Source: an uncultured Eubacteriales bacterium
Lineage (GTDB): Bacteria > Bacillota > Clostridia > Christensenellales > CAG-138
Assembly (NCBI GenBank): GCA_902765005.1
Contig: CACWYB010000008.1
Coordinates: forward strand, 1-64,000
Length of the DNA: 64,000 nucleotides
Direction of reading: 5' to 3'
Shown: piece by piece, positions 1 to 64,000 of the stretch
Layout of the letters: each line of letters begins with the position of its first letter
Position numbering within the stretch: the first letter of the stretch is position 1
The notes under the pieces: generated by a model
What the model was told of the DNA's origin: nothing
The model's database searches: none
Seen by the model: only the letters and a program-made list of their open reading frames with translations
Program-made: the position numbers and the translations under genes

Positions 1-585
1 GGCATCAAGATGGCCAAGCCCGAGCTCACCGTCATCGTCATCACCGGCGACGGCGACAGCTCCGCTATCGGCGGCAACCACCTGATCCATGCCGCCCGCC
101 GGAACATCGACCTCACCGTGGTCGTGTTCAACAACAACATCTACGGCATGACCGGCGGTCAGTTCTCCCCCACCACGCCCACCGGCTCCTTCGCCACCAC
201 GGCCCCCTACGGCAGCATCGACCGTACCTTCGATCTGCCCACGCTGGCCATGGGCGCCGGCGCCACCTACGCGGCCCGGGGTTCCGCCTTCCACGTGCCT
301 CAGACCACCAAGCTCATCCAGGACGGCATCGCCCACAAGGGCTTTGCCCTCATCGACTGCGCCGCTGTCTGCCCCACCTACTATGGCCGCAAAAACAAGA
401 AGGGCGACGCCGTGAAGATGCTCACCTGGCAGAAGGAGAACGTGGTCATGAAGGCCAAGGCCGACACCATGACCCCCGAAGAGCTGGAAGGCAAGATGGT
501 CATCGGCTGCTTCCGCAACGAGGAGAACGTGCCCGAGTACACCGCCGAATACACCAAGCTCATCGAAAGACTGAAGAAGGACTAA
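1..585 (+). CDS. korB: 2-oxoacid:ferredoxin oxidoreductase, beta subunit (5' end outside window)
   Basis: C-terminal 194 residues of the thiamine-pyrophosphate-binding beta subunit of a 2-oxoacid:ferredoxin oxidoreductase; the start lies before the window and the reading frame is open from base 1. The segment GDGDSSAIGGNHLIHA followed by NNNIYGMTGGQ is the TPP/magnesium-binding region typical of KorB/VorB/PorB proteins. The enzyme oxidatively decarboxylates a 2-oxoacid to its CoA ester and reduces ferredoxin in the cytoplasm. It is followed after 15 bp by the gamma subunit with its own ribosome site (AAAGGAGAG). The substrate (2-oxoglutarate or a branched-chain acid) cannot be told from this part. 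The methylmalonyl-CoA genes downstream would fit 2-oxoglutarate to succinyl-CoA, but that is inference. Confidence 0.9.
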   Translation, partial: GIKMAKPELTVIVITGDGDSSAIGGNHLIHAARRNIDLTVVVFNNNIYGMTGGQFSPTTPTGSFATTAPYGSIDRTFDLPTLAMGAGATYAARGSAFHVPQTTKLIQDGIAHKGFALIDCAAVCPTYYGRKNKKGDAVKMLTWQKENVVMKAKADTMTPEELEGKMVIGCFRNEENVPEYTAEYTKLIERLKKD

Positions 586-600
586 AAGGAGAGAAAACGT

Positions 601-1134
601 ATGCGTAATAGAGAAGAAATCAGGCTCGTCGGCAGCGGCGGCCAGGGCGTTATTCTTGCTTCCGTCATTCTCGCCGAGGCGGCGATCCTCGCCGGCAAAA
701 ACGCCGCGCAGAGCCAGTCCTACGGCCCCGAGGCCCGCGGCGGCGCCTGCATGGCGCAGGCCGTCATCAGCAACGGTGAGCTGGGCTTCCCCAAGGTTCG
801 TGTCCCCAGCTTCCTCATGGCCCTCACCCAGCAGTCCCTGGAGAAGTACGGCAAGAACCTGCCTGAAGACACCATCATCCTGGTGGACAGCTCTCTGGAG
901 ATCCCCGATTGGCTAAACGGCCATAAGGTCTACCAGGCCCCCATCCTGCAGGCCGCCATCGACCAGGTGGGCAAGGCCCAGACCGCCAACATCGTGTCCG
1001 TGGCCGTGGTGAACAAGCTCCTCGACCTGGTTCCCCCCGAAGTGCTGAAGGCCGCCGTGGAGATGCACATCCCCAAGGGCACCGAAGCCGCCAACCACAA
1101 GGCCCTGGAAGTGGGCATGAACCTGCTGGCATAA
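601..1134 (+). CDS. korC: 2-oxoacid:ferredoxin oxidoreductase, gamma subunit
   Basis: A 177-residue protein of the usual length for the separate gamma subunit. The N-terminal LVGSGGQGVILASVILAEAA and the following SYGPEARGGAC are hallmark segments of the pyruvate/ketoisovalerate oxidoreductase catalytic (gamma) domain, which completes the enzyme with the alpha and beta chains. It lies 15 bp after korB and surely shares its mRNA. No ferredoxin-like delta subunit follows; in Kor-type enzymes that small subunit is often encoded at the front of the operon, which is outside the window. Confidence 0.92.
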   Translation: MRNREEIRLVGSGGQGVILASVILAEAAILAGKNAAQSQSYGPEARGGACMAQAVISNGELGFPKVRVPSFLMALTQQSLEKYGKNLPEDTIILVDSSLEIPDWLNGHKVYQAPILQAAIDQVGKAQTANIVSVAVVNKLLDLVPPEVLKAAVEMHIPKGTEAANHKALEVGMNLLA

Positions 1135-1186
1135 TACGCCCCTTTGCCCCCAAGCCGGGATTGCGTTTTCCAAGGAGGAACACGAA

Positions 1187-1597
1187 ATGGAACGAAAACT
1201 GAAAACTCGTGTCCTCATTGCCAAGCCCGGCCTGGGCGGCCATGACCGGCGCGCCAAGCAGATTGCCCAGGGGTTGAAGGACGCGGGATTCGAAGTGATC
1301 TTCACGGGCCTTCGCCAGACCCCCAGCCAAATCGTTCAGTCTGCCGTGTCCGAGCAAGTGGACGCGGTGGGGCTGAGCCTGCCTAGTGAAAACCAGGCGG
1401 ACCTGACGCTGCAGATCCGCTCCCTGCTGTGCGCCCAGGGCGCCCCTGAGGTGGCCCTGTTCGGCGGCGGCAGCATCGAGGAGGAGGAGATCTCCGCCTT
1501 GCGGGACGCGGGGCTGGAAGCCGTGTTCACGGCCGGCTCCTCCGTCAACGACATGGTGGATTTTCTGCGGCGGCGGTGCGGCGGCGCCGGAGTATAG
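1187..1597 (+). CDS. Cobalamin-binding small subunit of an acyl-CoA mutase (methylmalonyl-CoA mutase C-terminal type)
   Basis: A 136-residue stand-alone B12-binding domain of the methylmalonyl-CoA mutase C-terminal family. The start VLIAKPGLGGHDRRAKQIA aligns with the canonical DxHxxG cobalamin-binding stretch, and the later GLSLPSENQ and FGGGSIEEEE segments match the SxL and GG corners of the fold. The lower-ligand histidine is kept, but the aspartate of DxHxxG is glycine and the last glycine is arginine, which is unusual. It would pair with a separate large catalytic subunit, not present here and possibly upstream. The next gene encodes the epimerase, which supports a succinyl-/methylmalonyl-CoA interconversion role. 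It has a good ribosome site (AAGGAGGAA). Confidence 0.8.
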   Translation: MERKLKTRVLIAKPGLGGHDRRAKQIAQGLKDAGFEVIFTGLRQTPSQIVQSAVSEQVDAVGLSLPSENQADLTLQIRSLLCAQGAPEVALFGGGSIEEEEISALRDAGLEAVFTAGSSVNDMVDFLRRRCGGAGV

Positions 1598-1606
1598 ACC
1601 GTATGT

Positions 1607-1650
1607 AAAGCGCGCGCCCCTGCCGGCTGCGCGCTTTCGTCGCTTTTTCC
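1607..1650 (+). terminator. Hairpin with distal T-run after the B12-subunit gene (terminator or attenuator)
   Basis: Perfect 9-bp stem AAAGCGCGC (1607-1615) with GCGCGCTTT (1629-1637). A run of five T follows only after a 7-base gap, so termination is probably partial and the epimerase gene 30 bp further on may still be co-transcribed. Confidence 0.5.
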
Positions 1651-1678
1651 ATTTTCAAATGCAAACAGGAGGATAGTT

Positions 1679-2083
1679 ATGGAACTCAAACGCGTTGACC
1701 ATGTAGGTATTGCCGTTAAGAATCTGGACGAGGCCGTGAAGTTCTATGAGACCGCCATCGGTCTCAAGGCCACCGGCTACGAAGTGGTGGAGGAGCAGAA
1801 GGTGAAGGTCGCCTTCCTGCCCTGCGGCGACAGTGAGCTGGAGCTCCTGGAGAGCACCGAGCCCGACGGCCCCATTGCCCGCTTCATCGAGAAGAACGGC
1901 CCCGGCATCCAGCACATCGCCATCCGGGTGGACAACATCGACAAGGCTCTGGAGGAGCTCAAGGCCAAGGAAGTCCGCCTCATCGACCAGACCCCCCGCT
2001 ACGGCGCCGGCGGTGCCCGCATCGCTTTCGTCCATCCCAAGGCCACCGGCGGCGTGCTCCTGGAGCTCACCGAGCGGCAGTAA
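1679..2083 (+). CDS. mce: Methylmalonyl-CoA epimerase
   Basis: A 134-residue VOC-fold (glyoxalase-like) protein, the normal length for methylmalonyl-CoA epimerase, which interconverts the (R) and (S) forms of methylmalonyl-CoA. The N-terminal VDHVGIAVKNLDEAVKFYE gives the first metal-binding histidine, GIQHIAIRVDNID the second, and the C-terminal LLELTER the metal-binding glutamate. It starts 7 bp after an AGGAGG site. The carboxyltransferase/decarboxylase gene follows after 12 bp, so B12 mutase subunit, epimerase and decarboxylase form a compact succinyl-CoA to propionyl-CoA module. Confidence 0.95.
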   Translation: MELKRVDHVGIAVKNLDEAVKFYETAIGLKATGYEVVEEQKVKVAFLPCGDSELELLESTEPDGPIARFIEKNGPGIQHIAIRVDNIDKALEELKAKEVRLIDQTPRYGAGGARIAFVHPKATGGVLLELTERQ

Positions 2084-2095
2084 TGAGGTAAAAGC

Positions 2096-3682
2096 ATGAC
2101 CACTCAGGAAAAGATTTTAGATTTTCAGGCTCGCTGTGAAAAGATCCTCGCCATGGGCGGGGACAAGGCCGTAGACAAGCAGCACGGCCGGGGCAAGTTC
2201 ACCGCCCGTGAGCGGCTGGACATGCTCTTTGACGAGGGCACCTTCAAGGAAGTGGACCGGTTCGTCAACCACCGCTGCAACAACTTCGGCATGGAGAAGA
2301 AGGTCATCGCCGCGGACGGCGTGGTCACCGGCTACGGCCTGGTGGACGGCCGCAAGGTCTTCGCCTATGCCCAGGATTTCACCAGCGTGGGCGGCGCCCT
2401 GGGCGAAATGCACGCGGCCAAGATCTGCAAGGTCATGGACATGGCCCTGGAAGCCGGCTGCCCCTGCATCGGCCTCAACGACTCCGGCGGCGCCCGTATC
2501 CAGGAAGCGGTGGACGCCCTCTCCGGCTACGGCCAGATCTTCCGCCGCAACTCCCTGGCCTCCGGCCTGATCCCCCAGATCTCCGTGATCATGGGACCCT
2601 GCGCCGGCGGCGCGGTCTATAGCCCCGCCCTCACCGACCTTATCATCATGGTGGATCAGAAGAGCCAGATGTTCATCACCGGTCCCCGGGTCATCGAAGC
2701 CACCACCGGCGAGCAGGTCACCGAGGAAGAGCTGGGCGGCGCCAACACCCAGACCTCCGTCTCCGGTGTGGCCCACCTCATGGCGGCCGACGAGGAGGAA
2801 GCCATCTGGTTCATCCGCATGATCCTCTCCTACCTGCCCAGCAGCGCCCGGGACAAGGCCCCCGTCTACGAGTTTGAGCGCGGCGACGAGTATCGCCCCG
2901 TCCTCAACGACATCGTGCCCGACAGCTCCCGCCGGGCCTACGACGTGCGCACGGTCATCGGCGAGATCGCCGATCCCGAGAGCTTCTTCGAGCTCCAGCC
3001 CAACTATGCCACCAACATCGTCACCGGCTTCGGCCGCATCGGCGGGCGCAGCGTGGGCTTCATCTGCAACCAGCCCTCCGTCATGGGCGGCTGCCTGGAC
3101 ATCAACGCCTCCGATAAGGCCTCCCGCTTTATCCAGATGTGCGATGCCTTCGGTCTGCCCCTGATCAACCTGGTGGACGTGCCCGGGTTCCTCCCCGGCA
3201 CCAACCAGGAGTACGGCGGCATCATCCGCCACGGCGCCAAGCTCCTCTACGTCTACTCCGTGGCCGAGAGCCCCAAGATCACCGTGATCATGCGCAAGGC
3301 CTACGGCGGCAGCTATCTGGCTATGTGCTCCAAGGATCTGGGCGCCGACATGGTGCTTGCCTGGCCCACCAGCGAGATCGCCGTCATGGGCGCTGAGGGC
3401 GCCGCCAACATCATCTTCGCCAAGGACATCAAGGCCGCCAAGGACAACGCCATTGCCGCCGGCAGCGACGAAGCCGCCGCCAAGGCCGCCGCGGAGGCCG
3501 TCCGTCAGGAGAAGATCGCGGAGTACACCGCCCAGTTCGCCACCCCCTATGTGGCCGCGTCCCACGGCTATGTGGACTGCGTCATCGAGCCCGCCGAGAC
3601 CCGGGAATACATCCTGGACGCCCTGGAGCTCTTTGAGAACAAGAAGCGGGAAGGCCGCGTCCGCGGCAACATGCCCCTCTAA
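2096..3682 (+). CDS. mmdA: Methylmalonyl-CoA decarboxylase / propionyl-CoA carboxylase carboxyltransferase (alpha) subunit
   Basis: A 528-residue acyl-CoA carboxyltransferase of the MmdA/PccB family. It has the N-terminal HGRGKFTARERLDMLFD, the first acyl-CoA oxyanion region (LNDSGGARIQEAVDALSGYG, GPCAGGAVYSPAL) and the second (VDVPGFLPGTNQE, GAEGAANIIFAKD), and ends with the usual KKREGRVRGNMPL. In sodium-pumping decarboxylases this subunit moves the carboxyl group from methylmalonyl-CoA to biotin; in carboxylases it does the reverse. An Ala-rich stretch (AIAAGSDEAAAKAAAEAVRQ, roughly residues 448-467) is longer than the usual linker there. No biotin-carrier, membrane beta or delta subunit follows, because a strong terminator closes the operon, so partners must be encoded elsewhere. 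Confidence 0.92.
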   Translation: MTTQEKILDFQARCEKILAMGGDKAVDKQHGRGKFTARERLDMLFDEGTFKEVDRFVNHRCNNFGMEKKVIAADGVVTGYGLVDGRKVFAYAQDFTSVGGALGEMHAAKICKVMDMALEAGCPCIGLNDSGGARIQEAVDALSGYGQIFRRNSLASGLIPQISVIMGPCAGGAVYSPALTDLIIMVDQKSQMFITGPRVIEATTGEQVTEEELGGANTQTSVSGVAHLMAADEEEAIWFIRMILSYLPSSARDKAPVYEFERGDEYRPVLNDIVPDSSRRAYDVRTVIGEIADPESFFELQPNYATNIVTGFGRIGGRSVGFICNQPSVMGGCLDINASDKASRFIQMCDAFGLPLINLVDVPGFLPGTNQEYGGIIRHGAKLLYVYSVAESPKITVIMRKAYGGSYLAMCSKDLGADMVLAWPTSEIAVMGAEGAANIIFAKDIKAAKDNAIAAGSDEAAAKAAAEAVRQEKIAEYTAQFATPYVAASHGYVDCVIEPAETREYILDALELFENKKREGRVRGNMPL

Positions 3683-3697
3683 TTCCCCTATGTAGCC

Positions 3698-3727
3698 AAG
3701 GCCCGCCGAAAGGCGGGCCTTTTCTTG
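3698..3727 (+). terminator. Rho-independent terminator of the propionate-module operon
   Basis: Stem AAGGCCCGCC (3698-3707), tetraloop GAAA and GGCGGGCCTT (3712-3721), followed by a T-rich tail. A strong GC-rich terminator. Confidence 0.9.
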
Positions 3728-3743
3728 CTCCATTTTTCAGGTA

Positions 3744-3836
3744 ACAGAAAAGCTTAGGAAGCCAAATGGCTTTAGCATCCTGAGCTTTTTCGTATTCCCG
3801 AAGATCTTTTGGGCAGCTTTCTTTCAAGAAAAGCTG
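3744..3836 (+). repeat. Composite hairpin repeat, copy 1 (modules B-C-D)
   Basis: Contains module B (AAAGCTTAGGA / TCCTGAGCTTT arms), module C (AAGATCTTTTGGGC) and module D hairpin (CAGCTTT CTTTCAAG AAAAGCTG). It lies between the convergent ends of mmdA and ftsH. The A hairpin seen in other copies is absent here. Confidence 0.75.
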
Positions 3837-3848
3837 TGAAGCAAAAGA

Positions 3849-5765
3849 TTATTCTTCCGTCTCCTCCGCCTTGGCGGGCAGGGCCACGGGCGCGTTCAGG
3901 ATGTCCATAAACTCCTGGCCCGTGATGGTCTCCCGCTCGATGAGCACCCGGGCGATCTCGTCCAGCTTGCCCCGGTTGTCCTTCAGAATGGTCTTGGCCT
4001 GCTCATAGGCTTTCTCAATGAGGCCGATGACCTCCCGGTCGATCCGGGCCGCCGTCTCCTGGGAGCAGTTCATGGCGGTGTCGTTGCCCAAATAGGGGTT
4101 CACCACCTGCTCGAAGGCGGTCATGCCGAAGCTCTCGCTCATGCCGTAGCGGGTGATCATGGCCCGGGCGATGGAGGTCGCCTGCTCGATGTCGTTGGAG
4201 GCGCCTGTGGTGATGGAGTGGAAGCACACCTCCTCCGCCGCCCGACCGCCGGTCAGGGTGACGATCTTGGCGAAGGCCTCCTGCTTATCCATCAAAAACC
4301 GCTCGTCCTCATCGGCCTGCATGGTGAAGCCCAGGGCTCCGGAGGTCCGGGGGATGATGGTGATCTTGTGGACCGGGGACGCCCCCTTCTGCTTGGCCGC
4401 CACCAGGGCATGGCCCACCTCGTGGTAGGCGATGATCTCCTTCTCATGCTGGGAGATGACCATGCTCTTGCGCTGCTTGCCGGCCAGGGCGACGTCCACG
4501 CTGTCCTCCAGATCCTTCTGGGTCACGGCGTGCCGGCCGGAGCGAACGGCGCACAGCGCCGCCTCGTTGATCACGTTGGCCAGGTCCGCGCCGCTGGCGC
4601 CGGGGGTGATCCGGGCGATGGCACTAAGGTCGATCTTCCCCTCGGTCTTGATCCGATTGCAGTGGATGCGCAGGATCGCTTCCCTGCCGCCCTGATCCGG
4701 GAGCTCCACGGGCACCCGCCTGTCGAACCGGCCGGGCCGCAGCAGGGCCTTGTCCAAAGATTCGGGCCGGTTGGTGGCCGCCAGGACCACCACGCCGGAG
4801 TTCCCCTCAAAGCCGTCCATCTCGGACAGCAGCTGGTTCAGGGTCTGCTCCCGCTCGTCGTTGCCGCCGAAGCCGTCCCGCTTCTTGCCGATGGCGTCGA
4901 TTTCGTCGATGAACACGATGCAGGGCGCCTTCTCCCGGGCTTCCTTAAAGAGGTCGCGGACCTTGGACGCGCCCATGCCCACGAACAGCTCCACAAACTC
5001 AGGCCCTGAGATGGAGAGGAAGGGCACGCCCGCCTCCCCGGCCACGGCCCGGGCCATGAGGGTCTTGCCCGTGCCCGGCGGGCCGATGAGCAGGGCGCCC
5101 CGGGGCATCCGGGCGCCGATCTCCGTGTATTCCTGGGGATTGTGCAGGTAGCTCACAATCTCCTGCAGGCTCTCCTTGGCCTCATCCTGGCCGGCCACGT
5201 CGGCAAAGGTGGTCTTCACCTGGCCGCCTTCCACGGTTCGGGCGTTGGATTTGCCCAGGCCGCCCATAAGGCCGCCGCCGGCGCCGATCTTGCCCATGCG
5301 CCGGAAAAAGAAGCTGAAAATCAGCACATAGAACAGAATGGGTACCGCATACTGGAGCAGCACCAGCAGGAGCATGTTCCCCGTGCCCGCGTTCTCCGAG
5401 AAGGTGACCCCCGCCTCATGGAGCCGGTTCACCAGATCCGGGTCGTTCATGGCGGTGACGGCATAGATCTTGGTCTTTTTGCTGCCGGCCATGGTGCGGA
5501 AGCTGAAGTTCAGCTGGGGCGCCGCCGTGGACGTCGGCTCCGCCTCGGGAAGCAGGGTGTAGTAAAGGGTGCCGCTCTTGAGCTCCACCTCCTTCACCTT
5601 GCCCTTCTCCAGCGCCTGGAGGAACACATCGTAGGTGACCTCCTCCTCGTTGGCGGAGGAAAGGGCGCTGGGCGCTCCCAGCCCCAGGAATAATATGATG
5701 ACGCCCAGCCCGACAAACAGCCAGAACCACAGCGGGCGGCGAGGTTTTGTTTGCTTTTCATCCAT
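3849..5765 (-). CDS. ftsH: ATP-dependent zinc metalloprotease FtsH
   Basis: A 638-residue membrane-bound AAA+ protease that degrades misfolded membrane and regulatory proteins. Order: membrane segment about residues 11-30, extracytoplasmic domain, second membrane segment 131-154, AAA domain with Walker A GPPGTGKT (228-235), Walker [10 protein letters not shown] and the second region of homology ending RPGRFDR, then the zinc protease with HEVGH (448-452). The start is the ATG giving [13 protein letters not shown], preceded by AGAGGG on the minus strand; the frame is open further upstream, but that part has no family similarity and overlaps plsC. It is transcribed alone, divergent from plsC. 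Confidence 0.97.
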
Positions 5766-5823
5766 AGAAATATCCCTCTTGCTGCCCGGATCCCTCATGG
5801 GCATCCGGTCTTTCGTTAGGGCT

Positions 5824-5852
5824 ATTGTATCAATAAAATGCGATAGAATCCA
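5824..5852 (-). promoter_or_regulatory. Putative ftsH promoter (extended -10)
   Basis: On the minus strand TGaTACAAT (hexamer 5824-5829) is an extended -10. The -35 position has only a weak TGGATT. It lies about 60 bp upstream of the ftsH start. Confidence 0.5.
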
Positions 5853-5952
5853 CCGCTTTTTCCATAAAAGAGCCCTCCATTGTAAAAAACTTGTGAAAAC
5901 CCGGCCCGAACCTTCTTCAATCGCCCGGCAACCTTCCTTTTTCCGCCAAACA

Positions 5953-5961
5953 TGGTATACT
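5953..5961 (+). promoter_or_regulatory. Putative plsC promoter (extended -10)
   Basis: TGGTATACT (hexamer 5956-5961) without a clear -35. It would start transcription near 5968, giving a 23-nt leader with a GAGGGAGG ribosome site before the ATG at 5991. Confidence 0.55.
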
Positions 5962-5990
5962 GTCTTCGTGAAAATTCGAGGGAGGCATCC

Positions 5991-6779
5991 ATGCTCTATC
6001 TCTATCTTGCCCTTAGCTTTGCCGCGGTCCTTGTCTTTGCCCGCAAGCCCATCCACTGCCCGCTCCTCTTTCTGGGCACCTTTCTGGCCCTGCTGCTCCT
6101 CCACGCCCTGGTGTTGGCCGTGGCGTCCCTGTTCGTGAACAAAAAGGACCCGGACCCCAGGCGCTTCTCCTTCTTCCGCAAGCTCCTGGTGGGGAGCATC
6201 CCCCTGCTGCTGCAGCTGGGCGGGATCCAGGTGAACCTTGTGGGGGCCAATGCCCTGCCTGAAGGGGGCTTCCTGCTGGTGGGCAACCACCGCTCCGACT
6301 TTGACCCCATCACCGCCATGTACGCCTTTGGCAAGCGAGGGCTCACCTTCGTCACCAAGAAGGAGAATGTGTCCATCCCCGTGGCCGGCCGGCTCATCGT
6401 GGGCGCCGGCTGCCTTTCCCTGGACCGGAACGACGACAAACAGGGTCTGCTGGTCATCCGCCAGGCGGTCCGCCGCATCCAAAAGGGGGAGGCCATCGGC
6501 ATCTACCCCGAGGGCACCCGCTCCAAAACCGGCGAGCTGCTCCCCTTTCGGGTGGGCTGCTTCAAGGCCGTCCAGTGGGCCAAATGCCCCTTGGTGGTCC
6601 TGAAGACCCGGGGCACGGAGCAGATCAAGCAAAACTTCTTCCTGCGCCGGACCCCTGTTACGCTGAACGTGGAGGCGGTGATCCCCTATGAGGAACTGGC
6701 GGACATGGATACCCAGGCCATCGGCCAACGGGTGCGGACCCTTTTGACGGAGGAAGGGGAAGGCAAATGGACCGAGTAA
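5991..6779 (+). CDS. plsC: 1-acyl-sn-glycerol-3-phosphate acyltransferase
   Basis: A 262-residue lysophosphatidic acid acyltransferase, adding the second acyl chain in phosphatidic acid synthesis at the membrane. Two N-terminal hydrophobic segments (about residues 1-15 and 22-45) precede the catalytic domain with NHRSDFDP (the HX4D motif) and YPEGTRSKTGELLPF (the EGTR motif). The ATG at 5991 is chosen because it follows GAGGGAGG at the right distance; an earlier in-frame ATG lies upstream of the predicted transcription start. Its last 13 bases overlap the following HAD gene, implying translational coupling. Confidence 0.92.
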   Translation: MLYLYLALSFAAVLVFARKPIHCPLLFLGTFLALLLLHALVLAVASLFVNKKDPDPRRFSFFRKLLVGSIPLLLQLGGIQVNLVGANALPEGGFLLVGNHRSDFDPITAMYAFGKRGLTFVTKKENVSIPVAGRLIVGAGCLSLDRNDDKQGLLVIRQAVRRIQKGEAIGIYPEGTRSKTGELLPFRVGCFKAVQWAKCPLVVLKTRGTEQIKQNFFLRRTPVTLNVEAVIPYEELADMDTQAIGQRVRTLLTEEGEGKWTE

Positions 6780-7417
6780 AAAACATTCTCTTCGACCTGG
6801 ACGGCACCCTGACGGACCCGGCCGAGGGCATTACCAACTCCCTCATGCACGCCCAGCGCCGCCTGGGCCGGCCGGTGAGCCCCCGGGAACAGCTCTACGT
6901 GTTCATCGGCCCGCCCCTCATCGAAACCTTCATGAGCGAGTGGGGCCTCAGCCATGCCGAGAGCGAGCAGGCCCTGGTCTATTACCGGGAATATTTCACC
7001 GCCCGGGGCATCTTTGAAAACGATCCCTATCCGGGCATCGAGGCCTTCCTCGCCCAGCTGAAGGCCGCCGGCTTCCGGCTCTTTGTGGCCACCTCCAAGC
7101 CGGAGCCCCTGTCCCTGCGCATATTGGAGCACTTCGGCCTGATGCCCTATTTTGAGGGGCTGGCCGGCTCCACCATGGACGAAAAGCGCACAAAAAAGGG
7201 CGAGGTCATTGCCTACGCCCTGAAAACCTTTCAGTTGGACCCCGCCGAAACCATCATGGTCGGCGATCGGAAGCACGATGTGGAAGGCGCCCGGGAGAAC
7301 GGGCTCCCCTGCGTCGGCGTCCTCTACGGCTACGGCTCCCGGGAGGAGCTCGCCGCCGCCGGCGCCGCGGCCTTGGCGGAGGACCTTTCGGCCCTGGCCT
7401 CCTTGCTCAAGTCATAG
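6767..7417 (+). CDS. HAD-superfamily hydrolase, phosphoglycolate-phosphatase-like
   Basis: A 216-residue HAD phosphatase with all four motifs: ILFDLDGTLTDP (nucleophile D10 and acid D12), VATSKPEP (motif II), the lysine in KRTKKGE (motif III) and VGDRKHDVEGA (motif IV). The helical cap between motifs I and II places it with the GPH/PGP-like small-molecule phosphatases, which dephosphorylate sugar phosphates, phosphoglycolate or nucleotides; the substrate cannot be named. It overlaps the end of plsC by 13 bp and starts after GGAGGAAGGGGAAGG. Its last 88 bases are also coding, on the opposite strand, for the end of the Na/Pi transporter gene. Confidence 0.88.
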   Translation: MDRVKNILFDLDGTLTDPAEGITNSLMHAQRRLGRPVSPREQLYVFIGPPLIETFMSEWGLSHAESEQALVYYREYFTARGIFENDPYPGIEAFLAQLKAAGFRLFVATSKPEPLSLRILEHFGLMPYFEGLAGSTMDEKRTKKGEVIAYALKTFQLDPAETIMVGDRKHDVEGARENGLPCVGVLYGYGSREELAAAGAAALAEDLSALASLLKS

Positions 7418-9198
7418 ATCCCGGTGGAGAACTCCCCCGTTTCCAGATCATACTTCTCTTTATACACCTCAAAATACTTGTTGAAGCTGTCGGACTGAAC
7501 CTCCCGCAGGCTGTTCAGATACTCATGGGTATCGAAGGCCCCGGTCTCCAGCTCGATCATGGCCACAGCGATGTTGGAGCAGTGGTCCGCCACCCGCTCC
7601 AGATCCGTGATCAGATCGTTGAACACGAACCCCTGGTCCAGCGTGCATTCTCCCCGCTGGACCCGGTTCACGTGGTGGAGCTTCAGCTCGTCGCAGAGCA
7701 TGTCGATCATTTCCTCCAAGGGCTCCACCCGGTAAGCATCCCCTACGCTCTCCCGCTCAAAGGCGCCCATGGACAGATGGACGATCTCCTCCACGGCGGC
7801 GATGAGGGCGTTCAGCTCCCGCTTGGCCTCATAGGAGAACACCACCTTCTTTTCTGCGATCTCCTTGGCGGCCTCCCCCACGTTCATGGCGTGGTCGCTG
7901 ATGCGCTCGATGTCGCTGATGCAATGGAGGAACTTGCTGATCTCCTTGTTCTGGCTCCGGGTCAGCTCCTGCCGGTTCACCTTCACCAGATAGGTCCCCA
8001 GCTTGTCCTCATAGGTGTCCACCTGGTTCTCCAGCCGCTCCACCGCTGCATACTCTGCGTCGGACCAGGCGGAGAGGAGCTTCAGCGCCCGGGTCAGGTT
8101 CTCCTCGGCGGTGTCCGCCATCTTGGCCAGGACGATCCGGCTCTGCTCGATGGCCAGGGTGGGGTGAACGATGAACCGCTCCTCCAGCCGGTCGATCATG
8201 GCCTGCTGGACAAGGTCCTCCGGCCTATCCTTCACCAGCCGGTGGACCAGACGCCTGAGGCCGTTGATGAAGGGCAGCAGCACCGCCGCCGCCAGGACCC
8301 GGAACACGGAGTTGATCAGCGCCAGCTCCACGGGCCCCACCACCCGGCGCACCAGGCTTTCCGGCAGCAGGCCTCTGGCGATGAGGAAGGGCACCAGGCA
8401 GATCATGGTGCCCAGCACGTTGATGAACAGATAGGTGAGGGCGGTCCTGCGGCCGCTGGGCCCGGCGCCGATGGCCCCCAGCAGCACCGGCGCCGAGGCG
8501 CCGATGGCGATGCCCATGATGATGGGGATGGCCGCTTCCGCCGTGATGGCCCCGGTCATGGACAGGGCCTGCAGAATGCCCACCGCCGCCGAGGCGCTTT
8601 GGAGCACCGCCGTGAAGACGGCGCCCACCAGGATGCCCAGCAGGGGGTTGTCAAACAACAGCAGCAGTTCCCGGAATTTGGTGCTCTCCCGCAGGGGCAG
8701 CACGGCGTCGCTCATGGCGCCCATGCCGAACATGAGCACGGCGAACCCCAGCAGAATGTCTCCCACGTGCTTCTTCACCGTGGTCTTGGCCGTCATGCGC
8801 ATGATCGTGCCCACGATGGCCACCAGAGCGGTGATGGTGGTGGTAGAGAACAGGGACACCCAGCCCCCGCCGCCGCCCAGGAGCGACAGGCACAGGATCC
8901 AGCCCGTGACGCTGGTGCCCACATTGGCTCCCATGATGATGGGGATGGCTTGGACCCCCTTCATCATGCCGGAGTTCACGAAGCCCACCACCATGATGGT
9001 GGTGGCCGACGAGCTTTGGATGGCCGCCGTCACGCCCAAGCCCAGCAGCACCCCCTTAAGCGGCGTGCTGCTCAGCCGCCAGAGGGTCACTTCCAGCTTG
9101 TTCCCGGCCACGCGCTTGAGCCCGTCCCCCATGACAGCCATGCCGAAAAGGAACAGGGACACACCGCTCAGCAGGGAGAAAATATTATGTATACCCAT
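7330..9198 (-). CDS. Na+/phosphate cotransporter family protein with C-terminal PhoU-like domain
   Basis: A 622-residue polytopic membrane protein. The N-terminal half has two inverted Na/Pi-cotransporter repeats, each with the QSSSAT / QSASAAVG signature (IQSSSATTIMVVGFVNSG and LQSASAAVGILQALSMTG) among eight or more hydrophobic segments. The C-terminal third, from about residue 330, is a charged helical PhoU-like domain (ADTAEENLTRAL, HCISDIERISDHAMN, ITDLERVADHCSNIA). The family imports phosphate with sodium, or in some members regulates export. The last 30 residues are Ala/Ser/Arg-rich low-complexity sequence, and it is this tail that overlaps the convergent HAD gene by 88 bp. Confidence 0.92.
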   Translation of the reverse strand: MGIHNIFSLLSGVSLFLFGMAVMGDGLKRVAGNKLEVTLWRLSSTPLKGVLLGLGVTAAIQSSSATTIMVVGFVNSGMMKGVQAIPIIMGANVGTSVTGWILCLSLLGGGGGWVSLFSTTTITALVAIVGTIMRMTAKTTVKKHVGDILLGFAVLMFGMGAMSDAVLPLRESTKFRELLLLFDNPLLGILVGAVFTAVLQSASAAVGILQALSMTGAITAEAAIPIIMGIAIGASAPVLLGAIGAGPSGRRTALTYLFINVLGTMICLVPFLIARGLLPESLVRRVVGPVELALINSVFRVLAAAVLLPFINGLRRLVHRLVKDRPEDLVQQAMIDRLEERFIVHPTLAIEQSRIVLAKMADTAEENLTRALKLLSAWSDAEYAAVERLENQVDTYEDKLGTYLVKVNRQELTRSQNKEISKFLHCISDIERISDHAMNVGEAAKEIAEKKVVFSYEAKRELNALIAAVEEIVHLSMGAFERESVGDAYRVEPLEEMIDMLCDELKLHHVNRVQRGECTLDQGFVFNDLITDLERVADHCSNIAVAMIELETGAFDTHEYLNSLREVQSDSFNKYFEVYKEKYDLETGEFSTGIYDLSKEARAERSSAKAAAPAAASSSREP

Positions 9199-9235
9199 TG
9201 ATCCATCCTTGCTTCATAAATTGCGCTTATGTTAC

Positions 9236-9264
9236 AGTATACACTATCCTTCCCCCCGGCGCAA
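9236..9264 (-). promoter_or_regulatory. Promoter of the Na/Pi cotransporter gene
   Basis: On the minus strand TTGCGC (9259-9264), a 17-bp spacer, then TATACT (9236-9241), about 38 bp before the ATG. Confidence 0.6.
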
Positions 9265-9278
9265 CTTTCTTTTTCCCC

Positions 9279-9307
9279 TTGCGCCGCCGAGGGAAAAAAT
9301 ATATAGT
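9279..9307 (+). promoter_or_regulatory. Promoter of the zinc-ribbon acyltransferase gene
   Basis: TTGCGC (9279-9284), 17-bp spacer, TATAGT (9302-9307). Predicted start near 9314, leaving a 23-nt leader with AAGGAGG before the ATG at 9337. Confidence 0.6.
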
Positions 9308-9336
9308 AAGGGGAAAGACGAAGGAGGATGGACACC

Positions 9337-10494
9337 ATGGCGGAGGACGAGCGGGCATATCAGCGGCAGAAGAGGGCATACCGGTTTTTGTTTCCCCTGG
9401 CCAAGGCGGCCATGGGGCTGCTGCTCAATTATCGGGCCACCCCGGCGCCGAAAACGGAAGGGCCCTGCCTGATCCTCAGCAACCACGCCACGGATTATGA
9501 CCCCATCCTGGTGGGGCTCAGCTTCCCCCAGCACATGTACTATGTGGCCGGGGAGAACGTGATGCGCATGGGCTTTCTCTCCAAGATCGTCAATCGCTAC
9601 GCCTCCGTGATCCAGCGGCTCAAGGGCACCACCGACGCGGAGGCCGCCCTGCAGATCCTGCGGACGCTGAAAAAGGGCCGAAACGTGTGCATGTTCGCCG
9701 AGGGGAGCCGAACCTTCACCGGGGCCACCCTGCCCATCGCCCCGGCCACCGCCAAGCTGGTGAAGCTGTCCCGCAGCACCCTTGTCACTTACAAGCTCAC
9801 CGGCGGGTATCTCACCTCCCCCCGCTGGAGCACCCACCGCCGCAAGGGGCGCATGACCGGCGCCGTGGTGGGCGTGTATCCGCCGGAGGTATTGAAACAG
9901 ATGAGCGAGGCGGAGATCCTTTCCCTGCTCGCCCGAGATCTGCATGAAAACGCCTACGAGACCCAGGCCAAAGAGCCCATCCCCTTTCGAGGGAAAGCCC
10001 TGGCCGAGACCCTGGAGACCGCCCTGTACCTCTGCCCCCAGTGCCACCGGATCGACAGCCTCCACAGCCGGGATAACCGTTTTTTCTGCGACTGCGGCCT
10101 GTCGTTGTCCCTGGACGAATACGGCTTCTTTCAGGGAGAGAGCGTGCCCTTCGCAACGCCCCTTGCCTGGGACGCCTGGCAGCAGGAGGAAATGGAGCGC
10201 CTGTCCCGAAGCCTGGGGGAGGCGCCGGCCTTCTCCGATGCGGACCAGACCCTGAACCGGAAGGAGGCGGACCACTCCCTGACACCGCTCACCACCGGCC
10301 TCATGGCCCTCTACCGGGACAGGCTCACCATCGGGGATCGGGCATTCCCCCTAAAGGAACTGCGGGGCATCGGCCTCATCCAGCGCCAGGGCATGGTCTT
10401 TTCCACCGCCGACGGGGACTATGCCGTCACCGCCCCCCGCCTGCGCTGCGTGCGCAAGTATCAGACCTTGTTTGAGTTTTTAAAGGAAGGATAA
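9337..10494 (+). CDS. PlsC-type acyltransferase with C-terminal zinc ribbon and PH-like tail
   Basis: A 385-residue protein. Residues about 15-215 are a lysophospholipid-acyltransferase domain with NHATDYDP (HX4D) and AEGSRTFTG (EGSR variant of EGTR). After it comes a possible zinc knuckle (LYLCPQCHR and FFCDCGLSLS, four cysteines at about residues 233-255), and then a beta-rich segment (LMALYRDRLTIGDRAFPLKE to DGDYAVTAP) that resembles a bacterial PH/GRAM-like module; the latter is a judgement by eye. The ATG at 9337 is preferred over one nine bases earlier because AAGGAGG lies nine bases before it. Catalysis of acyl transfer is likely; the added domains may bind a partner or membrane. Confidence 0.82.
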   Translation: MAEDERAYQRQKRAYRFLFPLAKAAMGLLLNYRATPAPKTEGPCLILSNHATDYDPILVGLSFPQHMYYVAGENVMRMGFLSKIVNRYASVIQRLKGTTDAEAALQILRTLKKGRNVCMFAEGSRTFTGATLPIAPATAKLVKLSRSTLVTYKLTGGYLTSPRWSTHRRKGRMTGAVVGVYPPEVLKQMSEAEILSLLARDLHENAYETQAKEPIPFRGKALAETLETALYLCPQCHRIDSLHSRDNRFFCDCGLSLSLDEYGFFQGESVPFATPLAWDAWQQEEMERLSRSLGEAPAFSDADQTLNRKEADHSLTPLTTGLMALYRDRLTIGDRAFPLKELRGIGLIQRQGMVFSTADGDYAVTAPRLRCVRKYQTLFEFLKEG

Positions 10495-10503
10495 TAAGCC
10501 TGA

Positions 10504-10647
10504 TCCTTTTTCTTGAAAGAAAAAGGACCAAAAAGAACTTTAACCAAATAAATAGCTTAGGAAATCTGATCTGTTAGACTTCCTAAGCTTCTCTTTTTTG
10601 CGCCGCTTTTTTCTCCTTCACCGAAGAGAAAAAAGCGGCAAAAGAAA
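10504..10647 (-). repeat. Composite hairpin repeat, copy 2 (complete, reverse orientation)
   Basis: Read on the plus strand as D-C-B-A: hairpin TCCTTTTTCTTG / AAAGAAAAAGGA (10504-10527), the C box AAAGAACTTT, the B hairpin with AGCTTAGGA / TCCTAAGCT, and hairpin A with GCCGCTTTTTTCTC / GAGAAAAAAGCGGC (10602-10639). It fills the gap between two convergent genes. Confidence 0.85.
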
Positions 10648-10653
10648 CCCCTC

Positions 10654-11382
10654 TTACTCCGTATACCGCTCGATGGCCTTGAGCGCTACGTCCAGAGCGC
10701 GCCCCTTGTGCTGAGCGGAGATGTTGAGCAGGTCCTCGTCGGTCACATCCTGATCCATGCCGGTGGCGTAGCGAGCGATGATGCCGATAGAGGCGTACTT
10801 GATGCAGACCTCCCGGCACAGCGGCGCCTCGGGCACCAGAGTGATGCCCAGGACCTGGGCGTCCAGCGCCCGGATCATGCGCGCCTCCGCGGCGGTCTCA
10901 TACCGGGGCCCGTCCAGGGAAGCGTAGACCGCTCGGCCCTCATAGGGGATCTTCTCCTCCTCAATGACCTGCTCCAGCACATCGGTGATATGGGCGTCAA
11001 ACACATCGTCCATGCCCGCGTGGCGGAGCAGCCGATGCTCCATGCGGAAGGAGGATTCCCTGAGCTTGGTAAAGTCGATGAAATCGGAGATCAGGCAGAA
11101 GCTTCCCAAACGGAAGGAGTAGTCGCAGGTGCCCATGACGGAGATGCTGATGATATGGGTCACGCCGCACAGATACAGGGCAAAGATATTGGCCCTGAAG
11201 TTGGTTTCGTAGGCATCCTCCTGGAGGCTGATGCTGTGCCGGGTGAGGAAATCCACCTCCTTGCCGCTGGGCAGGGTGGCATGGATGACCCGGGCGTTTC
11301 CGTAGGGGGTGGTGACCACTTCCACATGATTGGGAAAGGTGATGGCGTCTTCTGAATTGCAGCCAACGATGGCAAACTTCAT
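10654..11382 (-). CDS. MTA/purine-nucleoside phosphorylase-like protein
   Basis: A 242-residue member of the phosphorylase superfamily related to 5'-methylthioadenosine phosphorylase. Supporting segments are FLTRHSISLQEDAYETNFRAN (cf. the R-H...NYRAN phosphate/ribose region), SLDGPRYETAAEARMIRALD (cf. the substrate-binding EGPRF.T.AE) and GITLVPEAPLCREV (cf. GMT..PE..LARE). It would cleave a nucleoside with phosphate, feeding methionine or purine salvage. The family tryptophan/methionine positions are changed, so the natural nucleoside is uncertain. Its start overlaps the end of holA by 4 bp (ATGA) and has a GAGGAGG site. An MTA/SAH deaminase gene lies 10 kb away. Confidence 0.75.
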   Translation of the reverse strand: MKFAIVGCNSEDAITFPNHVEVVTTPYGNARVIHATLPSGKEVDFLTRHSISLQEDAYETNFRANIFALYLCGVTHIISISVMGTCDYSFRLGSFCLISDFIDFTKLRESSFRMEHRLLRHAGMDDVFDAHITDVLEQVIEEEKIPYEGRAVYASLDGPRYETAAEARMIRALDAQVLGITLVPEAPLCREVCIKYASIGIIARYATGMDQDVTDEDLLNISAQHKGRALDVALKAIERYTE

Positions 11383-12380
11383 TTGATGACCTCCTCTTTT
11401 TTTTCAAAGGTGTTCAGGACCGCCAGCAGCAGCGCATCCCGTTCCTTATAGATCCCTTGCTTGATGTTCCCGTCCACGGCGGCGAAGGCGGCCACCGCCT
11501 GTCGGAGAGCCGGCGTGGTCCGCTTCTGGGCGTTTTTCACGGCGATCTGGGCCGCATAGGGGCTGCCGGGCAGCTGCCGGGCGGCGGCGCGGGGGTCCAA
11601 CCCCCGATCCAAATGCTCCCGGGCGGTGAGGATCAGCTTCAGCCGCCCCTCCAGGAACCCGGCCAGGCCCAGGGGGCTCTCCTCCCGTTCCAGAGCGCCA
11701 AGAAGCATGGCGTAGCCCTTCTTGCGCTTACCGTCCAGCAGGGCGTCCAGCATCTCGAAGGCGTCATACTCCGGGGAAGGGGTGACGGTCTGTTCCAGCA
11801 CCTCCACCGTGACCGTGCCGCCGGGGCCCACAAAATCCGCGGCCTTGGAAAACTCGTTCCGCAGCCGATAGGCGTCGAACCCCACCCGGTCGATAAGGGC
11901 CTGGGCGGTGGCCCGGCTCAGATCCACCTTCTTCAAGGCCGAAGCCCGCAGAAGCATGTTGGCTGCCCGCTCTGCGTTGAGCTTTTCAAAGGCCACCACC
12001 CGGTTCTCCGGGGCCAGGGCCTTGAAGAGCCGGTTGGTCTTGCGGCACTCCCCCCGATAGATAAACAGCACCACGGCCGTATCGGGGAAGCGGGTGAGCC
12101 GGTTCTTCTTCTCCAGGGCGTCGACAAGCGCGTCCTCCCAGCTCTCCACCAGGATGAGCCGCTGCTCGTCAAAGAAGGGCAGCTGGTCCGCGGCGGACAG
12201 GAGGGTTTCGGCGTCGGGGCTGCGCAAAACCTGGCAATTCAGATCCAGAAACCCGGGGTCCAGGCACTTTTTCACCCGGGCCACGGCCTCCGCCTTGGTC
12301 AGCTCCTCCTCGCCGTGGAGCAGGTATGGGCCCCTGAGGGCGCGGCCTTGGGTCGCCTTGTAGAATTCGGATTCGTTCAC
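11379..12380 (-). CDS. holA: DNA polymerase III subunit delta
   Basis: A 333-residue clamp-loader delta subunit, which opens the sliding clamp for loading. The N-terminal ALRGPYLLHGEEELTKAEAV matches the VYLLYGEE start of the family; the central TAVVLFIYRGECRKTNRLFKAL and KKVDLSRATAQALIDRVGFD and the C-terminal ARQLPGSPYAAQIAVKNAQK fit its remaining domains. It overlaps the next gene by ATGA. No Shine-Dalgarno sequence precedes the ATG, and the predicted promoter places the transcript start at the A of the ATG, so the mRNA may be leaderless. Confidence 0.93.
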   Translation of the reverse strand: MNESEFYKATQGRALRGPYLLHGEEELTKAEAVARVKKCLDPGFLDLNCQVLRSPDAETLLSAADQLPFFDEQRLILVESWEDALVDALEKKNRLTRFPDTAVVLFIYRGECRKTNRLFKALAPENRVVAFEKLNAERAANMLLRASALKKVDLSRATAQALIDRVGFDAYRLRNEFSKAADFVGPGGTVTVEVLEQTVTPSPEYDAFEMLDALLDGKRKKGYAMLLGALEREESPLGLAGFLEGRLKLILTAREHLDRGLDPRAAARQLPGSPYAAQIAVKNAQKRTTPALRQAVAAFAAVDGNIKQGIYKERDALLLAVLNTFEKKEEVIK

Positions 12381-12386
12381 CCGTTC

Positions 12387-12415
12387 ATGATACCACAGGG
12401 AGAAAAAAGAAACAA
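12387..12415 (-). promoter_or_regulatory. holA promoter, positioned for a leaderless transcript
   Basis: On the minus strand TTGTTT (12410-12415), 17-bp spacer, TGgTATCAT with the hexamer at 12387-12392. Only six bases separate the -10 from the holA ATG (12380), so +1 falls on the start codon. Confidence 0.65.
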
Positions 12416-12503
12416 CCGGATTTCAAATATATTCCCGGCCATGAAAAGGGGCCGAAGGCGCCCCGGATCGCAAAAAAAGATGCGCAAATCCTGAAAAAAG
12501 CCC

Positions 12504-12532
12504 TTGCAATCGGGAAAAGTGTGTGCTATATT
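12504..12532 (+). promoter_or_regulatory. rpsF-ssb-rpsR promoter
   Basis: TTGCAA (12504-12509), 17-bp spacer, TGcTATATT with hexamer 12527-12532. A strong promoter, as expected for ribosomal-protein genes; predicted start near 12539. Confidence 0.8.
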
Positions 12533-12544
12533 ATTACGGCTAAC

Positions 12545-12584
12545 GGTCCTTCTTGCTTTCTGAAGACAAGAAAGCCAACAGACC
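12545..12584 (+). promoter_or_regulatory. Structured 5' leader, candidate S6:S18 autoregulatory element
   Basis: In the roughly 62-nt leader GGTC (12545-12548) can pair with GACC (12581-12584), enclosing a hairpin TTCTTG (12550-12555) / CAAGAA (12567-12572) and an asymmetric loop AGCCAACA, directly before the ribosome site AAGGAGG. The known S6:S18 leader motif has a stem with a C-rich asymmetric bulge at this place; the match is by position and general shape only. Confidence 0.4.
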
Positions 12585-12600
12585 ATAAGGAGGTGAAAGA

Positions 12601-12888
12601 ATGAATCAGTATGAAGTTTTGTACCTGATCACGCCGGAACTGGACGAGGAGGCCAATCGTGCCGTCATGGACAAGTTCGCAGGCATCATCACCGGCAACG
12701 GCGGTGAGATCGTGAAGCAGGACGAGTGGGGCAAGCGGAAGCTGGCCTACGCCATCGACTACAAGACCGAGGGGTTCTACGTGCTCGTTACCTTTAACGC
12801 GCCCAGTGAGCTGCCCCGCGAGCTTGAGCGTAACTTCAGAAACGATGAGCGCATCCTGCGCTACATGGTTACCCGCAAGGAAGCGTAA
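12601..12888 (+). CDS. rpsF: 30S ribosomal protein S6
   Basis: A 95-residue S6 protein of the usual length: YEVLYLITPELDEEANRAVM at the start, WGKRKLAYAIDYKTEGFYVL in the middle and the final RNFRNDERILRYMVTRKE. S6 binds S18 in the platform of the small subunit. First gene of the conserved rpsF-ssb-rpsR operon, with an AAGGAGG site before the ATG. Confidence 0.98.
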   Translation: MNQYEVLYLITPELDEEANRAVMDKFAGIITGNGGEIVKQDEWGKRKLAYAIDYKTEGFYVLVTFNAPSELPRELERNFRNDERILRYMVTRKEA

Positions 12889-12964
12889 GCTTCCGGGGAG
12901 CATCAGGCAAACCGTGAACACGACCCGACAGAACAAGCACGAGAGATTTTAAGAGAGGTATAGC

Positions 12965-13393
12965 ATGAATAAGATCGTTTTGATCGGGAATCTGACCCAC
13001 GATCCCGAGACCCGCTCCACGCCCAACGGCGTGACGGTTTGCTCCTTTACCATCGCCGTTAACCGCAGGTTTGCGTCTCAGGGCGGCGAAAAGCAGACCG
13101 ATTTCTTCCGCATCAACGCCTGGCGGCAGCTGGGGGACGTGTGCTCCCGGTACTTGGCCAAGGGGCGCAAGGTGGCGGTGATCGGCGAGCTTCAGGCCCG
13201 GACCTACGAAGCGAAGGATGGCACGACCCGTATGTCTTTGGACGTATCGGCGGACGAGGTGGAGTTCCTCACCCCCAAGGGTGACGACCAGGGCAGCAGC
13301 TACAGCGCCCCCACGGCCCCTCGGCCCCAGCAGAACCGGAGCCAGGATGTGGCCGGGTTCACCGATATCTCCTCTGACGACATTCCGTTTTAA
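12965..13393 (+). CDS. ssb: Single-stranded DNA-binding protein
   Basis: A 142-residue SSB. The OB-fold starts MNKIVLIGNLTHDPETRSTPNG and includes FFRINAWRQLGDVCSRYLAKG and KVAVIGELQARTYE. A short Gln/Ser/Pro linker leads to the acidic tip DISSDDIPF, which recruits replication and repair proteins. It sits 76 bp after rpsF and 29 bp before rpsR, the standard order in Firmicutes. Confidence 0.98.
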   Translation: MNKIVLIGNLTHDPETRSTPNGVTVCSFTIAVNRRFASQGGEKQTDFFRINAWRQLGDVCSRYLAKGRKVAVIGELQARTYEAKDGTTRMSLDVSADEVEFLTPKGDDQGSSYSAPTAPRPQQNRSQDVAGFTDISSDDIPF

Positions 13394-13422
13394 CTTATAA
13401 AATTTATTAGGAGGCTTGCACC

Positions 13423-13680
13423 ATGGAAGAACGCAAAATGCGTCCCCGTCCCAGAAGAAGCAGACGCAAGGTTTGCAAGTTCTGCGTTGAAAAGGCTACC
13501 GGTATCACCGGTATCGACTACAAGGACATCAAGAAGCTCTCCAGCTTCATCTCCGAAACGGGCAAGATCATGCCCCGCCGTATGTCCGGTGTCTGCGCAA
13601 AGCATCAGCGCGATCTGGCCGTCGCGATCAAGCGGGCTCGCGTGATGGCTCTGCTGCCGTTCGCAGGGGAAAGATTCTAA
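13423..13680 (+). CDS. rpsR: 30S ribosomal protein S18
   Basis: An 85-residue S18: a basic N-terminus ([15 protein letters not shown]), the core [23 protein letters not shown] and the ending [11 protein letters not shown]. The CKFC...C cysteines of the zinc-type S18 are partly kept ([12 protein letters not shown]). Last gene of the operon; a terminator follows 40 bp later. No rplI is attached. Confidence 0.98.
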
Positions 13681-13720
13681 GGGGAATCATTCACACAATC
13701 GACATTGACCGTTTAGCATC

Positions 13721-13751
13721 GGCGCTCCTGAAGAGGGAGCGCCGTTTTTTC
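13721..13751 (+). terminator. Terminator of the rpsF-ssb-rpsR operon
   Basis: Perfect 8-bp stem GGCGCTCC (13721-13728) / GGAGCGCC (13736-13743) followed by GTTTTTT. Confidence 0.92.
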
Positions 13752-13819
13752 TATAAGCGGCGCTTGTGTTGCGGCCGTGTTTCCGCAAGCGCCGCCCGCT
13801 GGCGCGAACGGACAGCAGA

Positions 13820-13828
13820 TGGTATGAT
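13820..13828 (+). promoter_or_regulatory. Putative promoter of the XRE regulator gene
   Basis: Extended -10 TGGTATGAT (hexamer 13823-13828); no clear -35. Predicted start near 13835, 18 bases before the ATG. Confidence 0.45.
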
Positions 13829-13852
13829 GGGATCAGAAAGGAAGTGAGGCAT

Positions 13853-14386
13853 ATGTATTTGGATTTGAAGGCCATCGGACAGTATATCCAGGAGGGTCGG
13901 AAGGCGGCGGGCATGACCCAGGCCGAGCTGGGGGCGCGGCTGAACGTGAGCAGCCAGTCCGTGTCCAACTGGGAGCGAGGGGAATCCCTGCCGGACGTGG
14001 CGCTGCTGCCGGATCTGGCGGTGCTCCTGCATAGCTCGGTGGACGCCCTTTTGCAGGGCGGCCAGGGCACGGGCGGCTACCGGCGGCATGTGCTGGTGGC
14101 CCAGATGCAGGAGGCCCTCAACAGCCTCCACCGGATCGGCGAGCTGCTGGGGCAGGACCACTTCTTCTATCGGACCATGATCGGCGCCCTGAACGAGCGG
14201 ATGAACACACAGGTGGAGCAGGCCTTTGCGGACGCCCATATCTTCGACGTGTTCACGGTGGAGCTGCTGCTCGCCTGCATCGACGGCGGGGACTATGTGG
14301 ATCCCCGGGACGTGGAGGCCCACCTGCCTCCCAGCAAGGCAAGGGACTTTGTGATCCGCTCCCTGCAGGAGCACGGCATTCGATAA
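13853..14386 (+). CDS. XRE-family helix-turn-helix regulator
   Basis: A 177-residue protein. Residues about 7-62 form a HTH_3 DNA-binding domain: IGQYIQEGRKAAGMTQAELG, then ARLNVSSQSVSNWERGESLP and a third helix (LPDLAVLLHSSVDALL). The remaining 110 residues are helical with no recognised domain and may bind a ligand or form the dimer. The ATG at 13853 is used because it follows AAAGGAAGTGAGG and lies after the predicted transcription start. Transcribed alone with its own terminator; the target is unknown, the neighbouring zinc-ribbon protein gene being one candidate. Confidence 0.85.
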   Translation: MYLDLKAIGQYIQEGRKAAGMTQAELGARLNVSSQSVSNWERGESLPDVALLPDLAVLLHSSVDALLQGGQGTGGYRRHVLVAQMQEALNSLHRIGELLGQDHFFYRTMIGALNERMNTQVEQAFADAHIFDVFTVELLLACIDGGDYVDPRDVEAHLPPSKARDFVIRSLQEHGIR

Positions 14387-14395
14387 GGAAAAGAG

Positions 14396-14428
14396 AAAGG
14401 GGCTGCCGAGCTGGCAGCTCCTTTTCCG
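14396..14428 (+). terminator. Terminator of the XRE gene
   Basis: 12-bp stem with one G-U pair, AAAGGGGCTGCC (14396-14407) / GGCAGCTCCTTT (14413-14424), followed by a short T-rich end. Confidence 0.75.
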
Positions 14429-14466
14429 TAGGCTTCGATAGCTGCGGCGCGTGTCCCTATGCGCTA

Positions 14467-14495
14467 TTGTCAAGGGAGGGCGGGTTTGGTATACT
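14467..14495 (+). promoter_or_regulatory. Promoter of the zinc-ribbon membrane protein gene
   Basis: TTGTCA (14467-14472), 17-bp spacer, TGgTATACT-type -10 with hexamer 14490-14495. One of the best-matched promoters in the window. Confidence 0.8.
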
Positions 14496-14525
14496 GACTA
14501 AAACAGAACGAACAGGGGGCAGCCT

Positions 14526-15206
14526 ATGGAAAGCGGCATCGGGATCGGCGCGATCCTTCTTATTATACTGGTGGGCGGCGGCGTGCTGGCCGTGGTGCAT
14601 GCCATCGCCAGATCGGCGCGCAAGGTGGGGAACCTGGCCAGCACGGTGGCTGAGGTGATCAAGAAGGCCCAGTATGAGATCGAGGAGCAGCCCAAGTCCC
14701 TGTCCTCGGCGGAGCCCCTGCTGCTGGACAGGATCCGCCGGGATTTTCCCGAGTATAACCCGGAGCTGATCCGCCAGCGGGTCATGAGGGACGCCCGCAC
14801 CTTCTATGAGAGCGCCCAGGCAGGCAAATGCCTCTATGCGGACGGCATTTCCGACCAGCTCCGGGAGCGGCTCGAAAGCTTTCTGCCCCCGGATGTGGCC
14901 GGCGGGATCCGGGTGCACCAGGTGGCCCTCTCCGCCTATGACGACGCCTCAGAGGACCGGGTGCTGACCTTCCAGGCGGCGGCCGCCTTCAAGGACCCGG
15001 CCGGCACCACCCGGCAGCGGCGGCTCATCCTCAAATATCTGGCCGCCTGGGCCACAGACACGGTGAACGGGGTGAAGAAGGAAAACTGTCCCAACTGCGG
15101 CGCCCCCATCCCGGCGGTGGGTTCCAAGGTCTGCCGCTACTGCGGCTCCGCCCTGAAGGTCTGGGCCGGCACCGGCTGGCTGCTGACGGATGTGAGGGAG
15201 GATTGA
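14526..15206 (+). CDS. Membrane-anchored protein with C-terminal zinc ribbon (Tim44-like middle domain possible)
   Basis: A 226-residue protein of unknown function. Residues 1-28 are one hydrophobic segment (GIGAILLIILVGGGVLAVVH). A central part of about 120 residues (LLLDRIRRDFPEYNPELIRQ, ARTFYESAQ, IRVHQVALSAYDD, LTFQAAAAFKD) has the helix-then-beta pattern of Tim44-like/SnoaL-like folds; this is a suggestion only. The C-terminal CPNCGAP...CRYCGSAL is a clear treble-clef/zinc-ribbon pair of CxxC motifs, followed by the LTDVRED end. No partner gene is adjacent. Confidence 0.72.
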   Translation: MESGIGIGAILLIILVGGGVLAVVHAIARSARKVGNLASTVAEVIKKAQYEIEEQPKSLSSAEPLLLDRIRRDFPEYNPELIRQRVMRDARTFYESAQAGKCLYADGISDQLRERLESFLPPDVAGGIRVHQVALSAYDDASEDRVLTFQAAAAFKDPAGTTRQRRLILKYLAAWATDTVNGVKKENCPNCGAPIPAVGSKVCRYCGSALKVWAGTGWLLTDVRED

Positions 15207-15218
15207 GGCTTATTTTTT

Positions 15219-15468
15219 GCGACTTTTTCTTTTCGGTGAGTGCGGAGCCGAATGCTGCCGGTGGCAGATGCAGCGAGGCGCAGCACGGGCAAAGCAACGA
15301 GAAAGCAAGCGGCAGCACAGCTTTCGACTATGCTTTGCCCATAGCAGAGAAAAAGTCGCCCAAAAAGAAAAGCGTAGGAAAACCAATGGGATAGAACTCC
15401 CAAGCCATTTCGTATTCTTAAAGTTCTTTGGGCCTGCACCCTTTCTTTCAAGAAAGGGTGCGGGCTTT
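15219..15468 (+). repeat. Composite hairpin repeat, copy 3, with an expanded A loop
   Basis: Module A arms GCGACTTTTTCT (15219-15230) and AGAAAAAGTCGC (15348-15359) are 117 bp apart instead of about 11. A decayed B module (AAAGCGTAGGA), the C box AAAGTTCTTTGGGCC (15420-15434) and a perfect D hairpin GCACCCTTTCTTT / AAGAAAGGGTGC (15436-15461) follow, the last with a T-rich tail that may act as terminator. Confidence 0.8.
15253..15340 (+). repeat. Interleaved inverted repeats inside the expanded hairpin (possible pseudoknot)
   Basis: TGCTGCCG (15253-15260) pairs with CGGCAGCA (15310-15317), while GGGCAAAGCA (15287-15296) pairs with TGCTTTGCCC (15331-15340). The two perfect pairs are interleaved rather than nested. 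A local CTGCC-GGT-GGCAG hairpin at 15255-15267 competes with the first pair. Confidence 0.6.
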
Positions 15469-15536
15469 TATTATATTCCTTTCTTTGAACAAACGGTAAA
15501 AAATCAAGAAAAACCGGACAGATAGGGCACAAGGTG

Positions 15537-15545
15537 TGGTATACT
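15537..15545 (+). promoter_or_regulatory. Putative promoter of the topoisomerase pair
   Basis: Extended -10 TGGTATACT (hexamer 15540-15545), with a CGGACA-like -35 at a long 19-bp spacing. Predicted start near 15552, leader with GGGAGGAAAG. Confidence 0.5.
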
Positions 15546-15578
15546 GGCCTGTAAGATTTGGGAGGAAAGACACAAGAT

Positions 15579-17543
15579 ATGGAATCGAACTACAGTGTTT
15601 CCAACATAACGGTCATGGAAGGCCTGGACGCGGTCAGGATGCGCCCCGGCATGTATATAGGCACCACGGGCCCCAAGGGGCTCCACCATCTGCTGTGGGA
15701 GATCGTGGACAACTCCATCGACGAGGCGGCCAACGGCTACGCCAACGAGATCAACGTAACCTTGAACAAGGACGGCTCCGCCACGGTCTTCGACAACGGC
15801 CGGGGCATCCCCGTGGGCATCCACGAGAAGCTGGGGGTCTCCGGAGTGGAGGTTGTGTTCACCCAGCTCCATGCCGGCGGCAAGTTCGGCTACGACTCCT
15901 ACGGCTACTCCGGCGGCCTGCACGGCGTGGGCGCCTCCGTGGTGAACGCCCTGTCCCGGTGGGTCACCGTGGAGGTGTTCACCCAGAACCGGTCCTACAA
16001 GCAGGAGTTCGAAAGCGCCGAAGGGGCGGACGGAAAGATCGTCTCCGGCCGGCCCAAGTACCCCCTGACGGAGACGGGCCGGACCAGGAAGCAGGGCTCC
16101 CTCATCACGTTCCTGCCCGACGATCGGGTGTTCGAAACCGTGGAGTGGAACTACGACGTGATCATGCGGCGTCTGCGGGAGCTGGGATACCTGAACCGGG
16201 GCGTGAAGCTGACCTTGGAAGATCAGCGGCCCGGCAAGAAGGGCCGAAGGGACGAATTCTGCTTCGAAGGCGGCCTTTCGGACTTCGTGCGCTATCTCAA
16301 TAGCGAGAGCACGCCCCTCTACGACACGCCCATCCACATCGGCGGCAAGAGCGGGGACATCCTGGTGGACCTGGCCATCCAGCACAACGACGGCTACACG
16401 GAGAACCTGTTCAGCTATGTGAACAACATCCCCACCTCCGAGGGCGGCACCCACGAGACCGGCTTCAAGGCGGCCTTCACCAAGTGCATGAACGACTACT
16501 GCCGCCGGACCGGCCTCATCAAGGACAAGGACCCCTCCCTGGCCGGGGAAGATTTCCGGGAGGGCCTTACGGTGGTCCTTTCCGTGAAGATGCGGAACAT
16601 CCAGTTTGAGGGCCAGACCAAGACCAAGCTGGGCAACACCGAAGCCCGGCCCGCCGTGGAGGCGGTGGTCACCCAGGAGCTGACCCGATACCTGGAGGAC
16701 ATCAAGAACGCCGCCACCGGCAACATCATCGCGGACAAGGCCATCAAGGCTAGCCGTGCCCGCCAGGCCGCCCGCAAGGCCAAGGAGAACGCCCGGGAGA
16801 AGAACAAGCTGGAAAACGCGCCCCTGGTGGGGAAGCTCAGTAGCTGCACCGGCCGGAACTACGCCATCAACGAGCTGTTCATCGTGGAGGGCGACTCCGC
16901 CGGCGGCTCCGCCAAGCAAGGGCGTGACCGGCGGTTCCAGGCCATTTTGCCCCTGCGAGGCAAGCCCCTGAACGTGGAAAAGAAGCGGCTGGAGCAGGTG
17001 CTGCAAAACGAGGAGTTCCGCTCCATCATCACGGCCCTGGGCACCGGCATCGGCGAGGACTTCGACATCACCAACTTGAAATATGACAAGGTCATCATCC
17101 TGGCGGACGCGGACCAGGACGGCGCCCACATCCGGGCCATCCTGCTCACCTTCTTCTACCGGTACATGCGGGAGCTCATCAACCAGGGCCACGTCTATAT
17201 CGGCATGGCGCCCCTTTACCGGGTGCAGAAGAAGGACGGAAAACCCATCTACTGCTACGACGACCCGGCGCTGAAGCAGGCCCTCAAGACCGTGGGCAAG
17301 AACTACACCCTGCAGCGGTACAAGGGTCTGGGCGAGATGAACCCGGAGCAGCTGTGGGAAACCACCATGGACCCGGCGGCCCGGCGGCTCACCCGGGTGC
17401 ACATCGAGGACGCGGCGGACGTGGAGCACCTGGTCACGGTGCTCATGGGGGACAAGGTCCAGTCCCGGAAGGAGTACATCTTCTCCTACGCCGACTTCAA
17501 CAAGGACAAGACCGCTTTTGAGAAGCTGAGAGAAGAATCCTGA
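15579..17543 (+). CDS. gyrB/parE: Type IIA DNA topoisomerase, ATPase subunit B (GyrB/ParE)
   Basis: A 654-residue ATPase subunit. GHKL ATP-binding domain: [32 protein letters not shown] and the [15 protein letters not shown] loop; transducer domain with [12 protein letters not shown]; Toprim domain with [20 protein letters not shown] and [11 protein letters not shown]-terminal [19 protein letters not shown]. With the next gene it forms a full A2B2 enzyme that passes DNA duplexes through each other. GyrB and ParE are hard to separate: the Toprim and transducer segments look gyrase-like, while the partner resembles the second clostridial (ParC-like) A subunit. Start at the ATG after GGAGGAAAG. 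Confidence 0.9.
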
Positions 17544-17580
17544 AGAACCGAAGAAGGAGGAGATCATCCTCTTCCGCAGC

Positions 17581-19947
17581 ATGGACGAGGTCATGCACGA
17601 CTCCATGATTCCCTACGCGGAGCACGTCATTTTGGAGCGGGCCCTGCCCCGGGTGGAGGACGGCCTCAAGCCCGTTCAGCGGCGCATCCTCTACACCATG
17701 ATGGAGCTGGGGCTCTCCCCGGACAAGCCCCACCGCAAGAGCGCCCGCATCGTGGGGGACTGCCTTGGTAAATACCATCCCCATGGGGACAGCTCCGTCT
17801 ACGAGGCCATGGTCCACATGGCCCAGCCCTTCGCCATGAGCCTGCCCCTGGTGGACGGCCACGGCAACTTTGGCTCCATCGACGGGGACTCCGCCGCCGC
17901 CATGCGGTACACCGAGGCCCGCATGACCGACGCGGCCATGCAGCTTCTCAGGGACATCGACCTCGATACGGTGGACTATTCCCTGAACTTCGACGACACC
18001 CTGAAGGAGCCGGACCTGCTGCCCGGCCGGTTCCCCAACCTGCTCATCAACGGCGCCTCAGGCATCGCGGTGGGCCTGGCCACCAACATCCCGCCTCACA
18101 ACCCGGGGGAGGCCATCGACGCGGCGGTGGCCATGATCGACGACCCGAAGATCACCATCCAGAAGCTCATGGAGATCATGCCGGCCCCGGATTTCCCCAC
18201 GGGCGGGTACCTCATCGACTCCCCGGAGATCGCCGCCGCCTACGAAACGGGCCGGGGCAAGCTCACCATGCGGGCCAAGACCCACTTTGAGCAGGCCAAG
18301 AACGGCAAGACCCTCATCGTCATCACGGAGATCCCCTTCGGCATCAATAAGGCGGCGGCCCTGCAGAAGATTTTGACCGTCACCCAGGAGAAGAAGGCCA
18401 TGTTCGCCGGGGTCGCGGACATCCGGGACGAAAGCGATCGGCAGGGCATGCGGGCCGTCATCGAGGTGAAGAAGGATGCGGACCCGGAGAAGATCCTCCA
18501 GGCCCTGTTCAAGTATTCCGATCTGCAGTGCACTTTCGGCGTGAACATGACCGCCATCGCCGAGGGCAAGCCCCAGCAGCTGGATCTGAAGAGCATCCTC
18601 GGATATTTCATCAACCACCAGAAGAATGTGATCACCCGGCGGACAAAGTGCGAGCTGGAGACGGCCCGGCGCCGGGAGCACATCCTGGAAGGATTGATGG
18701 TGGCCGTGGACCACGTGGATGCGGTCATCAAGCTCATCCGGGGGAGCAAGTCCCCCAAGGAGGCCAAGGAGAAGCTGATGGCGACCTACAGCCTTTCCGA
18801 GGTCCAGGCCCAGGCCATACTGGACCTTCGGCTCCAGCGGCTCACCAACCTCGAATTGGTGGCCATCGAGAAGGAATATCACGACGTGCAGAAGCGCATC
18901 GCCGAGCTGGAAGGAATACTGGCTTCGGAGCGAAAGCTCATGGCCCTCATCAAGAAGGAGCTGCTGGAGATCAAGAAGCTGTTCCCTGTGGCCCGGCGGA
19001 CCCAGATCGTGAAGGGGGACGCCCGGATCGAACTGCCCGAGGAGAAGGCGGCCGTCACCGAGGAGATGGTCGTGGCCTTCTGCGCGGATCTCAAGGTCCG
19101 CAAGTGGCCCTCCCGGCTCTTCACCCTATCGGAGATCAGCGCGGACAAGCCCTGGCAGGTGGTGAAATTGACCGGGGACGGAAAGCTCCGGCTCTTCACG
19201 GACCGGGGGGATATGCTCATGCTGAACGTGGGCGACATCCCCGAGACCCGGCCCACAGCCCGGGCGGTGAGCCTGACCTCCCTGCTGGCCTTTGAAAAGA
19301 ACGAGCAGATCGTGAACGTGTTCCCCGAGGATGGGGAAGGGGACTACCTCTTCTTCACGGCCGGCGGCGCGGTGAAGCGGACCCCCTGCGCCGACTACAG
19401 CGTGCGGGCAAAGCGCACCGCCGCCCTGAACCTGAAGGAAAAGGACAGGCTCATCGCCGTGGAGAAGGCCAACGGGCTCTCCGTCCTGCTGGTGACGGAG
19501 AAGGGCATGAGCATCCGCTTTGCCGCCGAGGAGGTGCCGGCCATGGGCCGGGTGTCCTCCGGCGTGCGGGGCATCAAGCTGGACGACAAGGACCGGGTGC
19601 TCTTCGCCGGCCAGACCGACGACGAAGGGGAGCTGGCCCTCATCACGGACCGGGGGTTCTCCAAGCGGAGCTTCCTCTTTGAGTATGAGACCCAGGGCCG
19701 GGGCGGCAAGGGCCTCAAGACCTTCGACTTCAACAAGAAGGGAAGCAACGGCACCCGGCTCGTATGGGCGGCGCCGGTGAAGGAGCCCTATGACTTTGTG
19801 ATCGAGCAGCGGCGGAGCCCGGAGACCACCATGAACACGGAGCAGCTTCGGCTGGAGGACCGGTTCAGCAAGGGGACCATGGCGGTGCCGGTGCTGCTGG
19901 ACGACGATGTGGTGGGCGTGCGCCCCGTGCTTCTCGGAAAAATTTGA
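17581..19947 (+). CDS. gyrA/parC: Type IIA DNA topoisomerase, DNA-cleaving subunit A (GyrA/ParC)
   Basis: 788 residues counted from the first ATG. The breakage-reunion core has [32 protein letters not shown] (quinolone-resistance region) and catalytic tyrosine Y110 in AMRYTEARM; a coiled coil (about residues 355-470) and a C-terminal beta-pinwheel follow. The pinwheel has [11 protein letters not shown], a weakened form of the GyrA box QRRGGKG, so ParC-like function is plausible. The frame is open for 17 more codons upstream and reads like the usual N-terminus of the family ([20 protein letters not shown]), with AAGGAGGAG about 20 bases before this ATG but no ATG, GTG or TTG. The true start is therefore unsure. 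Confidence 0.88.
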
Positions 19948-20013
19948 AGCCGGCGCAACCTTTGGCCCTCCTGAGCGGTGTTACTGGTGAAACAACAAGG
20001 GAGGAAATGCAAA

Positions 20014-21087
20014 ATGAAGCGTAAACAAACCATCATCGCCCTGCTGCTGGCGGCGCTGTTCATCCTTTCACTGGGAGGCTGCGCCAGCAAGAGCGCCGAC
20101 CGGGGCTACGACAGCTCCATGGTGTATGGGTCCTATCCCCAGGAAGCCGCTTACGACATGGATATGCCTATGCCGGAGGAGCCGGTTGCCATGGCCGATG
20201 AGACGGCGGAGTATGGGTACCGATCCGAAGCGAAGGCAGCCGGGAATGTGTCCACCACTGCTTCCCAAATGAAGGGGGAGAGCGCCAACCTTACCGGGGC
20301 GGTCAGCGGACGGAAGATCATCAAAAACGGGGACCTGTCCATTCAGACCCGGGAATTTGACGCCTTTTTGGAGGATCTGAGCCATTCCATCCTGGCGGTG
20401 GGCGGGTATGTGGAGGCCTCCAGCATCAGCGGCAACAGCTACAACCGGAACCGGATGCGGTCCGCGGACATCACCGCCCGCATCCCCGCGGAGCAGCTGG
20501 ACGCCTTCTGCGACCAGGTGTCCGACCTGGGGAACGTGACCTACAAGAACCTGTACACCCGGGACGTCACCTTGACCTATGTGGACCTGGAGAGCCATGT
20601 GAAGGCCCTGCGCCAGGAGCAGGAGACCCTTATGGAGCTGCTGAAGAAGGCGGAGAGCGTGGAGGACATCATCGCCATCCAGTCCCGGCTTTCGGACGTG
20701 ATCTATGAGATCGAGAGCTATGAGTCCACCCTGCGCACCTACGACGACCAGATCGCCTATTCCTCCGTGTACCTGAACATCCAGGAGGTGGCTCGGGAGA
20801 CGGCGGTGGAGAAGGAGACCGCCGGTCAGGAGATCGCCCGCCGGTTCCGGGAGAACTGGGAGGACGTGAAGGACGGCGCGACCCGGTTCGGCATCAACTT
20901 CGTGTCCGATCTGCCGGTGATCCTGGTCTGGGTGGTGTTCCTGGGGATCGTCGCGGTGGTGATCGTGATCATCGTCAAGGGCGCACCCAAGCGGAAGGCG
21001 AAGCGGGAGCGCCGCAGGGCCCTGAAGCTCCAGAAGAAATACCAGAAGGAGCAGGCGAAGCTTGCCGCCGAGGGGAAGAAGGAATAG
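20014..21087 (+). CDS. DUF4349-type membrane-anchored lipoprotein
   Basis: A 357-residue envelope protein. The signal peptide ends in a lipobox (LSLGGCAS), and the mature N-terminus is a Tyr/Met/Pro-rich linker. From about residue 90 comes the DUF4349 domain: KIIKNGDLSIQTREFDAFLE, GGYVEASSIS, ITARIPAEQLDAFCDQVSDLG, a coiled coil (LRQEQETLMELLKKAESVEDI) and STLRTYDDQIAYSSVYLNI. A C-terminal membrane helix (LPVILVWVVFLGIVAVVIVI) and a Lys/Arg-rich tail follow. Lipid anchor plus C-terminal helix means both ends are at the membrane. The function is unknown. The start at 20014 follows GGGAGG; it is 66 bp after the topoisomerase gene. Confidence 0.82.
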   Translation: MKRKQTIIALLLAALFILSLGGCASKSADRGYDSSMVYGSYPQEAAYDMDMPMPEEPVAMADETAEYGYRSEAKAAGNVSTTASQMKGESANLTGAVSGRKIIKNGDLSIQTREFDAFLEDLSHSILAVGGYVEASSISGNSYNRNRMRSADITARIPAEQLDAFCDQVSDLGNVTYKNLYTRDVTLTYVDLESHVKALRQEQETLMELLKKAESVEDIIAIQSRLSDVIYEIESYESTLRTYDDQIAYSSVYLNIQEVARETAVEKETAGQEIARRFRENWEDVKDGATRFGINFVSDLPVILVWVVFLGIVAVVIVIIVKGAPKRKAKRERRRALKLQKKYQKEQAKLAAEGKKE

Positions 21088-21104
21088 GTTCGCGAGCTTG
21101 GGTT

Positions 21105-21240
21105 GCCGCTTTTTTCTCTTCCGTGAAGAGAAAAAAGCGGCACAGAAAAGAGAAGCTTAGGAAAGAAAAATGGCTTCGCAAACATAGCTATACAGTTGGT
21201 CAAAGTTCTTTTACACAGCTTTTCTTTCAAGAAAAGCTGT
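21105..21240 (+). repeat. Composite hairpin repeat, copy 4 (A, partial B, C, D)
   Basis: Perfect A hairpin GCCGCTTTTTTCTCTTC / GAAGAGAAAAAAGCGGC (21105-21141), left arm of B (AGAAGCTTAGGAAA), C box CAAAGTTCTTTTA, and a perfect D hairpin ACAGCTTTTCTTT / CAAGAAAAGCTGT (21215-21240). It lies between two genes in the same direction and ends 35 bp before the next start. Confidence 0.85.
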
Positions 21241-21275
21241 TAATTATAAATTATTCCACATAAAAAGGAGCAATC

Positions 21276-22571
21276 ATGAAACGCCTGCTGGCACACGCCG
21301 ACATACTTGCCTGGGAAAACGGCGGGTTCGTCTGCCTGAAAAACGGATATCTGGGCATCAACGGGGACAGGATCGACTATCTGGGCACCCAGGCGCCCCA
21401 AGCCCCCTACGCCGAAACCCGGGACATGACCGGCAAGCTCCTGTTGCCCGGCCTCATCAACGGCCACACCCACACGGGCATGAGCCTGCTGCGGGGCCTG
21501 GGCAGCGATCTGCCCCTGGATAAATGGCTGTTCGACACGGTCTTCCCCGTGGAGGACCGGCTCACCGACGAAGATCTGCGCATCGGCATGGAGCTTTCCA
21601 TGCTGGAAATGCTGGCTTCCGGCATCACCTCCTTCACGGATATGTACATGGGCGCCAGCTATTGCGCCCCGGTCATCCTGGCTTCCGGCATGAAAGCCAA
21701 CCTGTGCCGCCCGATGCAGTCCTTCGATCCCGACGAGGACCCCATGACCTGCCGCCGGATGCGGGAAATGCTGGCTCTGTACGACGAGTGGAACGGGGCC
21801 GGGGACGGCCGGATCGTCACGGATTTCTCCATTCACGCCGAATACACCTGCACGGAGCGGATGGTCCGGGCCGCGGCGGAGGAAGCGCAAAAGCGGGGCG
21901 CCGGCATGCACGTCCACCTTTCGGAAACGGAAGCGGAGCAGCAGAAGTGCATTGAGAGATACGGCATGACCCCGGCGGAATGGTTCGACAGCCTGGGCGC
22001 CTTTGGGGGCCGGGCCTACGCCGCCCACGGCGTGTGGCTTACGGAATCGGACCGGGCGCTGCTGAAACAGAGGGGCGTGAGCGTGGTCCACTGCCCGGAG
22101 AGCAACCTGAAGCTGGGCAGCGGCGTGGCGAACGTGCCCGCCCTGGTGGCCGAGGGGCTGAACGTGGCCATCGGCACGGACGGGGCCGCCAGCAACAACA
22201 ATCTGAACATGCTGGAAGAAATGCACCTGGTGGGTCTGCTGCACAAGGGCGTGCAGCGAGACCCCACCCTCATCTCCCCGGCCCAGGTCCTTTCCATGGC
22301 TACGGTGAACGGGGCCAGGCTCCAGGGGCGGACGGACACCGGCGCTCTTGCCGTGGGCCGAAAGGCGGACATCGTCGCCATCGACACGGATCGGCCCCAC
22401 CTGACGCCCAATATCGATCCTATGGCCAACCTCATCTACGCCGCCCAGGGCGCGGACGTGGTGCTGACCATGGTGGACGGGCGCATCCTCTATGAGAACG
22501 GCGCATACCTGACGCTGGATAGGGAGCGCATCCTCTTTGACGCCCGAAAAGCGGCCCGTCGACTGCTCTGA
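21276..22571 (+). CDS. mtaD: 5-methylthioadenosine / S-adenosylhomocysteine deaminase-type amidohydrolase
   Basis: A 431-residue amidohydrolase. The metal site shows in LLPGLINGHTHTGMSLLRG (HxH), HVHLSETEAE (third His), YAAHGVWLTESD (fourth His) and IGTDGAASNNNLNM (metal-binding Asp). The segment LPLDKWLFDTVFPVEDRLTDED is typical of the MTA/SAH deaminase branch rather than guanine or cytosine deaminases. It converts methylthioadenosine or S-adenosylhomocysteine to the inosine form in the cytoplasm. An MTA-phosphorylase-like gene at 10.7 kb could act on related nucleosides. It starts after AAAAAGGAGC and appears to be monocistronic. Confidence 0.9.
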   Translation: MKRLLAHADILAWENGGFVCLKNGYLGINGDRIDYLGTQAPQAPYAETRDMTGKLLLPGLINGHTHTGMSLLRGLGSDLPLDKWLFDTVFPVEDRLTDEDLRIGMELSMLEMLASGITSFTDMYMGASYCAPVILASGMKANLCRPMQSFDPDEDPMTCRRMREMLALYDEWNGAGDGRIVTDFSIHAEYTCTERMVRAAAEEAQKRGAGMHVHLSETEAEQQKCIERYGMTPAEWFDSLGAFGGRAYAAHGVWLTESDRALLKQRGVSVVHCPESNLKLGSGVANVPALVAEGLNVAIGTDGAASNNNLNMLEEMHLVGLLHKGVQRDPTLISPAQVLSMATVNGARLQGRTDTGALAVGRKADIVAIDTDRPHLTPNIDPMANLIYAAQGADVVLTMVDGRILYENGAYLTLDRERILFDARKAARRLL

Positions 22572-22690
22572 TGGGTGCAGGGGAACCTGCAAAAAATGAT
22601 ATACGAAATCAAAAATCGCAGGAATCGGGTCAGGAATACGGTCTTGCGCATGTTTATTCAGGGGGTGCGTCATAAAAACAAGAAAATGAC

Positions 22691-22719
22691 TTGAATTTTT
22701 TTCAGGCATAGCTTAAAAT
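22691..22719 (+). promoter_or_regulatory. Promoter of the TAXI-TRAP operon
   Basis: TTGAAT (22691-22696), 17-bp spacer, TAAAAT (22714-22719). The following leader of about 45 nt carries AAAAGGAGA before the ATG. Confidence 0.75.
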
Positions 22720-22769
22720 ATTATACGTCGAGTCATACCCGGCAAACAAAACTGAAAAGGAGATCTATC

Positions 22770-23756
22770 ATGAAAAAGTTTCTGGCGATTATCCTGGTTT
22801 TGATTCTGGCCGTTTCCGCGGTTGCCTGCTCCGGCGGCGGCGCGGCGAACACCGCTAAGAAAGCCTCCCTCACCATGGGCACCGGCGGTGAGTCCGGCAC
22901 CTACTTCGCGGTGGGCGGCGTGCTCGCAAATGTGCTCAACGAGAAGAACCCCGACCTCATGAACGTGAACGTGGTGTCCACCGGCGGCTCCGCTGACAAC
23001 CTGCAGAACATGGCTGCCGGCGTCTACCAGCTGGCCACCGTTCAGTCCGACGTGATGACCTACGCCTACAACGGCACCCGTTCCTTCGAGCAGACCGGCG
23101 CCGTGCCCAACGTGCGGATCCTGGCCGGCCTCTATGCCGAGACCGTGCAGATCGTGACCACCGACCCCAACATCAAGACCGTGGCCGATCTGAAGGGCAA
23201 AGCCGTCTGCGTGGGCGACCAGAACTCCGGTACCTACTTCAACGCCAAGGATGTGTTCGATGCCTACGGCATGGACATTGAGAACGACATCAAGCCCATC
23301 TTCCAGTCCTTCGGCGCCTCCACCGAAAGCCTGAAGGACGGCAAGATCGACGCCGCCTTCCTGACCGCCGGCGCACCCACCACCTCCGTTGTGGATCTGG
23401 GCACCGCCAAGACCGTGTACCTGGTCTCCATCGATGACGAGCACATGGGCAAGCTCCTGGAGGCCTGCCCCTTCTATGCCAAGTACATCATCGGCAAGGA
23501 CGTGTACAAGACCCCCGAAGACTGCCAGACCGTGACCGTGAAGGCGACCTTGGTGGCTGACGCCGCCATCAGCGACGACGTGGCCTACGCCATCGTGAAG
23601 ACCATCTTTGAGGGCAAGGACGAGATCACCGCGGCCCACGCCAAGGGCGCCGAGCTGGACCTCACCTTCGCCACCGACGGCATGGCCATCCCCTTCCATC
23701 CCGGCGCTGCCAAGTACTTCGCCGAGAAGGGCATCACCGTGTCCACCGGCAAGTAA
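22770..23756 (+). CDS. TAXI-family TRAP transporter solute-binding lipoprotein
   Basis: A 328-residue extracytoplasmic binding protein. The signal peptide ends in a lipobox (AVSAVACSG), so it is lipid-anchored. TAXI-family hallmarks are TMGTGGESGTYFAVGGVLANV at the mature N-terminus, DLKGKAVCVGDQNSGTYFNAKDV, and DAAFLTAGAPTTSVVDL. It hands its ligand to the membrane permease encoded 116 bp downstream; TAXI proteins take carboxylates such as glutamate or other organic acids, but the ligand here is unknown. Codon use is strongly biased and the promoter is good, suggesting high expression. Confidence 0.93.
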   Translation: MKKFLAIILVLILAVSAVACSGGGAANTAKKASLTMGTGGESGTYFAVGGVLANVLNEKNPDLMNVNVVSTGGSADNLQNMAAGVYQLATVQSDVMTYAYNGTRSFEQTGAVPNVRILAGLYAETVQIVTTDPNIKTVADLKGKAVCVGDQNSGTYFNAKDVFDAYGMDIENDIKPIFQSFGASTESLKDGKIDAAFLTAGAPTTSVVDLGTAKTVYLVSIDDEHMGKLLEACPFYAKYIIGKDVYKTPEDCQTVTVKATLVADAAISDDVAYAIVKTIFEGKDEITAAHAKGAELDLTFATDGMAIPFHPGAAKYFAEKGITVSTGK

Positions 23757-23789
23757 GGATGGACCCGGCAAAAAGATAAACTGAACGAT

Positions 23790-23831
23790 CGGGAGCTGCG
23801 GCGGTTTCTCAGCAAAGCGCGGCGGCTCCCG
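23790..23831 (+). promoter_or_regulatory. Intercistronic hairpin between binding protein and permease
   Basis: CGGGAGC (23790-23796) pairs with GCTCCCG (23825-23831), with weaker inner pairing; no T-run follows. It may protect the upstream message or reduce read-through, so that more binding protein than permease is made. Confidence 0.5.
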
Positions 23832-23872
23832 CTGTTTACAGAGAGCATACTTATTATTCGGAGGAACACTCC

Positions 23873-25873
23873 ATGCCAATGAATAGGAAACGCAAAGCCG
23901 GCGTTACGGATATACCGGATAGGAAACCAACCCACGAGCGGGGCGAATTCGATGTGGTCTCCCAGGAAGAAGTAGACGAGATCATGAAGAACTATGACCC
24001 GGAAAGCAACGTTCGGGTCTGGTCCGGTTGGCAGGAATACCTGGTGAAGGGCATCCTGGCCGCCTTCTCCGTGTACACCATCTATGTAACTTTGTTTGCC
24101 ACCCTTCTGGACCAGGTGCGCCTGCCCAGCTTTGTGGGCATGGGCATCCTGATGGGCTATCTAGTGTACCCTGCCAAGAAGGGCAAGCAGAAGATCAACC
24201 ACATCCCCTGGTACGATTGGATCATCATGGTCCTGGGCACGGCCGCCTTCTTCTATTTCGCCTTCAACGCCGTGGCCATCATCAAGCAGGGCATCTACTT
24301 CGCCTGGTATGAATACGTCATCGGCGCCATCGGCATCCTGGCTCTTGCCGAGCTGTGCCGCCGCAGCGTGGGCATCCCCATTCTGTGCGTGGCCGGTTTC
24401 TTCATCGCCTACGCCCTCTACTTCTTCTCCCAGAAGCTGGGCTTCGTGGGCGCCGTGAAGACCATGATCTACCGGCTCTTCTACACCACCACCGGCATCT
24501 TCACCACGCCCATCGACGTGTGCTCCAAGTATATCGCGGTGTTCATCATCTTCGGCGCGTTCCTGGAGCGGACGGGCATCTCCGACTTCTTCATTCAGCT
24601 GGCCAACTCCCTGGCGGGCTCCGCCAGCGGCGGCCCGGCCAAGGTGGCGGTCATCTCCTCCGCTCTGTGCGGCATGGTGTCCGGCTCCTCCGTGGGCAAC
24701 ACCGTGACCACCGGTTCCGTGACCATCCCCATGATGAAAAAGACCGGCTACCGGCCTGAGTTCGCCGGGGCCGTGGAAGCGGCGGCCTCCACCGGCGGCC
24801 AGATCATGCCCCCGGTCATGGGCGCGGCGGCGTTCTTGATGATCGACTACGTGGGCGTGCCCTACTCCAGCATCATCGTCCGAGCCATCCTGCCCGCGGT
24901 GCTCTACTTCATGGGCATCTTCATCGCGGTCCATCTGGAAGCCAAGCGCACCGGCCTGAAGGGTATCCCCAAGGATCAGCTGCCCCAGTTCTCCAAGCTC
25001 ATCAAGAAAGCCTATCTGCTGCTGCCCCTCATCATCCTGGTGGTGATGGTCTCCATGAATTTGAAGACCATGGCCTTCTCCGCGGCGACGGCCATCGTGG
25101 CCTGCATCGTGGTGAGCCTGTTCAACAAGGATAACCGGATCACCCCCATGAAGTTCTTCGACGCCCTCTCCAACGGCGGCAAGAGCTGCATCTCCATTAT
25201 CGCGGCCTGCGGCATCGCCGGCTGCGTGGCGGGCTGCATCGCCATGACGGGCCTTGCGTCCCAGATCATCTCCTTCATCATCCGCATCGCCGGGGATAAG
25301 CTGATCATCGCCCTGTTCTTCACCATGATCTGCTGCATCGTGCTGGGCATGGGCGTGCCCACCACCGCCAACTACTGCATCATGGCCTCCACCTGCGCTC
25401 CCATCCTCATCAAGATGGGCGTGCCCACCATCGCGGCCCACTTCTTCGTGTTCTACTTCGGCATCGTGGCGGACATCACCCCGCCCGTGGCCCTGGCTGC
25501 CTACGCCGGCTCGGCCATCGCCAAGTCCGACCCCATGAAGACGGGCGTCAACGCCACAAGGCTGGCCATTGCGGCCTTCATCGTGCCCTACATCTTTGCC
25601 ATGGACCCCACCATGATGTTCGTGGGCATCGGGCATTGGTATGAGGTGGTGCTCATCTGCATCACGTCCGTCATGGGCATCTACGGCGTGGCCTCGGGTC
25701 TGGCGGGATTCACCTTCACTAACATGGCCTGGTATATGCGCATCCTGGCTGTTGTGGGCGGTCTGTTGCTGCTGGCCCCCTCCACCTGGACGGATATCGC
25801 CGGCCTGGTGATCGTGGGCGGCGTGATCGTTGTCCAGTATCTGCTGAGCAAGAAAGCGCCGGCTCAGGCCTGA
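23873..25873 (+). CDS. TRAP transporter permease, fused small and large membrane subunits (DctQM)
   Basis: A 666-residue protein with about 16 hydrophobic segments. The first part (residues about 50-230) corresponds to the four-helix DctQ-like subunit and the rest to the DctM permease, a fusion usual in TAXI systems. DctM-type segments include FGAFLERTGISDFFIQLANS, GSSVGNTVTTGSVTIPMMKK, GGQIMPPVMGAAAFLM and MGVPTTANYCIMASTCAP. It drives uptake with a sodium or proton gradient. It starts after TCGGAGGAAC and ends in a run of small residues. Confidence 0.94.
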   Translation: MPMNRKRKAGVTDIPDRKPTHERGEFDVVSQEEVDEIMKNYDPESNVRVWSGWQEYLVKGILAAFSVYTIYVTLFATLLDQVRLPSFVGMGILMGYLVYPAKKGKQKINHIPWYDWIIMVLGTAAFFYFAFNAVAIIKQGIYFAWYEYVIGAIGILALAELCRRSVGIPILCVAGFFIAYALYFFSQKLGFVGAVKTMIYRLFYTTTGIFTTPIDVCSKYIAVFIIFGAFLERTGISDFFIQLANSLAGSASGGPAKVAVISSALCGMVSGSSVGNTVTTGSVTIPMMKKTGYRPEFAGAVEAAASTGGQIMPPVMGAAAFLMIDYVGVPYSSIIVRAILPAVLYFMGIFIAVHLEAKRTGLKGIPKDQLPQFSKLIKKAYLLLPLIILVVMVSMNLKTMAFSAATAIVACIVVSLFNKDNRITPMKFFDALSNGGKSCISIIAACGIAGCVAGCIAMTGLASQIISFIIRIAGDKLIIALFFTMICCIVLGMGVPTTANYCIMASTCAPILIKMGVPTIAAHFFVFYFGIVADITPPVALAAYAGSAIAKSDPMKTGVNATRLAIAAFIVPYIFAMDPTMMFVGIGHWYEVVLICITSVMGIYGVASGLAGFTFTNMAWYMRILAVVGGLLLLAPSTWTDIAGLVIVGGVIVVQYLLSKKAPAQA

Positions 25874-25894
25874 AAAAGCAAATAGGACTTTGCT

Positions 25895-25925
25895 GCGGAT
25901 CGGGAGCTTTCCCGGTCCGCGCTTC
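25895..25925 (+). terminator. Hairpin after the TRAP permease gene
   Basis: 11-bp stem GCGGATCGGGA (25895-25905) / TCCCGGTCCGC (25910-25920) with a GCTT loop. The following GCTTCATTT has few T residues, so it may be a weak terminator or a stabilising 3' hairpin. Confidence 0.55.
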
Positions 25926-25944
25926 ATTTCCGGAAAGGAGACGT

Positions 25945-26919
25945 ATGGACCGCTATATTTTGACCGGCGCCGCAGGCCATGTGGGGTCCACGGTGCTGAA
26001 GGAGCTGTTGCATCGAGGGGACCGGGTCCGGGCCCTGCTGCTGCCGGGGCAGACGCCGCCGGTGCAGGGGCCGGAGTATGTCTACGGGGACGTGCGGGAC
26101 GCCGGATCCCTGCAGCCCCTGTTCGCGGGGATGGGCGGCGCCACCGTCGTCCACACCGCGGCGATCATCTCCATCGCGGGCCGGGTCAGCGACCAGGTCC
26201 GGGCGGTGAACGTGGGCGGGACCCGAAACATCCTGGACCTGTGCCGGCAGAGCGGGATCCGGCGGCTGGTCCACGTGTGCTCCTCCCACGCCCTGCCGGA
26301 GCTGCCTCGGGGGCAGGTCCAGCGGGAGATCGACGATTACGACCCGGACAAGGTCCGAGGCTGCTATGCCAAGACCAAGGCCGAGGCCGCCCGGGACGTG
26401 GTGGCCGCGGCGAAGAAGGGGCTGGACGCGGTGCTGGTGCTGCCCACAGGGATCTTCGGTCCCGGGGACAGGGGCGGGAACCACCTGCTGCAGATGGTGA
26501 TCCAGTACATGCAGGGGAAGCTCCCCGCCTATGTGAAGGGCGGCTACGATTTTGTGGATGTGCGGGACGTGGCCCGGGGCATTCTGCTGGCGGCGGAGAA
26601 GGGCCGGACCGGGGAGAGCTATCTGCTGAACGGGACATACGCCTCCCTGCGGCAGGTGCTCACCCAGGTGAAGGAGCTGTGCCATCTGAAGGCCCTGCCG
26701 GAGCTGCCCCGTTTCCTGGGGCAGGCGGCGGTGCCCTTTGTGGAGCTGGCATCCAGGATCAGCGGCCATCGGCCCCTGTACACGGCCTACTCTTTGCGGG
26801 TGCTGGGGTCCAACGCCGCCTATTCCCACGAGAAGGCCACCCGGGAGCTGGGCTATGCCCCCCGCCCCCTGACCGAGACCATCCAAGACATGGTCGCCTG
26901 GCTGCAGGAGAATTTGTAA
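25945..26919 (+). CDS. NAD(P)-dependent epimerase/dehydratase-family (extended SDR) protein
   Basis: A 324-residue extended short-chain dehydrogenase. The dinucleotide-binding loop is TGAAGHVGSTVLKEL (TGxxGxxG), the catalytic YxxxK is YAKTKAEA (residues about 139-146), and LPTGIFGPGDRGGNHLLQ resembles the dihydroflavonol-reductase/3-beta-HSD branch. It reduces or epimerises a small metabolite; the substrate is unknown. It begins 71 bp after the TRAP permease with a GGAAAGGAGA site, so it may be partly co-transcribed. Confidence 0.83.
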   Translation: MDRYILTGAAGHVGSTVLKELLHRGDRVRALLLPGQTPPVQGPEYVYGDVRDAGSLQPLFAGMGGATVVHTAAIISIAGRVSDQVRAVNVGGTRNILDLCRQSGIRRLVHVCSSHALPELPRGQVQREIDDYDPDKVRGCYAKTKAEAARDVVAAAKKGLDAVLVLPTGIFGPGDRGGNHLLQMVIQYMQGKLPAYVKGGYDFVDVRDVARGILLAAEKGRTGESYLLNGTYASLRQVLTQVKELCHLKALPELPRFLGQAAVPFVELASRISGHRPLYTAYSLRVLGSNAAYSHEKATRELGYAPRPLTETIQDMVAWLQENL

Positions 26920-26968
26920 ACAGGAGAGCAGTTGCTGCACGCATTTTATTCTGAAAACTGTGCAGCCT

Positions 26969-27078
26969 AAAGATCTTTACGAACACAAAAAGCTCAGGAA
27001 TCCTAATTCGTTAGTCTTCCTGAGCTTTTCTTTTTCTGCGACTTTTTCTTTTCACTGAAAAGAAAAAGTCGCAAAAAC
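26969..27078 (-). repeat. Composite hairpin repeat, copy 5 (C-B-A, reverse orientation)
   Basis: C box AAAGATCTTTACG (26969-26981), B hairpin AAAAAGCTCAGGA / TCCTGAGCTTTTC (26987-27029) and perfect A hairpin GCGACTTTTTCTTTTC / GAAAAGAAAAAGTCGC (27038-27072). It lies between convergent genes; D is missing. Confidence 0.85.
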
Positions 27079-27084
27079 GGACCT

Positions 27085-28341
27085 TCAATACAATCGCAGC
27101 CCCTTTGGCAGATGATTCTTCAGAATGCCGTCAGCGCCCTTAGCAAGGCCCAGGACAAGGCCCTCGTGCGTCACGGCGCACCAGCCGGAAACCGAGGCGG
27201 GCAGGGTTTCGCCGCGAAGATACTTCAGGGCGTCGGACTCCGACAGCTCCACCCGCTGCTTCAGCGGCAGCCCCCAGGCCATGGCCAGGGCGTGGGCCGG
27301 GACGAACCGCCCCTTGGCGGCCTCCCCCAACAGCAGCCCGGCCCGCAGCACCCGCATCCCCTCCAGGGCGCAGGGCAGCGGCGGCAGCAGTAGTGCTCGC
27401 CCGTCCGGCAGCAGGCGCAGGGGCCCGGAGAGGCCTTCGCACGATTCCGCCATAAACGCCTCCGCAAGGGGCGCCCGGTCGCTCCGCTGGGGCAGATAGG
27501 CCGTTTCTTGGGCCGTCCCCTTTCGCCGGAGCAGGGCCCCGTACTGCCCCTCCCCCTGGGAGGTGTGGGGGTAGAGATGCCGCTCCGTCACCAGCTCAAA
27601 ATCAGGATACGCCGCCAGGAACCAGGCCACATTTTCTTCGTTTTCCGCAGGCGAAAAGGAGCAGGTGGAATACACCAGCTGCCCCCCGGGCTTCACGGCC
27701 TTCCGGGCGGAGCTCAGTATGGCCCGCTGCCGCCCGGCGCAGGCCGCCACATGCTCCGGCGACCACTCCGCCACCGCCCCCGGGTCCTTGCGAAACATCC
27801 CCTCCCCGGCGCAGGGCGCGTCCACCAGCACCCCGTCGAAGACCGGCCCCGTGATGTTCACCAGCTTCTCCGGGTCCATGCTGATCACCACGGCGTTGCG
27901 GGCGCCCATCCGCTCCAGGTTCCCCAGCAGCACGCCGGCCCGGTTGGACACGATCTCGTTGGCGAATACCACGCCCGCCCTGACCTTTGCCGCCAGCTGC
28001 CCGGACTTGCCCCCCGGCGCGGCGCACAGGTCCAGCACCGCCATCCCGGGGGTGAGCGCAAACAGGTTCGCCGGCACCTGGGCCGACAGCTCCTGCACAT
28101 AATACCCCCCGGCGGCGTGCAGCGGGTCCTTCCCCGGGGCGAATCCCTCCGGCAGCAGGAACCCCTCCTCCCCAACTGGCAGGAAATCGGGCCGCAGCCC
28201 GTGGAGCGCCGCCGGGTCCAGTTTCAGCCCGTTGACCCGGGCCGCCCGCTTCGCCGGCGCCTCCATGGCCGCCAGATAGGCGGGGAACGCCGGCCCCAGC
28301 TGTGCCTCCATTCTCTTGAGATAGGCTTCCGGCAGCTTCAT
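27085..28341 (-). CDS. rsmF: NOL1/NOP2/Sun-family rRNA (cytosine-5) methyltransferase, RsmF-like
   Basis: A 418-residue methyltransferase with SAM-binding DLCAAPGGKSGQLAAK, the DAPCAGEGMFRKDP segment and YSTCSFSPAENEE, giving the two cysteines of m5C RNA methyltransferases. The N-terminus (LKRMEAQLGPAFPAYLAAME) is the family RNA-binding part, and the C-terminal 120 residues contain the PUA-like domain of RsmF (LKYLRGETL). Its ATG overlaps the addA stop (ATGA), so it is translated with the addAB operon and is its last gene. The open frame further upstream is inside addA and is not used. Confidence 0.9.
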   Translation of the reverse strand: MKLPEAYLKRMEAQLGPAFPAYLAAMEAPAKRAARVNGLKLDPAALHGLRPDFLPVGEEGFLLPEGFAPGKDPLHAAGGYYVQELSAQVPANLFALTPGMAVLDLCAAPGGKSGQLAAKVRAGVVFANEIVSNRAGVLLGNLERMGARNAVVISMDPEKLVNITGPVFDGVLVDAPCAGEGMFRKDPGAVAEWSPEHVAACAGRQRAILSSARKAVKPGGQLVYSTCSFSPAENEENVAWFLAAYPDFELVTERHLYPHTSQGEGQYGALLRRKGTAQETAYLPQRSDRAPLAEAFMAESCEGLSGPLRLLPDGRALLLPPLPCALEGMRVLRAGLLLGEAAKGRFVPAHALAMAWGLPLKQRVELSESDALKYLRGETLPASVSGWCAVTHEGLVLGLAKGADGILKNHLPKGLRLY

Positions 28342-31300
28342 AGCCTGACACACGCCTTTCCGTTCAAAAACACGATATACTTCTCCTGTACCGGCCGCCC
28401 GGACAGGGTCTCCAGCGCCCGGGCGTATAGCTCCGCCTGCCGCCGGTGCCGCTCCGCCCACAGGACCGGGTCCCCCTCCACATGGTCGGTCTTATAGTCC
28501 AAGAGCACGAAGCCCTCCCCCTCCCGGAAGCACACGTCGATGACGCCCTGCAGGAGCACCCGCTCCTGGGACTCGATCCCCAGAAGCTCCGCCGTGTCCA
28601 TGGCCAGGGTGAAGGGCAGCTCCCGATATACCTGCTGGCTCAAACGCATGCGGGCAAAGAGAGGCGTTTCGATGAAATAGGCAAGGCTGCTTCTGTATTT
28701 TTCTCCGCCTCGCTGGGCAAGATACTCGTCCAGCTCCGCCTGGCTCAGCGCCCGCAGCGGCAAGCGCCGCAGCAGCTCATGGACATCCGTGCCCCGCTGA
28801 AGGGCCCCCTCTTTTTCGATAAAGGCGGGCTCGGCAAAGGTCAGGGTGTGCCTGTCCGCCAGGGCGGTGACGGAGGTTTTGTTGGGCACTCCCGCCGCCG
28901 AGGCGAAGGGATACCGATAGGCGTACCGGCGGGCCAAGGCCTCCACCAGCACCGGGTCCCCGGCGGGGAGGCTGGGCCTGGTTTCCCCCTCGGGCAGCGA
29001 AAACTCCTCCCGGCCATGGACGGTGGCGGGCAGGGCCCCCTTCCCCGTCATCAGCAGCCAGCTCAAGTATGACCGGGCTCGGAGCACCCCATAGGGAGTC
29101 ACGGCCTCGGGCCGCAGCAGAGCCTCCTGGGCGTTTTTCAGGGTCCCCACCAGAACCAGCTTCCGCTTGGGGCGGGTCATGGCCACATACAAAACCCGCA
29201 TCTCCTCCTCTATTTGCTGCCGCCGGTTCTTGAGCAGCACCGCCCGGCGGGACAGGGGCTCCCGCTTGATGCCGGTTTCGTCCACAAAGTTCAGCCCCAT
29301 GCCCATCTGCCGGTGCAGCAGCAGGGGCGCGTTCTCCCCCTCTCGGCTGAACTGCCGGTTCAACTCGCACAGGAACACCACCGGGAATTCCAGCCCCTTG
29401 GACTTATGGACGGACAATATCCGCACCACGTCGCTCTGGGCGGTCTGCGCCGCGCCGGACTTGGCGGAGTCCCGGGCGTCGTCCATATACCGCAAAAAAC
29501 CGTGGAGCCCGAAGCTCCCCGTGTCGTCATAGCTTCGGCCTTTGCTCACCAGGGCGTCCAGATTGGCCTGGCGCTGGGCGCCGCCGGGCATGGCCCCCAT
29601 CTCCTCATAGAGCTCCGTTTCGTCGAGGAGCTTGCCCAGCAGAGTCTCCACCTGCATGATCAGGCTCTCCTGCCGCCAGCTCTCCACCCGGCCTAAAAAC
29701 TTGGCCGCCTTGCCGCCCGGGTCCGCCTCCGCCGCAAAGAGCAGGCAATCCAGCAGCTCCCCCTTGGGGCACCGGGTCCTCAGCTCGATCAGCTCCTCGT
29801 GGGAGAACCCCCCTACCCCGGATTTGAGCACGGACAGCAGGGGGATGTCCTGCCGCCGGTTGTCGATGACCCGCAGCAGGTTCAGCATGACCATCACCTC
29901 CACGGACTCGAAATATCCGCCGGAAAGCTGGGCATAGCAGGGGATGCCCCCCAAAGCCAGCGTCCGGGCAAAGGTCCGGGCGTTGCCCATGCTCCGCAGC
30001 AGGATGGCAAAATCTCCGAACCGGAACCGGCGCGGCTCCGCCCCCGCCTTCTCCTGGTACAGCTCGTTTTCCATCAGCTCCCGGATCCGCCGGGCGCAGA
30101 AGCGGGCCTCCGCCTCCGCATTCTCTATATCCTCTGCGTCCTCACTGTCCTCGGCCTTGTCCCGCTCAATGAGGTGCAGCTCCACGCTGCCCGCCGGCTG
30201 TTCCGCCCCGGGCCGCAGGGCTGCCGTCTCGTCGTATTCGATGGCGCTCTGCTCCGGTCGCATGAGCTTTTCAAAGACCCGGTTCACCGCCTCCAAAATC
30301 TGGGGGCTGCTGCGGAAGTTGTGGCTCAGGTCGATCCGGCTGCCGGCCGCCCCCGTGAAGGTGCGCAGCTTTTCCAGAAACAGCCCCGGCTCCGCCATGC
30401 GAAAACCGTAGATGCTCTGCTTCACGTCCCCCACGAAGAAAAGGTCGTCCGCCCGCTTGATCCGGTTCAGGATGGCTTCCTGAACGGCGTTGCTGTCCTG
30501 ATACTCATCCACGATGATGGCCGTGAACCGGTCCCGATACTCGGCGGCGGCCTCCTCGTTCTCCAAAATTTTGGCGCAGAAATGCTCCAAATCGTTGAAA
30601 TCGATCCGGTCCCGGTCCCGCTTCTTCTGATCGTAAATGACTTCCTGCCGCCGCCACAGGCCGATGAGGGCCGAGAGGATCCGGGCCCCCGCCAGGTGGA
30701 TACCCCACTGTTTTTCCTGATCCTGCCCGTAGGCCTCGGCCTGCTTCTGGGCTTCCTCCTTCACCTTGTCCCGGGTCTTTTTCAGGGCTTCTTTATCCTG
30801 CTCCTCCATATCCTTTATGACGGGCAGCCGGCCGAAGGTCACCGACGACAGGGCCTGGGCGTAGGAGGCCGAATCCTTCTGCAGCAGGGCGCCCCGGGCA
30901 TGGGGGATGGCCTCGTCCAGATAGGCGATCAGCTTTCCCCATTCCGGCGGATAGCTGTCCCGCAGCCGGACCAGGTCCGTGAGGGCCGCCTCGAAGGTGG
31001 CCTTATCTTCAGCAAAGCAAACGTCCATGGCCCGGTCATAGGCGTCCCGGCTGGTCAGCGCCCCTTCCACGTCCTTGAGCCAGCCCTCCGGGTCCGGCTG
31101 GGCCATCAAAAATCCGTTCAGGGAGGTAAGGGCTTTCTTCAGGGCGTCCTCCCGTTCCAGGCCCCGGATCAGCAGCTTATACGCTTCCGGGTCCTCGGTG
31201 GCAAGGGCCGTCAGCGCCTCGTCCATGGCCTGGTCCCGGAGCACGGCGCTTTCCGTTTCGTCCAGGGTCCGGGCGGAGGGGGATAGGCCCACCAGATGGA

Positions 31301-31634
31301 AATACCGGTTCACCACCCGGGCGCAGAAGGCATGGATGGTGGAGATGCTGGCATTGGGGCACCGGGCGCTCTGCCGGTAGAGCCGGGCGCGCAAGCCTTC
31401 CTCCTCCGCCTGGGCGGCCCGCTGCTGCAGGGTGTTCTGGATGCGCTCCTTCATCTCCGCGGCGGCGGCCCGGGTGAAGGTCAGGATAAGGAGCCGGTCG
31501 ATGTCCATGCCCCCCTCCACCAGGCGGACCACCCGCTCCGTGAGCACGGCGGTCTTGCCCGCGCCGGCGGCGGCGGACACGATCAAATTTCCCTGTTCCT
31601 CTATGGCGCGCTGCTGTTCCCTCGTCCAGTTCAT
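28338..31634 (-). CDS. addA: ATP-dependent helicase/nuclease subunit A
   Basis: A 1098-residue UvrD-like helicase with a C-terminal RecB-type nuclease. The N-terminus WTREQQRAIE (Q motif) is followed by SAAAGAGKTAVLTERV (Walker A), IIVDEYQDSNAVQEAIL (motif II), FVGDVKQSIYGFR (motif III), ILSVHKSKGLEFPVVF (motif V) and YVAMTRPKRKL (motif VI); the nuclease has GVIDVCFREGEGFVLLDYKTD. With AddB it resects double-strand breaks for RecA. The ATG at 31634 follows AAGGAA and lies one base after the addB stop; a GTG five codons earlier would overlap addB. Confidence 0.97.
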   Translation of the reverse strand: MNWTREQQRAIEEQGNLIVSAAAGAGKTAVLTERVVRLVEGGMDIDRLLILTFTRAAAAEMKERIQNTLQQRAAQAEEEGLRARLYRQSARCPNASISTIHAFCARVVNRYFHLVGLSPSARTLDETESAVLRDQAMDEALTALATEDPEAYKLLIRGLEREDALKKALTSLNGFLMAQPDPEGWLKDVEGALTSRDAYDRAMDVCFAEDKATFEAALTDLVRLRDSYPPEWGKLIAYLDEAIPHARGALLQKDSASYAQALSSVTFGRLPVIKDMEEQDKEALKKTRDKVKEEAQKQAEAYGQDQEKQWGIHLAGARILSALIGLWRRQEVIYDQKKRDRDRIDFNDLEHFCAKILENEEAAAEYRDRFTAIIVDEYQDSNAVQEAILNRIKRADDLFFVGDVKQSIYGFRMAEPGLFLEKLRTFTGAAGSRIDLSHNFRSSPQILEAVNRVFEKLMRPEQSAIEYDETAALRPGAEQPAGSVELHLIERDKAEDSEDAEDIENAEAEARFCARRIRELMENELYQEKAGAEPRRFRFGDFAILLRSMGNARTFARTLALGGIPCYAQLSGGYFESVEVMVMLNLLRVIDNRRQDIPLLSVLKSGVGGFSHEELIELRTRCPKGELLDCLLFAAEADPGGKAAKFLGRVESWRQESLIMQVETLLGKLLDETELYEEMGAMPGGAQRQANLDALVSKGRSYDDTGSFGLHGFLRYMDDARDSAKSGAAQTAQSDVVRILSVHKSKGLEFPVVFLCELNRQFSREGENAPLLLHRQMGMGLNFVDETGIKREPLSRRAVLLKNRRQQIEEEMRVLYVAMTRPKRKLVLVGTLKNAQEALLRPEAVTPYGVLRARSYLSWLLMTGKGALPATVHGREEFSLPEGETRPSLPAGDPVLVEALARRYAYRYPFASAAGVPNKTSVTALADRHTLTFAEPAFIEKEGALQRGTDVHELLRRLPLRALSQAELDEYLAQRGGEKYRSSLAYFIETPLFARMRLSQQVYRELPFTLAMDTAELLGIESQERVLLQGVIDVCFREGEGFVLLDYKTDHVEGDPVLWAERHRRQAELYARALETLSGRPVQEKYIVFLNGKACVRL

Positions 31635-31635
31635 G

Positions 31636-34600
31636 TTAGTTTCCTTCACTTTCTGCCAGCGACAACAGTTCTTTCAGCGTCAGCTTCCCCGGGTCCCGCT
31701 CCTTGCAGCCTTTCTGCTGCCGGTCGAACCGGCACACCGACTGATAGGGGCACCAGGTGCAGGCCCCCTTGTAGGGAGTTACGGCGGCCTCTCCCCGGCG
31801 CATGTCGCTCAACGTGCGCTCCGCCACCCGAACGGCCTCTCGGGTCAGGGCCCGCATGTCCTCGGCGCGGCACACGTTTCCACCCAGCTTCCCGTCCTTG
31901 TTGCGCCTGAGCCCCTGAACGATCTGGGATTTTCCCTCCAAATTCCGCTCCAGGGCCTGCAGGGAGGCTTCGCTAAGGCAGGTGACGCCCCGAAGCACAT
32001 GGCCCTTCTCCTCCCCCTCCTTGGGGGCGGGCAGGGACAGGGGCATATAGTACATGCCGCCGATCTCCCCCTCCAACCCCTCCACGGCGGCCAGATATAG
32101 GGGCAGCTGCAGGCTCAGGCCCTTTGCGATCTTGGCGGGCTCAAACTTTCGGTCGCCCATCTTATAGTCGATGATACGGTAATAGCCTTCCCGGCTCCTG
32201 TCCACCCGGTCGATGCGGCCGTAGAGCTTTACCGTCTGCCCGTCGTCTCCGGTGAGGAGCAGAGGCGGGAAGGGGCTGTCGGGGCCGAAGCTCAGCTCCG
32301 TTTCATAGGGCAGGTAGCTCCCGGCCTGCATCTGTTTGACGATGGACCGGGCGCACTTTTTCACGGAATCCACCCGCAAAAACAGCGCCTCCCGGAGCCG
32401 CACGTCCCGAAGGAAGATGCCGTCGTTATGCTGGGCGATGAGGGGGGGCATGACCTGGTCCACCAGATCGTCCGTCTCCGCGTCGGTGAGGGTGGCCCAG
32501 TTGAGGCCCTTTTCCTTCACCAGCTTCAAAAACCCGTCCAGAGCGTCGTGGAGGAAGGTGCCTGCATCGGCGGCCTCCTCCCGGCTCTCCGGGCGCTCCT
32601 TGGCCTTTAGGCCGTACTTCACATAATGGGCGAAGGGGCACCGGTTGAAGAGCTCCAGACGGCTGGCGCTCATGCTGGGGGCCGCCCCGTACATCCGCTC
32701 CGCCAGGGCCTTGCCGAAAGCGCGGGGAGAGATGCCCTGGCTCATGGCCGCCTCGGCCCTTCTGAGCCGGGGACCGTATTCCTGATCCTGTTCAAAATAT
32801 GTCTTCTGGGCGGGCAGCTGCTCGCTGATGAAGCCCTCCCGCTCATAGAGGGCCAGCTCCCGGATGAGCTGCCGGAAGCTCCCCTCCCGGTCCGATGGGT
32901 ATTCGCTGCCGGCCCGGGCATCCTCCGTCTGCACCTGGGGGAACAGCCGCCGGAGCCGCCCCATCAGGGGCGCCGGGGAAAGCTCCTCCCCGTCGGCGGT
33001 GTAGCTATAGCAGAAATAGATCCTTCGCTGGGCCTTGTTGAAGGCGGTGTACAACTCCAGCCGCTCCATTTCGGAAAGAGCCTCCGTGCCGTTCCACAGC
33101 TCCAACCCCTGCTCCCGAAGCAGGTCCAGCTCCCCGTCGTTGATGAGTTCGTCGTCGGTGCGCACGGGGGGCAGCAGGCCCTCGTTGCACCCCAGCACGA
33201 ACAGGGCCTGGACCGCCGGCGTCCGGGTCCGGGCAAAGTCGCCCAGGATCACCTGGTCCGCCGTGCCGGGCAGCACGCCCATGGTGGAGCTCATGGCCCC
33301 CTCCTCCAGCAGGGCGATGAACTCCCGGTGGCTCAGCTCGTCCTGGCCCCAGATGGCGGCGATGTCGCTCAAAAGTCCTGTCAAAATGGTGTAGGCCTGG
33401 CTGAACAGCTCCCCGTCGTTGGGGCGTCCGGCAGCGATGAGGGCCTCCCCCGCGGCGCGGAGCTTGTCCCGGAGGCAAACCTCCTCCATGTAGGCGTACA
33501 CCGCCCGGGCCTTCTGCGCCCCGGTGGTGCCCCGGGCGCAACCCTCCTTCAGCTTTTCCAGGGGCGGATAGAGGGCGGCGCGAACCTTCTCCGCCGCCTC
33601 GGGCACCTCTCCGAAGGTGAAGGGCTTTGCAAGGCTGCTGCCGAAGAGGCCGTAGCGCAGCACATAGTTTTCAAAGATCTCCCCCTCGCTGACCGTGCCG
33701 GGGCCGAAGCCGCTTTTGAGCACATGGAGGGCGTCCTCCATGGATCCGCTCTGGCTGAAGCGCACGGCGGAAAGGATCATGTCCATGGCGCTGTGGCCCG
33801 TCACCGGCCGGGTGGCATCATAGAACAGGGGGATGCCCTTGCGGGCGAAGGCCCGGCGGATGGGAGACACATAGCCGGCCCCGTCCGTGACCATCACCGC
33901 CATGTCCCGATAGCGGTAGCCCTGGCGCACCAGCTTCTGCACCTCCTGGGCGCAGCGCTCCGCCGCCTCCTCCCGATCCGCCGCTGCCCACAGCCCGATG
34001 GCCGGAGCGGGGCCGGGGAAGATCGCCTCGTCCTGGGCAAAGAGATGCTTCTCCAAATGTTTCAGCTCCGCCGGCCGGGGCGTATCCTTCCAGCAGCCCT
34101 CCGAGAAAAAGGGGCTGCCCGCCTCCTGCGCCGTCTCCTGAAGCTTGTAATAGGTGCGGATATCCGGGCCGAACAGCTCTCCGTCCGCCCCGTCCGGGTC
34201 CATGCGCAAGGTCACGGTCACGGTTTTGCACACCCGCAGCAAACGCCCGATGAGCCGGAACATCTGCCGGCTGGGGATGTCGATCCCGTCGATATACAGG
34301 TCCGTTCCCGCCAGGAAGGACCCTTCCAGCGCCTCCCCGGCCCTGTCCCACAGGTCGCTCTCCGTCAGGTACCGGGCCGCAAGAAAGGCTTCGCTGGTTT
34401 CATAGAGCAGGGCGATGTCCTCCATCTTTCCCCTGAGCTGGCTTCCCTCGCTCAGGGTCTGGGCCGCGCGCCTTAGGTCCTCCGGTCCGGCGCCGCTCTG
34501 CTTGCAGCGGGTGATGATATCGTCCATCCGCTGCACGAAGCCCCGACTGTCCGCCACATGGCCGAAGAGCCGCAGCGCCCCCTTGCGGTTCACCGCGGCC

Positions 34601-34881
34601 TTCTTTAGGATCATCCGCCGCCCCGGACCGCCGATGACGGGCAGGGTGTTTCCCTTCTCCTGGAGCACCCGCTCGCAGAGCCGGGAAAAGGAGAGCACCT
34701 GCACCCCCAAGAGCCCGTCCAGCTTGCTGCAGAGGGCCTTTTCCGCCTCAAAGGTGTATTGCTCCGCCACCACCAGGGTGGCCCGCTCCCCCCTTTGGGC
34801 ATGGGCAAAGAGCCTCTCGTACAGGCGGGAGCTCTTCCCGCTGCCCGAGCGGCCCATCCAAACGGTGAGGGGCGCGGCCAT
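31636..34881 (-). CDS. addB: ATP-dependent helicase/deoxyribonuclease subunit B
   Basis: A 1081-residue partner of AddA. The N-terminal WMGRSGSGKSSRLYERL is the AddB nucleotide-binding loop. The C-terminal RecB-like nuclease has LYGRIDRVDRSREGYYRIIDYKMGD-like catalytic residues (GRIDRVD, IIDYK). Cysteines in LFNRCPFAHYVKYG and in CTWCPYQSVC form the expected iron-sulphur staple around the nuclease. Its ATG overlaps the thpR stop by one base (TGATG). The order thpR-addB-addA-rsmF is one transcription unit. Confidence 0.96.
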   Translation of the reverse strand: MAAPLTVWMGRSGSGKSSRLYERLFAHAQRGERATLVVAEQYTFEAEKALCSKLDGLLGVQVLSFSRLCERVLQEKGNTLPVIGGPGRRMILKKAAVNRKGALRLFGHVADSRGFVQRMDDIITRCKQSGAGPEDLRRAAQTLSEGSQLRGKMEDIALLYETSEAFLAARYLTESDLWDRAGEALEGSFLAGTDLYIDGIDIPSRQMFRLIGRLLRVCKTVTVTLRMDPDGADGELFGPDIRTYYKLQETAQEAGSPFFSEGCWKDTPRPAELKHLEKHLFAQDEAIFPGPAPAIGLWAAADREEAAERCAQEVQKLVRQGYRYRDMAVMVTDGAGYVSPIRRAFARKGIPLFYDATRPVTGHSAMDMILSAVRFSQSGSMEDALHVLKSGFGPGTVSEGEIFENYVLRYGLFGSSLAKPFTFGEVPEAAEKVRAALYPPLEKLKEGCARGTTGAQKARAVYAYMEEVCLRDKLRAAGEALIAAGRPNDGELFSQAYTILTGLLSDIAAIWGQDELSHREFIALLEEGAMSSTMGVLPGTADQVILGDFARTRTPAVQALFVLGCNEGLLPPVRTDDELINDGELDLLREQGLELWNGTEALSEMERLELYTAFNKAQRRIYFCYSYTADGEELSPAPLMGRLRRLFPQVQTEDARAGSEYPSDREGSFRQLIRELALYEREGFISEQLPAQKTYFEQDQEYGPRLRRAEAAMSQGISPRAFGKALAERMYGAAPSMSASRLELFNRCPFAHYVKYGLKAKERPESREEAADAGTFLHDALDGFLKLVKEKGLNWATLTDAETDDLVDQVMPPLIAQHNDGIFLRDVRLREALFLRVDSVKKCARSIVKQMQAGSYLPYETELSFGPDSPFPPLLLTGDDGQTVKLYGRIDRVDRSREGYYRIIDYKMGDRKFEPAKIAKGLSLQLPLYLAAVEGLEGEIGGMYYMPLSLPAPKEGEEKGHVLRGVTCLSEASLQALERNLEGKSQIVQGLRRNKDGKLGGNVCRAEDMRALTREAVRVAERTLSDMRRGEAAVTPYKGACTWCPYQSVCRFDRQQKGCKERDPGKLTLKELLSLAESEGN

Positions 34882-35405
34882 CAGAACCGGGCGGTGTGCA
34901 CCGGCGTGTACACCATCCTGCCTTTCTCGTTGGAACTTTCATACAGAACGATGGAGTTCACCCGGAAGCTGGCGTTCTCCGGCGGAACAAGGTGGGAGAT
35001 GTCCCCGTGCTCCACGGCCCGGCCCAGCGTCACATGGGGCACCAGCCGCCCTTTTCCCTTGCAGAAGCCCCGCTCCCACAGGTTCATCTCCAGCATCTCG
35101 TGGATGCGGAACAGCTCTTCCAGATCTCCCTCCGCCTTGAGGAAGCTGGTGCGGGCGCCGCCGTGGTCGAAGTAGCCATAGCCTCCCAGCTTCAGGGTGA
35201 AGGGCCGGGCGTCGGACACGGCCTGCTCCATGGCAAAGGCGATGTCCGCCAGCTCGTTGCTTTCCCCGATGAACCGCAGGGTGATATGGTGGTTGCCCGG
35301 GGGCACGAACCGACCTCCGGTGGAATTCTCCTTCAGCGCCTGCTCAAAGGCAAACACCTTCTTCTGCACATCCCTGGGCAGCGGCACGGCGATAAACAGT
35401 CTCAT
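34881..35405 (-). CDS. thpR: RNA 2',3'-cyclic phosphodiesterase (2H superfamily)
   Basis: A 174-residue LigT/ThpR protein: MRLFIAVPLPRDVQKKV start and two HxT motifs, GNHHITLRFIGES (about residue 43) and VPHVTLGRAVE (about residue 129), that form the 2H active site. It hydrolyses RNA or nucleotide 2',3'-cyclic ends. First gene of the addBA operon, with a one-base overlap to addB. Confidence 0.92.
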   Translation of the reverse strand: MRLFIAVPLPRDVQKKVFAFEQALKENSTGGRFVPPGNHHITLRFIGESNELADIAFAMEQAVSDARPFTLKLGGYGYFDHGGARTSFLKAEGDLEELFRIHEMLEMNLWERGFCKGKGRLVPHVTLGRAVEHGDISHLVPPENASFRVNSIVLYESSNEKGRMVYTPVHTARF

Positions 35406-35436
35406 TCCCCTTCTCCCCCATGTTCTTGATGCCCCT

Positions 35437-35465
35437 ATTGTACCGAAATTTCGCCCCCTTGTACA
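35437..35465 (-). promoter_or_regulatory. Promoter of thpR-addB-addA-rsmF with a palindrome in the spacer
   Basis: On the minus strand TGTACA (35460-35465), 17-bp spacer, TACAAT (35437-35442). The spacer contains a perfect 10-bp palindrome CGAAATTTCG (35444-35453), placed where a repressor could block RNA polymerase. It does not match the Firmicute LexA box. Confidence 0.55.
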
Positions 35466-35521
35466 GAACTTTCCCCCATCTTTCTCCCCGGGGGTCCCCC
35501 CTTTTCTTTTGCTCGGTTCTT

Positions 35522-35530
35522 TGCTATACT
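35522..35530 (+). promoter_or_regulatory. Extended -10 of the solute-binding protein gene (leaderless geometry)
   Basis: TGCTATACT with the hexamer at 35525-35530; the -35 position is only TTTTCT. Predicted +1 is 35537, one base before the ATG. Confidence 0.6.
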
Positions 35531-35537
35531 AAAAAAG

Positions 35538-36392
35538 ATGGAGACCCGGTTCAACAAAAAAGTTCAGAAGCATCGGCGGCGCCTCCTGCCCGACAACTGG
35601 CAGGAGAAGCTCCCCCTGCGCCCGGTGCTCTTCCTGCTCTCGGCGCTGCTGCTGGTGCTGCTGGCCATCCTGGTGAACCAGCCGGCGGACAGCTATCTCA
35701 ACAACGCGGAGATCGACGTGCTCCGCAGCAAGGGCACCCTGCGGGTGGGGGTGGATGAGAACATCTACGGCCTGAACCAAAACGGCCAGGGCCTGGAGCC
35801 CGCCCTCTGCGCCGCCCTGTCCCAGGTCATCTTCAACAGCGACGACGGGTGCGAGATGCAGACCGTCTCCCGCCACACGGTCGTCTGGCAGATGAGCGAG
35901 GAGAAGATCGACATCGCCATCATGACATTGGACAAGCTCTCCGGCAAAAACTATCTGGCCACCGAGAACCCATTCTACAGCGAGCCCTGCCTGCTCATGG
36001 GCTACACCATTCCCCCGGCGGAGGAGCTGGCGGAGAAGCGGATCGGCGTCCTCCACGACACCGCCGCCTACAACGCGGTGAGCAAGTATCAGCAGGATGA
36101 GGAAAACGGCCTGATCATCGTCCCCTACGCCGCCTATTACGACATGCTGGTGGCCCTGCGGGCCGGCTCCCTGGACGCGGTGTGCATGCCCCGGTCCCTG
36201 GCCATCACCCACCAGGAGAAGGCCATGGTCCTCTCCCCCTATGCCCTGGGCACGGTGAACTATCACGTGATCGGCACCGCCGAGGAAAAGGACCTTTTGT
36301 CCCTCATCGACAGCCAGCTGGCCCGCTGGGCCCAGGACGGGACCCTTCGGGCCTGGTATGAGCGGTACGACCTGGTCTACACCCTCTCCTGA
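35538..36392 (+). CDS. Membrane-anchored family-3-type extracellular solute-binding protein
   Basis: A 284-residue protein with a basic N-terminus, one membrane helix (about residues 30-47, VLFLLSALLLVLLAILV) and an extracellular SBP_bac_3-like domain: VLRSKGTLRVGVDENIYGLN, GLEPALCAALSQ, DIAIMTLDKLSGKNYLATENPFY, IGVLHDTAAYNAVSKYQ and LLSLIDSQLARWAQDGTLRAWYERY. There is no signal-peptidase site, so it stays anchored. No ABC permease is adjacent; it could be a receptor-like sensor or serve a distant transporter. No ribosome site precedes the ATG and no other start codon exists nearby. Confidence 0.8.
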   Translation: METRFNKKVQKHRRRLLPDNWQEKLPLRPVLFLLSALLLVLLAILVNQPADSYLNNAEIDVLRSKGTLRVGVDENIYGLNQNGQGLEPALCAALSQVIFNSDDGCEMQTVSRHTVVWQMSEEKIDIAIMTLDKLSGKNYLATENPFYSEPCLLMGYTIPPAEELAEKRIGVLHDTAAYNAVSKYQQDEENGLIIVPYAAYYDMLVALRAGSLDAVCMPRSLAITHQEKAMVLSPYALGTVNYHVIGTAEEKDLLSLIDSQLARWAQDGTLRAWYERYDLVYTLS

Positions 36393-36404
36393 GGGGAAAA
36401 CCTG

Positions 36405-36433
36405 TTGACTTGATGCTATAAATTCGCTACACT
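36405..36433 (+). promoter_or_regulatory. murA promoter
   Basis: TTGACT (36405-36410), 17-bp spacer, TACACT (36428-36433); leader of about 33 nt with GGGAGG before the ATG. Confidence 0.8.
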
Positions 36434-36472
36434 AACGAATAGGGCATTCATCCTGCATAGGGAGGTTATTCT

Positions 36473-37753
36473 ATGAATCAATATTACAGCATTCAGGGCG
36501 GCCGTCGGCTGGAGGGCACCGTGACCATCAGCGGCGCCAAGAACGCGGCGGTGGCCATCATCCCCGCATCCATCCTGGCCGGGGAATGCTGTATTTTGGA
36601 AAACCTGCCCTCCATTCAGGATGTGCAGACCCTGAAGCATATCCTTTCCCGCATGGGCGCCCAGGTGGACTTCACCCGGGGCGACTGCATGCGGGTGGAC
36701 CCCACCAGCATCAACACCGTGGACGCCACCTTCCCGGAGGTGAGCGCCATGCGGGCATCCTACTACCTTCTGGGCGCCATGCTGGGCGCATACGGCGAGG
36801 TGGAGCTGGCGCTGCCCGGCGGCTGCGTCATCGGCCCCAGGCCCATCGACCAGCACATAAAAGGCCTAAGGGCCCTGGGCGCCAACGTGTATATCGACGA
36901 GAGCCGTAATGTGGTCCGGGCCCAGGCCACCAAGCTCCACGGGGCGGAGATCTTCTTTGACCTGGTTTCCGTAGGCGCCACCATCAACCTTATGCTGGCC
37001 GCCTGCAAGGCCGAAGGACAAACCGTGCTGCAGAATGTGGCCAAGGAGCCCCATGTGGTGGACGTGGCCAACTTCCTCAACATGATGGGCGCCTCCATCA
37101 AGGGCGCCGGCACCGACGTGATCCGCATCCGGGGCAAGAAAAAGCTCCACGGCTGCAGCTACGCCGTGATCCCGGACCAGATCGAGACCGGCACCTATAT
37201 GATCGCTGCCGCCGCCACCCGGGGGGACGTGATCGTGAAGAACGTGATCCCCACCCATATGGAGGCCATCACCGCCAAGCTCCTGGAGAGCGGTGCCCAG
37301 ATCATCGAAGGCGACGACGGGCGGGAGTTCTTCCTTCGGGTGAAGATGGACCACCGGCCACGGGGCGTGAACATCAAGACCGCTGTGTACCCTGGCTTCC
37401 CCACGGACCTGCAGCAGCCCATGATGGCCTACCTCACCACCGCCGCCAACAACTCCATCGTTACGGAGAACATCTTTGAGAACCGGTTCAACCATGTGAA
37501 GGAGCTGCGCAAGATGGGCGCTTCCATCAGCGTCAGCAAGCGCACCGCCCGCATCCGGGGGGTGGAAGGGCTCCGGGGCGCGGACATCCACGCCACGGAC
37601 CTGCGGGCCGGCGCCGCCCTCATCGTGGCGGGCCTTTCCGCCAGCGGGGAGACCAAGGTGCGGGGCATCGAATACATCGATCGGGGGTATGAGCACCTGG
37701 AGCACAAGTTCAACGCCCTGGGCGCCAGCATCACACGAATCGAAGAGGAATAA
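36473..37753 (+). CDS. murA: UDP-N-acetylglucosamine 1-carboxyvinyltransferase
   Basis: A 426-residue MurA, the enzyme that transfers enolpyruvate to UDP-GlcNAc in the first committed step of peptidoglycan synthesis. It has the N-terminal LEGTVTISGAKNAAVAIIPA, PGGCVIGPRPIDQHIKGLRA with the active-site cysteine (C118, the fosfomycin target), YPGFPTDLQQPMMAYLTTA and DLRAGAALIVAGLSASGET. The cysteine is kept, so classical fosfomycin sensitivity at this residue is expected. Monocistronic, between its own promoter and terminator. Confidence 0.97.
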   Translation: MNQYYSIQGGRRLEGTVTISGAKNAAVAIIPASILAGECCILENLPSIQDVQTLKHILSRMGAQVDFTRGDCMRVDPTSINTVDATFPEVSAMRASYYLLGAMLGAYGEVELALPGGCVIGPRPIDQHIKGLRALGANVYIDESRNVVRAQATKLHGAEIFFDLVSVGATINLMLAACKAEGQTVLQNVAKEPHVVDVANFLNMMGASIKGAGTDVIRIRGKKKLHGCSYAVIPDQIETGTYMIAAAATRGDVIVKNVIPTHMEAITAKLLESGAQIIEGDDGREFFLRVKMDHRPRGVNIKTAVYPGFPTDLQQPMMAYLTTAANNSIVTENIFENRFNHVKELRKMGASISVSKRTARIRGVEGLRGADIHATDLRAGAALIVAGLSASGETKVRGIEYIDRGYEHLEHKFNALGASITRIEEE

Positions 37754-37759
37754 GCTTCC

Positions 37760-37783
37760 AGGCTGCCGCGGCAGCCTTTTTTG
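37760..37783 (+). terminator. murA terminator
   Basis: GGCTGC (37761-37766), CGCG loop, GCAGCC (37771-37776), then six T residues. Confidence 0.85.
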
Positions 37784-37825
37784 TTGGAAAGCCTTCTTTT
37801 GTCTATTCCCACCCGGTCCAAACTA

Positions 37826-37834
37826 TGGTATACT
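37826..37834 (+). promoter_or_regulatory. Putative promoter of the methyltransferase-pseudouridine synthase-phosphohexomutase operon
   Basis: Extended -10 TGGTATACT (hexamer 37829-37834), followed by a 27-nt leader with AAGGCGG. Confidence 0.55.
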
Positions 37835-37867
37835 TTTTTAATAAACTGGGTAATAAGGCGGTATAGG

Positions 37868-38719
37868 ATGTATTTAGCCGACGGTTGGCAGGATTTTGAG
37901 ATATTGGACGCGGGCAACGGCGACAAGCTGGAGCGCTGGGGCAGCTTTGTACTCCTGCGGCCCGACCCGCAGGCGGTGTGGCCCATGGCGCGCCACGGGG
38001 CGGACGCGGTGTACTATCGCTCCCAGACCGGCGGCGGCCACTGGGAGTTTCAAAAGGAGCTCCCCGAGAGCTGGCGCATCCGCTACAAGGGGCTCACCTT
38101 CATCGTCCGGCCCACGGGCTTCAAGCACACGGGCCTGTTCCCCGAGCAGGCGGTGAACTGGGACTTTATGAGCGGGCGGCTGAACGCCTGGCGGAAGACC
38201 CATGACCGGGCCCCTCGGGTGCTCAACCTCTTTGCCTATACCGGCGGCGCCACCTGCGCCTGCGCCAAGGCGGGGGCCGAGGTGGTTCATGTGGACGCGG
38301 CTAAGGGCATGGTGGCCTGGGCCAAGGACAACGCCGCCGCTTCGGGCCTCGGGGACGCCCCCATCCGCTACATCGTGGACGACTGTCTGAAGTTCGTCCG
38401 CCGGGAACAGCGCCGGGGCAACCGATACGAGGGCATCCTCATGGATCCCCCCAGCTACGGCCGGGGTCCGGGCGGCGAGATGTGGAAGATCGAAACGAGC
38501 CTCTATGAGCTGGTCGAAGAGTGCGCCAAGCTCCTCAGCGACGAGCCCTGCTTCTTCCTCATCAACAGCTACACCACGGGTCTGGCTCCCAGCGTGCTGA
38601 AGAACGTGCTCACCGTGGCCCTGCCCCAGGGTCATGCGGAGGCGGACGAGGTGGGCCTGCCCATCCGCCGGGAGAACCTGGTCCTGCCCTGCGGCGCCAC
38701 GGGAAGATGGATCCCATAG
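37868..38719 (+). CDS. Class I SAM-dependent methyltransferase (RlmI/RlmK-like)
   Basis: A 283-residue methyltransferase. After a beta-rich N-terminal part (WQDFEILDAGNGDKLERWGS, TFIVRPTGFKHTGLFPEQ) comes the SAM-binding LNLFAYTGGATCACAKAGAE, the acidic VVHVDAAKGMVAWAKDNAA, IVDDCLKFVRRE and the catalytic-type LMDPPSYGRGPGGEMWKIE. This order is that of COG1092 23S rRNA methyltransferases but without the N-terminal PUA domain, so the RNA target is unproven. It starts at the ATG after AAGGCGG; the pseudouridine synthase gene begins 3 bp after its stop, linking two RNA-modification enzymes. Confidence 0.85.
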   Translation: MYLADGWQDFEILDAGNGDKLERWGSFVLLRPDPQAVWPMARHGADAVYYRSQTGGGHWEFQKELPESWRIRYKGLTFIVRPTGFKHTGLFPEQAVNWDFMSGRLNAWRKTHDRAPRVLNLFAYTGGATCACAKAGAEVVHVDAAKGMVAWAKDNAAASGLGDAPIRYIVDDCLKFVRREQRRGNRYEGILMDPPSYGRGPGGEMWKIETSLYELVEECAKLLSDEPCFFLINSYTTGLAPSVLKNVLTVALPQGHAEADEVGLPIRRENLVLPCGATGRWIP

Positions 38720-38722
38720 CCT

Positions 38723-40024
38723 ATGGATATTCGCGTATTATATGAGGACAATCACCTGCTGGTGGTGGAGAAGCCTATGAATGTCCCCGTCCAGGCGGAC
38801 ATCTCCGGGGACGAGGACCTGCTCACCGCCTGCAAGGGGTACATAAAGGAAAGGTATCAGAAGCCCGGCGAGGTCTACTTGGGCCTGGTGCACCGGCTGG
38901 ATCGGCCTGTGGGGGGCGTCATGGTCTTTGCCCACACCAGCAAGGCCGCCGCCCGGCTCACGGAGCAGTTTTCCGCCCATCGGACCGAGAAGCGCTACGC
39001 CGCCGTGGTGGAGGGATTCGCCCCCGCCGAGGGGAATCTGTTCGATTATCTGCTCAAGAACGAAGCCACCAACACCACCGCCGTGGTCCCGGCAGGCACC
39101 CCCGGCGCCAAGCCCGCCCGGCTGAGCTTTCGGACCCTGGCCCGGGAGAAGGGGCTCTCCCTGCTGGATGTGAATCTGCAGACCGGCCGGCCCCACCAGA
39201 TCCGGGTCCAGCTCTCCCATCGGGGCCTTCCCCTCAAGGGGGACCAGCGGTACAACCCCAGCGCCCGCGTGGGCGAGCAGATCCGCCTGTGGGCCTACGC
39301 CCTGACCCTGACCCACCCCACGTTGAAGGAGCCCATGACCTTCTACGCCCTGCCGCCCTTTGCGGAGTTCTCCACGGCGGTGAAGTATCTGCCCGCCTTT
39401 CGGGCCTGCTCCGCCGTCTATGAGGACGAGAGCATGCTGGTGGTGGACAAGAACCCGGGCACCGAGGTGGAAACGGACCTTCTTTCGGAGCTCACGCCCA
39501 TCACAGAACCGCTGTATCCGGTCCACCGGCTGGATGCCAACACCATGGGCTTGGTGGCCCTGGCCAAGACCGAGGCGGCCCAAGAGCAGCTGAGCGAGGC
39601 CTTTGCCCGCCACGAAACAAACAAGGTCTATGAGGCCATCTTAACGGGCGTTCCCGACAAGCGGGAGGGGACCTTGGTCCACTACGGCCTGAAGGACGGG
39701 GAAAAGGCCCTCATGCGCCTGGTGCCCAAGGATACGCCGGGGGCGCTGCGGATGGAGCTTTCCTACCGGGTCGTGGAGGAGAGCGGCGGCCTTTGCAAGG
39801 CGCAGATCCGGCTCTTCACCGGCCGTACCCACCAGATACGGGTCCAGATGGCGGCCCTGGGCTGCCCCGTGCTGGGGGACGATAAATATGGCGATCGGGA
39901 GGCGAACCGGCGCTGCCGGCAGAAGCGGCAGCTGCTTTTGTCCAAGCGCCTGACCCTCCTTGGCAAAACCTTTGAAAGCACACGAGAACTTACCCTACAA
40001 CAGATCAAACAGGAGGACCTATGA
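38723..40024 (+). CDS. Double-headed RluA-family pseudouridine synthase (two catalytic domains in one chain)
   Basis: A 433-residue uninterrupted protein made of two RluA-type catalytic domains. Domain 1 (residues 1-about 222) opens RVLYEDNHLLVVEKPMNVPV and has LVHRLDRPVGGVMVFA with catalytic aspartate D60 and TGRPHQIRVQLSHRGLPLKG. Domain 2 (about 230-433) restarts with AVYEDESMLVVDKNPGTEVE and has PVHRLDANTMGLVALAK with D271 and TGRTHQIRVQMAALGCPVLG. There is no S4 RNA-binding domain. Common RluA proteins have one such domain in 220-320 residues. Both active sites look intact. It lies 3 bp after the methyltransferase gene and overlaps the phosphohexomutase gene by ATGA. Confidence 0.92.
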   Translation: MDIRVLYEDNHLLVVEKPMNVPVQADISGDEDLLTACKGYIKERYQKPGEVYLGLVHRLDRPVGGVMVFAHTSKAAARLTEQFSAHRTEKRYAAVVEGFAPAEGNLFDYLLKNEATNTTAVVPAGTPGAKPARLSFRTLAREKGLSLLDVNLQTGRPHQIRVQLSHRGLPLKGDQRYNPSARVGEQIRLWAYALTLTHPTLKEPMTFYALPPFAEFSTAVKYLPAFRACSAVYEDESMLVVDKNPGTEVETDLLSELTPITEPLYPVHRLDANTMGLVALAKTEAAQEQLSEAFARHETNKVYEAILTGVPDKREGTLVHYGLKDGEKALMRLVPKDTPGALRMELSYRVVEESGGLCKAQIRLFTGRTHQIRVQMAALGCPVLGDDKYGDREANRRCRQKRQLLLSKRLTLLGKTFESTRELTLQQIKQEDL

Positions 40025-41721
40025 ACGCACAGGAAAGGTATGAATACTGGCTGAACAGTCCCGACGTGGACGAGAGCACCAAGGCGGAGCTGCGCGCCAT
40101 CGCGGGCGATTCCACCGAGATCGAGGATCGGTTCTATCAGGAGCTGTCCTTCGGCACGGCGGGCCTTCGGGGCGTGCTGGGCGCCGGGGACAACCGGATG
40201 AACGTCTACAACGTCCGCAAGGCCACCGAGGGCCTGGCCCGGCATCTGAAAGAGCGGTTCCCGGCGGGAGCCAGCGTGGCCATCGCCTATGATTCCCGGA
40301 ACTTCTCCGATGTGTTCGCCCGGGAGACCGCCTGTGTGCTGGCCGGCCACGGCATCCATGTGTACCTGTACAGCACCCTCCACTCCGTGCCCCAGCTGTC
40401 CTTCACCGTGCTGCACCTCCATTGCAGCGCCGGCGTGGTGATCACCGCCAGCCATAACCCGCCCAAGTACAACGGCTACAAGGTCTATTGGACCACCGGC
40501 GGCCAGGTGGACCCGGTGGAGGCCGACGCCATCACCGCCCGCATCCGGGAGGTGGAGGGGTTCGCAACCTGCTATATGCCTTATGAGCAGGGCCTTGCCA
40601 ACGGCACCATTGAGCTCATCGGCAAGGAGGTGGACGAAGCCTACTACGCCGCCACCATGTCGCTGCTGCAGCAGCCCAAGCTCCTGCAGGAGAAGGGCAA
40701 GAACGTGACCATGGTCTACACGCCCCTCCACGGCTCCGGCTATGTGCCGGTGACCACGGTCCTCAGCCGCATCGGCATGAAGAACGTGTTCCCCGTGCCC
40801 GAGCAGGTGAAGCCCGACGGCAACTTCCCCACGGTGAAGGCCCCCAATCCCGAGGACCCCAACGCCTTCACCCTGGCGTTCAAATTGGCGGAAGAGAAAA
40901 AAGCGGACGTGATCATCGGCACCGACCCGGATTCCGATCGGCTCGGCGTGGCCGTCCGCAAGCATGACGGGACCTGGGCCGTGCTCACCGGGAATCAGAT
41001 CGGGTCCATCCTGCTCTATTGCCTGCTCACCGCCAAGAAGGAAGCGGGCATCCTGCCCAAGAACGGGCTGGTGGTCCGGTCCCTGGTGTCCACCCCCCTG
41101 GCCGACGCCATCTGCGCCAGCTTCGGCGTGGAGATCCGGGAGGTTTTGACGGGGTTCCGGTTCATTTCCGAGCAGATCGCCGAATGCGAAGAGAAGCACG
41201 AGCACACCTTCCTCTTCGGCTTCGAGGAGAGCTTCGGGTTCCTGGCCGGCGGCTTCTCCCGGGACAAGGACGCCGTCTGCGCCGCCATGCTGGTGGCCGA
41301 GGGCTGCACGCTCTTCAAGGAGCAGGGGCTGACGCTGTATGACGTGCTCCAGAAGATCTACGCCACCTACGGCTATTACAAGGAGAAGACCGTGTCCTAC
41401 ACCCTGGAGGGGAAGGCCGGCATCGAGAAGATCCAGGCAGCCATGGCCCAGCTGCGGCAGAACCCGCCCGCTGCCATCGGCGGCAAGGATGTGGTGAAGA
41501 CCGTGGACTACGAGGATTCCGCCGCCACGGGCCTGCCCAAGAGCAACGTGCTCCGCTGGACGCTCTCTGACGGGAGTTGGGCCATTGCCCGGCCCTCCGG
41601 CACGGAGCCCAAGCTGAAGATCTATTCCGGCGTTCGGGGCGAAAACCCCTCTGACGCTGAGGATAAGCTCGCCGCTCTTGCTGCGGCCATGGACCAGCTG
41701 CTGAAGCCGTACCTGGCATAA
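40021..41721 (+). CDS. Phosphoglucomutase / phosphomannomutase-family phosphohexomutase
   Basis: A 566-residue alpha-D-phosphohexomutase. It has the N-terminal FGTAGLRGVLGAG, the phosphoserine loop VVITASHNPPKYNGYKVYW, the metal-binding IIGTDPDSDRLGVAV, the sugar-binding FGFEESFGFLAGGF and the phosphate-binding RPSGTEPKLKIY. The length and the TTGGQ insert fit the bacterial PgcA/PGM type that interconverts glucose-1- and glucose-6-phosphate. It overlaps the previous gene by 4 bp and has an AGGAGGACC site. Confidence 0.95.
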   Translation: MNAQERYEYWLNSPDVDESTKAELRAIAGDSTEIEDRFYQELSFGTAGLRGVLGAGDNRMNVYNVRKATEGLARHLKERFPAGASVAIAYDSRNFSDVFARETACVLAGHGIHVYLYSTLHSVPQLSFTVLHLHCSAGVVITASHNPPKYNGYKVYWTTGGQVDPVEADAITARIREVEGFATCYMPYEQGLANGTIELIGKEVDEAYYAATMSLLQQPKLLQEKGKNVTMVYTPLHGSGYVPVTTVLSRIGMKNVFPVPEQVKPDGNFPTVKAPNPEDPNAFTLAFKLAEEKKADVIIGTDPDSDRLGVAVRKHDGTWAVLTGNQIGSILLYCLLTAKKEAGILPKNGLVVRSLVSTPLADAICASFGVEIREVLTGFRFISEQIAECEEKHEHTFLFGFEESFGFLAGGFSRDKDAVCAAMLVAEGCTLFKEQGLTLYDVLQKIYATYGYYKEKTVSYTLEGKAGIEKIQAAMAQLRQNPPAAIGGKDVVKTVDYEDSAATGLPKSNVLRWTLSDGSWAIARPSGTEPKLKIYSGVRGENPSDAEDKLAALAAAMDQLLKPYLA

Positions 41722-41733
41722 TCATTCTTCTTC

Positions 41734-41866
41734 GCGACTTTTTCTTTTCAGTGAAAAGAAAAAGTCGCCCAAAAAGAAAAGCTTAGGAGTCTAATGAATT
41801 AGATGTCCTAAGCTTTTTATTATGAAAAAGTTCTTTTGGGCCCCTTCTCTTTCCCAAGAAGAGGGG
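41734..41866 (+). repeat. Composite hairpin repeat, copy 6 (complete A-B-C-D)
   Basis: Perfect A hairpin GCGACTTTTTCTTTTC / GAAAAGAAAAAGTCGC (41734-41768); B hairpin AAAAGCTTAGGA / TCCTAAGCTTTT (41777-41817) whose loop pairs further (TCTAAT / ATTAGA); C box AAAGTTCTTTTGGGCC; degenerate D (CCCTTCTCTTT / AAGAAGAGGG). It lies between convergent genes and could act as a terminator in both directions. Confidence 0.88.
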
Positions 41867-41886
41867 CGAAGCCTTCCATAGGTCCC

Positions 41887-43242
41887 TCAATAAAACATAT
41901 TCCAATACACCGGCCCCCACATGTTGAGCAGCACGCACAGGAGGATCAGCGCCGTCTTCCATCCTCCCAGGGGCCGGCGCGTCAGGCCCATGGCCGCCAG
42001 TATGCCCACGTAGGGGATAAAGTCCATGGCGTACCGCATGCCGAACTGGGCGAACCCGTTCCCGTAATTCATGAGGAACGGCACCGCGCATACCGCCGCC
42101 GTCAGCAGCAGGAACCAAGTCAGCCTGTCCTTCCGATAGTCCACCCAGCCGGCGGCGTACAGCGCCGGGGAAAGGTGCGTCAGCGACACCCCCGCCAGCG
42201 TGGGGATCACATAGGGATAGGTCCGGGAGAACTCCGGCCCCAGCAAAAAGATGGAGTACAGGTTATACCCCACATGCTTCAGCTGCAGCGGACCGCCCAC
42301 TTCCTTCTCCACCGCCTTCAAAAAGGCCAGCTGCTCCTCCTTGGGCAGAGCCTGCATCTGCAGATACAGCGCCCGGTGCTTGTCCTTCAGGTGGGTCAGG
42401 TTATACCCTTGGTCCATGATCGTGCCGAACCGCACATAGTTATAGAGCATATACAGGCCCCCGGGCACCGCCGCGCCCAGGCAGAAGAAGAGAAGCGACC
42501 GCAGCCAGGCCTCCCGCTTATACCGGGTCAGGATATACCCGCCGAAGAACAGCGCCCCCAGCAGGTTCGGCATCCGGCAGGTCACCGCGCAGCCGTAGAA
42601 CACCCCGGCCAGCAGCAGGTGGATGTCCTTACGCTTCTCTTCCGGCGCCGTCAAAAACGCCATCCCCAGCAGCAGGAAGAACCAGCTGCTCACATGCCCC
42701 AAAAACCATCCGTGGCCCAGGGCCGCCAGGAAGCAGTGGACCGTGCCGAAGGTCAGCAGCGCCGCGCACCAGATCCGCTCCCGCCGATCCCGGCCGATGC
42801 CCATCTGCCGAAACACCCGGTAGCTGAGGGCCGTGTTCGCCCCGCCCAGCGCCAACGACAGCCAGGCGATGTTAAACCCGTTTATGCCGAACAGGGCCAC
42901 GAACGGCAGGCACAGAATGGCCGGCCCCGGGGCAAAATGCATGTACACATGGCCGCCGAACTCCACCGATTCCAGATACGCCGGCATCCCGTCCACATAC
43001 AGGTGCCCGTGGAGCAGGGCGTCCGCCAGGTAGCTATAGTTATTATAGTAGACAAAGTTGTGTTTGTTCAGCAGGAACAGCGCCAGGAAGCTCACCAAGA
43101 ACAGCCCCAGCTCCACCGTTCCCTCCCGCCGGGGCCAGCCCTTCCTTTCGCGGCGCGCAAGGACCCTGTCCAGCAGAAACAGCGCCAGCAGCACCAGGCC
43201 GATAGCCCCCATGGTGCCGAAGTAGCTGACCTTGCCCTCCAT
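41887..43242 (-). CDS. Polytopic membrane protein, glycosyltransferase family 39/ArnT-like
   Basis: A 451-residue protein with about ten or more hydrophobic segments. After the first helices come charged-aromatic loops (FVYYNNYSYLADALLHGHLYV, GGHVYMHFAPGPAILCLPFVA) and the later MPNLLGALFFGGYILTRY and NYGNGFAQFGMRYAMDFIP. The layout resembles lipid-linked-sugar glycosyltransferases of the GT-C fold, whose first loop carries acidic catalytic residues, but the typical DE/DD pair is not obvious. It probably acts on a surface polymer; the substrate is unknown. Monocistronic on the minus strand, upstream of the DnaA-box region. Confidence 0.7.
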   Translation of the reverse strand: MEGKVSYFGTMGAIGLVLLALFLLDRVLARRERKGWPRREGTVELGLFLVSFLALFLLNKHNFVYYNNYSYLADALLHGHLYVDGMPAYLESVEFGGHVYMHFAPGPAILCLPFVALFGINGFNIAWLSLALGGANTALSYRVFRQMGIGRDRRERIWCAALLTFGTVHCFLAALGHGWFLGHVSSWFFLLLGMAFLTAPEEKRKDIHLLLAGVFYGCAVTCRMPNLLGALFFGGYILTRYKREAWLRSLLFFCLGAAVPGGLYMLYNYVRFGTIMDQGYNLTHLKDKHRALYLQMQALPKEEQLAFLKAVEKEVGGPLQLKHVGYNLYSIFLLGPEFSRTYPYVIPTLAGVSLTHLSPALYAAGWVDYRKDRLTWFLLLTAAVCAVPFLMNYGNGFAQFGMRYAMDFIPYVGILAAMGLTRRPLGGWKTALILLCVLLNMWGPVYWNMFY

Positions 43243-43262
43243 TTTGCGCCTTGCCCCCTTTC

Positions 43263-43274
43263 ATCCTGCAGGAT
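43263..43274. repeat. 12-bp perfect palindrome, first copy
   Basis: ATCCTGCAGGAT, identical to the copy at 43569-43580, preceded by C in both. It lies just upstream of the minus-strand glycosyltransferase-like gene. Confidence 0.7.
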
Positions 43275-43390
43275 CGATCCTTTTGGACATTGTACCCCAA
43301 GCCCCGCCCCCTGTCAACGCGCCCGGAGCCACCCTTCGTCAAAAAGCCCCGATTTTCGGAATTTCTCCTCAAACCAACCCTTTTGCCCCT

Positions 43391-43478
43391 TTATCCACAC
43401 CCTGAGCCGGAAAATTATCCACATTATCCACAGCCTTATCCACCGAAGACGGATTTCCGTTCTTTTTTCTGTGGATAA
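43391..43478. other. Cluster of five DnaA boxes
   Basis: Four consensus TTATCCACA boxes: plus strand 43391-43399, 43415-43423 and 43424-43432 (directly abutting), and minus strand 43470-43478; also one TTATCCACC on the plus strand (43436-43444). Five near-perfect 9-mers in 88 bp cannot be chance in this GC-rich sequence. It could be an origin, or a DnaA-titrating/regulatory cluster like those outside oriC in Bacillus. Confidence 0.8.
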
Positions 43479-43568
43479 CGCCGTGGAAAAGGCACGCGAA
43501 AGGCTGCCGTCGGTCCCATGGGCGTAGGACCGTCCCGGCAGCCGTTTCGCGGATCATGAGGGCGGGGC

Positions 43569-43580
43569 ATCCTGCAGGAT
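43569..43580. repeat. 12-bp perfect palindrome, second copy
   Basis: ATCCTGCAGGAT, 306 bp from the first copy, on the other side of the DnaA boxes. Confidence 0.7.
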
Positions 43581-43619
43581 GGGGGGAGCCGTCCTGCAAG
43601 CTTGGCATTTGGTTCTGTT

Positions 43620-43673
43620 GTTCCTTTTCTCTTCCGTGAAGAGAAAAGGAACCGAAAAGAGAAGCTCAGGAAG
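43620..43673 (+). repeat. Composite hairpin repeat, copy 7 (A and left arm of B)
   Basis: Perfect A hairpin GTTCCTTTTCTCTTC / GAAGAGAAAAGGAAC (43620-43652), then GAGAAGCTCAGGAAG, the left arm of B. The rest is missing. Confidence 0.8.
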
Positions 43674-43773
43674 ATAATATGATATCCATGATTCCATCTA
43701 TCTTCCATTCAAAGGACAAATTGGTCATTATATCACCCCATTTATATGAGATTCTCGGACCCAATAAATCCTG

Positions 43774-43807
43774 AAAGTTAGTCGGCTTACGCCAAAAAGT
43801 TAGTAGG
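43774..43807 (+). repeat. Two 12-bp direct repeats with a 22-bp period
   Basis: AAAGTTAGTCGG (43774-43785) and AAAGTTAGTAGG (43796-43807). The spacing of two helical turns puts them on one face of the DNA, as for a protein-binding pair. They lie about 70 bp after the end of spo0A (minus-strand gene). Confidence 0.5.
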
Positions 43808-43876
43808 TTTAGAACGCCGTTTCCAGTGATACTTTCATTGTGTTCATAGGCTCAGCCCTTTCAAAAAACCCAGACT

Positions 43877-44656
43877 TCATCCCGCCTTTTTCCCCTGCTC
43901 CTCCATCAAGAGCTTGTCCGCCACCAGGGCGATGAACTCTCCGTTGGTGGGCTTGTCATTCTTGCCGTAGATGTTGTAGCCGAATAGGGCGTTCAGGTTT
44001 TCGATCTTGCCCCGGGTCCAGGCCACCTCGATGGCGTGGCGGATGGCCCGCTCCACTTTGCTGGGGGAGGTGTCGAACCGCTTGGCGATGCCCGGGTACA
44101 GCTCTTTGGTGATCCGGTTGATGAGATCCGGGTCGTTGTACACCAGTCGGATGCCCTCCCTGAGGTAGTGATAGCCCTTGATGTGGGCCGGGATGCCCGC
44201 CACCAGGAAGATGGCGGTCACCTTCTCCTCAAAGGACCGGTGGGTGGGGGCGTAGGGCATGACGCCCCCCTTCACCGGCTCTCCTTCCAGCGTCTCCAGC
44301 AGGCGTTTGCTGATCGTGTCCGCGTCCACAGGCTTCACCATATAATATCGGGCCCCCAGCGCGCAGCACCGGCGCACCATGGCCTCGTTCTTTAATGCGG
44401 AAATCACCACCACAGCCGGCGCCGGGTTCAGCGGCAGCACCGACATCTGCTCCAGCACCGCCAGCCCGTCCGCGTTGGGCATGATGAGGTCCAGCGTCAT
44501 CACGTCATAGGTCTTCTCCCTGAGCTTCTTCAGCGCCTCCCGGCCGTCCTGGGCGGTGTCCACCTCGCTGAACCGGTCCTGGCTCAGCAGATACCCCTTC
44601 ACGCTCTCGGTGAACTGGGTGTTGTCGTCGATCAAAAGAGCTTTGTACTTTGCCAT
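43877..44656 (-). CDS. spo0A: Sporulation transcription factor Spo0A
   Basis: A 259-residue response regulator, master switch of sporulation. Receiver domain with the acidic pocket LLIDDN (D10, D11), phospho-acceptor D56 in MTLDLIMPNADG, and ISALKNEA / YMVKPVD. The C-terminal Spo0A domain has VAGIPAHIKGYHYLREGIRL, ITKELYPGIAKRFDTSPSKVERAIRHAIEVAWTRGK-type helices and KPTNGEFIALVADKL. The start at 44656 follows AAGGAGGAAGG; an upstream frame extension lacks similarity. Its usual neighbour spoIVB is not adjacent. The presence of Spo0A argues that the organism is, or descends from, a spore-former. Confidence 0.97.
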   Translation of the reverse strand: MAKYKALLIDDNTQFTESVKGYLLSQDRFSEVDTAQDGREALKKLREKTYDVMTLDLIMPNADGLAVLEQMSVLPLNPAPAVVVISALKNEAMVRRCCALGARYYMVKPVDADTISKRLLETLEGEPVKGGVMPYAPTHRSFEEKVTAIFLVAGIPAHIKGYHYLREGIRLVYNDPDLINRITKELYPGIAKRFDTSPSKVERAIRHAIEVAWTRGKIENLNALFGYNIYGKNDKPTNGEFIALVADKLLMEEQGKKAG

Positions 44657-44682
44657 TTGCCTTCCTCCTTCGCTGTGCTTAG

Positions 44683-44691
44683 ATTGTACCA
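44683..44691 (-). promoter_or_regulatory. Putative spo0A promoter (extended -10)
   Basis: On the minus strand TGGTACAAT (hexamer 44683-44688), with a poor -35. No Spo0A box (TGTCGAA) is seen next to it. Confidence 0.5.
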
Positions 44692-44801
44692 TCCCCCTCC
44701 CCAACTGGTTAGAGTGCAAATTCAGCGACCCCTGGCGAATGGATAGCGAATAAAGGAAGGTGGCGGCATAGGAGGTTATTTAGGGGCATAGCTTTTCTTT
44801 T

Positions 44802-44857
44802 GTTCCTTTTTCTCTTCTGTGAAGAGGAAAAAGGAACCGAAAAAGAGAAGCGCATAG
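44802..44857 (+). repeat. Composite hairpin repeat, copy 8 (A and decayed B arm)
   Basis: A hairpin GTTCCTTTTTCTCTTC / GAAGAGGAAAAAGGAAC (44802-44837, one G-T pair), then AAAAGAGAAGCGCATAGG, a changed left arm of B. Confidence 0.75.
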
Positions 44858-44904
44858 GGGGGCTGTATATCGGCAGGCATGACCTTCTTCCCCCACGCCG
44901 GGCC

Positions 44905-45035
44905 CTCCGTAGGGGAGGGCTTGCCCCTCCCGCCTTACATCACAAAAACACATCCTTGACGCTATGGGCCGGGCAAAGCCACGGCCCCTACTTTTAGGCC
45001 TTCCCCCGGGAGAAGGTCCGCCGCAGGCGGCGGCA
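44905..45035. repeat. GC-rich hairpin-forming intergenic segment
   Basis: Three successive structures: AGGGGAGGGC / GCCCCTCCC (about 44911-44931, imperfect), GGGCCG (44966-44971) / CGGCCC (44982-44987), and CCTTC-CCCCGGGA-GAAGG beside CCGCC-GCA-GGCGG (about 44999-45031). It differs in type from the AT-stemmed composite repeats and may be a second dispersed repeat class. Confidence 0.45.
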
Positions 45036-45047
45036 AGGAATGCCACC

Positions 45048-45077
45048 ATAAAAAAGCAGAGAGCTTTTGCTCCCTGC
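45048..45077 (-). terminator. Terminator of the small membrane protein gene
   Basis: On the minus strand GCAGGGAGC (45069-45077) pairs with GCTCTCTGC (45056-45064, one G-U) and is followed by TTTTTT. Confidence 0.85.
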
Positions 45078-45102
45078 CTTTCTAAAATCATCAGTATTCC
45101 CT

Positions 45103-45270
45103 TTATTTTTTGTCGTTGGGACGGACGGCAACGATGATGATCCCGATGATGCCCAGGAAAAACCCCCACCAGAATCCGCCCTCCATGCCCCTGTTATTCG
45201 TGATAGCTTTCGTGATAAAACCACAAATAACGCCAACAACCAAATACCCAATCAAATATGCAATTTCCAT
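45103..45270 (-). CDS. Small two-helix membrane protein (55 residues)
   Basis: A short gene with AAAGGAGTGG eight bases before its ATG and a terminator 25 bp after its stop. The product starts MEIAYLIGYLVVGVICGFI (helix 1), has a polar turn with KAITNNRGMEGG, then FWWGFFLGIIGIIIVAV (helix 2) and a charged end RPNDKK. It resembles other tiny clostridial membrane proteins of unknown role. It lies 17 bp after the small lipoprotein gene, so the two are co-transcribed. Confidence 0.8.
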   Translation of the reverse strand: MEIAYLIGYLVVGVICGFITKAITNNRGMEGGFWWGFFLGIIGIIIVAVRPNDKK

Positions 45271-45287
45271 CTTTCCACTCCTTTTTT

Positions 45288-45524
45288 TTAATTTCCGCCG
45301 CCAGCTGCTTTTAATAAGCGTTCATACTCTGCCCAATCCTTTTGCAGTTTTTCATATTCCTGCCGTGCTTCCTCTGCTCTCCTCGCTGCCTGCTCCGAGC
45401 CTTCGTGAAGCGAATTGAGCATTCGTTGGTTTTCATCTACCTTGCTCTTCTCGCATCCCAGCAGGCAAAAAGCCATGCTGGCAATAATGCAAAAGATTAG
45501 CAGGATTGACAAACTCCTTTTCAT
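45288..45524 (-). CDS. Small lipoprotein with a coiled coil
   Basis: A 78-residue protein: signal peptide MKRSLSILLIFCIIASMAFC with lipobox LLGC at cysteine 24, then a charged helical mature part (RRAEEARQEYEKLQKDWAEY) likely to be a coiled coil. It has a strong GAGGAGGGAG ribosome site. The function is unknown. Together with the two-helix protein downstream it could form a small envelope complex. Lower GC than neighbouring genes. Confidence 0.75.
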   Translation of the reverse strand: MKRSLSILLIFCIIASMAFCLLGCEKSKVDENQRMLNSLHEGSEQAARRAEEARQEYEKLQKDWAEYERLLKAAGGGN

Positions 45525-45546
45525 CTGCTCCCTCCTCTGTATGTAT

Positions 45547-45567
45547 TACAAGAATATCTATCTTGTA
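45547..45567. promoter_or_regulatory. Inverted repeat in the divergent promoter region
   Basis: TACAAGA (45547-45553) and TCTTGTA (45561-45567), perfect 7-bp arms with a 7-bp spacer, between the lipoprotein gene (minus) and the RHH gene (plus). A candidate operator, perhaps for the RHH protein itself. Confidence 0.5.
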
Positions 45568-45641
45568 TCTGCATTGTATCATACATACATTTCGTTCGTC
45601 AATATATACTTAAAATACAAATAGATTGCGAGGTGGAGAAA

Positions 45642-45824
45642 ATGCTGAAGGAACCCCTAATTATTAAAAAGCGCGGCGAAGACGGGAACCGCATCATTTC
45701 CGTCCGCATTCGGGAGGAGATTCTGGCCAAGCTGGACAAGCTGTCCGCCGAAACCAACCACTCCCGCAACGAGCTGATCAACTTGATCCTGGCCCATGGC
45801 GTGGACAACATCGAAATACAATAA
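45642..45824 (+). CDS. Ribbon-helix-helix (CopG/Arc-like) protein
   Basis: A 60-residue protein. ISVRIREEILAKLDKLSAET gives the beta strand and first helix, and NHSRNELINLILAHGVDNI the second helix of a ribbon-helix-helix DNA-binding fold; it would act as a dimer. The ATG at 45642 follows GAGGTGGAG; a GTG three codons earlier is less likely. No toxin gene is next to it. It faces the small lipoprotein/membrane protein pair across a palindromic site. Confidence 0.75.
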   Translation: MLKEPLIIKKRGEDGNRIISVRIREEILAKLDKLSAETNHSRNELINLILAHGVDNIEIQ

Positions 45825-45841
45825 CCCTTTTGACACACAAA

Positions 45842-45887
45842 AAGCGCCTCCCGTCGTTAGCTTCGACAGGCGGCGCTTGTTTTTTGT
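45842..45887 (+). terminator. Terminator of the RHH gene
   Basis: AAGCGCC (45842-45848) pairs with GGCGCTT (45872-45878), with inner GTCG / CGAC pairing, followed by GTTTTTTGT. Confidence 0.85.
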
Positions 45888-45909
45888 CTTGTTAAGTTTC
45901 TCTTTTTCC

Positions 45910-45954
45910 GCCGCTTTTACTCTTTGTATAAAGAGAAAAAGCGGCAAAAGAAAT
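45910..45954 (-). repeat. Composite hairpin repeat, copy 9 (A only)
   Basis: Hairpin GCCGCTTTT...CTCTTT / AAAGAG...AAAAGCGGC (45910-45945) followed by AAAAGAAA, matching module A in reverse orientation. It sits immediately after the PAP2 gene stop (minus strand). Confidence 0.7.
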
Positions 45955-45957
45955 CTT

Positions 45958-46632
45958 TCATTTCTTCCTTACCTTCGGCCACCAATACTCCTTCCCGTAC
46001 ACCAGCGCCTCCGCCAGCAGGCACACGGGCAGGGCGGCGAACACGTCCAGGGCCGAATGCTGCTTCACAAAGCAGACGGCGCAGCACACGCCGATGACGA
46101 AAAGGGTAAGCAGCGCCTTTATCCATCCGGGCAGGGTCTCGTCCTTGAGACCCACGGAGAGGATGCCCAGGGAATAGCCCACATGGAGGCTGGGGCACAC
46201 CCCCGTGCTGGTGTCGAAGCTGTAGATGAAGGCCATCACCGAGGTGAGGAAATTCTCCCGGGGGAAGGTTTCCGGCCTGAGATCCTGGCGGGAGGGCCAG
46301 AGGATATAGCAGAGCATGGCCACCGCCTGGGTGATCATGATGAAGGTCTGCACCTTTTTGAACCGGGGCACATCAAAGAAAAACGTGTAGGCGAGCGTCC
46401 CGAACACCAGGGCATACCACCCCACGTAGAACAGCACGAACCACTCGTTGAACGGGATCAGGTCGTCCAGCGCGCAGTGGATGGGCGTGCATTTTTCATA
46501 GGGGATCAGGTTCTCCGTGATGAAATACAGGCAGAAATAGGCGATCCAGCCCCCCAGGAGCTTTACGTGGGCGAACCGGGGCTCATTCAGCTTTTTCAGG
46601 GAAAAGCCCCGGTAATCATAGGGTTTCTTCAT
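45958..46632 (-). CDS. PAP2-superfamily (phosphatidic-acid-phosphatase-type) membrane protein
   Basis: A 224-residue protein with about six membrane helices. The active-site segments are CPSLHVGYSLG (first His) and VKQHSALDVFAALP (second His and the Asp) with an upstream WPSRQDLRP region, the pattern of the PAP2/AUR1-like branch. It likely removes or transfers phosphate groups on membrane lipids or a lipid carrier. It overlaps the acyltransferase gene by ATGA and is the last gene of the mnmG-to-PAP2 series. Confidence 0.85.
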   Translation of the reverse strand: MKKPYDYRGFSLKKLNEPRFAHVKLLGGWIAYFCLYFITENLIPYEKCTPIHCALDDLIPFNEWFVLFYVGWYALVFGTLAYTFFFDVPRFKKVQTFIMITQAVAMLCYILWPSRQDLRPETFPRENFLTSVMAFIYSFDTSTGVCPSLHVGYSLGILSVGLKDETLPGWIKALLTLFVIGVCCAVCFVKQHSALDVFAALPVCLLAEALVYGKEYWWPKVRKK

Positions 46633-47420
46633 TTGGAATATACCTCGAGCGGCCTGTTTTTCGGGTACTGCCCCTTGGGAATGTTGGGGTAGGGCACCAC
46701 GGTGTGCTCCGGCAGACGGAGGGCCATGTTTGTGATGGCGTCCATCAGCGCCTCCGCCACCCGCTTGCGCTCCTCCTCCAGGGGCGCCTGGGGATCGAAG
46801 GCGATGGGCTGGCCATAGTACATGCTCTTGAGCCGGGGCGCCAAATACAGGGGCACGAACCGGAGCGCCTGCCCGGTCTGCTTATAGTACATCCGCCCCA
46901 GGTCGATGAACCGGTCCTGGAAGGCGTGGACGATGTTGTTATGCTCGTCGTAGCACTCGGGGAAGATCACCAGCCGATCCCCCGCCGCCAGCTTCTGCAC
47001 CGACTCCCGGAAGGTGGTCAGGAGCCTTGCGTCATGGTACACCCCCACGGTGTGGGCGTTGTTGAACACGCACACGGCCAGGGGCACGATGAGGTGGCTC
47101 AGCAGCTTATAGAACCAGCGCACGGCCTTGGGCTTGCCGGACCAGAAATCTCGGTAGGCATAGGCCGCCACCTCCTCCTTGTGCATCATCTCCCCGGTGC
47201 ACCACACCCAGTGCTTCCCCGGCACATACAGCTCCCCGGCGATGGGCCCGTACATCTGGCTGTGGTTCCCCACGATGACGCAGGGGCCTCCGGGCAGATT
47301 TTCCGCCCCAACGGTGGTCAGCTTGGGGGAAAAGAGCCACACCCCGAACCGGATCACCCGATAGGCAAACGAGGTGGGCTTTTCGCCCACCTCCGCTTTC
47401 TTCAATGACGGCGCCCTCAT
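46629..47420 (-). CDS. Lysophospholipid acyltransferase-family protein with HX4G variant
   Basis: A 263-residue PlsC-like protein. The motif I site reads VIVGNHSQMYGPIAGELYV: the histidine is present but the acid five residues on is glycine. The second block, RLVIFPECYDEHNNIVHAFQ, keeps FPE. The missing HX4D aspartate means either a changed mechanism or a different acceptor, yet the domain is otherwise complete. Coupled at both ends by ATGA overlaps to the PrsA-like gene upstream and the PAP2 gene downstream, suggesting joint work on a membrane lipid. Confidence 0.8.
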   Translation of the reverse strand: MRAPSLKKAEVGEKPTSFAYRVIRFGVWLFSPKLTTVGAENLPGGPCVIVGNHSQMYGPIAGELYVPGKHWVWCTGEMMHKEEVAAYAYRDFWSGKPKAVRWFYKLLSHLIVPLAVCVFNNAHTVGVYHDARLLTTFRESVQKLAAGDRLVIFPECYDEHNNIVHAFQDRFIDLGRMYYKQTGQALRFVPLYLAPRLKSMYYGQPIAFDPQAPLEEERKRVAEALMDAITNMALRLPEHTVVPYPNIPKGQYPKNRPLEVYSK

Positions 47421-48841
47421 TGCACGCCTACGCCCGCGTAATTGTCTTCATAAAACACGGCCGCGTTCCGGGCCTCGTTCAGCCAGTCCTCCTGAACGGC
47501 GTCCCATTCCTCCATCTGCCGCTGGGCCAGGGCGTCGGCGGTGTAATTCTCCGGGTCGTCCTCGAAGGCCGCCTCCCCGGCGGGCAGGTCGCTGAGCCGC
47601 TTGATGAGGTAAAAGCTGTCCCCCACCTGCAGCACCGGGGCCACCTCGCCCTCCTTCAAATCATTGGCCGCGGTCCACACCTGCTCCGGCCAATCCGTGT
47701 CCTGCGCCTTGGTGTAGAAAATCACCGTGCCGTCCCGCAGGGGCTCGCCCTCCACGTAGCCGTAGAAGCTCATGGTCCCCTCCTGATCGGAGTAGGTGGT
47801 AAACAGCTCCGTGAAGTCCATTCCGTTCAGGGCGTCGGCCCTGGCCTTCTCCGCCTTCTCGCTGCTCTTCTGAAGCAGCTCGGCGTTCATGGTCTGCAGC
47901 TCCTGATACCGGGTCAAAATCTCCTGCTGCCGGGCCTCGTCCTGGCCCCGGAGCACCAGCTTGCCGTACTCCGCTTCCAGATTGGTCATCTCCAGCTCGT
48001 TGGCGGCATAGGCGGCGCTGTCGTCCTCGTCGACATCAAAGCTGATCACCTGCATCCGGCCGAAGCCCTCCGGCGTGAACAGGGCCGGAATATCCGACTC
48101 GCCCGCCCGATAGGCCTCATTCTGGGTCTTAAAGCCGGTGTAATCCTCCGTGAAGCTGTCCTTTTGGGCCGCCAGCTCCTGGCTGAACCAGGCCTTGGCC
48201 TCCTCCTCGGTGATGCTCACGCCCTCGTTGAACTTTTCCTGCAGCAGCTCCGTCAGGGCGCCCTCCGTATAGGAGGCGGTCACCTCCTCCAGCCACTGGC
48301 TGAAGGGATAGCCGAAATAGTCCTCCACATCCTGCTCCAGGATCGCCCGGGCCTTTTCGGCCAGAGCCACGTCGTCCGCGTCCTCGCCCAGCTCCTGGCG
48401 GGCATCCTCCAGATAGTCACCGGCATACTCGGCAATGAGCTCCTCCACGTCCCGGGCCACCTCTTCCCGCTTCTCTTCGGTGAGCTCGATGCCCATCTGC
48501 TGGGCCTTCCAGGGAAGCATCTTGGCGGAGAGCAGGTCTTCGATGACCATGCTCCGATAGGTGTTGATCTCCTCCGCCGTGGTGGGGGCGGACAGGCCGT
48601 AGTAGCTCATATAATCCAAAACGGTGTTGTAGCTGCTGCGGACCTCTCCTACGGTCACCGTGAAATCGCCCAGGGTGAAGGCGGGCAGGGCATCCGTCTC
48701 GCTGGTGTCGGCCGGGGCCGTGGCGGCGGGATTGCTCTCAGGCGCCTCCGCTTTCGTCCCGTCCTCCGCTTTTTCCAGGCACCCCACCGCGCCCACTATC
48801 ATCAGCGCGCACAGCAGCAGCGCCAGAGCTTTCTTTTTCAC
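47417..48841 (-). CDS. SurA/PrsA-like foldase lipoprotein
   Basis: A 474-residue exported lipoprotein: signal peptide with lipobox VGAVGCLEK, then an Ala/Pro/Thr/Glu linker. From residue about 53 (FTLGDFTVTVGEVRSSYNTV) a SurA N-type chaperone region follows, and near the C-terminus (FTELFTTYSDQEGT, LKEGEVAPVLQVGDSFYLIK) a parvulin-like peptidyl-prolyl isomerase segment, partly degenerate. It probably helps exported proteins fold outside the membrane. It overlaps the acyltransferase gene by 4 bp and follows mfd by 39 bp. Confidence 0.82.
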   Translation of the reverse strand: MKKKALALLLCALMIVGAVGCLEKAEDGTKAEAPESNPAATAPADTSETDALPAFTLGDFTVTVGEVRSSYNTVLDYMSYYGLSAPTTAEEINTYRSMVIEDLLSAKMLPWKAQQMGIELTEEKREEVARDVEELIAEYAGDYLEDARQELGEDADDVALAEKARAILEQDVEDYFGYPFSQWLEEVTASYTEGALTELLQEKFNEGVSITEEEAKAWFSQELAAQKDSFTEDYTGFKTQNEAYRAGESDIPALFTPEGFGRMQVISFDVDEDDSAAYAANELEMTNLEAEYGKLVLRGQDEARQQEILTRYQELQTMNAELLQKSSEKAEKARADALNGMDFTELFTTYSDQEGTMSFYGYVEGEPLRDGTVIFYTKAQDTDWPEQVWTAANDLKEGEVAPVLQVGDSFYLIKRLSDLPAGEAAFEDDPENYTADALAQRQMEEWDAVQEDWLNEARNAAVFYEDNYAGVGVQ

Positions 48842-48880
48842 GTTTCGTCTATCCTTTCTGTTTCCTTTTGCTTCGCCCCA

Positions 48881-51800
48881 TTATACCCTCTCGGACCGCA
48901 GGTTGCAATCCGCCAGAATGGAAAGAAATTGTGGCAGTTTTTTTACGAAATCATCGGCGCTGCGGCACTTGACGCTCAGCTCCACCGCCGCCGGGTCCCC
49001 GGCCAGGAGCCGGGCGCCCTGCTCATTGGACAGGGCCAGCAGGAGCTTTCCCCCGTCGGGCCGGGCGCTTTGGTCATATTTTAGGGTGGCCTTCCCCGGC
49101 TTCACCGTGACGGAGGCGAACCCCGCCCGGGCTCCCAGGTGCTTGATGAGGCTCAGCCGCATGAGCCGCTCCACGCTCTCGGGCAAGTCCCCGTACCGGT
49201 CCGTGAACTCGTCATACATATCGTCGAACATGCCCTGATCCTCGATTTCGGCGATCCGCTTATACATGGCCATCCGCTGTAGCTCCCCGTTCACCAGCCC
49301 CTTTGGCACAAAGGCGTCTCCGGGGGCGTCCACCGCCGTGTCGATGAGGGGCAACACCTCCCGGCCCGTGGCCTCGTCCACGGCCTGGCGGATGAGCTTG
49401 CAGTAGTATTCGTAGCCCACGTCCGAAAGGTGGCCGTGCTGCTCGGCGCCCAGCAGGCTCCCGGCCCCCCGGATCTCCAGATCCCGCATGGCCAGCCTGT
49501 ATCCCGCGCCGAACTGGGTAAACTCCCGCACCGCCAGCAGCCGCTTCTGGGCCGCCTCGGGCAAGGACCGGCTCTGGGGCACGGTGAGATAGGCGTAGGC
49601 GATCCGATTCGACCGCCCCACACGGCCCCTGAGCTGATAGAGCTGGGCCAGGCCCAGTTTGTCCGCGTCCAGCACGATGAGGGTGTTGCAGTTGGGGATA
49701 TCCACCCCGCTCTCCACAATGGTGGAGCACAGCAGCACATCCGCCTCCCGCTGGATAAAGCTCATCATGGCCTGCTCCAGGGCATGCTCGTTCATCTGCC
49801 CGTGGGCCATGAGGAACCGCGCCTCCGGCACCAACTCCTGAAAATGGGCCAGGGTGCCCTCCATGCCCATGACCTTGTTGCTCACGATGAAGCACTGGCC
49901 GCCCCGCCCCAGCTCCCGCCGGATGGCGGCGGCGATCTGGGCGTCGGTGTATTCCACCACGTAGGTCTGCACCGGGAACCGGTTCTCCGGGGGCGTCTCG
50001 ATGATGGACACGTCCCGCACCCCGGTCATGGCCATATTCAGCGTCCGGGGGATGGGCGTGGCCGTCATGGTCAGCACGTCCACCTGGCTGCGGATGGCTT
50101 TGATCTGCTCCTTATGGTTCACCCCGAACCGGTGCTCCTCGTCGATGATGAGCAGGCCCAGGTCCTTGAATTTCACATCCTTGGCCAACAGGGCGTGGGT
50201 GCCGACCACCATGTCCAGCTCTCCCGTGGCCAGGGCCTTTTTCACCCGCTCCCGCTCCTTGGGGGTCTGGAACCGACTCAGGCACCCCACCGTCACCGGA
50301 TAGGCGGCAAACCGTTCCGAAACCGTGGCGTAATGCTGCTGGGCCAGGATGGTGGTGGGAACCAGCAGGGCCGCCTGTTTCCCGTCCTGCACCGCCTTGA
50401 AGGCCGCCCGGATGGCCACCTCCGTCTTACCGTAGCCCACATCTCCGCACAACAGCCGATCCATGGGCCGGCGGCTCTCCATGTCCGCCTTTACCTCCCG
50501 GATGCACCGGAGCTGGTCCTTTGTCTCCTCGTAAGGGAAGGCCGCCTCCAGCCGCCGCTGCCAGGCCGTGTCCGGGGAAAAGGCGTGGCCGGGCACGGAA
50601 GCCCGCCGGGCGTAGAGGGCCGCCAGGTCCACCGCCAGCTTCCTGGCGGCCGCCCGGGCCTTCTGAACCTTCTGCTGCCATTCGCCGCCCCCCAGCTTGC
50701 TGAGCGTAGGAGCCACGTCCTCCCCAGAGGAGCCCATATACTTCTGGATCCTGTCCAGCTGGTCCGTGGGGATGTAGAGCTTGTCGCCCCCCTTGTAGAG
50801 GAGCAGCAGATAGTCCCGGGTGCTGTTCTCCACGGTCAGCTGCTCCACGCCCACGAACCGGCCCACGCCGTGAGCTTCGTGGACCACATAGTCCCCCACG
50901 GTGAGGTCCGAAAACTTCAGTCCGCTCTTCTTTTTCCGGGGGCGACTCATCTGCTTGCCGAAGAGCTCCGTCCCCGTGAGCACCATGAGCTTCAGCGCCG
51001 GGCACAAAAAGCCCCTGGGCAGGCTTTCGCCCAGGATCAGCACCTCCCCCGGCTCCGGCTCCCGGTCCAGGCTCTGCGCCCGGGCGCAGCGGAGCTCGTC
51101 CTGCAGAGTGTCCATGAGGGCGTCCGCGCTCTCCCCGCCGTAGAGCAGGGCACAGCCGCCGCTCTGCCGGAACCGCTTCAGCTCCCGCGCCAGCTCCCCC
51201 ATGTCACCCAGGTACATGGGCGCGGTCTCCAGGGTGAACTTCACCCGCATCCTGTGCTCGATCTGCCGGCTGGTCCGAAACAGGGCGTAGATGGCCCCGG
51301 TTCGCCGCTGGTCCGCCAGGGTCTCCAAGTACCCCTCCTCCCGCAGGAGCTTGGCCTGCTTGGGATGGCCCTCCCCCCGCTCCAGCATGGCGGTGACGGC
51401 CTCCAGGAACAGGTTCCGGGCCGTCCGCCCCTCCTCCATCACCCGGTCCGGCTCGATGAAAAACCGCAGGCAATCCTGGGGCAGGTAGTTCTCCAAGGAG
51501 GCCTCCTCCTCATACAGCAGGGGCAGCAGCACGTCCGCCCCCAGGGTGGGCCGGTCCTGGGCCCAATCCTCCCGCTCCCGGTCAAAGCCCGCCCGGTCCC
51601 CCAGGGCCTTCAGGGCCTTGCGCACCCGCGCCCCGGGCTGGGGCGTTTCAAAGGCCGGGGGCAGCAGCGCCCGGTCCGTCTGTCGGATGGACCGCTGGGT
51701 GTTCACGTCGAAATACCGCAGCTGATCCACCTCGTCGTCAAAAAACTCGATCCGGCAGGGGTCCTCCCCCTGGGGCGGAAACACGTCCAGAATATCCCCC

Positions 51801-52321
51801 CGCAGAGCCACCTGCCCGGGGCCTTCCAGCATGTCCACCCGCTCGTAGCCCGCCGTCACCAGATCGGCAAGCAGCGCCCGGGGCTCCAGGGTATCCCCCC
51901 GCTTCACCACCTTTAGCTGGGAGATGAACGCCTCCGGCGGGGCCAGCCGCTCCATCAGCGCCCCCGCGCAGGTGACAAACAGGGTGGGCACCCCCAGCGC
52001 CAGCCGGGACAGCACCCCCAGCCGCTGGCTTCGCCGCTCCGGGGCGGCGGCCTGCACGTGCACCAGGGGCAGCTCCCGGGGCAAAAACAGCTGCGCGTCC
52101 GGCCGATAGCTCTTCAGCTCCGTAAACAGCTCGATGGCCGCCGTTTCCGTGTCCAGCACGGCCATGACCGTTCCCTCCTGGCCGAGGGCCGCGAACACCG
52201 GCGCCCGGGCAGCGTCAGGCAGGGAAAAGACCGCCGCGGGGCCCCTTCCCTCCCTGAGCCCGGACAAAAGTTCCTTCACCGCCGGGTCCCGTTTCAGTTG
52301 TGCAATCAGCCTTTCCTTCAT
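48881..52321 (-). CDS. mfd: Transcription-repair coupling factor
   Basis: An 1146-residue Mfd that removes stalled RNA polymerase and recruits UvrA. Order: UvrB-like N-terminal domains, the RNA-polymerase-interaction (CarD-like) domain with DLTVGDYVVHEAHGVGRFVG, the translocase with LLCGDVGYGKTEVAIRAAF (Walker A), LLIIDEEHRFGV (DEEH box), LTMTATPIPRTL, IVESGVDIPNCNTLIV and QLRGRVGRSNRIAYAYL, then the C-terminal TRCF domain. It overlaps pth by ATGA, a conserved pth-mfd arrangement in Firmicutes. Confidence 0.98.
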   Translation of the reverse strand: MKERLIAQLKRDPAVKELLSGLREGRGPAAVFSLPDAARAPVFAALGQEGTVMAVLDTETAAIELFTELKSYRPDAQLFLPRELPLVHVQAAAPERRSQRLGVLSRLALGVPTLFVTCAGALMERLAPPEAFISQLKVVKRGDTLEPRALLADLVTAGYERVDMLEGPGQVALRGDILDVFPPQGEDPCRIEFFDDEVDQLRYFDVNTQRSIRQTDRALLPPAFETPQPGARVRKALKALGDRAGFDREREDWAQDRPTLGADVLLPLLYEEEASLENYLPQDCLRFFIEPDRVMEEGRTARNLFLEAVTAMLERGEGHPKQAKLLREEGYLETLADQRRTGAIYALFRTSRQIEHRMRVKFTLETAPMYLGDMGELARELKRFRQSGGCALLYGGESADALMDTLQDELRCARAQSLDREPEPGEVLILGESLPRGFLCPALKLMVLTGTELFGKQMSRPRKKKSGLKFSDLTVGDYVVHEAHGVGRFVGVEQLTVENSTRDYLLLLYKGGDKLYIPTDQLDRIQKYMGSSGEDVAPTLSKLGGGEWQQKVQKARAAARKLAVDLAALYARRASVPGHAFSPDTAWQRRLEAAFPYEETKDQLRCIREVKADMESRRPMDRLLCGDVGYGKTEVAIRAAFKAVQDGKQAALLVPTTILAQQHYATVSERFAAYPVTVGCLSRFQTPKERERVKKALATGELDMVVGTHALLAKDVKFKDLGLLIIDEEHRFGVNHKEQIKAIRSQVDVLTMTATPIPRTLNMAMTGVRDVSIIETPPENRFPVQTYVVEYTDAQIAAAIRRELGRGGQCFIVSNKVMGMEGTLAHFQELVPEARFLMAHGQMNEHALEQAMMSFIQREADVLLCSTIVESGVDIPNCNTLIVLDADKLGLAQLYQLRGRVGRSNRIAYAYLTVPQSRSLPEAAQKRLLAVREFTQFGAGYRLAMRDLEIRGAGSLLGAEQHGHLSDVGYEYYCKLIRQAVDEATGREVLPLIDTAVDAPGDAFVPKGLVNGELQRMAMYKRIAEIEDQGMFDDMYDEFTDRYGDLPESVERLMRLSLIKHLGARAGFASVTVKPGKATLKYDQSARPDGGKLLLALSNEQGARLLAGDPAAVELSVKCRSADDFVKKLPQFLSILADCNLRSERV

Positions 52322-52914
52322 GCCTCGCCCTGGCTCTGCCGGGGATTCTTCTCGTGGCGCTTGTTGAACCGGCTCTGGGCTCCCTCCACGTCCCCCTTCA
52401 CCATCATCTCCGCCGCATCCGCCGCCTTCTCATAGGCCTCCCGGAGCAGCTGCTGCTCCTCCTTGCCGGGGCACTTGAGCACATAATCCCGCAGCTGGAG
52501 CGACACGTCCTGTCCCGCCCCGATCCGGATCCGGGCAAAGTTCTCCGAATTCAGGCAGGCGATGATGCTCTTTAGACCGTTGTGGGTGCCGGCGGACCCC
52601 CTGGCCCGGATGCGCATGCTGCCGCAGGGCAGATCCACGTCGTCGCAGAGGACGATCAGCTTTTCCGGGGGCAGCTTATAAAAGTGCATCACCTGCTGGA
52701 GGCAGTCGCCGCTCAGGTTCATATAGGTCTGGGGCTTCACCAGGATCACCCGCTCGCCGTTTAGCTCGCCCTCGCCCAGCAGGCCCGAAAATTTCTTGTC
52801 CTTTATCTTAACCCCGATCCGATCGGCGATCACGTCCAGAGCCATGAAGCCGATGTTGTGGCGGGTCTTTCGATAGCTCAGCCCGGGGTTGCCTAATCCC
52901 GCGATCACGTACAT
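52318..52914 (-). CDS. pth: Peptidyl-tRNA hydrolase
   Basis: A 198-residue Pth that frees tRNAs from dropped-off peptidyl-tRNA. It has the N-terminal VIAGLGNPGLSYRKTRHNIGF with catalytic histidine H20, VKPQTYMNLSGDCLQQVM, VLCDDVDLPCGSMRIRARGS and GTHNGLKSIIACLNSENFAR. It begins 19 bp after rsmG and overlaps mfd. Confidence 0.97.
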   Translation of the reverse strand: MYVIAGLGNPGLSYRKTRHNIGFMALDVIADRIGVKIKDKKFSGLLGEGELNGERVILVKPQTYMNLSGDCLQQVMHFYKLPPEKLIVLCDDVDLPCGSMRIRARGSAGTHNGLKSIIACLNSENFARIRIGAGQDVSLQLRDYVLKCPGKEEQQLLREAYEKAADAAEMMVKGDVEGAQSRFNKRHEKNPRQSQGEA

Positions 52915-52933
52915 ACTCTTTATCTCCTACTCG

Positions 52934-53620
52934 TTATAGAGGTCTCTTGTTGGGGGTCCCGGCCTTCCGGGGGTACGCCTTGGGGGTGGGCTCCGTCTTC
53001 TCCGCGAGCACCAAACAGCGCTTCCCCAGCGGGGAATTCAGCTCCTCCATCCGCAGCTTCACATGGAGCAAAAAGGCCGCCGATTTGGCGTTTTTCAGCT
53101 CCTCCGCTCCGTCCCCCTTATAGGCGATGGCCGTGCCGCCCACCCGCACGAAGGGCGTGGTCAGCTCCAGCAACACCGGCAGGTTCGCCACCGCTCGGGA
53201 CACCGCCGCGTCAAACTTCTCCCGATAGAGCCGGTTCTGCCCCAGATCCTCCGCCCGGCCGTGGACCAGCGTCGCCTTCAGGTCCAGCTCACGGAGCAGA
53301 GCCTCCAAAAAGGTCAGCCGCTTCTGCAGGCTGTCCGCCAGCGTCAGCTCCAGCTTCGGCTCCATGATGAGCAGGGGCACCCCGGGGAACCCGGCCCCGG
53401 TACCCACGTCGATGACCTTCATGCCCGCTTTCAGATAGGGCAGGGCCGCCAGGGAATCGGCAAAATGCTTCTGGGCCACCTCCTCGGGGTCCGTGATGGC
53501 GGTCAGGTTCATCCGCTCGTTCCATTCCCCCAGCAGCCTTTGATAGATCTCAAACCGCTCCAGCGCCCGCTCGTCCGCTTCCGGCAGGGCCTTTTTCAGC
53601 AGCGCCCGTATTTCGCTCAT
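52934..53620 (-). CDS. rsmG: 16S rRNA (guanine-527-N7) methyltransferase
   Basis: A 228-residue RsmG/GidB: the N-terminal helix LERFEIYQRLLGEWNERMNLTAI and SAM-binding VIDVGTGAGFPGVPLLI, then LVHGRAEDLGQ, FDAAVSRAVANLPVLLEL and the basic C-terminal RKAGTPNKRPL. Overlaps mnmG by ATGA. mnmG-rsmG next to parAB is the usual origin-region neighbourhood. Confidence 0.97.
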   Translation of the reverse strand: MSEIRALLKKALPEADERALERFEIYQRLLGEWNERMNLTAITDPEEVAQKHFADSLAALPYLKAGMKVIDVGTGAGFPGVPLLIMEPKLELTLADSLQKRLTFLEALLRELDLKATLVHGRAEDLGQNRLYREKFDAAVSRAVANLPVLLELTTPFVRVGGTAIAYKGDGAEELKNAKSAAFLLHVKLRMEELNSPLGKRCLVLAEKTEPTPKAYPRKAGTPNKRPL

Positions 53621-55509
53621 AGCATCCCCCGTTTCTGGGCCACCAGCAGCACGCTCACGTCCGCCGGGGACACCCCCGAAATGCGGGACGCCTGGCCGAT
53701 GCTGGTGGGTTTTATCCCGTTCAGCTTCTGCCGGGCCTCCAGGCGAAGGCCGGACAGGCTGCCGTAATCAAACTCCTTCGGCAGGCTCAGCGCTTCCAGG
53801 CTTCGCATCCGCTCCACCTCCCGCCGTTCCTTCTCAATATATCCGTCGTACCGGGCCATGACCTCGATCTGCTCCATTGTCTCCCGGTCCAGCGGGTCCA
53901 GATCGTCCCCGTACAGCGCCAGCAGGTCCGTGTAGCTGACCCCCGGGCGCTTCAGCAGCTCAAAGAGCCTGGCCCCGTCGTGTGGCACGCTTTGGCCCAC
54001 GCGCTCCAGGTACCCTCGCAGCTTCTCGTCCGCGTTCACATGCTTGTCCAGCTTCGTCCGGGCCTCGGCCACTTTCTCCCGCTTTTTGAGCAGCTTTTCA
54101 TACCGCTCATCTGAAATAAGCCCCGTGCGCCGTGCCTTTTCCGTGAGCCGCAGGTCCGCGTTGTCCTGCCGGAGCAGGAGCCGGTATTCGCAGCGGGAGG
54201 TCATCATCCGATAGGGCTCCGGAGTCCCCTTGGTCACCAGGTCGTCCACCAGCACCCCCAGATACCCTTCGTCCCGGCCCAGGATAAAGGGGGCCTCCCC
54301 CTTCACATACAGCGCCGCGTTCACCCCGGCGTAAAAGCCCTGGGCGGCGGCCTCCTCATAGCCGGAGCTGCCGTTGATTTGCCCGCCGGAGAATATGCCC
54401 GGTATGCCTTTCACCATCAGGCTCAGATCCAACGCCTGGGGGTCCAGGCAATCGTATTCGATGGCGTAGCCGTAGCGCATGATCTTCGCCCGTTCCAGCC
54501 CCGGGATGGTGTGGAGCATCTCCTCCTGCACATCCGCCGGCAGGCTGGTGCTCAGCCCCTGAACGTACATCTCCTGGGTGGTCCGACCCTCGGGCTCGAT
54601 GAACAGCTGGTGCCGGTCCTTGTCCGCGAACTTCACCACCTTGTCCTCGATGGACGGGCAGTAGCGGGTCCCTGTGGCGTGGATGCGCCCGGCATAGAGG
54701 GGGGACCGGTTCAGGTTATCCAAGATGATCCGGTGGGTGTCCCGGTTCGTATAGGTTAGGTAGCATCGATCCTGATCGAGATGCAGCTCCCCATGGAGGA
54801 AGGAGAAGGCCGGCGTGGGCTCGTCCCCCTCCTGAACGGCCATTTTATCCAGGTCCAGGGTGTCCCGCTTCACCCGGGGAGGCGTGCCGGTCTTGAACCG
54901 GCGCAGCGGCAGACCGATCCTTGCCAGATTCCCGGAAAGGCCTTCGCTTCGGAGCATGCCGCTGGGGCCGCTTTCCCGCATGAATTCGCCGATGAGAATG
55001 CGGCTCTGCAAATACACTCCCGTGCACAGCACCGCCGCCCGGCAAGGGTAGCAAAAGCCCTCCGCCGTGACCACGCCGGACAGGCGCCCGCCCTCCGTTT
55101 CAAAATCCACGGCCTCGCTTTGGATCAGGGTCAAATTCTCCTCCGCCTCCAAAGCCGCCTTCATCCGCTCGTGATACCGGCGCTTGTCCATCTGCGCTCG
55201 CAGGGAATGGACCGCCGGGCCCTTGCCCGTGTTCAGCATGCGCATTTGGATCAGGGTGTCGTCCGCCGCAAGGCCCATTTCGCCCCCCATGGCGTCCAGC
55301 TCCCGGACCAGGTGCCCTTTCCCCGTGCCGCCGATGGAGGGGTTGCAGGGCATCATGCCGATGCTGTCCAGATTCAAGGTCAGCAGGGCCGTCTTCAGTC
55401 CCATTCGGGCGCAAGCCAAGGCCGCTTCGCAGCCCCCGTGTCCCGCGCCGATGACCACGCAGTCAAAGCTTTCTCCCCTGAGGGGTTTGGTTGTCCATCC
55501 GTTGCTCAT
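53617..55509 (-). CDS. mnmG: tRNA uridine-5-carboxymethylaminomethyl modification enzyme
   Basis: A 630-residue MnmG/GidA flavoprotein that with MnmE modifies wobble uridines. FAD-binding CVVIGAGHGGCEAALACARMG, then NPSIGGTGKGHLVRELDAMGG, CPSIEDKVVKFADKDRHQLF, GIFSGGQINGSSGYEEAAAQG and the C-terminal RISGVSPADVSVLL. First gene of the long minus-strand series ending at PAP2. MnmE is not in the window. Confidence 0.98.
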   Translation of the reverse strand: MSNGWTTKPLRGESFDCVVIGAGHGGCEAALACARMGLKTALLTLNLDSIGMMPCNPSIGGTGKGHLVRELDAMGGEMGLAADDTLIQMRMLNTGKGPAVHSLRAQMDKRRYHERMKAALEAEENLTLIQSEAVDFETEGGRLSGVVTAEGFCYPCRAAVLCTGVYLQSRILIGEFMRESGPSGMLRSEGLSGNLARIGLPLRRFKTGTPPRVKRDTLDLDKMAVQEGDEPTPAFSFLHGELHLDQDRCYLTYTNRDTHRIILDNLNRSPLYAGRIHATGTRYCPSIEDKVVKFADKDRHQLFIEPEGRTTQEMYVQGLSTSLPADVQEEMLHTIPGLERAKIMRYGYAIEYDCLDPQALDLSLMVKGIPGIFSGGQINGSSGYEEAAAQGFYAGVNAALYVKGEAPFILGRDEGYLGVLVDDLVTKGTPEPYRMMTSRCEYRLLLRQDNADLRLTEKARRTGLISDERYEKLLKKREKVAEARTKLDKHVNADEKLRGYLERVGQSVPHDGARLFELLKRPGVSYTDLLALYGDDLDPLDRETMEQIEVMARYDGYIEKERREVERMRSLEALSLPKEFDYGSLSGLRLEARQKLNGIKPTSIGQASRISGVSPADVSVLLVAQKRGML

Positions 55510-55532
55510 ATGCGCATACTCCTATGTATAGC

Positions 55533-55561
55533 AGTATAGCATAGCTTTTCCCATTCTACAA
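55533..55561 (-). promoter_or_regulatory. mnmG operon promoter
   Basis: On the minus strand TTGTAG (55556-55561), 17-bp spacer, TGcTATACT with the hexamer at 55533-55538; the leader has AGGAG. Confidence 0.75.
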
Positions 55562-55570
55562 TCTTCCTGT

Positions 55571-55598
55571 TTGCTATCGGGCGAAAATCTGCTATACT
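55571..55598 (+). promoter_or_regulatory. Promoter of the YhaM-like gene
   Basis: TTGCTA (55571-55576), 16-bp spacer, TGcTATACT with hexamer 55593-55598. Its -35 lies 9 bp from that of the divergent mnmG promoter. Confidence 0.7.
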
Positions 55599-55640
55599 AT
55601 ATTTATGTATCGCAGGTCTTGATTTGGGAGGGATCGAAAC

Positions 55641-56591
55641 ATGAGCCGAATGAATCTTTTGAATGAACCCGGCCAGCAGACGGAAGGGTTTTGCATGGTG
55701 AAGAGCGCCGCCGTGCGCACAGACAGCAAGGGCGGCGCTTACATGGACATGGTCCTGGCGGACGCCGGCGGCGAATGCGTGGCCAAGATCTGGAATTACG
55801 GCCCCTCCATGGGCATGTACGAGCCGGAGGACATCGTCAAGGTCCGGGGCGTGGTCACCATCTGGAAGGACAGCGAGCAGCTAAAGATCGAGCGCATCCG
55901 CCAGGCCACGGAAGCGGACCAGGTGGACATGTCCCGGATCGTCCCCTGCTCCCCCCAGGACCCCCACGCCGCCTACGAGCTCCTCTGGCAGGAAACGGAA
56001 GCTTTCCGGGATCAGGATCTCAAGCGCCTGGTCCAATATCTCATGAAGGAGCATAAGCAGCAGATGCTCTACTACCCTGCCGCCGTCAAGCTCCACCACG
56101 CCACCCGGGGCGGCTTTTTGGAGCACACATTGAACATCGTCTCCCTGGGCAAGGCCGTGGCCGCCCGCTACCCGGAGCTGGACGCCGAGCTCATCGTGGC
56201 CGGCGCCATCCTCCACGATGTGGGCAAGCTCTCCGAGCTGGCCACCGGCAAGCTTGGCATCGCCACCGCCTACACCCCCGAGGGCCAGCTCCTGGGGCAC
56301 ATCAACATCGGCATGGCCGAGGTCCGCTCCGCCGCGGAGCTCCTCCAGATCCCCGAGGAGACCGCCGTCCTCCTGGAGCACATGCTCCTCTCCCACCACG
56401 GCCAGCCTGAATTCGGCTCCCCTAAGCTCCCCATGTTCCCGGAGGCGGAGGTCCTCTCCGTCATGGACCGTCTGGACGCCCAGCTCTTTGAAATGTTCTC
56501 CGCCCTGGACGGCGTCATGAAGGGTGGCTTCTCCGAGCGCCAGTGGGCCCTGGACAACCGCCAGCTCTACCAGCACGGGCGGAAACTTTAA
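55641..56591 (+). CDS. OB-fold/HD-domain 3'-5' exoribonuclease, YhaM-like
   Basis: A 316-residue protein. Residues about 12-100 form an OB-fold (GFCMVKSAAVRTDSKGGAYM, VKVRGVVTIWKDSEQLKIER) and residues 150-300 an HD phosphohydrolase domain: KLHHATRGGFLEHTLNIVSL, the metal-binding GAILHDVGKLSELA, and LLSHHGQPEFGSPKLPMFPE. The combination is that of YhaM/CBF1 exonucleases, which degrade RNA and can help DNA replication control. It is alone between a divergent promoter and repeat copy 10; the ribosome site is GGGAGG. Confidence 0.9.
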   Translation: MSRMNLLNEPGQQTEGFCMVKSAAVRTDSKGGAYMDMVLADAGGECVAKIWNYGPSMGMYEPEDIVKVRGVVTIWKDSEQLKIERIRQATEADQVDMSRIVPCSPQDPHAAYELLWQETEAFRDQDLKRLVQYLMKEHKQQMLYYPAAVKLHHATRGGFLEHTLNIVSLGKAVAARYPELDAELIVAGAILHDVGKLSELATGKLGIATAYTPEGQLLGHINIGMAEVRSAAELLQIPEETAVLLEHMLLSHHGQPEFGSPKLPMFPEAEVLSVMDRLDAQLFEMFSALDGVMKGGFSERQWALDNRQLYQHGRKL

Positions 56592-56608
56592 AGGAATAAT
56601 TAAAGCAC

Positions 56609-56750
56609 GCACCCTTTCTTGAAAGAAAGGGTGCAACCCCAAAGAACTTTACCCAAGCAAAAAGCTTAGGACATCTAATTCATTAGATTCCTAAGCTTTT
56701 TTTTGCGCCGCTTTTTTCTCTTCACCGAAGAGAAAAAAGCGGCAAAAGAA
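56609..56750 (-). repeat. Composite hairpin repeat, copy 10 (complete, reverse orientation)
   Basis: D hairpin GCACCCTTTCTTG / AAAGAAAGGGTGC (56609-56634), C box CCAAAGAACTTT, B hairpin AAAAGCTTAGGA / TCCTAAGCTTTT (56659-56700) with inner pairing, and perfect A hairpin GCCGCTTTTTTCTCTTC / GAAGAGAAAAAAGCGGC (56707-56743). It fills the gap between convergent genes; the B hairpin with its eight T residues looks like a good terminator for the upstream gene. Confidence 0.9.
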
Positions 56751-56752
56751 AT

Positions 56753-57121
56753 CTATTTCCTCTTCCTGCTCTTGGTCAGCTCGAAGCTCTGCCGCAGCAG
56801 AAATTTCAGCCGCTCGTCGTCCGCGGTGCCGTCCAGCAGAATGGTGACCCAATGGGCCTTGTTCATGTGATAAGCGGGCAGTATCCCCGGCTCGCCCCGC
56901 AGCATCCCGATCAGGATCGGATCGCACTTCACGTTCACCGCATCCACCTCTCCCGTCTCCCCGGGATAAGCATAGCGGCGGGGCACCGGCATGCTCAAAG
57001 CAAACCACTTCCGGTTGTCCCCGTGGCGGAACACGGCCCCCTCCGGCGATTCCAGCCAGGGATAATCCGGCTTCACATTATACTCCCGCTCAATATGGGC
57101 AAACAGCTCTTCCTTGGTCAT
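56753..57121 (-). CDS. MmcQ/YjbR-family protein
   Basis: A 122-residue MmcQ/YjbR-like (CyaY-fold) protein: MTKEELFAHIEREYNVKPDY, WLESPEGAVFRHGDNRKWFA and AYHMNKAHWVTILLDG are typical. A DNA-binding role is assumed for the family but not proven. The start codon directly abuts a parS site and has no ribosome site; parB stops 16 bp upstream, so translation may depend on ribosomes leaving parB. Another ATG 42 bases earlier, inside parB, also lacks a good ribosome site. Confidence 0.82.
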   Translation of the reverse strand: MTKEELFAHIEREYNVKPDYPWLESPEGAVFRHGDNRKWFALSMPVPRRYAYPGETGEVDAVNVKCDPILIGMLRGEPGILPAYHMNKAHWVTILLDGTADDERLKFLLRQSFELTKSRKRK

Positions 57122-57137
57122 GGTTTCACGTGAAACA
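57122..57137. other. parS: parS site, 15 of 16 match
   Basis: GGTTTCACGTGAAACA differs from the Bacillus parS consensus TGTTTCACGTGAAACA only in the first base. It fills the space between the parB stop and the mmcQ-like start. Confidence 0.9.
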
Positions 57138-57986
57138 TCACTCTTCGTTGCCCAAGATGGCATCGCAGATGTTCATCAGATCATCCTTCGAGAAATAGGA
57201 GATGACGATCTTCCCCTTCTCCTGGTCCCCCTCGATGGCCACCTTGGCCCGCAGCCGGCTCCGCAGGGCGCTGGCCGCCCGCTTTACCTCCGGGTCCATG
57301 CGGTGGGTGACCTTCTTCCGGGGCAGGGCGTCCAGCCGCACCGCCTCCTCCAGCTGCCGCACGCTCCAGCCCTCCTTGGCCGTCTTCTGCGCCAGCTTCT
57401 CCGCCTTCTCCGGGTCGTTGAGCCCGGCCAGCATCTTCCCGTGCCCGGCGGATAAAGTTCCCTCCTTCAGCATCTCCTGCACCCTCTCCGGCAGGTTCAA
57501 CAGCCGCAGGGCGTTGGTCACCGCCGGCCGGCTCCGGCCGATGCGGCTGCTGACCTCCTCCTGGGTCAGGTTATGCTGAACCATCAAAAACCGGATGGCC
57601 GCTGCTTCCTCCACCGGGTTCAGATCCTCCCGCTGCAGATTTTCAATGAGGGAAACCTCCTGAAGCTCATGCTCCTCCTTGTCCGTGATCACCGCGGGCA
57701 CGACCTTGAGCCCCGCCAGTCGGGCCGCCCGGAAGCGCCGCTCTCCGGCCACGATGGTATACCGCTCCCCCTGCCGATACAGGATCAGGGGCTGCACGAT
57801 GCCGTGGGTCCGAATGGAGGAAGCCAGCTCGTTCAGCTTTTCCTCGTCGAAGGTCTTCCGGGGCTGATCCGGATTGGTGTCGATATCGTAAACGGAAACT
57901 TCCTGCAGGGAGGCCGGCGCCTTCCCCGGTTCAAAGCTCTCCAGCAGGGCGTCCAGCCCCCGTCCTAACCCTTTCTTCGCTGCCAT
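57138..57986 (-). CDS. parB: Chromosome-partitioning protein ParB (Spo0J)
   Basis: A 282-residue ParB: the N-terminal KKGLGRGLDALLESFE, the CTPase/ParB domain with IDTNPDQPRKTFDEEKLNEL and YTIVAGERRFRAARLAGL, the helix-turn-helix LTQEEVSSRIGRSRPAVTNA and a C-terminal dimerisation region ending KIVISYFSKDDLMNICDAI. It binds parS sites and spreads as a CTP clamp to load condensin. It begins 12 bp after parA. Confidence 0.97.
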   Translation of the reverse strand: MAAKKGLGRGLDALLESFEPGKAPASLQEVSVYDIDTNPDQPRKTFDEEKLNELASSIRTHGIVQPLILYRQGERYTIVAGERRFRAARLAGLKVVPAVITDKEEHELQEVSLIENLQREDLNPVEEAAAIRFLMVQHNLTQEEVSSRIGRSRPAVTNALRLLNLPERVQEMLKEGTLSAGHGKMLAGLNDPEKAEKLAQKTAKEGWSVRQLEEAVRLDALPRKKVTHRMDPEVKRAASALRSRLRAKVAIEGDQEKGKIVISYFSKDDLMNICDAILGNEE

Positions 57987-57998
57987 ACGTTTCCCTCC

Positions 57999-58760
57999 TT
58001 ACGCTTTCTCCACCAGCTCCGCCGCCAAGGTCCCGTAGGCCGTGGCCCCCGTGCTCTTGGGGGCATACAGGCTGATGGGCAGCCCGAAGCTGGGCGCTTC
58101 CCCCAGTCGCACGGACCGGGGGATGATGGTGTCATACACCTTGTTCTTAAAGAACCGCTTGACCTCTCCCACCACCTGCTGGGACAGGTTCGTCCGCCCG
58201 TCGTACATGGTGAGCACCACGCCCTCCACCTCCAGCCGGGGGTTCAGGTTCCGGCGAATGAGCTTCACCGTGTTCATAAGCTGGGACAGCCCCTCCAAAG
58301 CGTAGTATTCACACTGAATGGGCACCAGGAGGGTGTCCGCCATGGTCAGGGCGTTCAGCGTCAGCAGGCCCAGGGAGGGCGGGCAGTCCACAAAGATGTA
58401 GTCATACTGATTCCGAATGGGGGCGATGGCGTTCTTCAGCCGCTGCTCCCGGGCCAGCAGGTTCACCAGCTCCACCTCCGCTCCGGCCAGCTCCATCCGG
58501 GAGGGCAAGAGCTTTAGGGTCTCGATCATGGTGTCCCGCACCGCCTCCGCCGCGTCCACGTCGTTGATGAGCACGTCGTACACGGATGTTTCCAGCTTAT
58601 TCTTGTTCACCCCCAGGCCGCTGGTGGTGTTCCCCTGGGGATCGATGTCGATGAGCAGCACCCGCTTGCCCAGCTGGGCCACGCAGGCGGACAGGTTCAC
58701 GGCCGTGGTGGTTTTGCCCACGCCGCCCTTCTGATTGGCAACGCATATGATCTTAGCCAA
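57999..58760 (-). CDS. parA: Chromosome-partitioning ATPase ParA (Soj), TTG start
   Basis: A 253-residue ParA: deviant Walker A KGGVGKTTTAVNLSACVAQL, VLLIDIDPQGNTTSGLGV, FVDCPPSLGLLTLNAL and TMYDGRTNLSQQVVGEVK. The start is taken as TTG at 58760 giving MAKIICVANQKGG, because AAAAGGAGAG lies eight bases before it and this is the normal N-terminus; the open frame further upstream has no similarity. In other bacteria it drives origin segregation with ParB and affects DnaA activity. Confidence 0.96.
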   Translation of the reverse strand: MAKIICVANQKGGVGKTTTAVNLSACVAQLGKRVLLIDIDPQGNTTSGLGVNKNKLETSVYDVLINDVDAAEAVRDTMIETLKLLPSRMELAGAEVELVNLLAREQRLKNAIAPIRNQYDYIFVDCPPSLGLLTLNALTMADTLLVPIQCEYYALEGLSQLMNTVKLIRRNLNPRLEVEGVVLTMYDGRTNLSQQVVGEVKRFFKNKVYDTIIPRSVRLGEAPSFGLPISLYAPKSTGATAYGTLAAELVEKA

Positions 58761-58794
58761 GGATCTCTCTCCTTTTATGTCAGATTGTACTTTC

Positions 58795-58823
58795 AGTATA
58801 CCGTACCCGTCACAAAAATGCAA
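58795..58823 (-). promoter_or_regulatory. parAB promoter next to parS
   Basis: On the minus strand TTGCAT (58818-58823), 17-bp spacer, TATACT (58795-58800). A perfect parS starts 8 bp upstream of the -35, so ParB could control its own operon. Confidence 0.75.
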
Positions 58824-58831
58824 CGCCTGCA

Positions 58832-58847
58832 TGTTTCACGTGAAACA
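58832..58847. other. parS: parS site, perfect match
   Basis: TGTTTCACGTGAAACA, 16 of 16 with the Bacillus consensus, upstream of parA. Confidence 0.95.
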
Positions 58848-58861
58848 TACCTCCTTCGGCA

Positions 58862-58891
58862 AGAAAAAAGCCTTCCCCTTGAATGGAAGGC
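58862..58891 (-). terminator. Terminator of the lgt-like gene
   Basis: On the minus strand GCCTTCC (58885-58891) / GGAAGGC (58870-58876), followed by TTTTTTC. It separates the lgt-like gene from parA. Confidence 0.88.
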
Positions 58892-58923
58892 GATTCGATT
58901 CAACAAAACCGAATAGACGGACC

Positions 58924-59730
58924 CTATTCTTGCTCCTGCTCTTTCTTTTCCTCTGCCGCCGCTTCCTCCTCCGGTTCCGCCGGCGCCGCGGCAGCAAAGT
59001 CGTTCACGGTCTTCCGGCTGCGGATGAGCAGGAACAGGCCGAAGGCGAAGATGAACAGGGAGATGAACTGGCTGGTGGACAGGGCTCCCACCGCGCCTCG
59101 GTCATCCGCCCGGAAGAATTCGATGATAAACCTCCACACAGCGTACAGCACCATGTACCAGCCCGTTACCGCGCCCCGGTTGGGCTTTTTCAGGAAGATG
59201 GCCGTCAGCACCCCGGAGAGGATCACCAGGAACCCGGCCTCCATGGGCTGGGTGGCCAGCCGGGACACCCCGTCCAGCACCACGGAGCAGAACCCCGTAT
59301 GCTCGATCCCGTAGCAGCAGCCTGCCATCAGGCAGCCGACCCGCCCGCCGGCATGGGCCAGGCAGAAGCAGGGCGCCATCAAGTCCGTGTAGGTGATGAT
59401 ATTTTTCTTCGTTTTCAGGCTGACGAGGAGCAGCCCCAGCAGACCGCCCAGCAGGCCGCCGTAGAAGACCAGCCCCGCGGAGATCAAATCCCACAGCTCC
59501 CGCCAGGAGTGGGGCATCTGGGGCGGGTCCACCATATAGTACAGGAGCTTGGCGCATAGAAACCCCAGCAATATGGCCCAGATCAGGGCGTCCAGCAGAT
59601 TGTCCTCCGAGATGGGCGAGCCCTTCTTTCTGAGCCGGAACACCGCCAGCAGGGCAAAGATCGTCCCCACCATGGTGCACAGCCCGTACATGGGCAGCGA
59701 GATATTTCCGATATGTAAAAACGGATGCAT
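58924..59730 (-). CDS. lgt: Prolipoprotein diacylglyceryl transferase-family membrane protein
   Basis: A 268-residue Lgt-type protein with seven or so helices: ISLPMYGLCTMVGTIFALLA, AGLVFYGGLLGGLLGLLL, LAHAGGRVGCLMAGCCYG (replacing the GRxxNFxN signature) and RGAVTGWYMVLYAVWRFIIE with the late arginine. Classical Lgt adds diacylglycerol to the lipobox cysteine, and at least four lipoproteins are encoded nearby. The Cys-rich GCLMAGCCYG variant is shared by a clostridial Lgt-like branch, so a different acceptor cannot be excluded. The C-terminus ends in a Glu/Ala-rich tail. The start at 59730 follows GGGAGG. Confidence 0.8.
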   Translation of the reverse strand: MHPFLHIGNISLPMYGLCTMVGTIFALLAVFRLRKKGSPISEDNLLDALIWAILLGFLCAKLLYYMVDPPQMPHSWRELWDLISAGLVFYGGLLGGLLGLLLVSLKTKKNIITYTDLMAPCFCLAHAGGRVGCLMAGCCYGIEHTGFCSVVLDGVSRLATQPMEAGFLVILSGVLTAIFLKKPNRGAVTGWYMVLYAVWRFIIEFFRADDRGAVGALSTSQFISLFIFAFGLFLLIRSRKTVNDFAAAAPAEPEEEAAAEEKKEQEQE

Positions 59731-59762
59731 TGTGTTTTTAGGCCTCCCGCCGGTTTTTTTGC

Positions 59763-59791
59763 ATCTTATCACACTTGGGGGTCCCTTGTAA
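59763..59791 (-). promoter_or_regulatory. lgt promoter
   Basis: On the minus strand TTACAA (59786-59791), 17-bp spacer, TGaTAAGAT with hexamer 59763-59768. Its -35 is 6 bp from the leuS -35 on the other strand. Confidence 0.7.
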
Positions 59792-59797
59792 AGTTTG

Positions 59798-59826
59798 TTG
59801 ACAAAAGCTCACAAAGGTTATACATT
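59798..59826 (+). promoter_or_regulatory. leuS promoter
   Basis: Consensus TTGACA (59798-59803), 17-bp spacer, TACATT (59821-59826). The leader is only about 41 nt, too short for a T-box. Confidence 0.8.
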
Positions 59827-59873
59827 TATGTTTTAAGAAAGTCTGTTTATTTCAAGTTTTTCAGGAGGAAACC

Positions 59874-62282
59874 ATGGCGACTACCTACGATCCCAAAGTC
59901 ATCGAGCCCAAGTGGCAGGCCCGCTGGGCGGAGCAAAAGGCCTTTGAGGCTTCGGACGATTTCACCAAGCCCAAGTTCTACGGTCTGGTGGAGTTCCCCT
60001 ATCCTTCCGGCGCCGGCATGCACGTGGGCCATATCAAGGCCTACACCAGCCTGGAGGTCATCTCCCGCAAGCGCCGCATGGAGGGCTACAATGTGCTCTT
60101 CCCCATGGGCTTCGACTCCTTCGGCCTTCCCGCGGAAAACTACGCCATCAAGACCAACACCCATCCCCACATCATCACCACCCGGAACGTGGACCACTTC
60201 AAGGATCAGATGAAGCGGGTGGGCTATTCCTTCGACTGGACCCACGAGATCTCCACCTCTCTGCCGGACTACTACAAGTGGACCCAGTGGATCTTCCTTA
60301 AGATGTTCGAAAACGGCCTGGTGTTCCGGGCCAAGACCCAGGTGAACTACTGCCCCCACTGCAAGGTGGTCCTTTCCAACGAGGATTCTCAGGGGGGCAA
60401 GTGCGACGTGTGCCACAGCGACGTGATCCAGCTTCCCAAGGACGTGTGGTATCTGAAGATCACCCAATACGCCGACCGGCTCCTTTCCGGCCTGGACACC
60501 GTGGACTATCCGGACTCCATCAAGCAGCAGGAAGTGGAGTGGATCGGCAAATCCACCGGCGCTTTCGTCAACTTCGCCATTGAAGGCGTGCCCGAGTCCC
60601 TGGAAATCTACACCACCCGCTGCGACACCCTTTTCGGCGTCACCTTCATGGTCATGGCCCCCGAGCATCCCATGCTGGACAAATATAAGGACCGTATCTC
60701 CAACTGGGATGAGGTGGAGGCCTATCGGGCCGCCTGCGCCAAAAAGACCGAGTTTGAGCGTACCCAGCTGGTGAAGGACAAGACCGGCGTGAAGCTGGAG
60801 GGTTTCACCGCCATCAATCCCGTCAGCGGCAAGCGGATCCCCATCTTCATCGCGGACTATGTGATGATGGGCTACGGCACCGGGGCCATCATGGCCGTCC
60901 CCGCCCACGACGAGCGGGACTGGGCCTTCGCCAAGAAGTTCGGCGTGGACATCATCCCCGTTATTGAGGGCGGCGACATCGACGAGGCCGCCTACACCGG
61001 CAACGGGCCTATGATCAACTCCGATTTCTTGAACGCCTACGACAACAAAAAGGACTCCATCGCCGCCATGCTCCGCTTCCTGGAGGAGAAGGGCCTGGGC
61101 CACAAGGGCGTCCAATATAAGATGAAGGACTGGGCCTTCAACCGCCAGCGGTACTGGGGCGAGCCCATCCCCCTCATCCACTGCCCGGTTTGCGGCACCG
61201 TGGGCGTGCCCTACGACCAGCTGCCCCTCACCCTGCCCGATGTGGAAAACTTCGAGCCCGGCACCGACGGCCAAAGCCCCCTGGCCCGCATCCCGTCCTT
61301 TGTGAACTGCACCTGCCCCAAGTGCGGCGGTCCCGCCAAGCGGGAGACCGACACCATGCCGCAGTGGGCCGGGTCCAGCTGGTACTACCTGCGCTTCATC
61401 GATCCCCACAACGACAAGGAATTCTGCAACAAGGAGAAGATGAAGTACTGGATGCCCGTGGATTGGTACAACGGCGGCATGGAGCATGTGACCCGTCACT
61501 TGCTCTACTCCCGCTTCTGGCACCAGTTCCTCTATGATATCCAGGAGGTCAACACCCCCGAGCCCTACGCCAAGCGCACCTACCAGGGCCTTATTCTCGG
61601 CCCCGACGGGGAGAAGATGAGCAAGTCCAAGGGCAACGTGGTGGATCCCATCGACGTCATCGAGCGCCTGGGGGCCGACACCCTGCGCACCTACGTCATG
61701 TTCATGGGCGATTATATGGCCGCCACCCCCTGGAGCGAGCAGAGCGCCAACGGCTGCAAACGCTTCCTGGACCGGGTATGGCGCCTGATGGACATGGTCC
61801 AGGGCCAGGGCGACACGGACAAGAAGCAGCGCAGCGCCCTCCACGCCTGCATCAAGAAGGTGACAGACGATATCGAGCACATGAAGTTCAACACCGCCAT
61901 CGCCGCTATGATGAGCTTGGTGAACGACTTCTACGCCGCCGGCCGCCTCACGAAGGATGAGCTGCACACCCTGCTCGTTCTCCTCAACCCCTTCGCGCCC
62001 CATATCACGGAGGAGATGAATGAGATGCTGGGATACGCCGATCCTCTCTATCGGACCCCCTGGCCCACCTATGACGAATCCGCCCTCCAGGCCAGCGAAG
62101 TGGAGTATGGCATCCAGATCAACGGCAAAATCCGCACCCGCATCGCCCTCCCCGCGGATTTGGATAAAGCCGCCGTGGAGCAGGCAGCCCTGGCGGCGGA
62201 CGCCGTTCAGCCCTTCCTTGCCGGCAAGACCGTCCGCAAGGTCATCGTGGTTAAAAATATCGTCAACATCGTTGTGGCATAA
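59874..62282 (+). CDS. leuS: Leucyl-tRNA synthetase
   Basis: An 802-residue class I synthetase: PSGAGMHVGHIKAYTSLEVI with HVGH (50-53), zinc-like CPHCKVVLSNEDSQGGKCDVC, the editing domain (TTRCDTLFGVTFMVMAPEHP, GAIMAVPAHDERDWAFA), KMSKSKGNVVDP (581-585 for KMSKS) and the anticodon domain. The C-terminal end INGKIRTRIALPADLDKAAV and VRKVIVVKNIVNIVVA is complete. It charges tRNA-Leu in the cytoplasm. The ribosome site is AGGAGGAAACC. Confidence 0.98.
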   Translation: MATTYDPKVIEPKWQARWAEQKAFEASDDFTKPKFYGLVEFPYPSGAGMHVGHIKAYTSLEVISRKRRMEGYNVLFPMGFDSFGLPAENYAIKTNTHPHIITTRNVDHFKDQMKRVGYSFDWTHEISTSLPDYYKWTQWIFLKMFENGLVFRAKTQVNYCPHCKVVLSNEDSQGGKCDVCHSDVIQLPKDVWYLKITQYADRLLSGLDTVDYPDSIKQQEVEWIGKSTGAFVNFAIEGVPESLEIYTTRCDTLFGVTFMVMAPEHPMLDKYKDRISNWDEVEAYRAACAKKTEFERTQLVKDKTGVKLEGFTAINPVSGKRIPIFIADYVMMGYGTGAIMAVPAHDERDWAFAKKFGVDIIPVIEGGDIDEAAYTGNGPMINSDFLNAYDNKKDSIAAMLRFLEEKGLGHKGVQYKMKDWAFNRQRYWGEPIPLIHCPVCGTVGVPYDQLPLTLPDVENFEPGTDGQSPLARIPSFVNCTCPKCGGPAKRETDTMPQWAGSSWYYLRFIDPHNDKEFCNKEKMKYWMPVDWYNGGMEHVTRHLLYSRFWHQFLYDIQEVNTPEPYAKRTYQGLILGPDGEKMSKSKGNVVDPIDVIERLGADTLRTYVMFMGDYMAATPWSEQSANGCKRFLDRVWRLMDMVQGQGDTDKKQRSALHACIKKVTDDIEHMKFNTAIAAMMSLVNDFYAAGRLTKDELHTLLVLLNPFAPHITEEMNEMLGYADPLYRTPWPTYDESALQASEVEYGIQINGKIRTRIALPADLDKAAVEQAALAADAVQPFLAGKTVRKVIVVKNIVNIVVA

Positions 62283-62308
62283 ATAAATTCAAAACAGGAG
62301 GAAAAAAC

Positions 62309-63124
62309 ATGTTGCACGACAAAGTAGATCTTGGCGCCCTGGTGGGCGGCGGTCTGGCCGAACTGGCCATGAAGATCGTGGCCGCCATTCTGATCCTGCT
62401 GGTCGGCCTCTGGCTGGTCCGTCTGCTGGTCAAGCTGATCAAGAAAGGAAAAGCTTTCCAGAAACTGGCTCCCGAGGTGCAGACCTTCGCCGCCAGCGCC
62501 CTGAAGGTGCTGGGCTACGCCCTGGTCATCATCATGGCCATCACCACCGTGGGCATCCCCACCGCCTCCATCATCGCGGTCCTGGGCTCCTGCGGCCTGA
62601 CCATCGGCCTGGCGCTGCAGGGATCCTTGGCCAACCTGGCCGGCGGCATCATGCTGCTGGTCTTCCGCCCCTTCCGGGTGGGCGATTTTATCAGCGACGG
62701 CGCCCATGACGGCACGGTGAAGAACATCACCCTCTTCTACACCACCATCGCCACCGCGGACAACCTGCAGGTCACCCTGCCCAACGGGGCTCTGGCCAAC
62801 GCCGCCATCAAGAACCTGAACGCCAACGACATCCGTCGTCTGGACATCGACGTCACCCTGAGCCCCGCCGCGGATAAGGAAAAGGTCTGCGCCCTGCTCT
62901 TGGACTGCGCCAAGAAGAACGAGCTGGTCCTTGCTGACCCGGCCCCCGAGGCGCTGGTCACCGTCACCGACGGAGGCCTGCCCACCTTCAAGCTCCGCAC
63001 CTGGTTCAAGTCCGGCGACTACTGGACCGTTTACTTCGGTCTCAACGAAGCCGTTCAGAAGACCCTCACCGAGAACAACCTCCCCCTGGCTCATGCCCAG
63101 GTGGATCTGCACACCGACAAATAA
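62309..63124 (+). CDS. Small-conductance mechanosensitive channel (MscS family)
   Basis: A 271-residue MscS: three membrane helices (ILILLVGLWLVRLLVKLI, VLGYALVIIMAITTVGIPTA, and the pore helix GLTIGLALQGSLANLAGGIM), the beta domain RPFRVGDFISDGAHDGTVKNI, LPNGALANAAIKNLNAND and a C-terminal alpha/beta cage. It opens on membrane tension to release solutes in hypo-osmotic shock. It starts 26 bp after leuS with an AGGAGGAAAA site, so the two are likely co-transcribed, and is followed by a strong terminator. Confidence 0.93.
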   Translation: MLHDKVDLGALVGGGLAELAMKIVAAILILLVGLWLVRLLVKLIKKGKAFQKLAPEVQTFAASALKVLGYALVIIMAITTVGIPTASIIAVLGSCGLTIGLALQGSLANLAGGIMLLVFRPFRVGDFISDGAHDGTVKNITLFYTTIATADNLQVTLPNGALANAAIKNLNANDIRRLDIDVTLSPAADKEKVCALLLDCAKKNELVLADPAPEALVTVTDGGLPTFKLRTWFKSGDYWTVYFGLNEAVQKTLTENNLPLAHAQVDLHTDK

Positions 63125-63146
63125 TCCCCGTTTTTCCACACAAAAA

Positions 63147-63175
63147 GGACCCTGCTTTCAGGGTCCATTTTTTTA
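63147..63175 (+). terminator. Terminator of leuS-mscS
   Basis: GGACCCTG (63147-63154), CTTT loop, CAGGGTCC (63159-63166), then ATTTTTTTA. Confidence 0.93.
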
Positions 63176-63180
63176 TTCCA

Positions 63181-63738
63181 TTATTCAAATATGGCAAAAG
63201 CAGGCAGCAGCCTCACTTCCATCACACCCACCACATCGTCCAGATCGATGCAGCCGATGCCCTCCTCCCGGCTGTCCTCCATGAACTGCCGATCATCGGA
63301 AAGCACAAACACATACCCCTCCGGCACCTTTACCAGATCAAAATCCTTGCCGTTGGTTGCCCCGTATTCCTCCTCCGACAGGCAATACTTTTCATCGATC
63401 CAGATGCTTCCGTTCTGTCCCTGAACGCTTTCGCCTCCGGTGGCCACCACCCGTTTGATGAGCAGCTCCTTCGTGCCCGGCCGATAAAAGGCCACCATAT
63501 CCGTGCGCTCGATCTCCTTATAATACTTGCGCATCCGGTTCACCAGCACCAAATCTCCCTTTTGCAGGGTGGGCGCCATGGAATCGTTGCCCATCTTCAC
63601 CCAGGCAAACCAAACGGTGCACAGAAACAGCAGACAGGCGGCCGCCAGGGAAAAGCTGAAGATCCAGCGCGCCACGTTGTGGCGGCGGTGCAGCTTTTTA
63701 AAATTTTCCCGCCGCAAGGGCATTTTTCCCTTGCTCAT
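63181..63738 (-). CDS. lepB: Signal peptidase I-family protein with altered box E
   Basis: A 185-residue S26 peptidase: basic N-terminus, one membrane helix (about residues 25-47), the serine box GNDSMAPTLQKGDLVLVNR with the nucleophile in NDSMAP, and the lysine box LLIKRVVATGG. The fourth conserved box, normally GDNRxxSxDSR, reads SDDRQFMEDSREEG, so the Gly and one Ser are changed. Catalytic Ser and Lys are intact, so activity is likely, perhaps with a special substrate. It overlaps the preceding signal peptidase gene by 4 bp. Confidence 0.85.
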   Translation of the reverse strand: MSKGKMPLRRENFKKLHRRHNVARWIFSFSLAAACLLFLCTVWFAWVKMGNDSMAPTLQKGDLVLVNRMRKYYKEIERTDMVAFYRPGTKELLIKRVVATGGESVQGQNGSIWIDEKYCLSEEEYGATNGKDFDLVKVPEGYVFVLSDDRQFMEDSREEGIGCIDLDDVVGVMEVRLLPAFAIFE

Positions 63739-64000
63739 ATGCCGTAGTCCACTCCCTCCACCTTCTTGGCTCGATCAAGCGGCAACAGCACCCGATTCAC
63801 GCGCCCGAGGACCCGCTCCAGAGGCACGCTCCCCACCAGGCCGTCCGTGCTGTCGTGAGACACCAGCCGGTTGTCCCCCATGACGAACACGCATCCTTCC
63901 TCCACCATGTACACCCCGTCATGCTTGGCGGTCATGCCAGTGGTCACATAGTCCTCCTGCAGGGTCACTCCGTTCACGCTCACCGTGCCGAATTCGATCC
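63735..64000 (-). CDS. lepB: Signal peptidase I, C-terminal part (start beyond window)
   Basis: The last 88 residues of a second signal peptidase I; the frame is open to the window edge (IEFGTVSVNGVTLQED is the strand after the lysine box). FVMGDNRLVSHDSTDGLVG gives box E with the final Arg replaced by Thr. Together with the gene that overlaps it by 4 bp it forms a tandem pair of type I signal peptidases. Confidence 0.85.
   Translation of the reverse strand, partial: IEFGTVSVNGVTLQEDYVTTGMTAKHDGVYMVEEGCVFVMGDNRLVSHDSTDGLVGSVPLERVLGRVNRVLLPLDRAKKVEGVDYGI

Follow-up and report, generated by a model that had tools for sequence, protein, structure and literature searches.

Copies of the repeat and their unit plan

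The window, the whole 64,000-nucleotide stretch of DNA analyzed here, is part of an uncultured, 2.38-Mb, 77%-complete genome and carries copies of one repeat at ten places, the first of them behind ftsH (Table 1). An initial annotation had listed these ten places as a family of modular hairpins, and family sequence is indeed present at all ten; its description of complete copies and copies lacking end modules, in both orientations, is borne out by their module make-up and strands. The repeat is about 155 bases long, and the ten window places belong to at least 128 in the genome, where about 130 complete or partial copies are dispersed in both orientations. The A hairpin of copy 15219 is interrupted by a second repeat of about 110 bases (about 15238-15346). 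A search of the window against Rfam gave 0 matches above the gathering score, and a tRNA search of the window found none.

Table 1. Positions of the repeat units and associated stems in the window (E, covariance-model E value)
Copy (make-up)	Feature	Positions	Strand	E	Remark
3744	Plain terminator stem GGCCCGCC-GAAA-GGCGGGCC	3700..3719	+		Retained beside the copy
3744 (B-C-D, A unit missing)	Central stem B	3748..3790	+
3744	C box + D unit	3792..3852	+	2.9e-9	Abuts ftsH stop codon
10504 (A-B-C-D)	C box + D unit	10488..10549	-	7.1e-11
10504	A unit, clamp GCCGC	10581..10643	-	2.5e-14
15219 (A-B-C-D, B weak)	A hairpin, clamp GCGAC	15219..15359	+		Interrupted by second repeat
15219	C box + D unit	15412..15476	+	1.3e-11
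21105 (A-B-C-D, B weak)	A unit	21101..21162	+	8.6e-15
21105	C box + D unit	21194..21255	+	4.3e-11
26969 (A-B, D broken)	Broken D + central stem B	26955..27017	-		Limits approximate
26969	A unit, clamp GCGAC	27018..27077	-	2.5e-17
41734 (A-B-C-D)	A unit, clamp GCGAC	41729..41788	+	6.7e-17
41734	Central stem B, AAAAGCTTAGGA...TCCTAAGCTTTTT	41777..41818	+		A-run / T-run at either side
41734	C box + D unit	41819..41882	+	6.2e-9
43620	Lone A unit, clamp GTTCC	43615..43671	+	4.8e-13	Otherwise remnants only
44802	Lone A unit, clamp GTTCC	44797..44857	+	1.2e-13	Otherwise remnants only
45910	Lone A unit, clamp GCCGC	45890..45950	-	6.2e-13	Otherwise remnants only
56609 (A-B-C-D)	C box + D unit	56594..56658	-	6.7e-11
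56609	A unit, clamp GCCGC	56689..56747	-	2.8e-14

The family had been described as four modules, A to D. All of these elements are present, but module C is a CCAAAAGAA-type box in the flank of D, and the model for A also matches D units read in reverse (at locus L202, for example, the A model hits 2515-2565 on the minus strand with 30.8 bits, where the D unit lies at 2519-2555 on the plus strand), so A and D are related and inverted. The plan is therefore unit-stem-unit rather than four unrelated modules: two related hairpin units in inverted orientation face each other across the central stem B, each with an inner stem that varies little, an outer clamp that varies with its arms kept matched, and an inward-pointing CCAAAAGAA-type box. 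The module order, described as fixed, holds for the 74 A-D pairs among the 128 places but not for the 11 A-A inverted pairs; the others are 25 lone A units, 15 lone D units and 3 mixed places. The gap between the two units is nearly constant, at 30-33 nt in 70 of the 74 A-D pairs.

Covariance models trained on window and genome copies, which the training sequences match by construction, found matches genome-wide with E values down to about 1e-17, and all 12 genomes of the genus have matches. Chance similarity among A/T-rich intergenic DNA has next to no probability as an explanation: the boxes are A/T-rich, but controls returned none or nearly none of them and refute it. With up to 2 mismatches allowed, the C box is present 5 times in the window, where shuffles average 0.24 and 0 of 100 reach 5; the A core, with up to 3 mismatches, has 12 matches (each strand of a near-palindrome being counted), and 100 shuffles gave 0; and the exact C box is found 15 times in the genome and 0 times in a backward control. 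The copies thus do not align by A/T composition only.

Outside the genus, the C+D unit alone has up to 146 matches in one genome of other Oscillospiraceae, and in other phyla its matches are fewer or weaker. One genome, G290, has 48 C+D model matches, the loci viewed there hold no clear unit, and these matches may in part reflect A/T-rich composition. Against plasmids, the C+D unit of copy 10504 gave nothing convincing (best E 0.1), nor did the whole 56609 copy against phages (best E 0.5). A commoner C+D core matched plasmids of Ilyobacter (E 3e-5, 22 places) and Parabacteroides (9e-5), and those of Acinetobacter, Burkholderia and Leptospira at 4e-3 or weaker; the last three may represent chance or convergence. 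The C+D model, run on the plasmid records with that of Pusillibacter left out, gave 6 matches for Ilyobacter, 1 for Parabacteroides and 0 each for Burkholderia and Acinetobacter.

Gene ends and the central stem

Most copies sit immediately after stop codons. A gene end lies within -16 to +11 nt of the unit edge for 59 of 89 D units and within 20 nt for 82 of 119 A units. The claim that copies never lie inside genes is nearly right, except that the tail of D frequently extends into the final codons and carries the stop codon; in copy 10504, the tail AAAGGAAGGA contains the final codons of the gene that ends at 10494, with its stop. A simple gene finder put 57 of the 128 places in convergent gaps, 62 in tandem, 6 in divergent and 3 at stretch edges. 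Copies in the window, where two gene calls were checked, occupy 6 of its 7 convergent gaps, 3 of the 35 tandem gaps and 1 of the 7 divergent ones (Fisher p 1e-4, convergent vs rest). Between tandem genes they occur in both orientations and also directly before ribosome-binding sites. Among the convergent gaps listed from 320 kb lacking any model match, most hold short plain terminators, often within 50-75 bases.

The central stem is predicted to act as a bidirectional terminator in 50 of the 74 complete copies, where a fold-and-U-tract script, used in place of a generic scan, found a minimum free energy of -10 or lower and U-rich edges on both strands; the remaining 24 fail. Its z score is below -2 in 52 of 74. 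The generic terminator scan found 18 candidates against a shuffled mean of 12.9 and missed the central stem at 41777-41818.

In related species, the same gene end may have a full copy, a partial copy, a different copy or none. Empty and filled versions of one site, compared between species rather than strains, were seen at gene ends 56591, 3849, 10494|27085 and 58846. The gene after the one that ends at 56591 is shared by eight species; at this gene end, five of them carry D-B-A, one carries A-B-A and two have a plain terminator. At the ftsH end, genome G007 has a terminator only and in G000 a terminator of that type accompanies a copy, and at 10494|27085 G006 has a copy and G011 only about 14 bases. 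Movement is evidently not fast, since three complete copies that are orthologous between G001 and G006 (about 95% identical) have kept their positions with 0, 3 and 4 differences. The inner stem of one ortholog stays paired through its changes (GGATTGTGG/CCACAGTCC, GGGACTGCGG/CCGCAGTCCC and GGGATTGTGA/ACAACCCC).

Synteny breakpoints in the window, judged by eye, fall at copies in 5 of 7 cases. The hypergeometric p is 0.002 over all gaps and 0.14 when only convergent and divergent gaps are allowed, so that this link is suggestive only.

Clamp pairing and the origin of the repeat

Pairing of the clamp arms is far above that of shuffles. In D, pairs 7-12 have Watson-Crick bases in 53-66 of 70 copies (shuffled means 31-55), and in A, pairs 11-15 have them in 56-62 of 66 (28-49), these means counting G-T as well; for neither unit was the observed value attained in 1000 shuffles. 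The 46 fully paired copies have among them at least 19 different five-base D clamps, several of these once only. A change in one arm was said always to be matched in the other, which is mostly so: in the window, the D unit of 3744 and the A unit of 10504 have a one-base bulge or mismatch and the D unit of 26969 is broken, and across the genome perfect Watson-Crick pairing holds for 95 of the 129 A stems and 50 of the 57 D stems tested and not for the rest. Among 32 A stems with a single defect, 15 have G-T and 7 have A-C, a tally in which some units may appear twice, the hairpin being close to a palindrome; it is too weak to decide between RNA and DNA pairing.

The fold has been kept, but it does not follow that selection alone has kept it. 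The proposal that selection acts on the fold and not on the sequence is only half right, because whole-unit replacement or arm-templated repair could also keep the arms matched, and because sequence conservation is seen in the inner stem and the CCAAAAGAA box. Clamp matching produced by such a mechanism (quasi-palindrome arm-templated repair or whole-unit conversion) rather than by fold selection seems to us possible but doubtful. Behind ftsH, the right half of the copy is nearly identical in G001 and G006 and the left unit and inner stem differ, the pattern expected of whole-unit replacement; at one gene end shared by G147 and G390, from a distant group, the clamps are GATAC/GTATC and GTGAC/GTCAC, two double transversions; and most stems are perfect Watson-Crick with few G-T. 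Conversion alone, however, would not make new clamps, of which the D units have many, and such a mechanism accounts for matched arms, not for the repetition of the unit at gene ends.

Four functions had been proposed for the repeat. Mobile element and bidirectional terminator fit best when taken together, whereas RNA-processing and nucleoid-protein sites found no support in the analyses run. With moderate confidence, we regard all copies as a single dispersed repeat, about 155 bases long, that is probably a REPIN-like, non-autonomous mobile element with a central stem predicted to terminate transcription arriving from either side. A trans-acting enzyme would recognize folded single-stranded DNA at the inner stem, loop and box, leaving the outer clamp with no requirement but to pair. 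Copies landing behind a stop codon would survive because nothing is broken there and the middle would assume the role of the plain terminator, which, once replaced, would then be lost. Single units would be decay products. Divergence was judged by model score, and A units at multi-unit places (n = 97) have a median of 73.3 bits against 64.1 for lone ones (n = 25; p 0.003); lone (n = 14) and paired (n = 70) D units have 64.1 and 63.5 bits (p 0.61). Mobility is something we infer, since neither a target duplication nor a mobilizing enzyme was found: no target-site duplication is visible in the stretches compared, which are only about 80-96% identical, and a search for Y1_Tnp (PF01797) found 0 in the 77%-complete genome. 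PF01797 occurs in 2 of 12 genomes of the genus, with no clear unit within those 3-kb loci (both models, best E 0.12), and a link to Y1/RAYT was rejected.

Two other accounts of the repeat dispense with transposition or treat it as a recognition site. It is rather unlikely, in our estimate, that the copies are host-owned gene-end elements, whether bidirectional terminators or mRNA 3'-end hairpins, multiplied through duplication and gene conversion and maintained by selection for the RNA fold with no transposition. The concentration in convergent window gaps, the nearly unchanged orthologous copies of G001 and G006, and the ortholog whose inner stem pairs despite its changes would all suit this account. 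Other convergent gaps in the same genome nevertheless manage with a plain terminator alone, which makes the long element dispensable; copies are found in either orientation where genes run in tandem, and immediately upstream of ribosome-binding sites; the middle resembles a terminator on both strands in no more than 50 of 74 copies; and the A-stem defects indicate a weak preference for RNA pairing at best. Binding sites for an architectural DNA-binding or RNA-binding protein are very improbable. The sequence-conserved box, inner stem and loop and the nearly constant spacing of units would be expected of them, but density on contigs longer than 50 kb ranges between 1.1 and 20 per 100 kb, and species differ from one another at a given gene end.

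A broader proposal can be put forward only tentatively: these might be undescribed mobile gene ends that cross phyla, hairpins that carry exchangeable clamps and a CCAAAAGAA box and are mobilized by an enzyme distinct from the known REP transposases. They would insert behind stops, replace local terminators and create breakpoints where entire transcription units can be shuffled with no loss of termination.

Comparison with known repeats and terminators

BOX elements of pneumococcus are likewise modular hairpin repeats in intergenic DNA, with other modules and another host. The anatomy and behavior of the present family are those of REPINs, minus the GTAG/CGTC tag and a linked RAYT. As described for REPINs (PMC3116915), both are inverted pairs of related palindromes at a fixed distance, extragenic, with lone units also occurring, and both have a spacer conserved in length and pairing over sequence, with compensatory changes. 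Here, such inverted pairs make up 74 (A-D) and 11 (A-A) of the 128 places. Unlike the REPINs of that source, however, no linked RAYT/Y1 transposase was found, the conserved part is the inner stem and CCAAAAGAA box while the outer clamp varies, the central stem resembles a bidirectional terminator, and lone D units are no more decayed than paired ones, in contrast to REP singlets. GTAG/CGTC REPs (PMC3733652) are also many-copy palindromes mainly between convergent and unidirectional ORFs, near or overlapping gene ends and even providing the stop codon. The present repeat shares this high copy number, extragenic location and preference for convergent and unidirectional gaps, but the box beside its hairpin is CCAAAAG. 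Scanning four flanks of the 55 of 74 complete copies that the script could anchor gave GTAG 0, CTAC (its complement) 2, CGTC 1 and GACG (the complement of CGTC) 0.

Arms that change together are also seen in bidirectional intrinsic terminators under compensatory evolution (PMC5381666), and stable stems with a U-rich 3' side on both strands are what fold prediction gave for the central stem. Here, the terminator-like stem is instead the middle of a dispersed 155-base repeat that is missing in other gaps and other species. The second repeat sits in A or D hairpins much as insertion sequences sit in REPs (PMC1525189), but at about 110 bases it is too short for a transposase gene.

The REP and REPIN work of PMC3116915 and PMC3733652 is based on GTAG- or CGTC-tagged repeats and RAYT transposases. 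Open-licence full text yielded nothing on REPIN/RAYT in Firmicutes or on intergenic palindromic repeats in Oscillospiraceae, and nothing for stem-loop descriptions of such a repeat; open-licence papers containing the core letters were, judged by title, not on bacterial repeats. The family provides a natural experiment for learning what part of a hairpin is read by a mobilizing enzyme, and it bears on how repeats may take over gene 3' ends in uncultured gut Clostridia. Compared with REPs and REPINs, it has the same inverted-doublet plan, with another tag, no linked RAYT, clamps that change in matched fashion and a terminator-like middle.

Anatomy and census of the repeat

All ten copies reported in the window (named by their starts 3744, 10504, 15219, 21105, 26969, 41734, 43620, 44802, 45910, and 56609) were found on inspection of the sequence. 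The source genome (G000; uncultured, 77% complete, 2,376,722 bases in 45 contigs, the window being contig C8) was searched with a covariance model of the A unit, built from 20 sequences, and with another of the C+D unit, built from 21. Once reverse-strand readings of palindromes and most of the weak D hits had been removed, at least 128 places of the repeat remained, a lower bound because 150 candidates were scored per model, and these comprised 74 A-D pairs, 11 A-A inverted pairs, 25 lone A units, 15 lone D units, and 3 mixed places. The repeat family is real, and chance similarity is excluded. Copy density per 100 kb ranged from 13-20 in contigs C7, C24, C26, and C8 versus 1.1-1.5 in C3 and C1 (chi-square p 2e-12).

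The initial annotation described up to four modules, namely the hairpins A and D, a pair of arms B, and a box C. These modules are present, but C is the flank of D rather than a module of its own. Judged by sequence, A and D are related units inverted relative to each other, and D units were matched in reverse by the A covariance model. The distance between the A and D models is 30-33 nt in 70 of 74 pairs, although the intervening sequence varies among copies. The middle consists of either the B stem or a different stem at the same position; in 52/74 copies it folds more stably than its dinucleotide shuffles do (z below -2), and in 50/74 the fold prediction gives an MFE no higher than -10 together with, on each strand, a stem edge rich in U.

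Eight copies of a second, roughly 110-base repeat (GGGTGCGAAGCCGAGCGCTGCC...GGGCAAAACA...TGTTTTGCCC) were found in a copy-enriched sample of 722 kb of the genome. All 8 sit within an A or D hairpin, in its loop or in one arm, and this second repeat appears to target these hairpins.

Repeat units, associated elements, and C+D model matches in named genomes (match counts at E 0.01, some possibly reverse readings of one palindrome)
Feature	Location	Strand	Details
A unit			from outer edge: clamp of ~5 pairs (e.g., GCCGC, GCGAC, GTTCC); inner CTTTTTCTYTTC-NGTG-GAARAGAAAAAG, commonest form; then CCCAAAAAGAAAAGCTTAGGAA
D unit			from own outer edge: hairpin with variable clamp; inner CTTTTCTTGAAAGAAAAG; then CCCAAAAGAACTTTAGGAA
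Second repeat	window 15238-15346		
Second repeat, other G000 contigs	C1:148581; C2:2784; C3:365856; C19:26276; C25:22344; C26:11244; C26:26601		
Cobalamin riboswitch RF00174	L247 (G001) 1199-1409	minus	97.6 bits
Cobalamin riboswitch RF00174	L248 (G006) 1199-1363	minus	91 bits
C+D matches	Oscillibacter sp. ABMPRH_166_1		146
C+D matches	Emb289P1bin98		107
C+D matches	E16 bin22		69
C+D matches	Pseudoflavonifractor An184		20
C+D matches	SIG577		17
C+D matches	Nitrospinota MAG (possibly misbinned)		6
C+D matches	Ilyobacter megaplasmid		6
C+D matches	Parabacteroides plasmid		1

Matched change in the clamps

Covariation was analyzed in alignments anchored at the loop (70 D and 66 A copies, with four D and eight A rows unusable). 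D pairs 1-6 vary little. Pairs 7-12 occur as up to four Watson-Crick types, with Watson-Crick pairing in 53-66 of 70 copies; when arms were shuffled among copies, the mean was 31-55 standard pairs and the observed value was reached in 0 of 1000 shuffles, in a test that takes copies as independent. A pairs 11-15 behave in the same way, and 19 different D clamps occur among the 46 copies with five clamp positions fully paired. Since arms are matched beyond shuffles and the stems tested are mostly perfect (50/57 for D and 95/129 for A), the fold is kept. The covariation had been read as selection on the fold; the fold may be maintained either by selection or by templated replacement. Behind ftsH (the gene ending at 3849, where G000 has copy 3744), the congeneric genomes G001 and G006 share a near-identical right half, whereas their left unit and inner stem differ. 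In a more distant group, a gene end shared by two species (L333 in G390 and L335 in G147) carries an array of three stems; the first of these differs between the two by two double transversions, with the arms still matched.

Placement and variation at gene ends

Copies occupy 6/7 convergent, 3/35 tandem, and 1/7 divergent gaps in the window (one spurious overlapping gene pair left out), and Pfam matches place the genes to the right of copies 15219 (gyrB-like) and 21105 (amidohydrolase) on the plus strand. Two degenerate copies flank a Spo0A-like sporulation regulator at 43880-44656 (Pfam Spo0A_C and Response_reg). With a simple gene finder, the 128 places of the genome were divided into 57 convergent, 62 tandem, 6 divergent, and 3 at edges. 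Neither model matched anywhere in the 320 kb taken from five contigs poor in copies, where 31 convergent gene pairs were called; the convergent gaps listed there hold mostly plain terminators, many fitting in 50-75 bases. For 59 of 89 D units a stop codon lies between -16 and +11 nt relative to the unit edge, often supplied by the conserved D tail (about AGAGGAAGGATTGAAAGC), and a gene end lies within 20 nt of the edge for 82 of 119 A units. Read by hand, the C terminus of the gene ending at 10494 is FEILKRNC* without a copy (G011) and FEFLKEGI* (G006) or FEFLKEG* (G000) with one.

Ortholog searches over the 12 genomes of the genus (G000 to G011) allowed 3' sequences to be compared. At gene end 56591, the genomes that keep the next gene carry D-B-A (G000, G001, G005, G006, and G010), A-B-A (G003), or a plain terminator (G007 and G011); where the next gene differs or the locus is rearranged, G009 has B-A, and G004 and G008 have a terminator-like stem without a copy (G002 is cut off). 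Behind ftsH, G000 carries a copy plus the old-type terminator that stands alone in G007, and G001, G005, and G006 carry A-B-A in which a second repeat sits within the right unit; no copy was seen in G003, G004, G008, G010, or G011, and G002 and G009 are cut off. At this site in G004 (L262), an array of short alternating units AAGTGATGTATGCGCCTAAGGGCGC and AAGTGATGTATGGCCGCGATGCGGCC, each with its own small inverted repeat, is found instead of the repeat. Behind phosphoglucomutase, copies occur in G000, G003, G004, and G005 (the last with D broken) and a remnant in G010, with no copy in G001, G006, G008, G009, or G011 (G002 and G007 cut off); G001 and G006 have a plain terminator and then a cobalamin riboswitch at the site of the G000 copy. 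At gene end 58846, A-D was found in G001, G003, and G006 and, by eye, B-C-D in G011, with no copy in G000 or G005.

The genes ending at 10494 and 27085 are adjacent in G006, with a copy between them, and in G011, with no copy and stops ~14 bases apart. In G000 they are separated by about 16 kb, absent there from both other genomes, with a copy at either end. Of the seven synteny breakpoints read by eye in the window, five coincide with copies. Three orthologous complete copies differ between G001 and G006 at 0, 3, and 4 positions, which counts against fast movement, and no target duplication was seen at the gene ends compared among orthologs of the genus.

Distribution and relation to REP/REPIN elements

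Every genome of the genus (12/12) matches the C+D model, with 3 to 78 matches each (E 1e-6), compared with 16/103 in the family, where the four that belong to other genera have 1-2 weak matches each. Among named genomes, at least 111 stretches contain the C+D core, and most of the 80 listed are from Oscillospiraceae or Clostridia(les) MAGs. The usual core outside the genus is AAAGTTCTTTTGG plus TTACTTTTCTTTCAAGAAAAGTAA without A, often preceded by another hairpin that varies from lineage to lineage; in Ilyobacter and Parabacteroides it reads GAACTTTTGGTTACTTTTCTTTCAAGAGAAAAGTAAC. The C+D model gave 0 matches in Burkholderia and Acinetobacter records, none in the distant genomes G147 and G390, and 48 of doubtful quality in G290. 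A looser pattern (hairpin core plus CCAAAAG) was found in 4/398 genomes of the phylum, including the source genome, with 0 for the backward control in the rows listed. In G147 and G390, the core starts 11 to 15 nt past an open-frame stop in 6/7 loci viewed (the exception being L336), with varied clamps and further matched stems after it.

We infer that the element works like a REPIN. A putative enzyme would recognize the inner stem, the loop, and the CCAAAAGAA box of the folded single-stranded form, while the clamp would need to pair, its sequence being free. Copies behind stop codons would persist, and the central stem may act as a terminator serving both neighboring genes.

PMC3116915 describes REPINs as doublets in inverted orientation, set a fixed distance apart, with a spacer conserved in length and pairing, and the present element follows the same plan. 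According to PMC3733652, tagged REPs lie mostly in gaps between convergent or unidirectional genes and are able to contribute stop codons, and PMC8266576 shows the extent to which REP transposases rely on GTAG. Here, however, no GTAG or CGTC tag was found beside 55 testable copies, no RAYT (REP-associated tyrosine transposase) adjoins any unit in the source genome or in the genus searches, and lone D units have not diverged further than those in pairs; the element is therefore likened to a REPIN in its working rather than classed as one. The repeat is of the REP/REPIN kind but has a different tag, clamps that vary with their arms matched, and a central stem predicted to be a terminator; its D unit is distributed widely but patchily.
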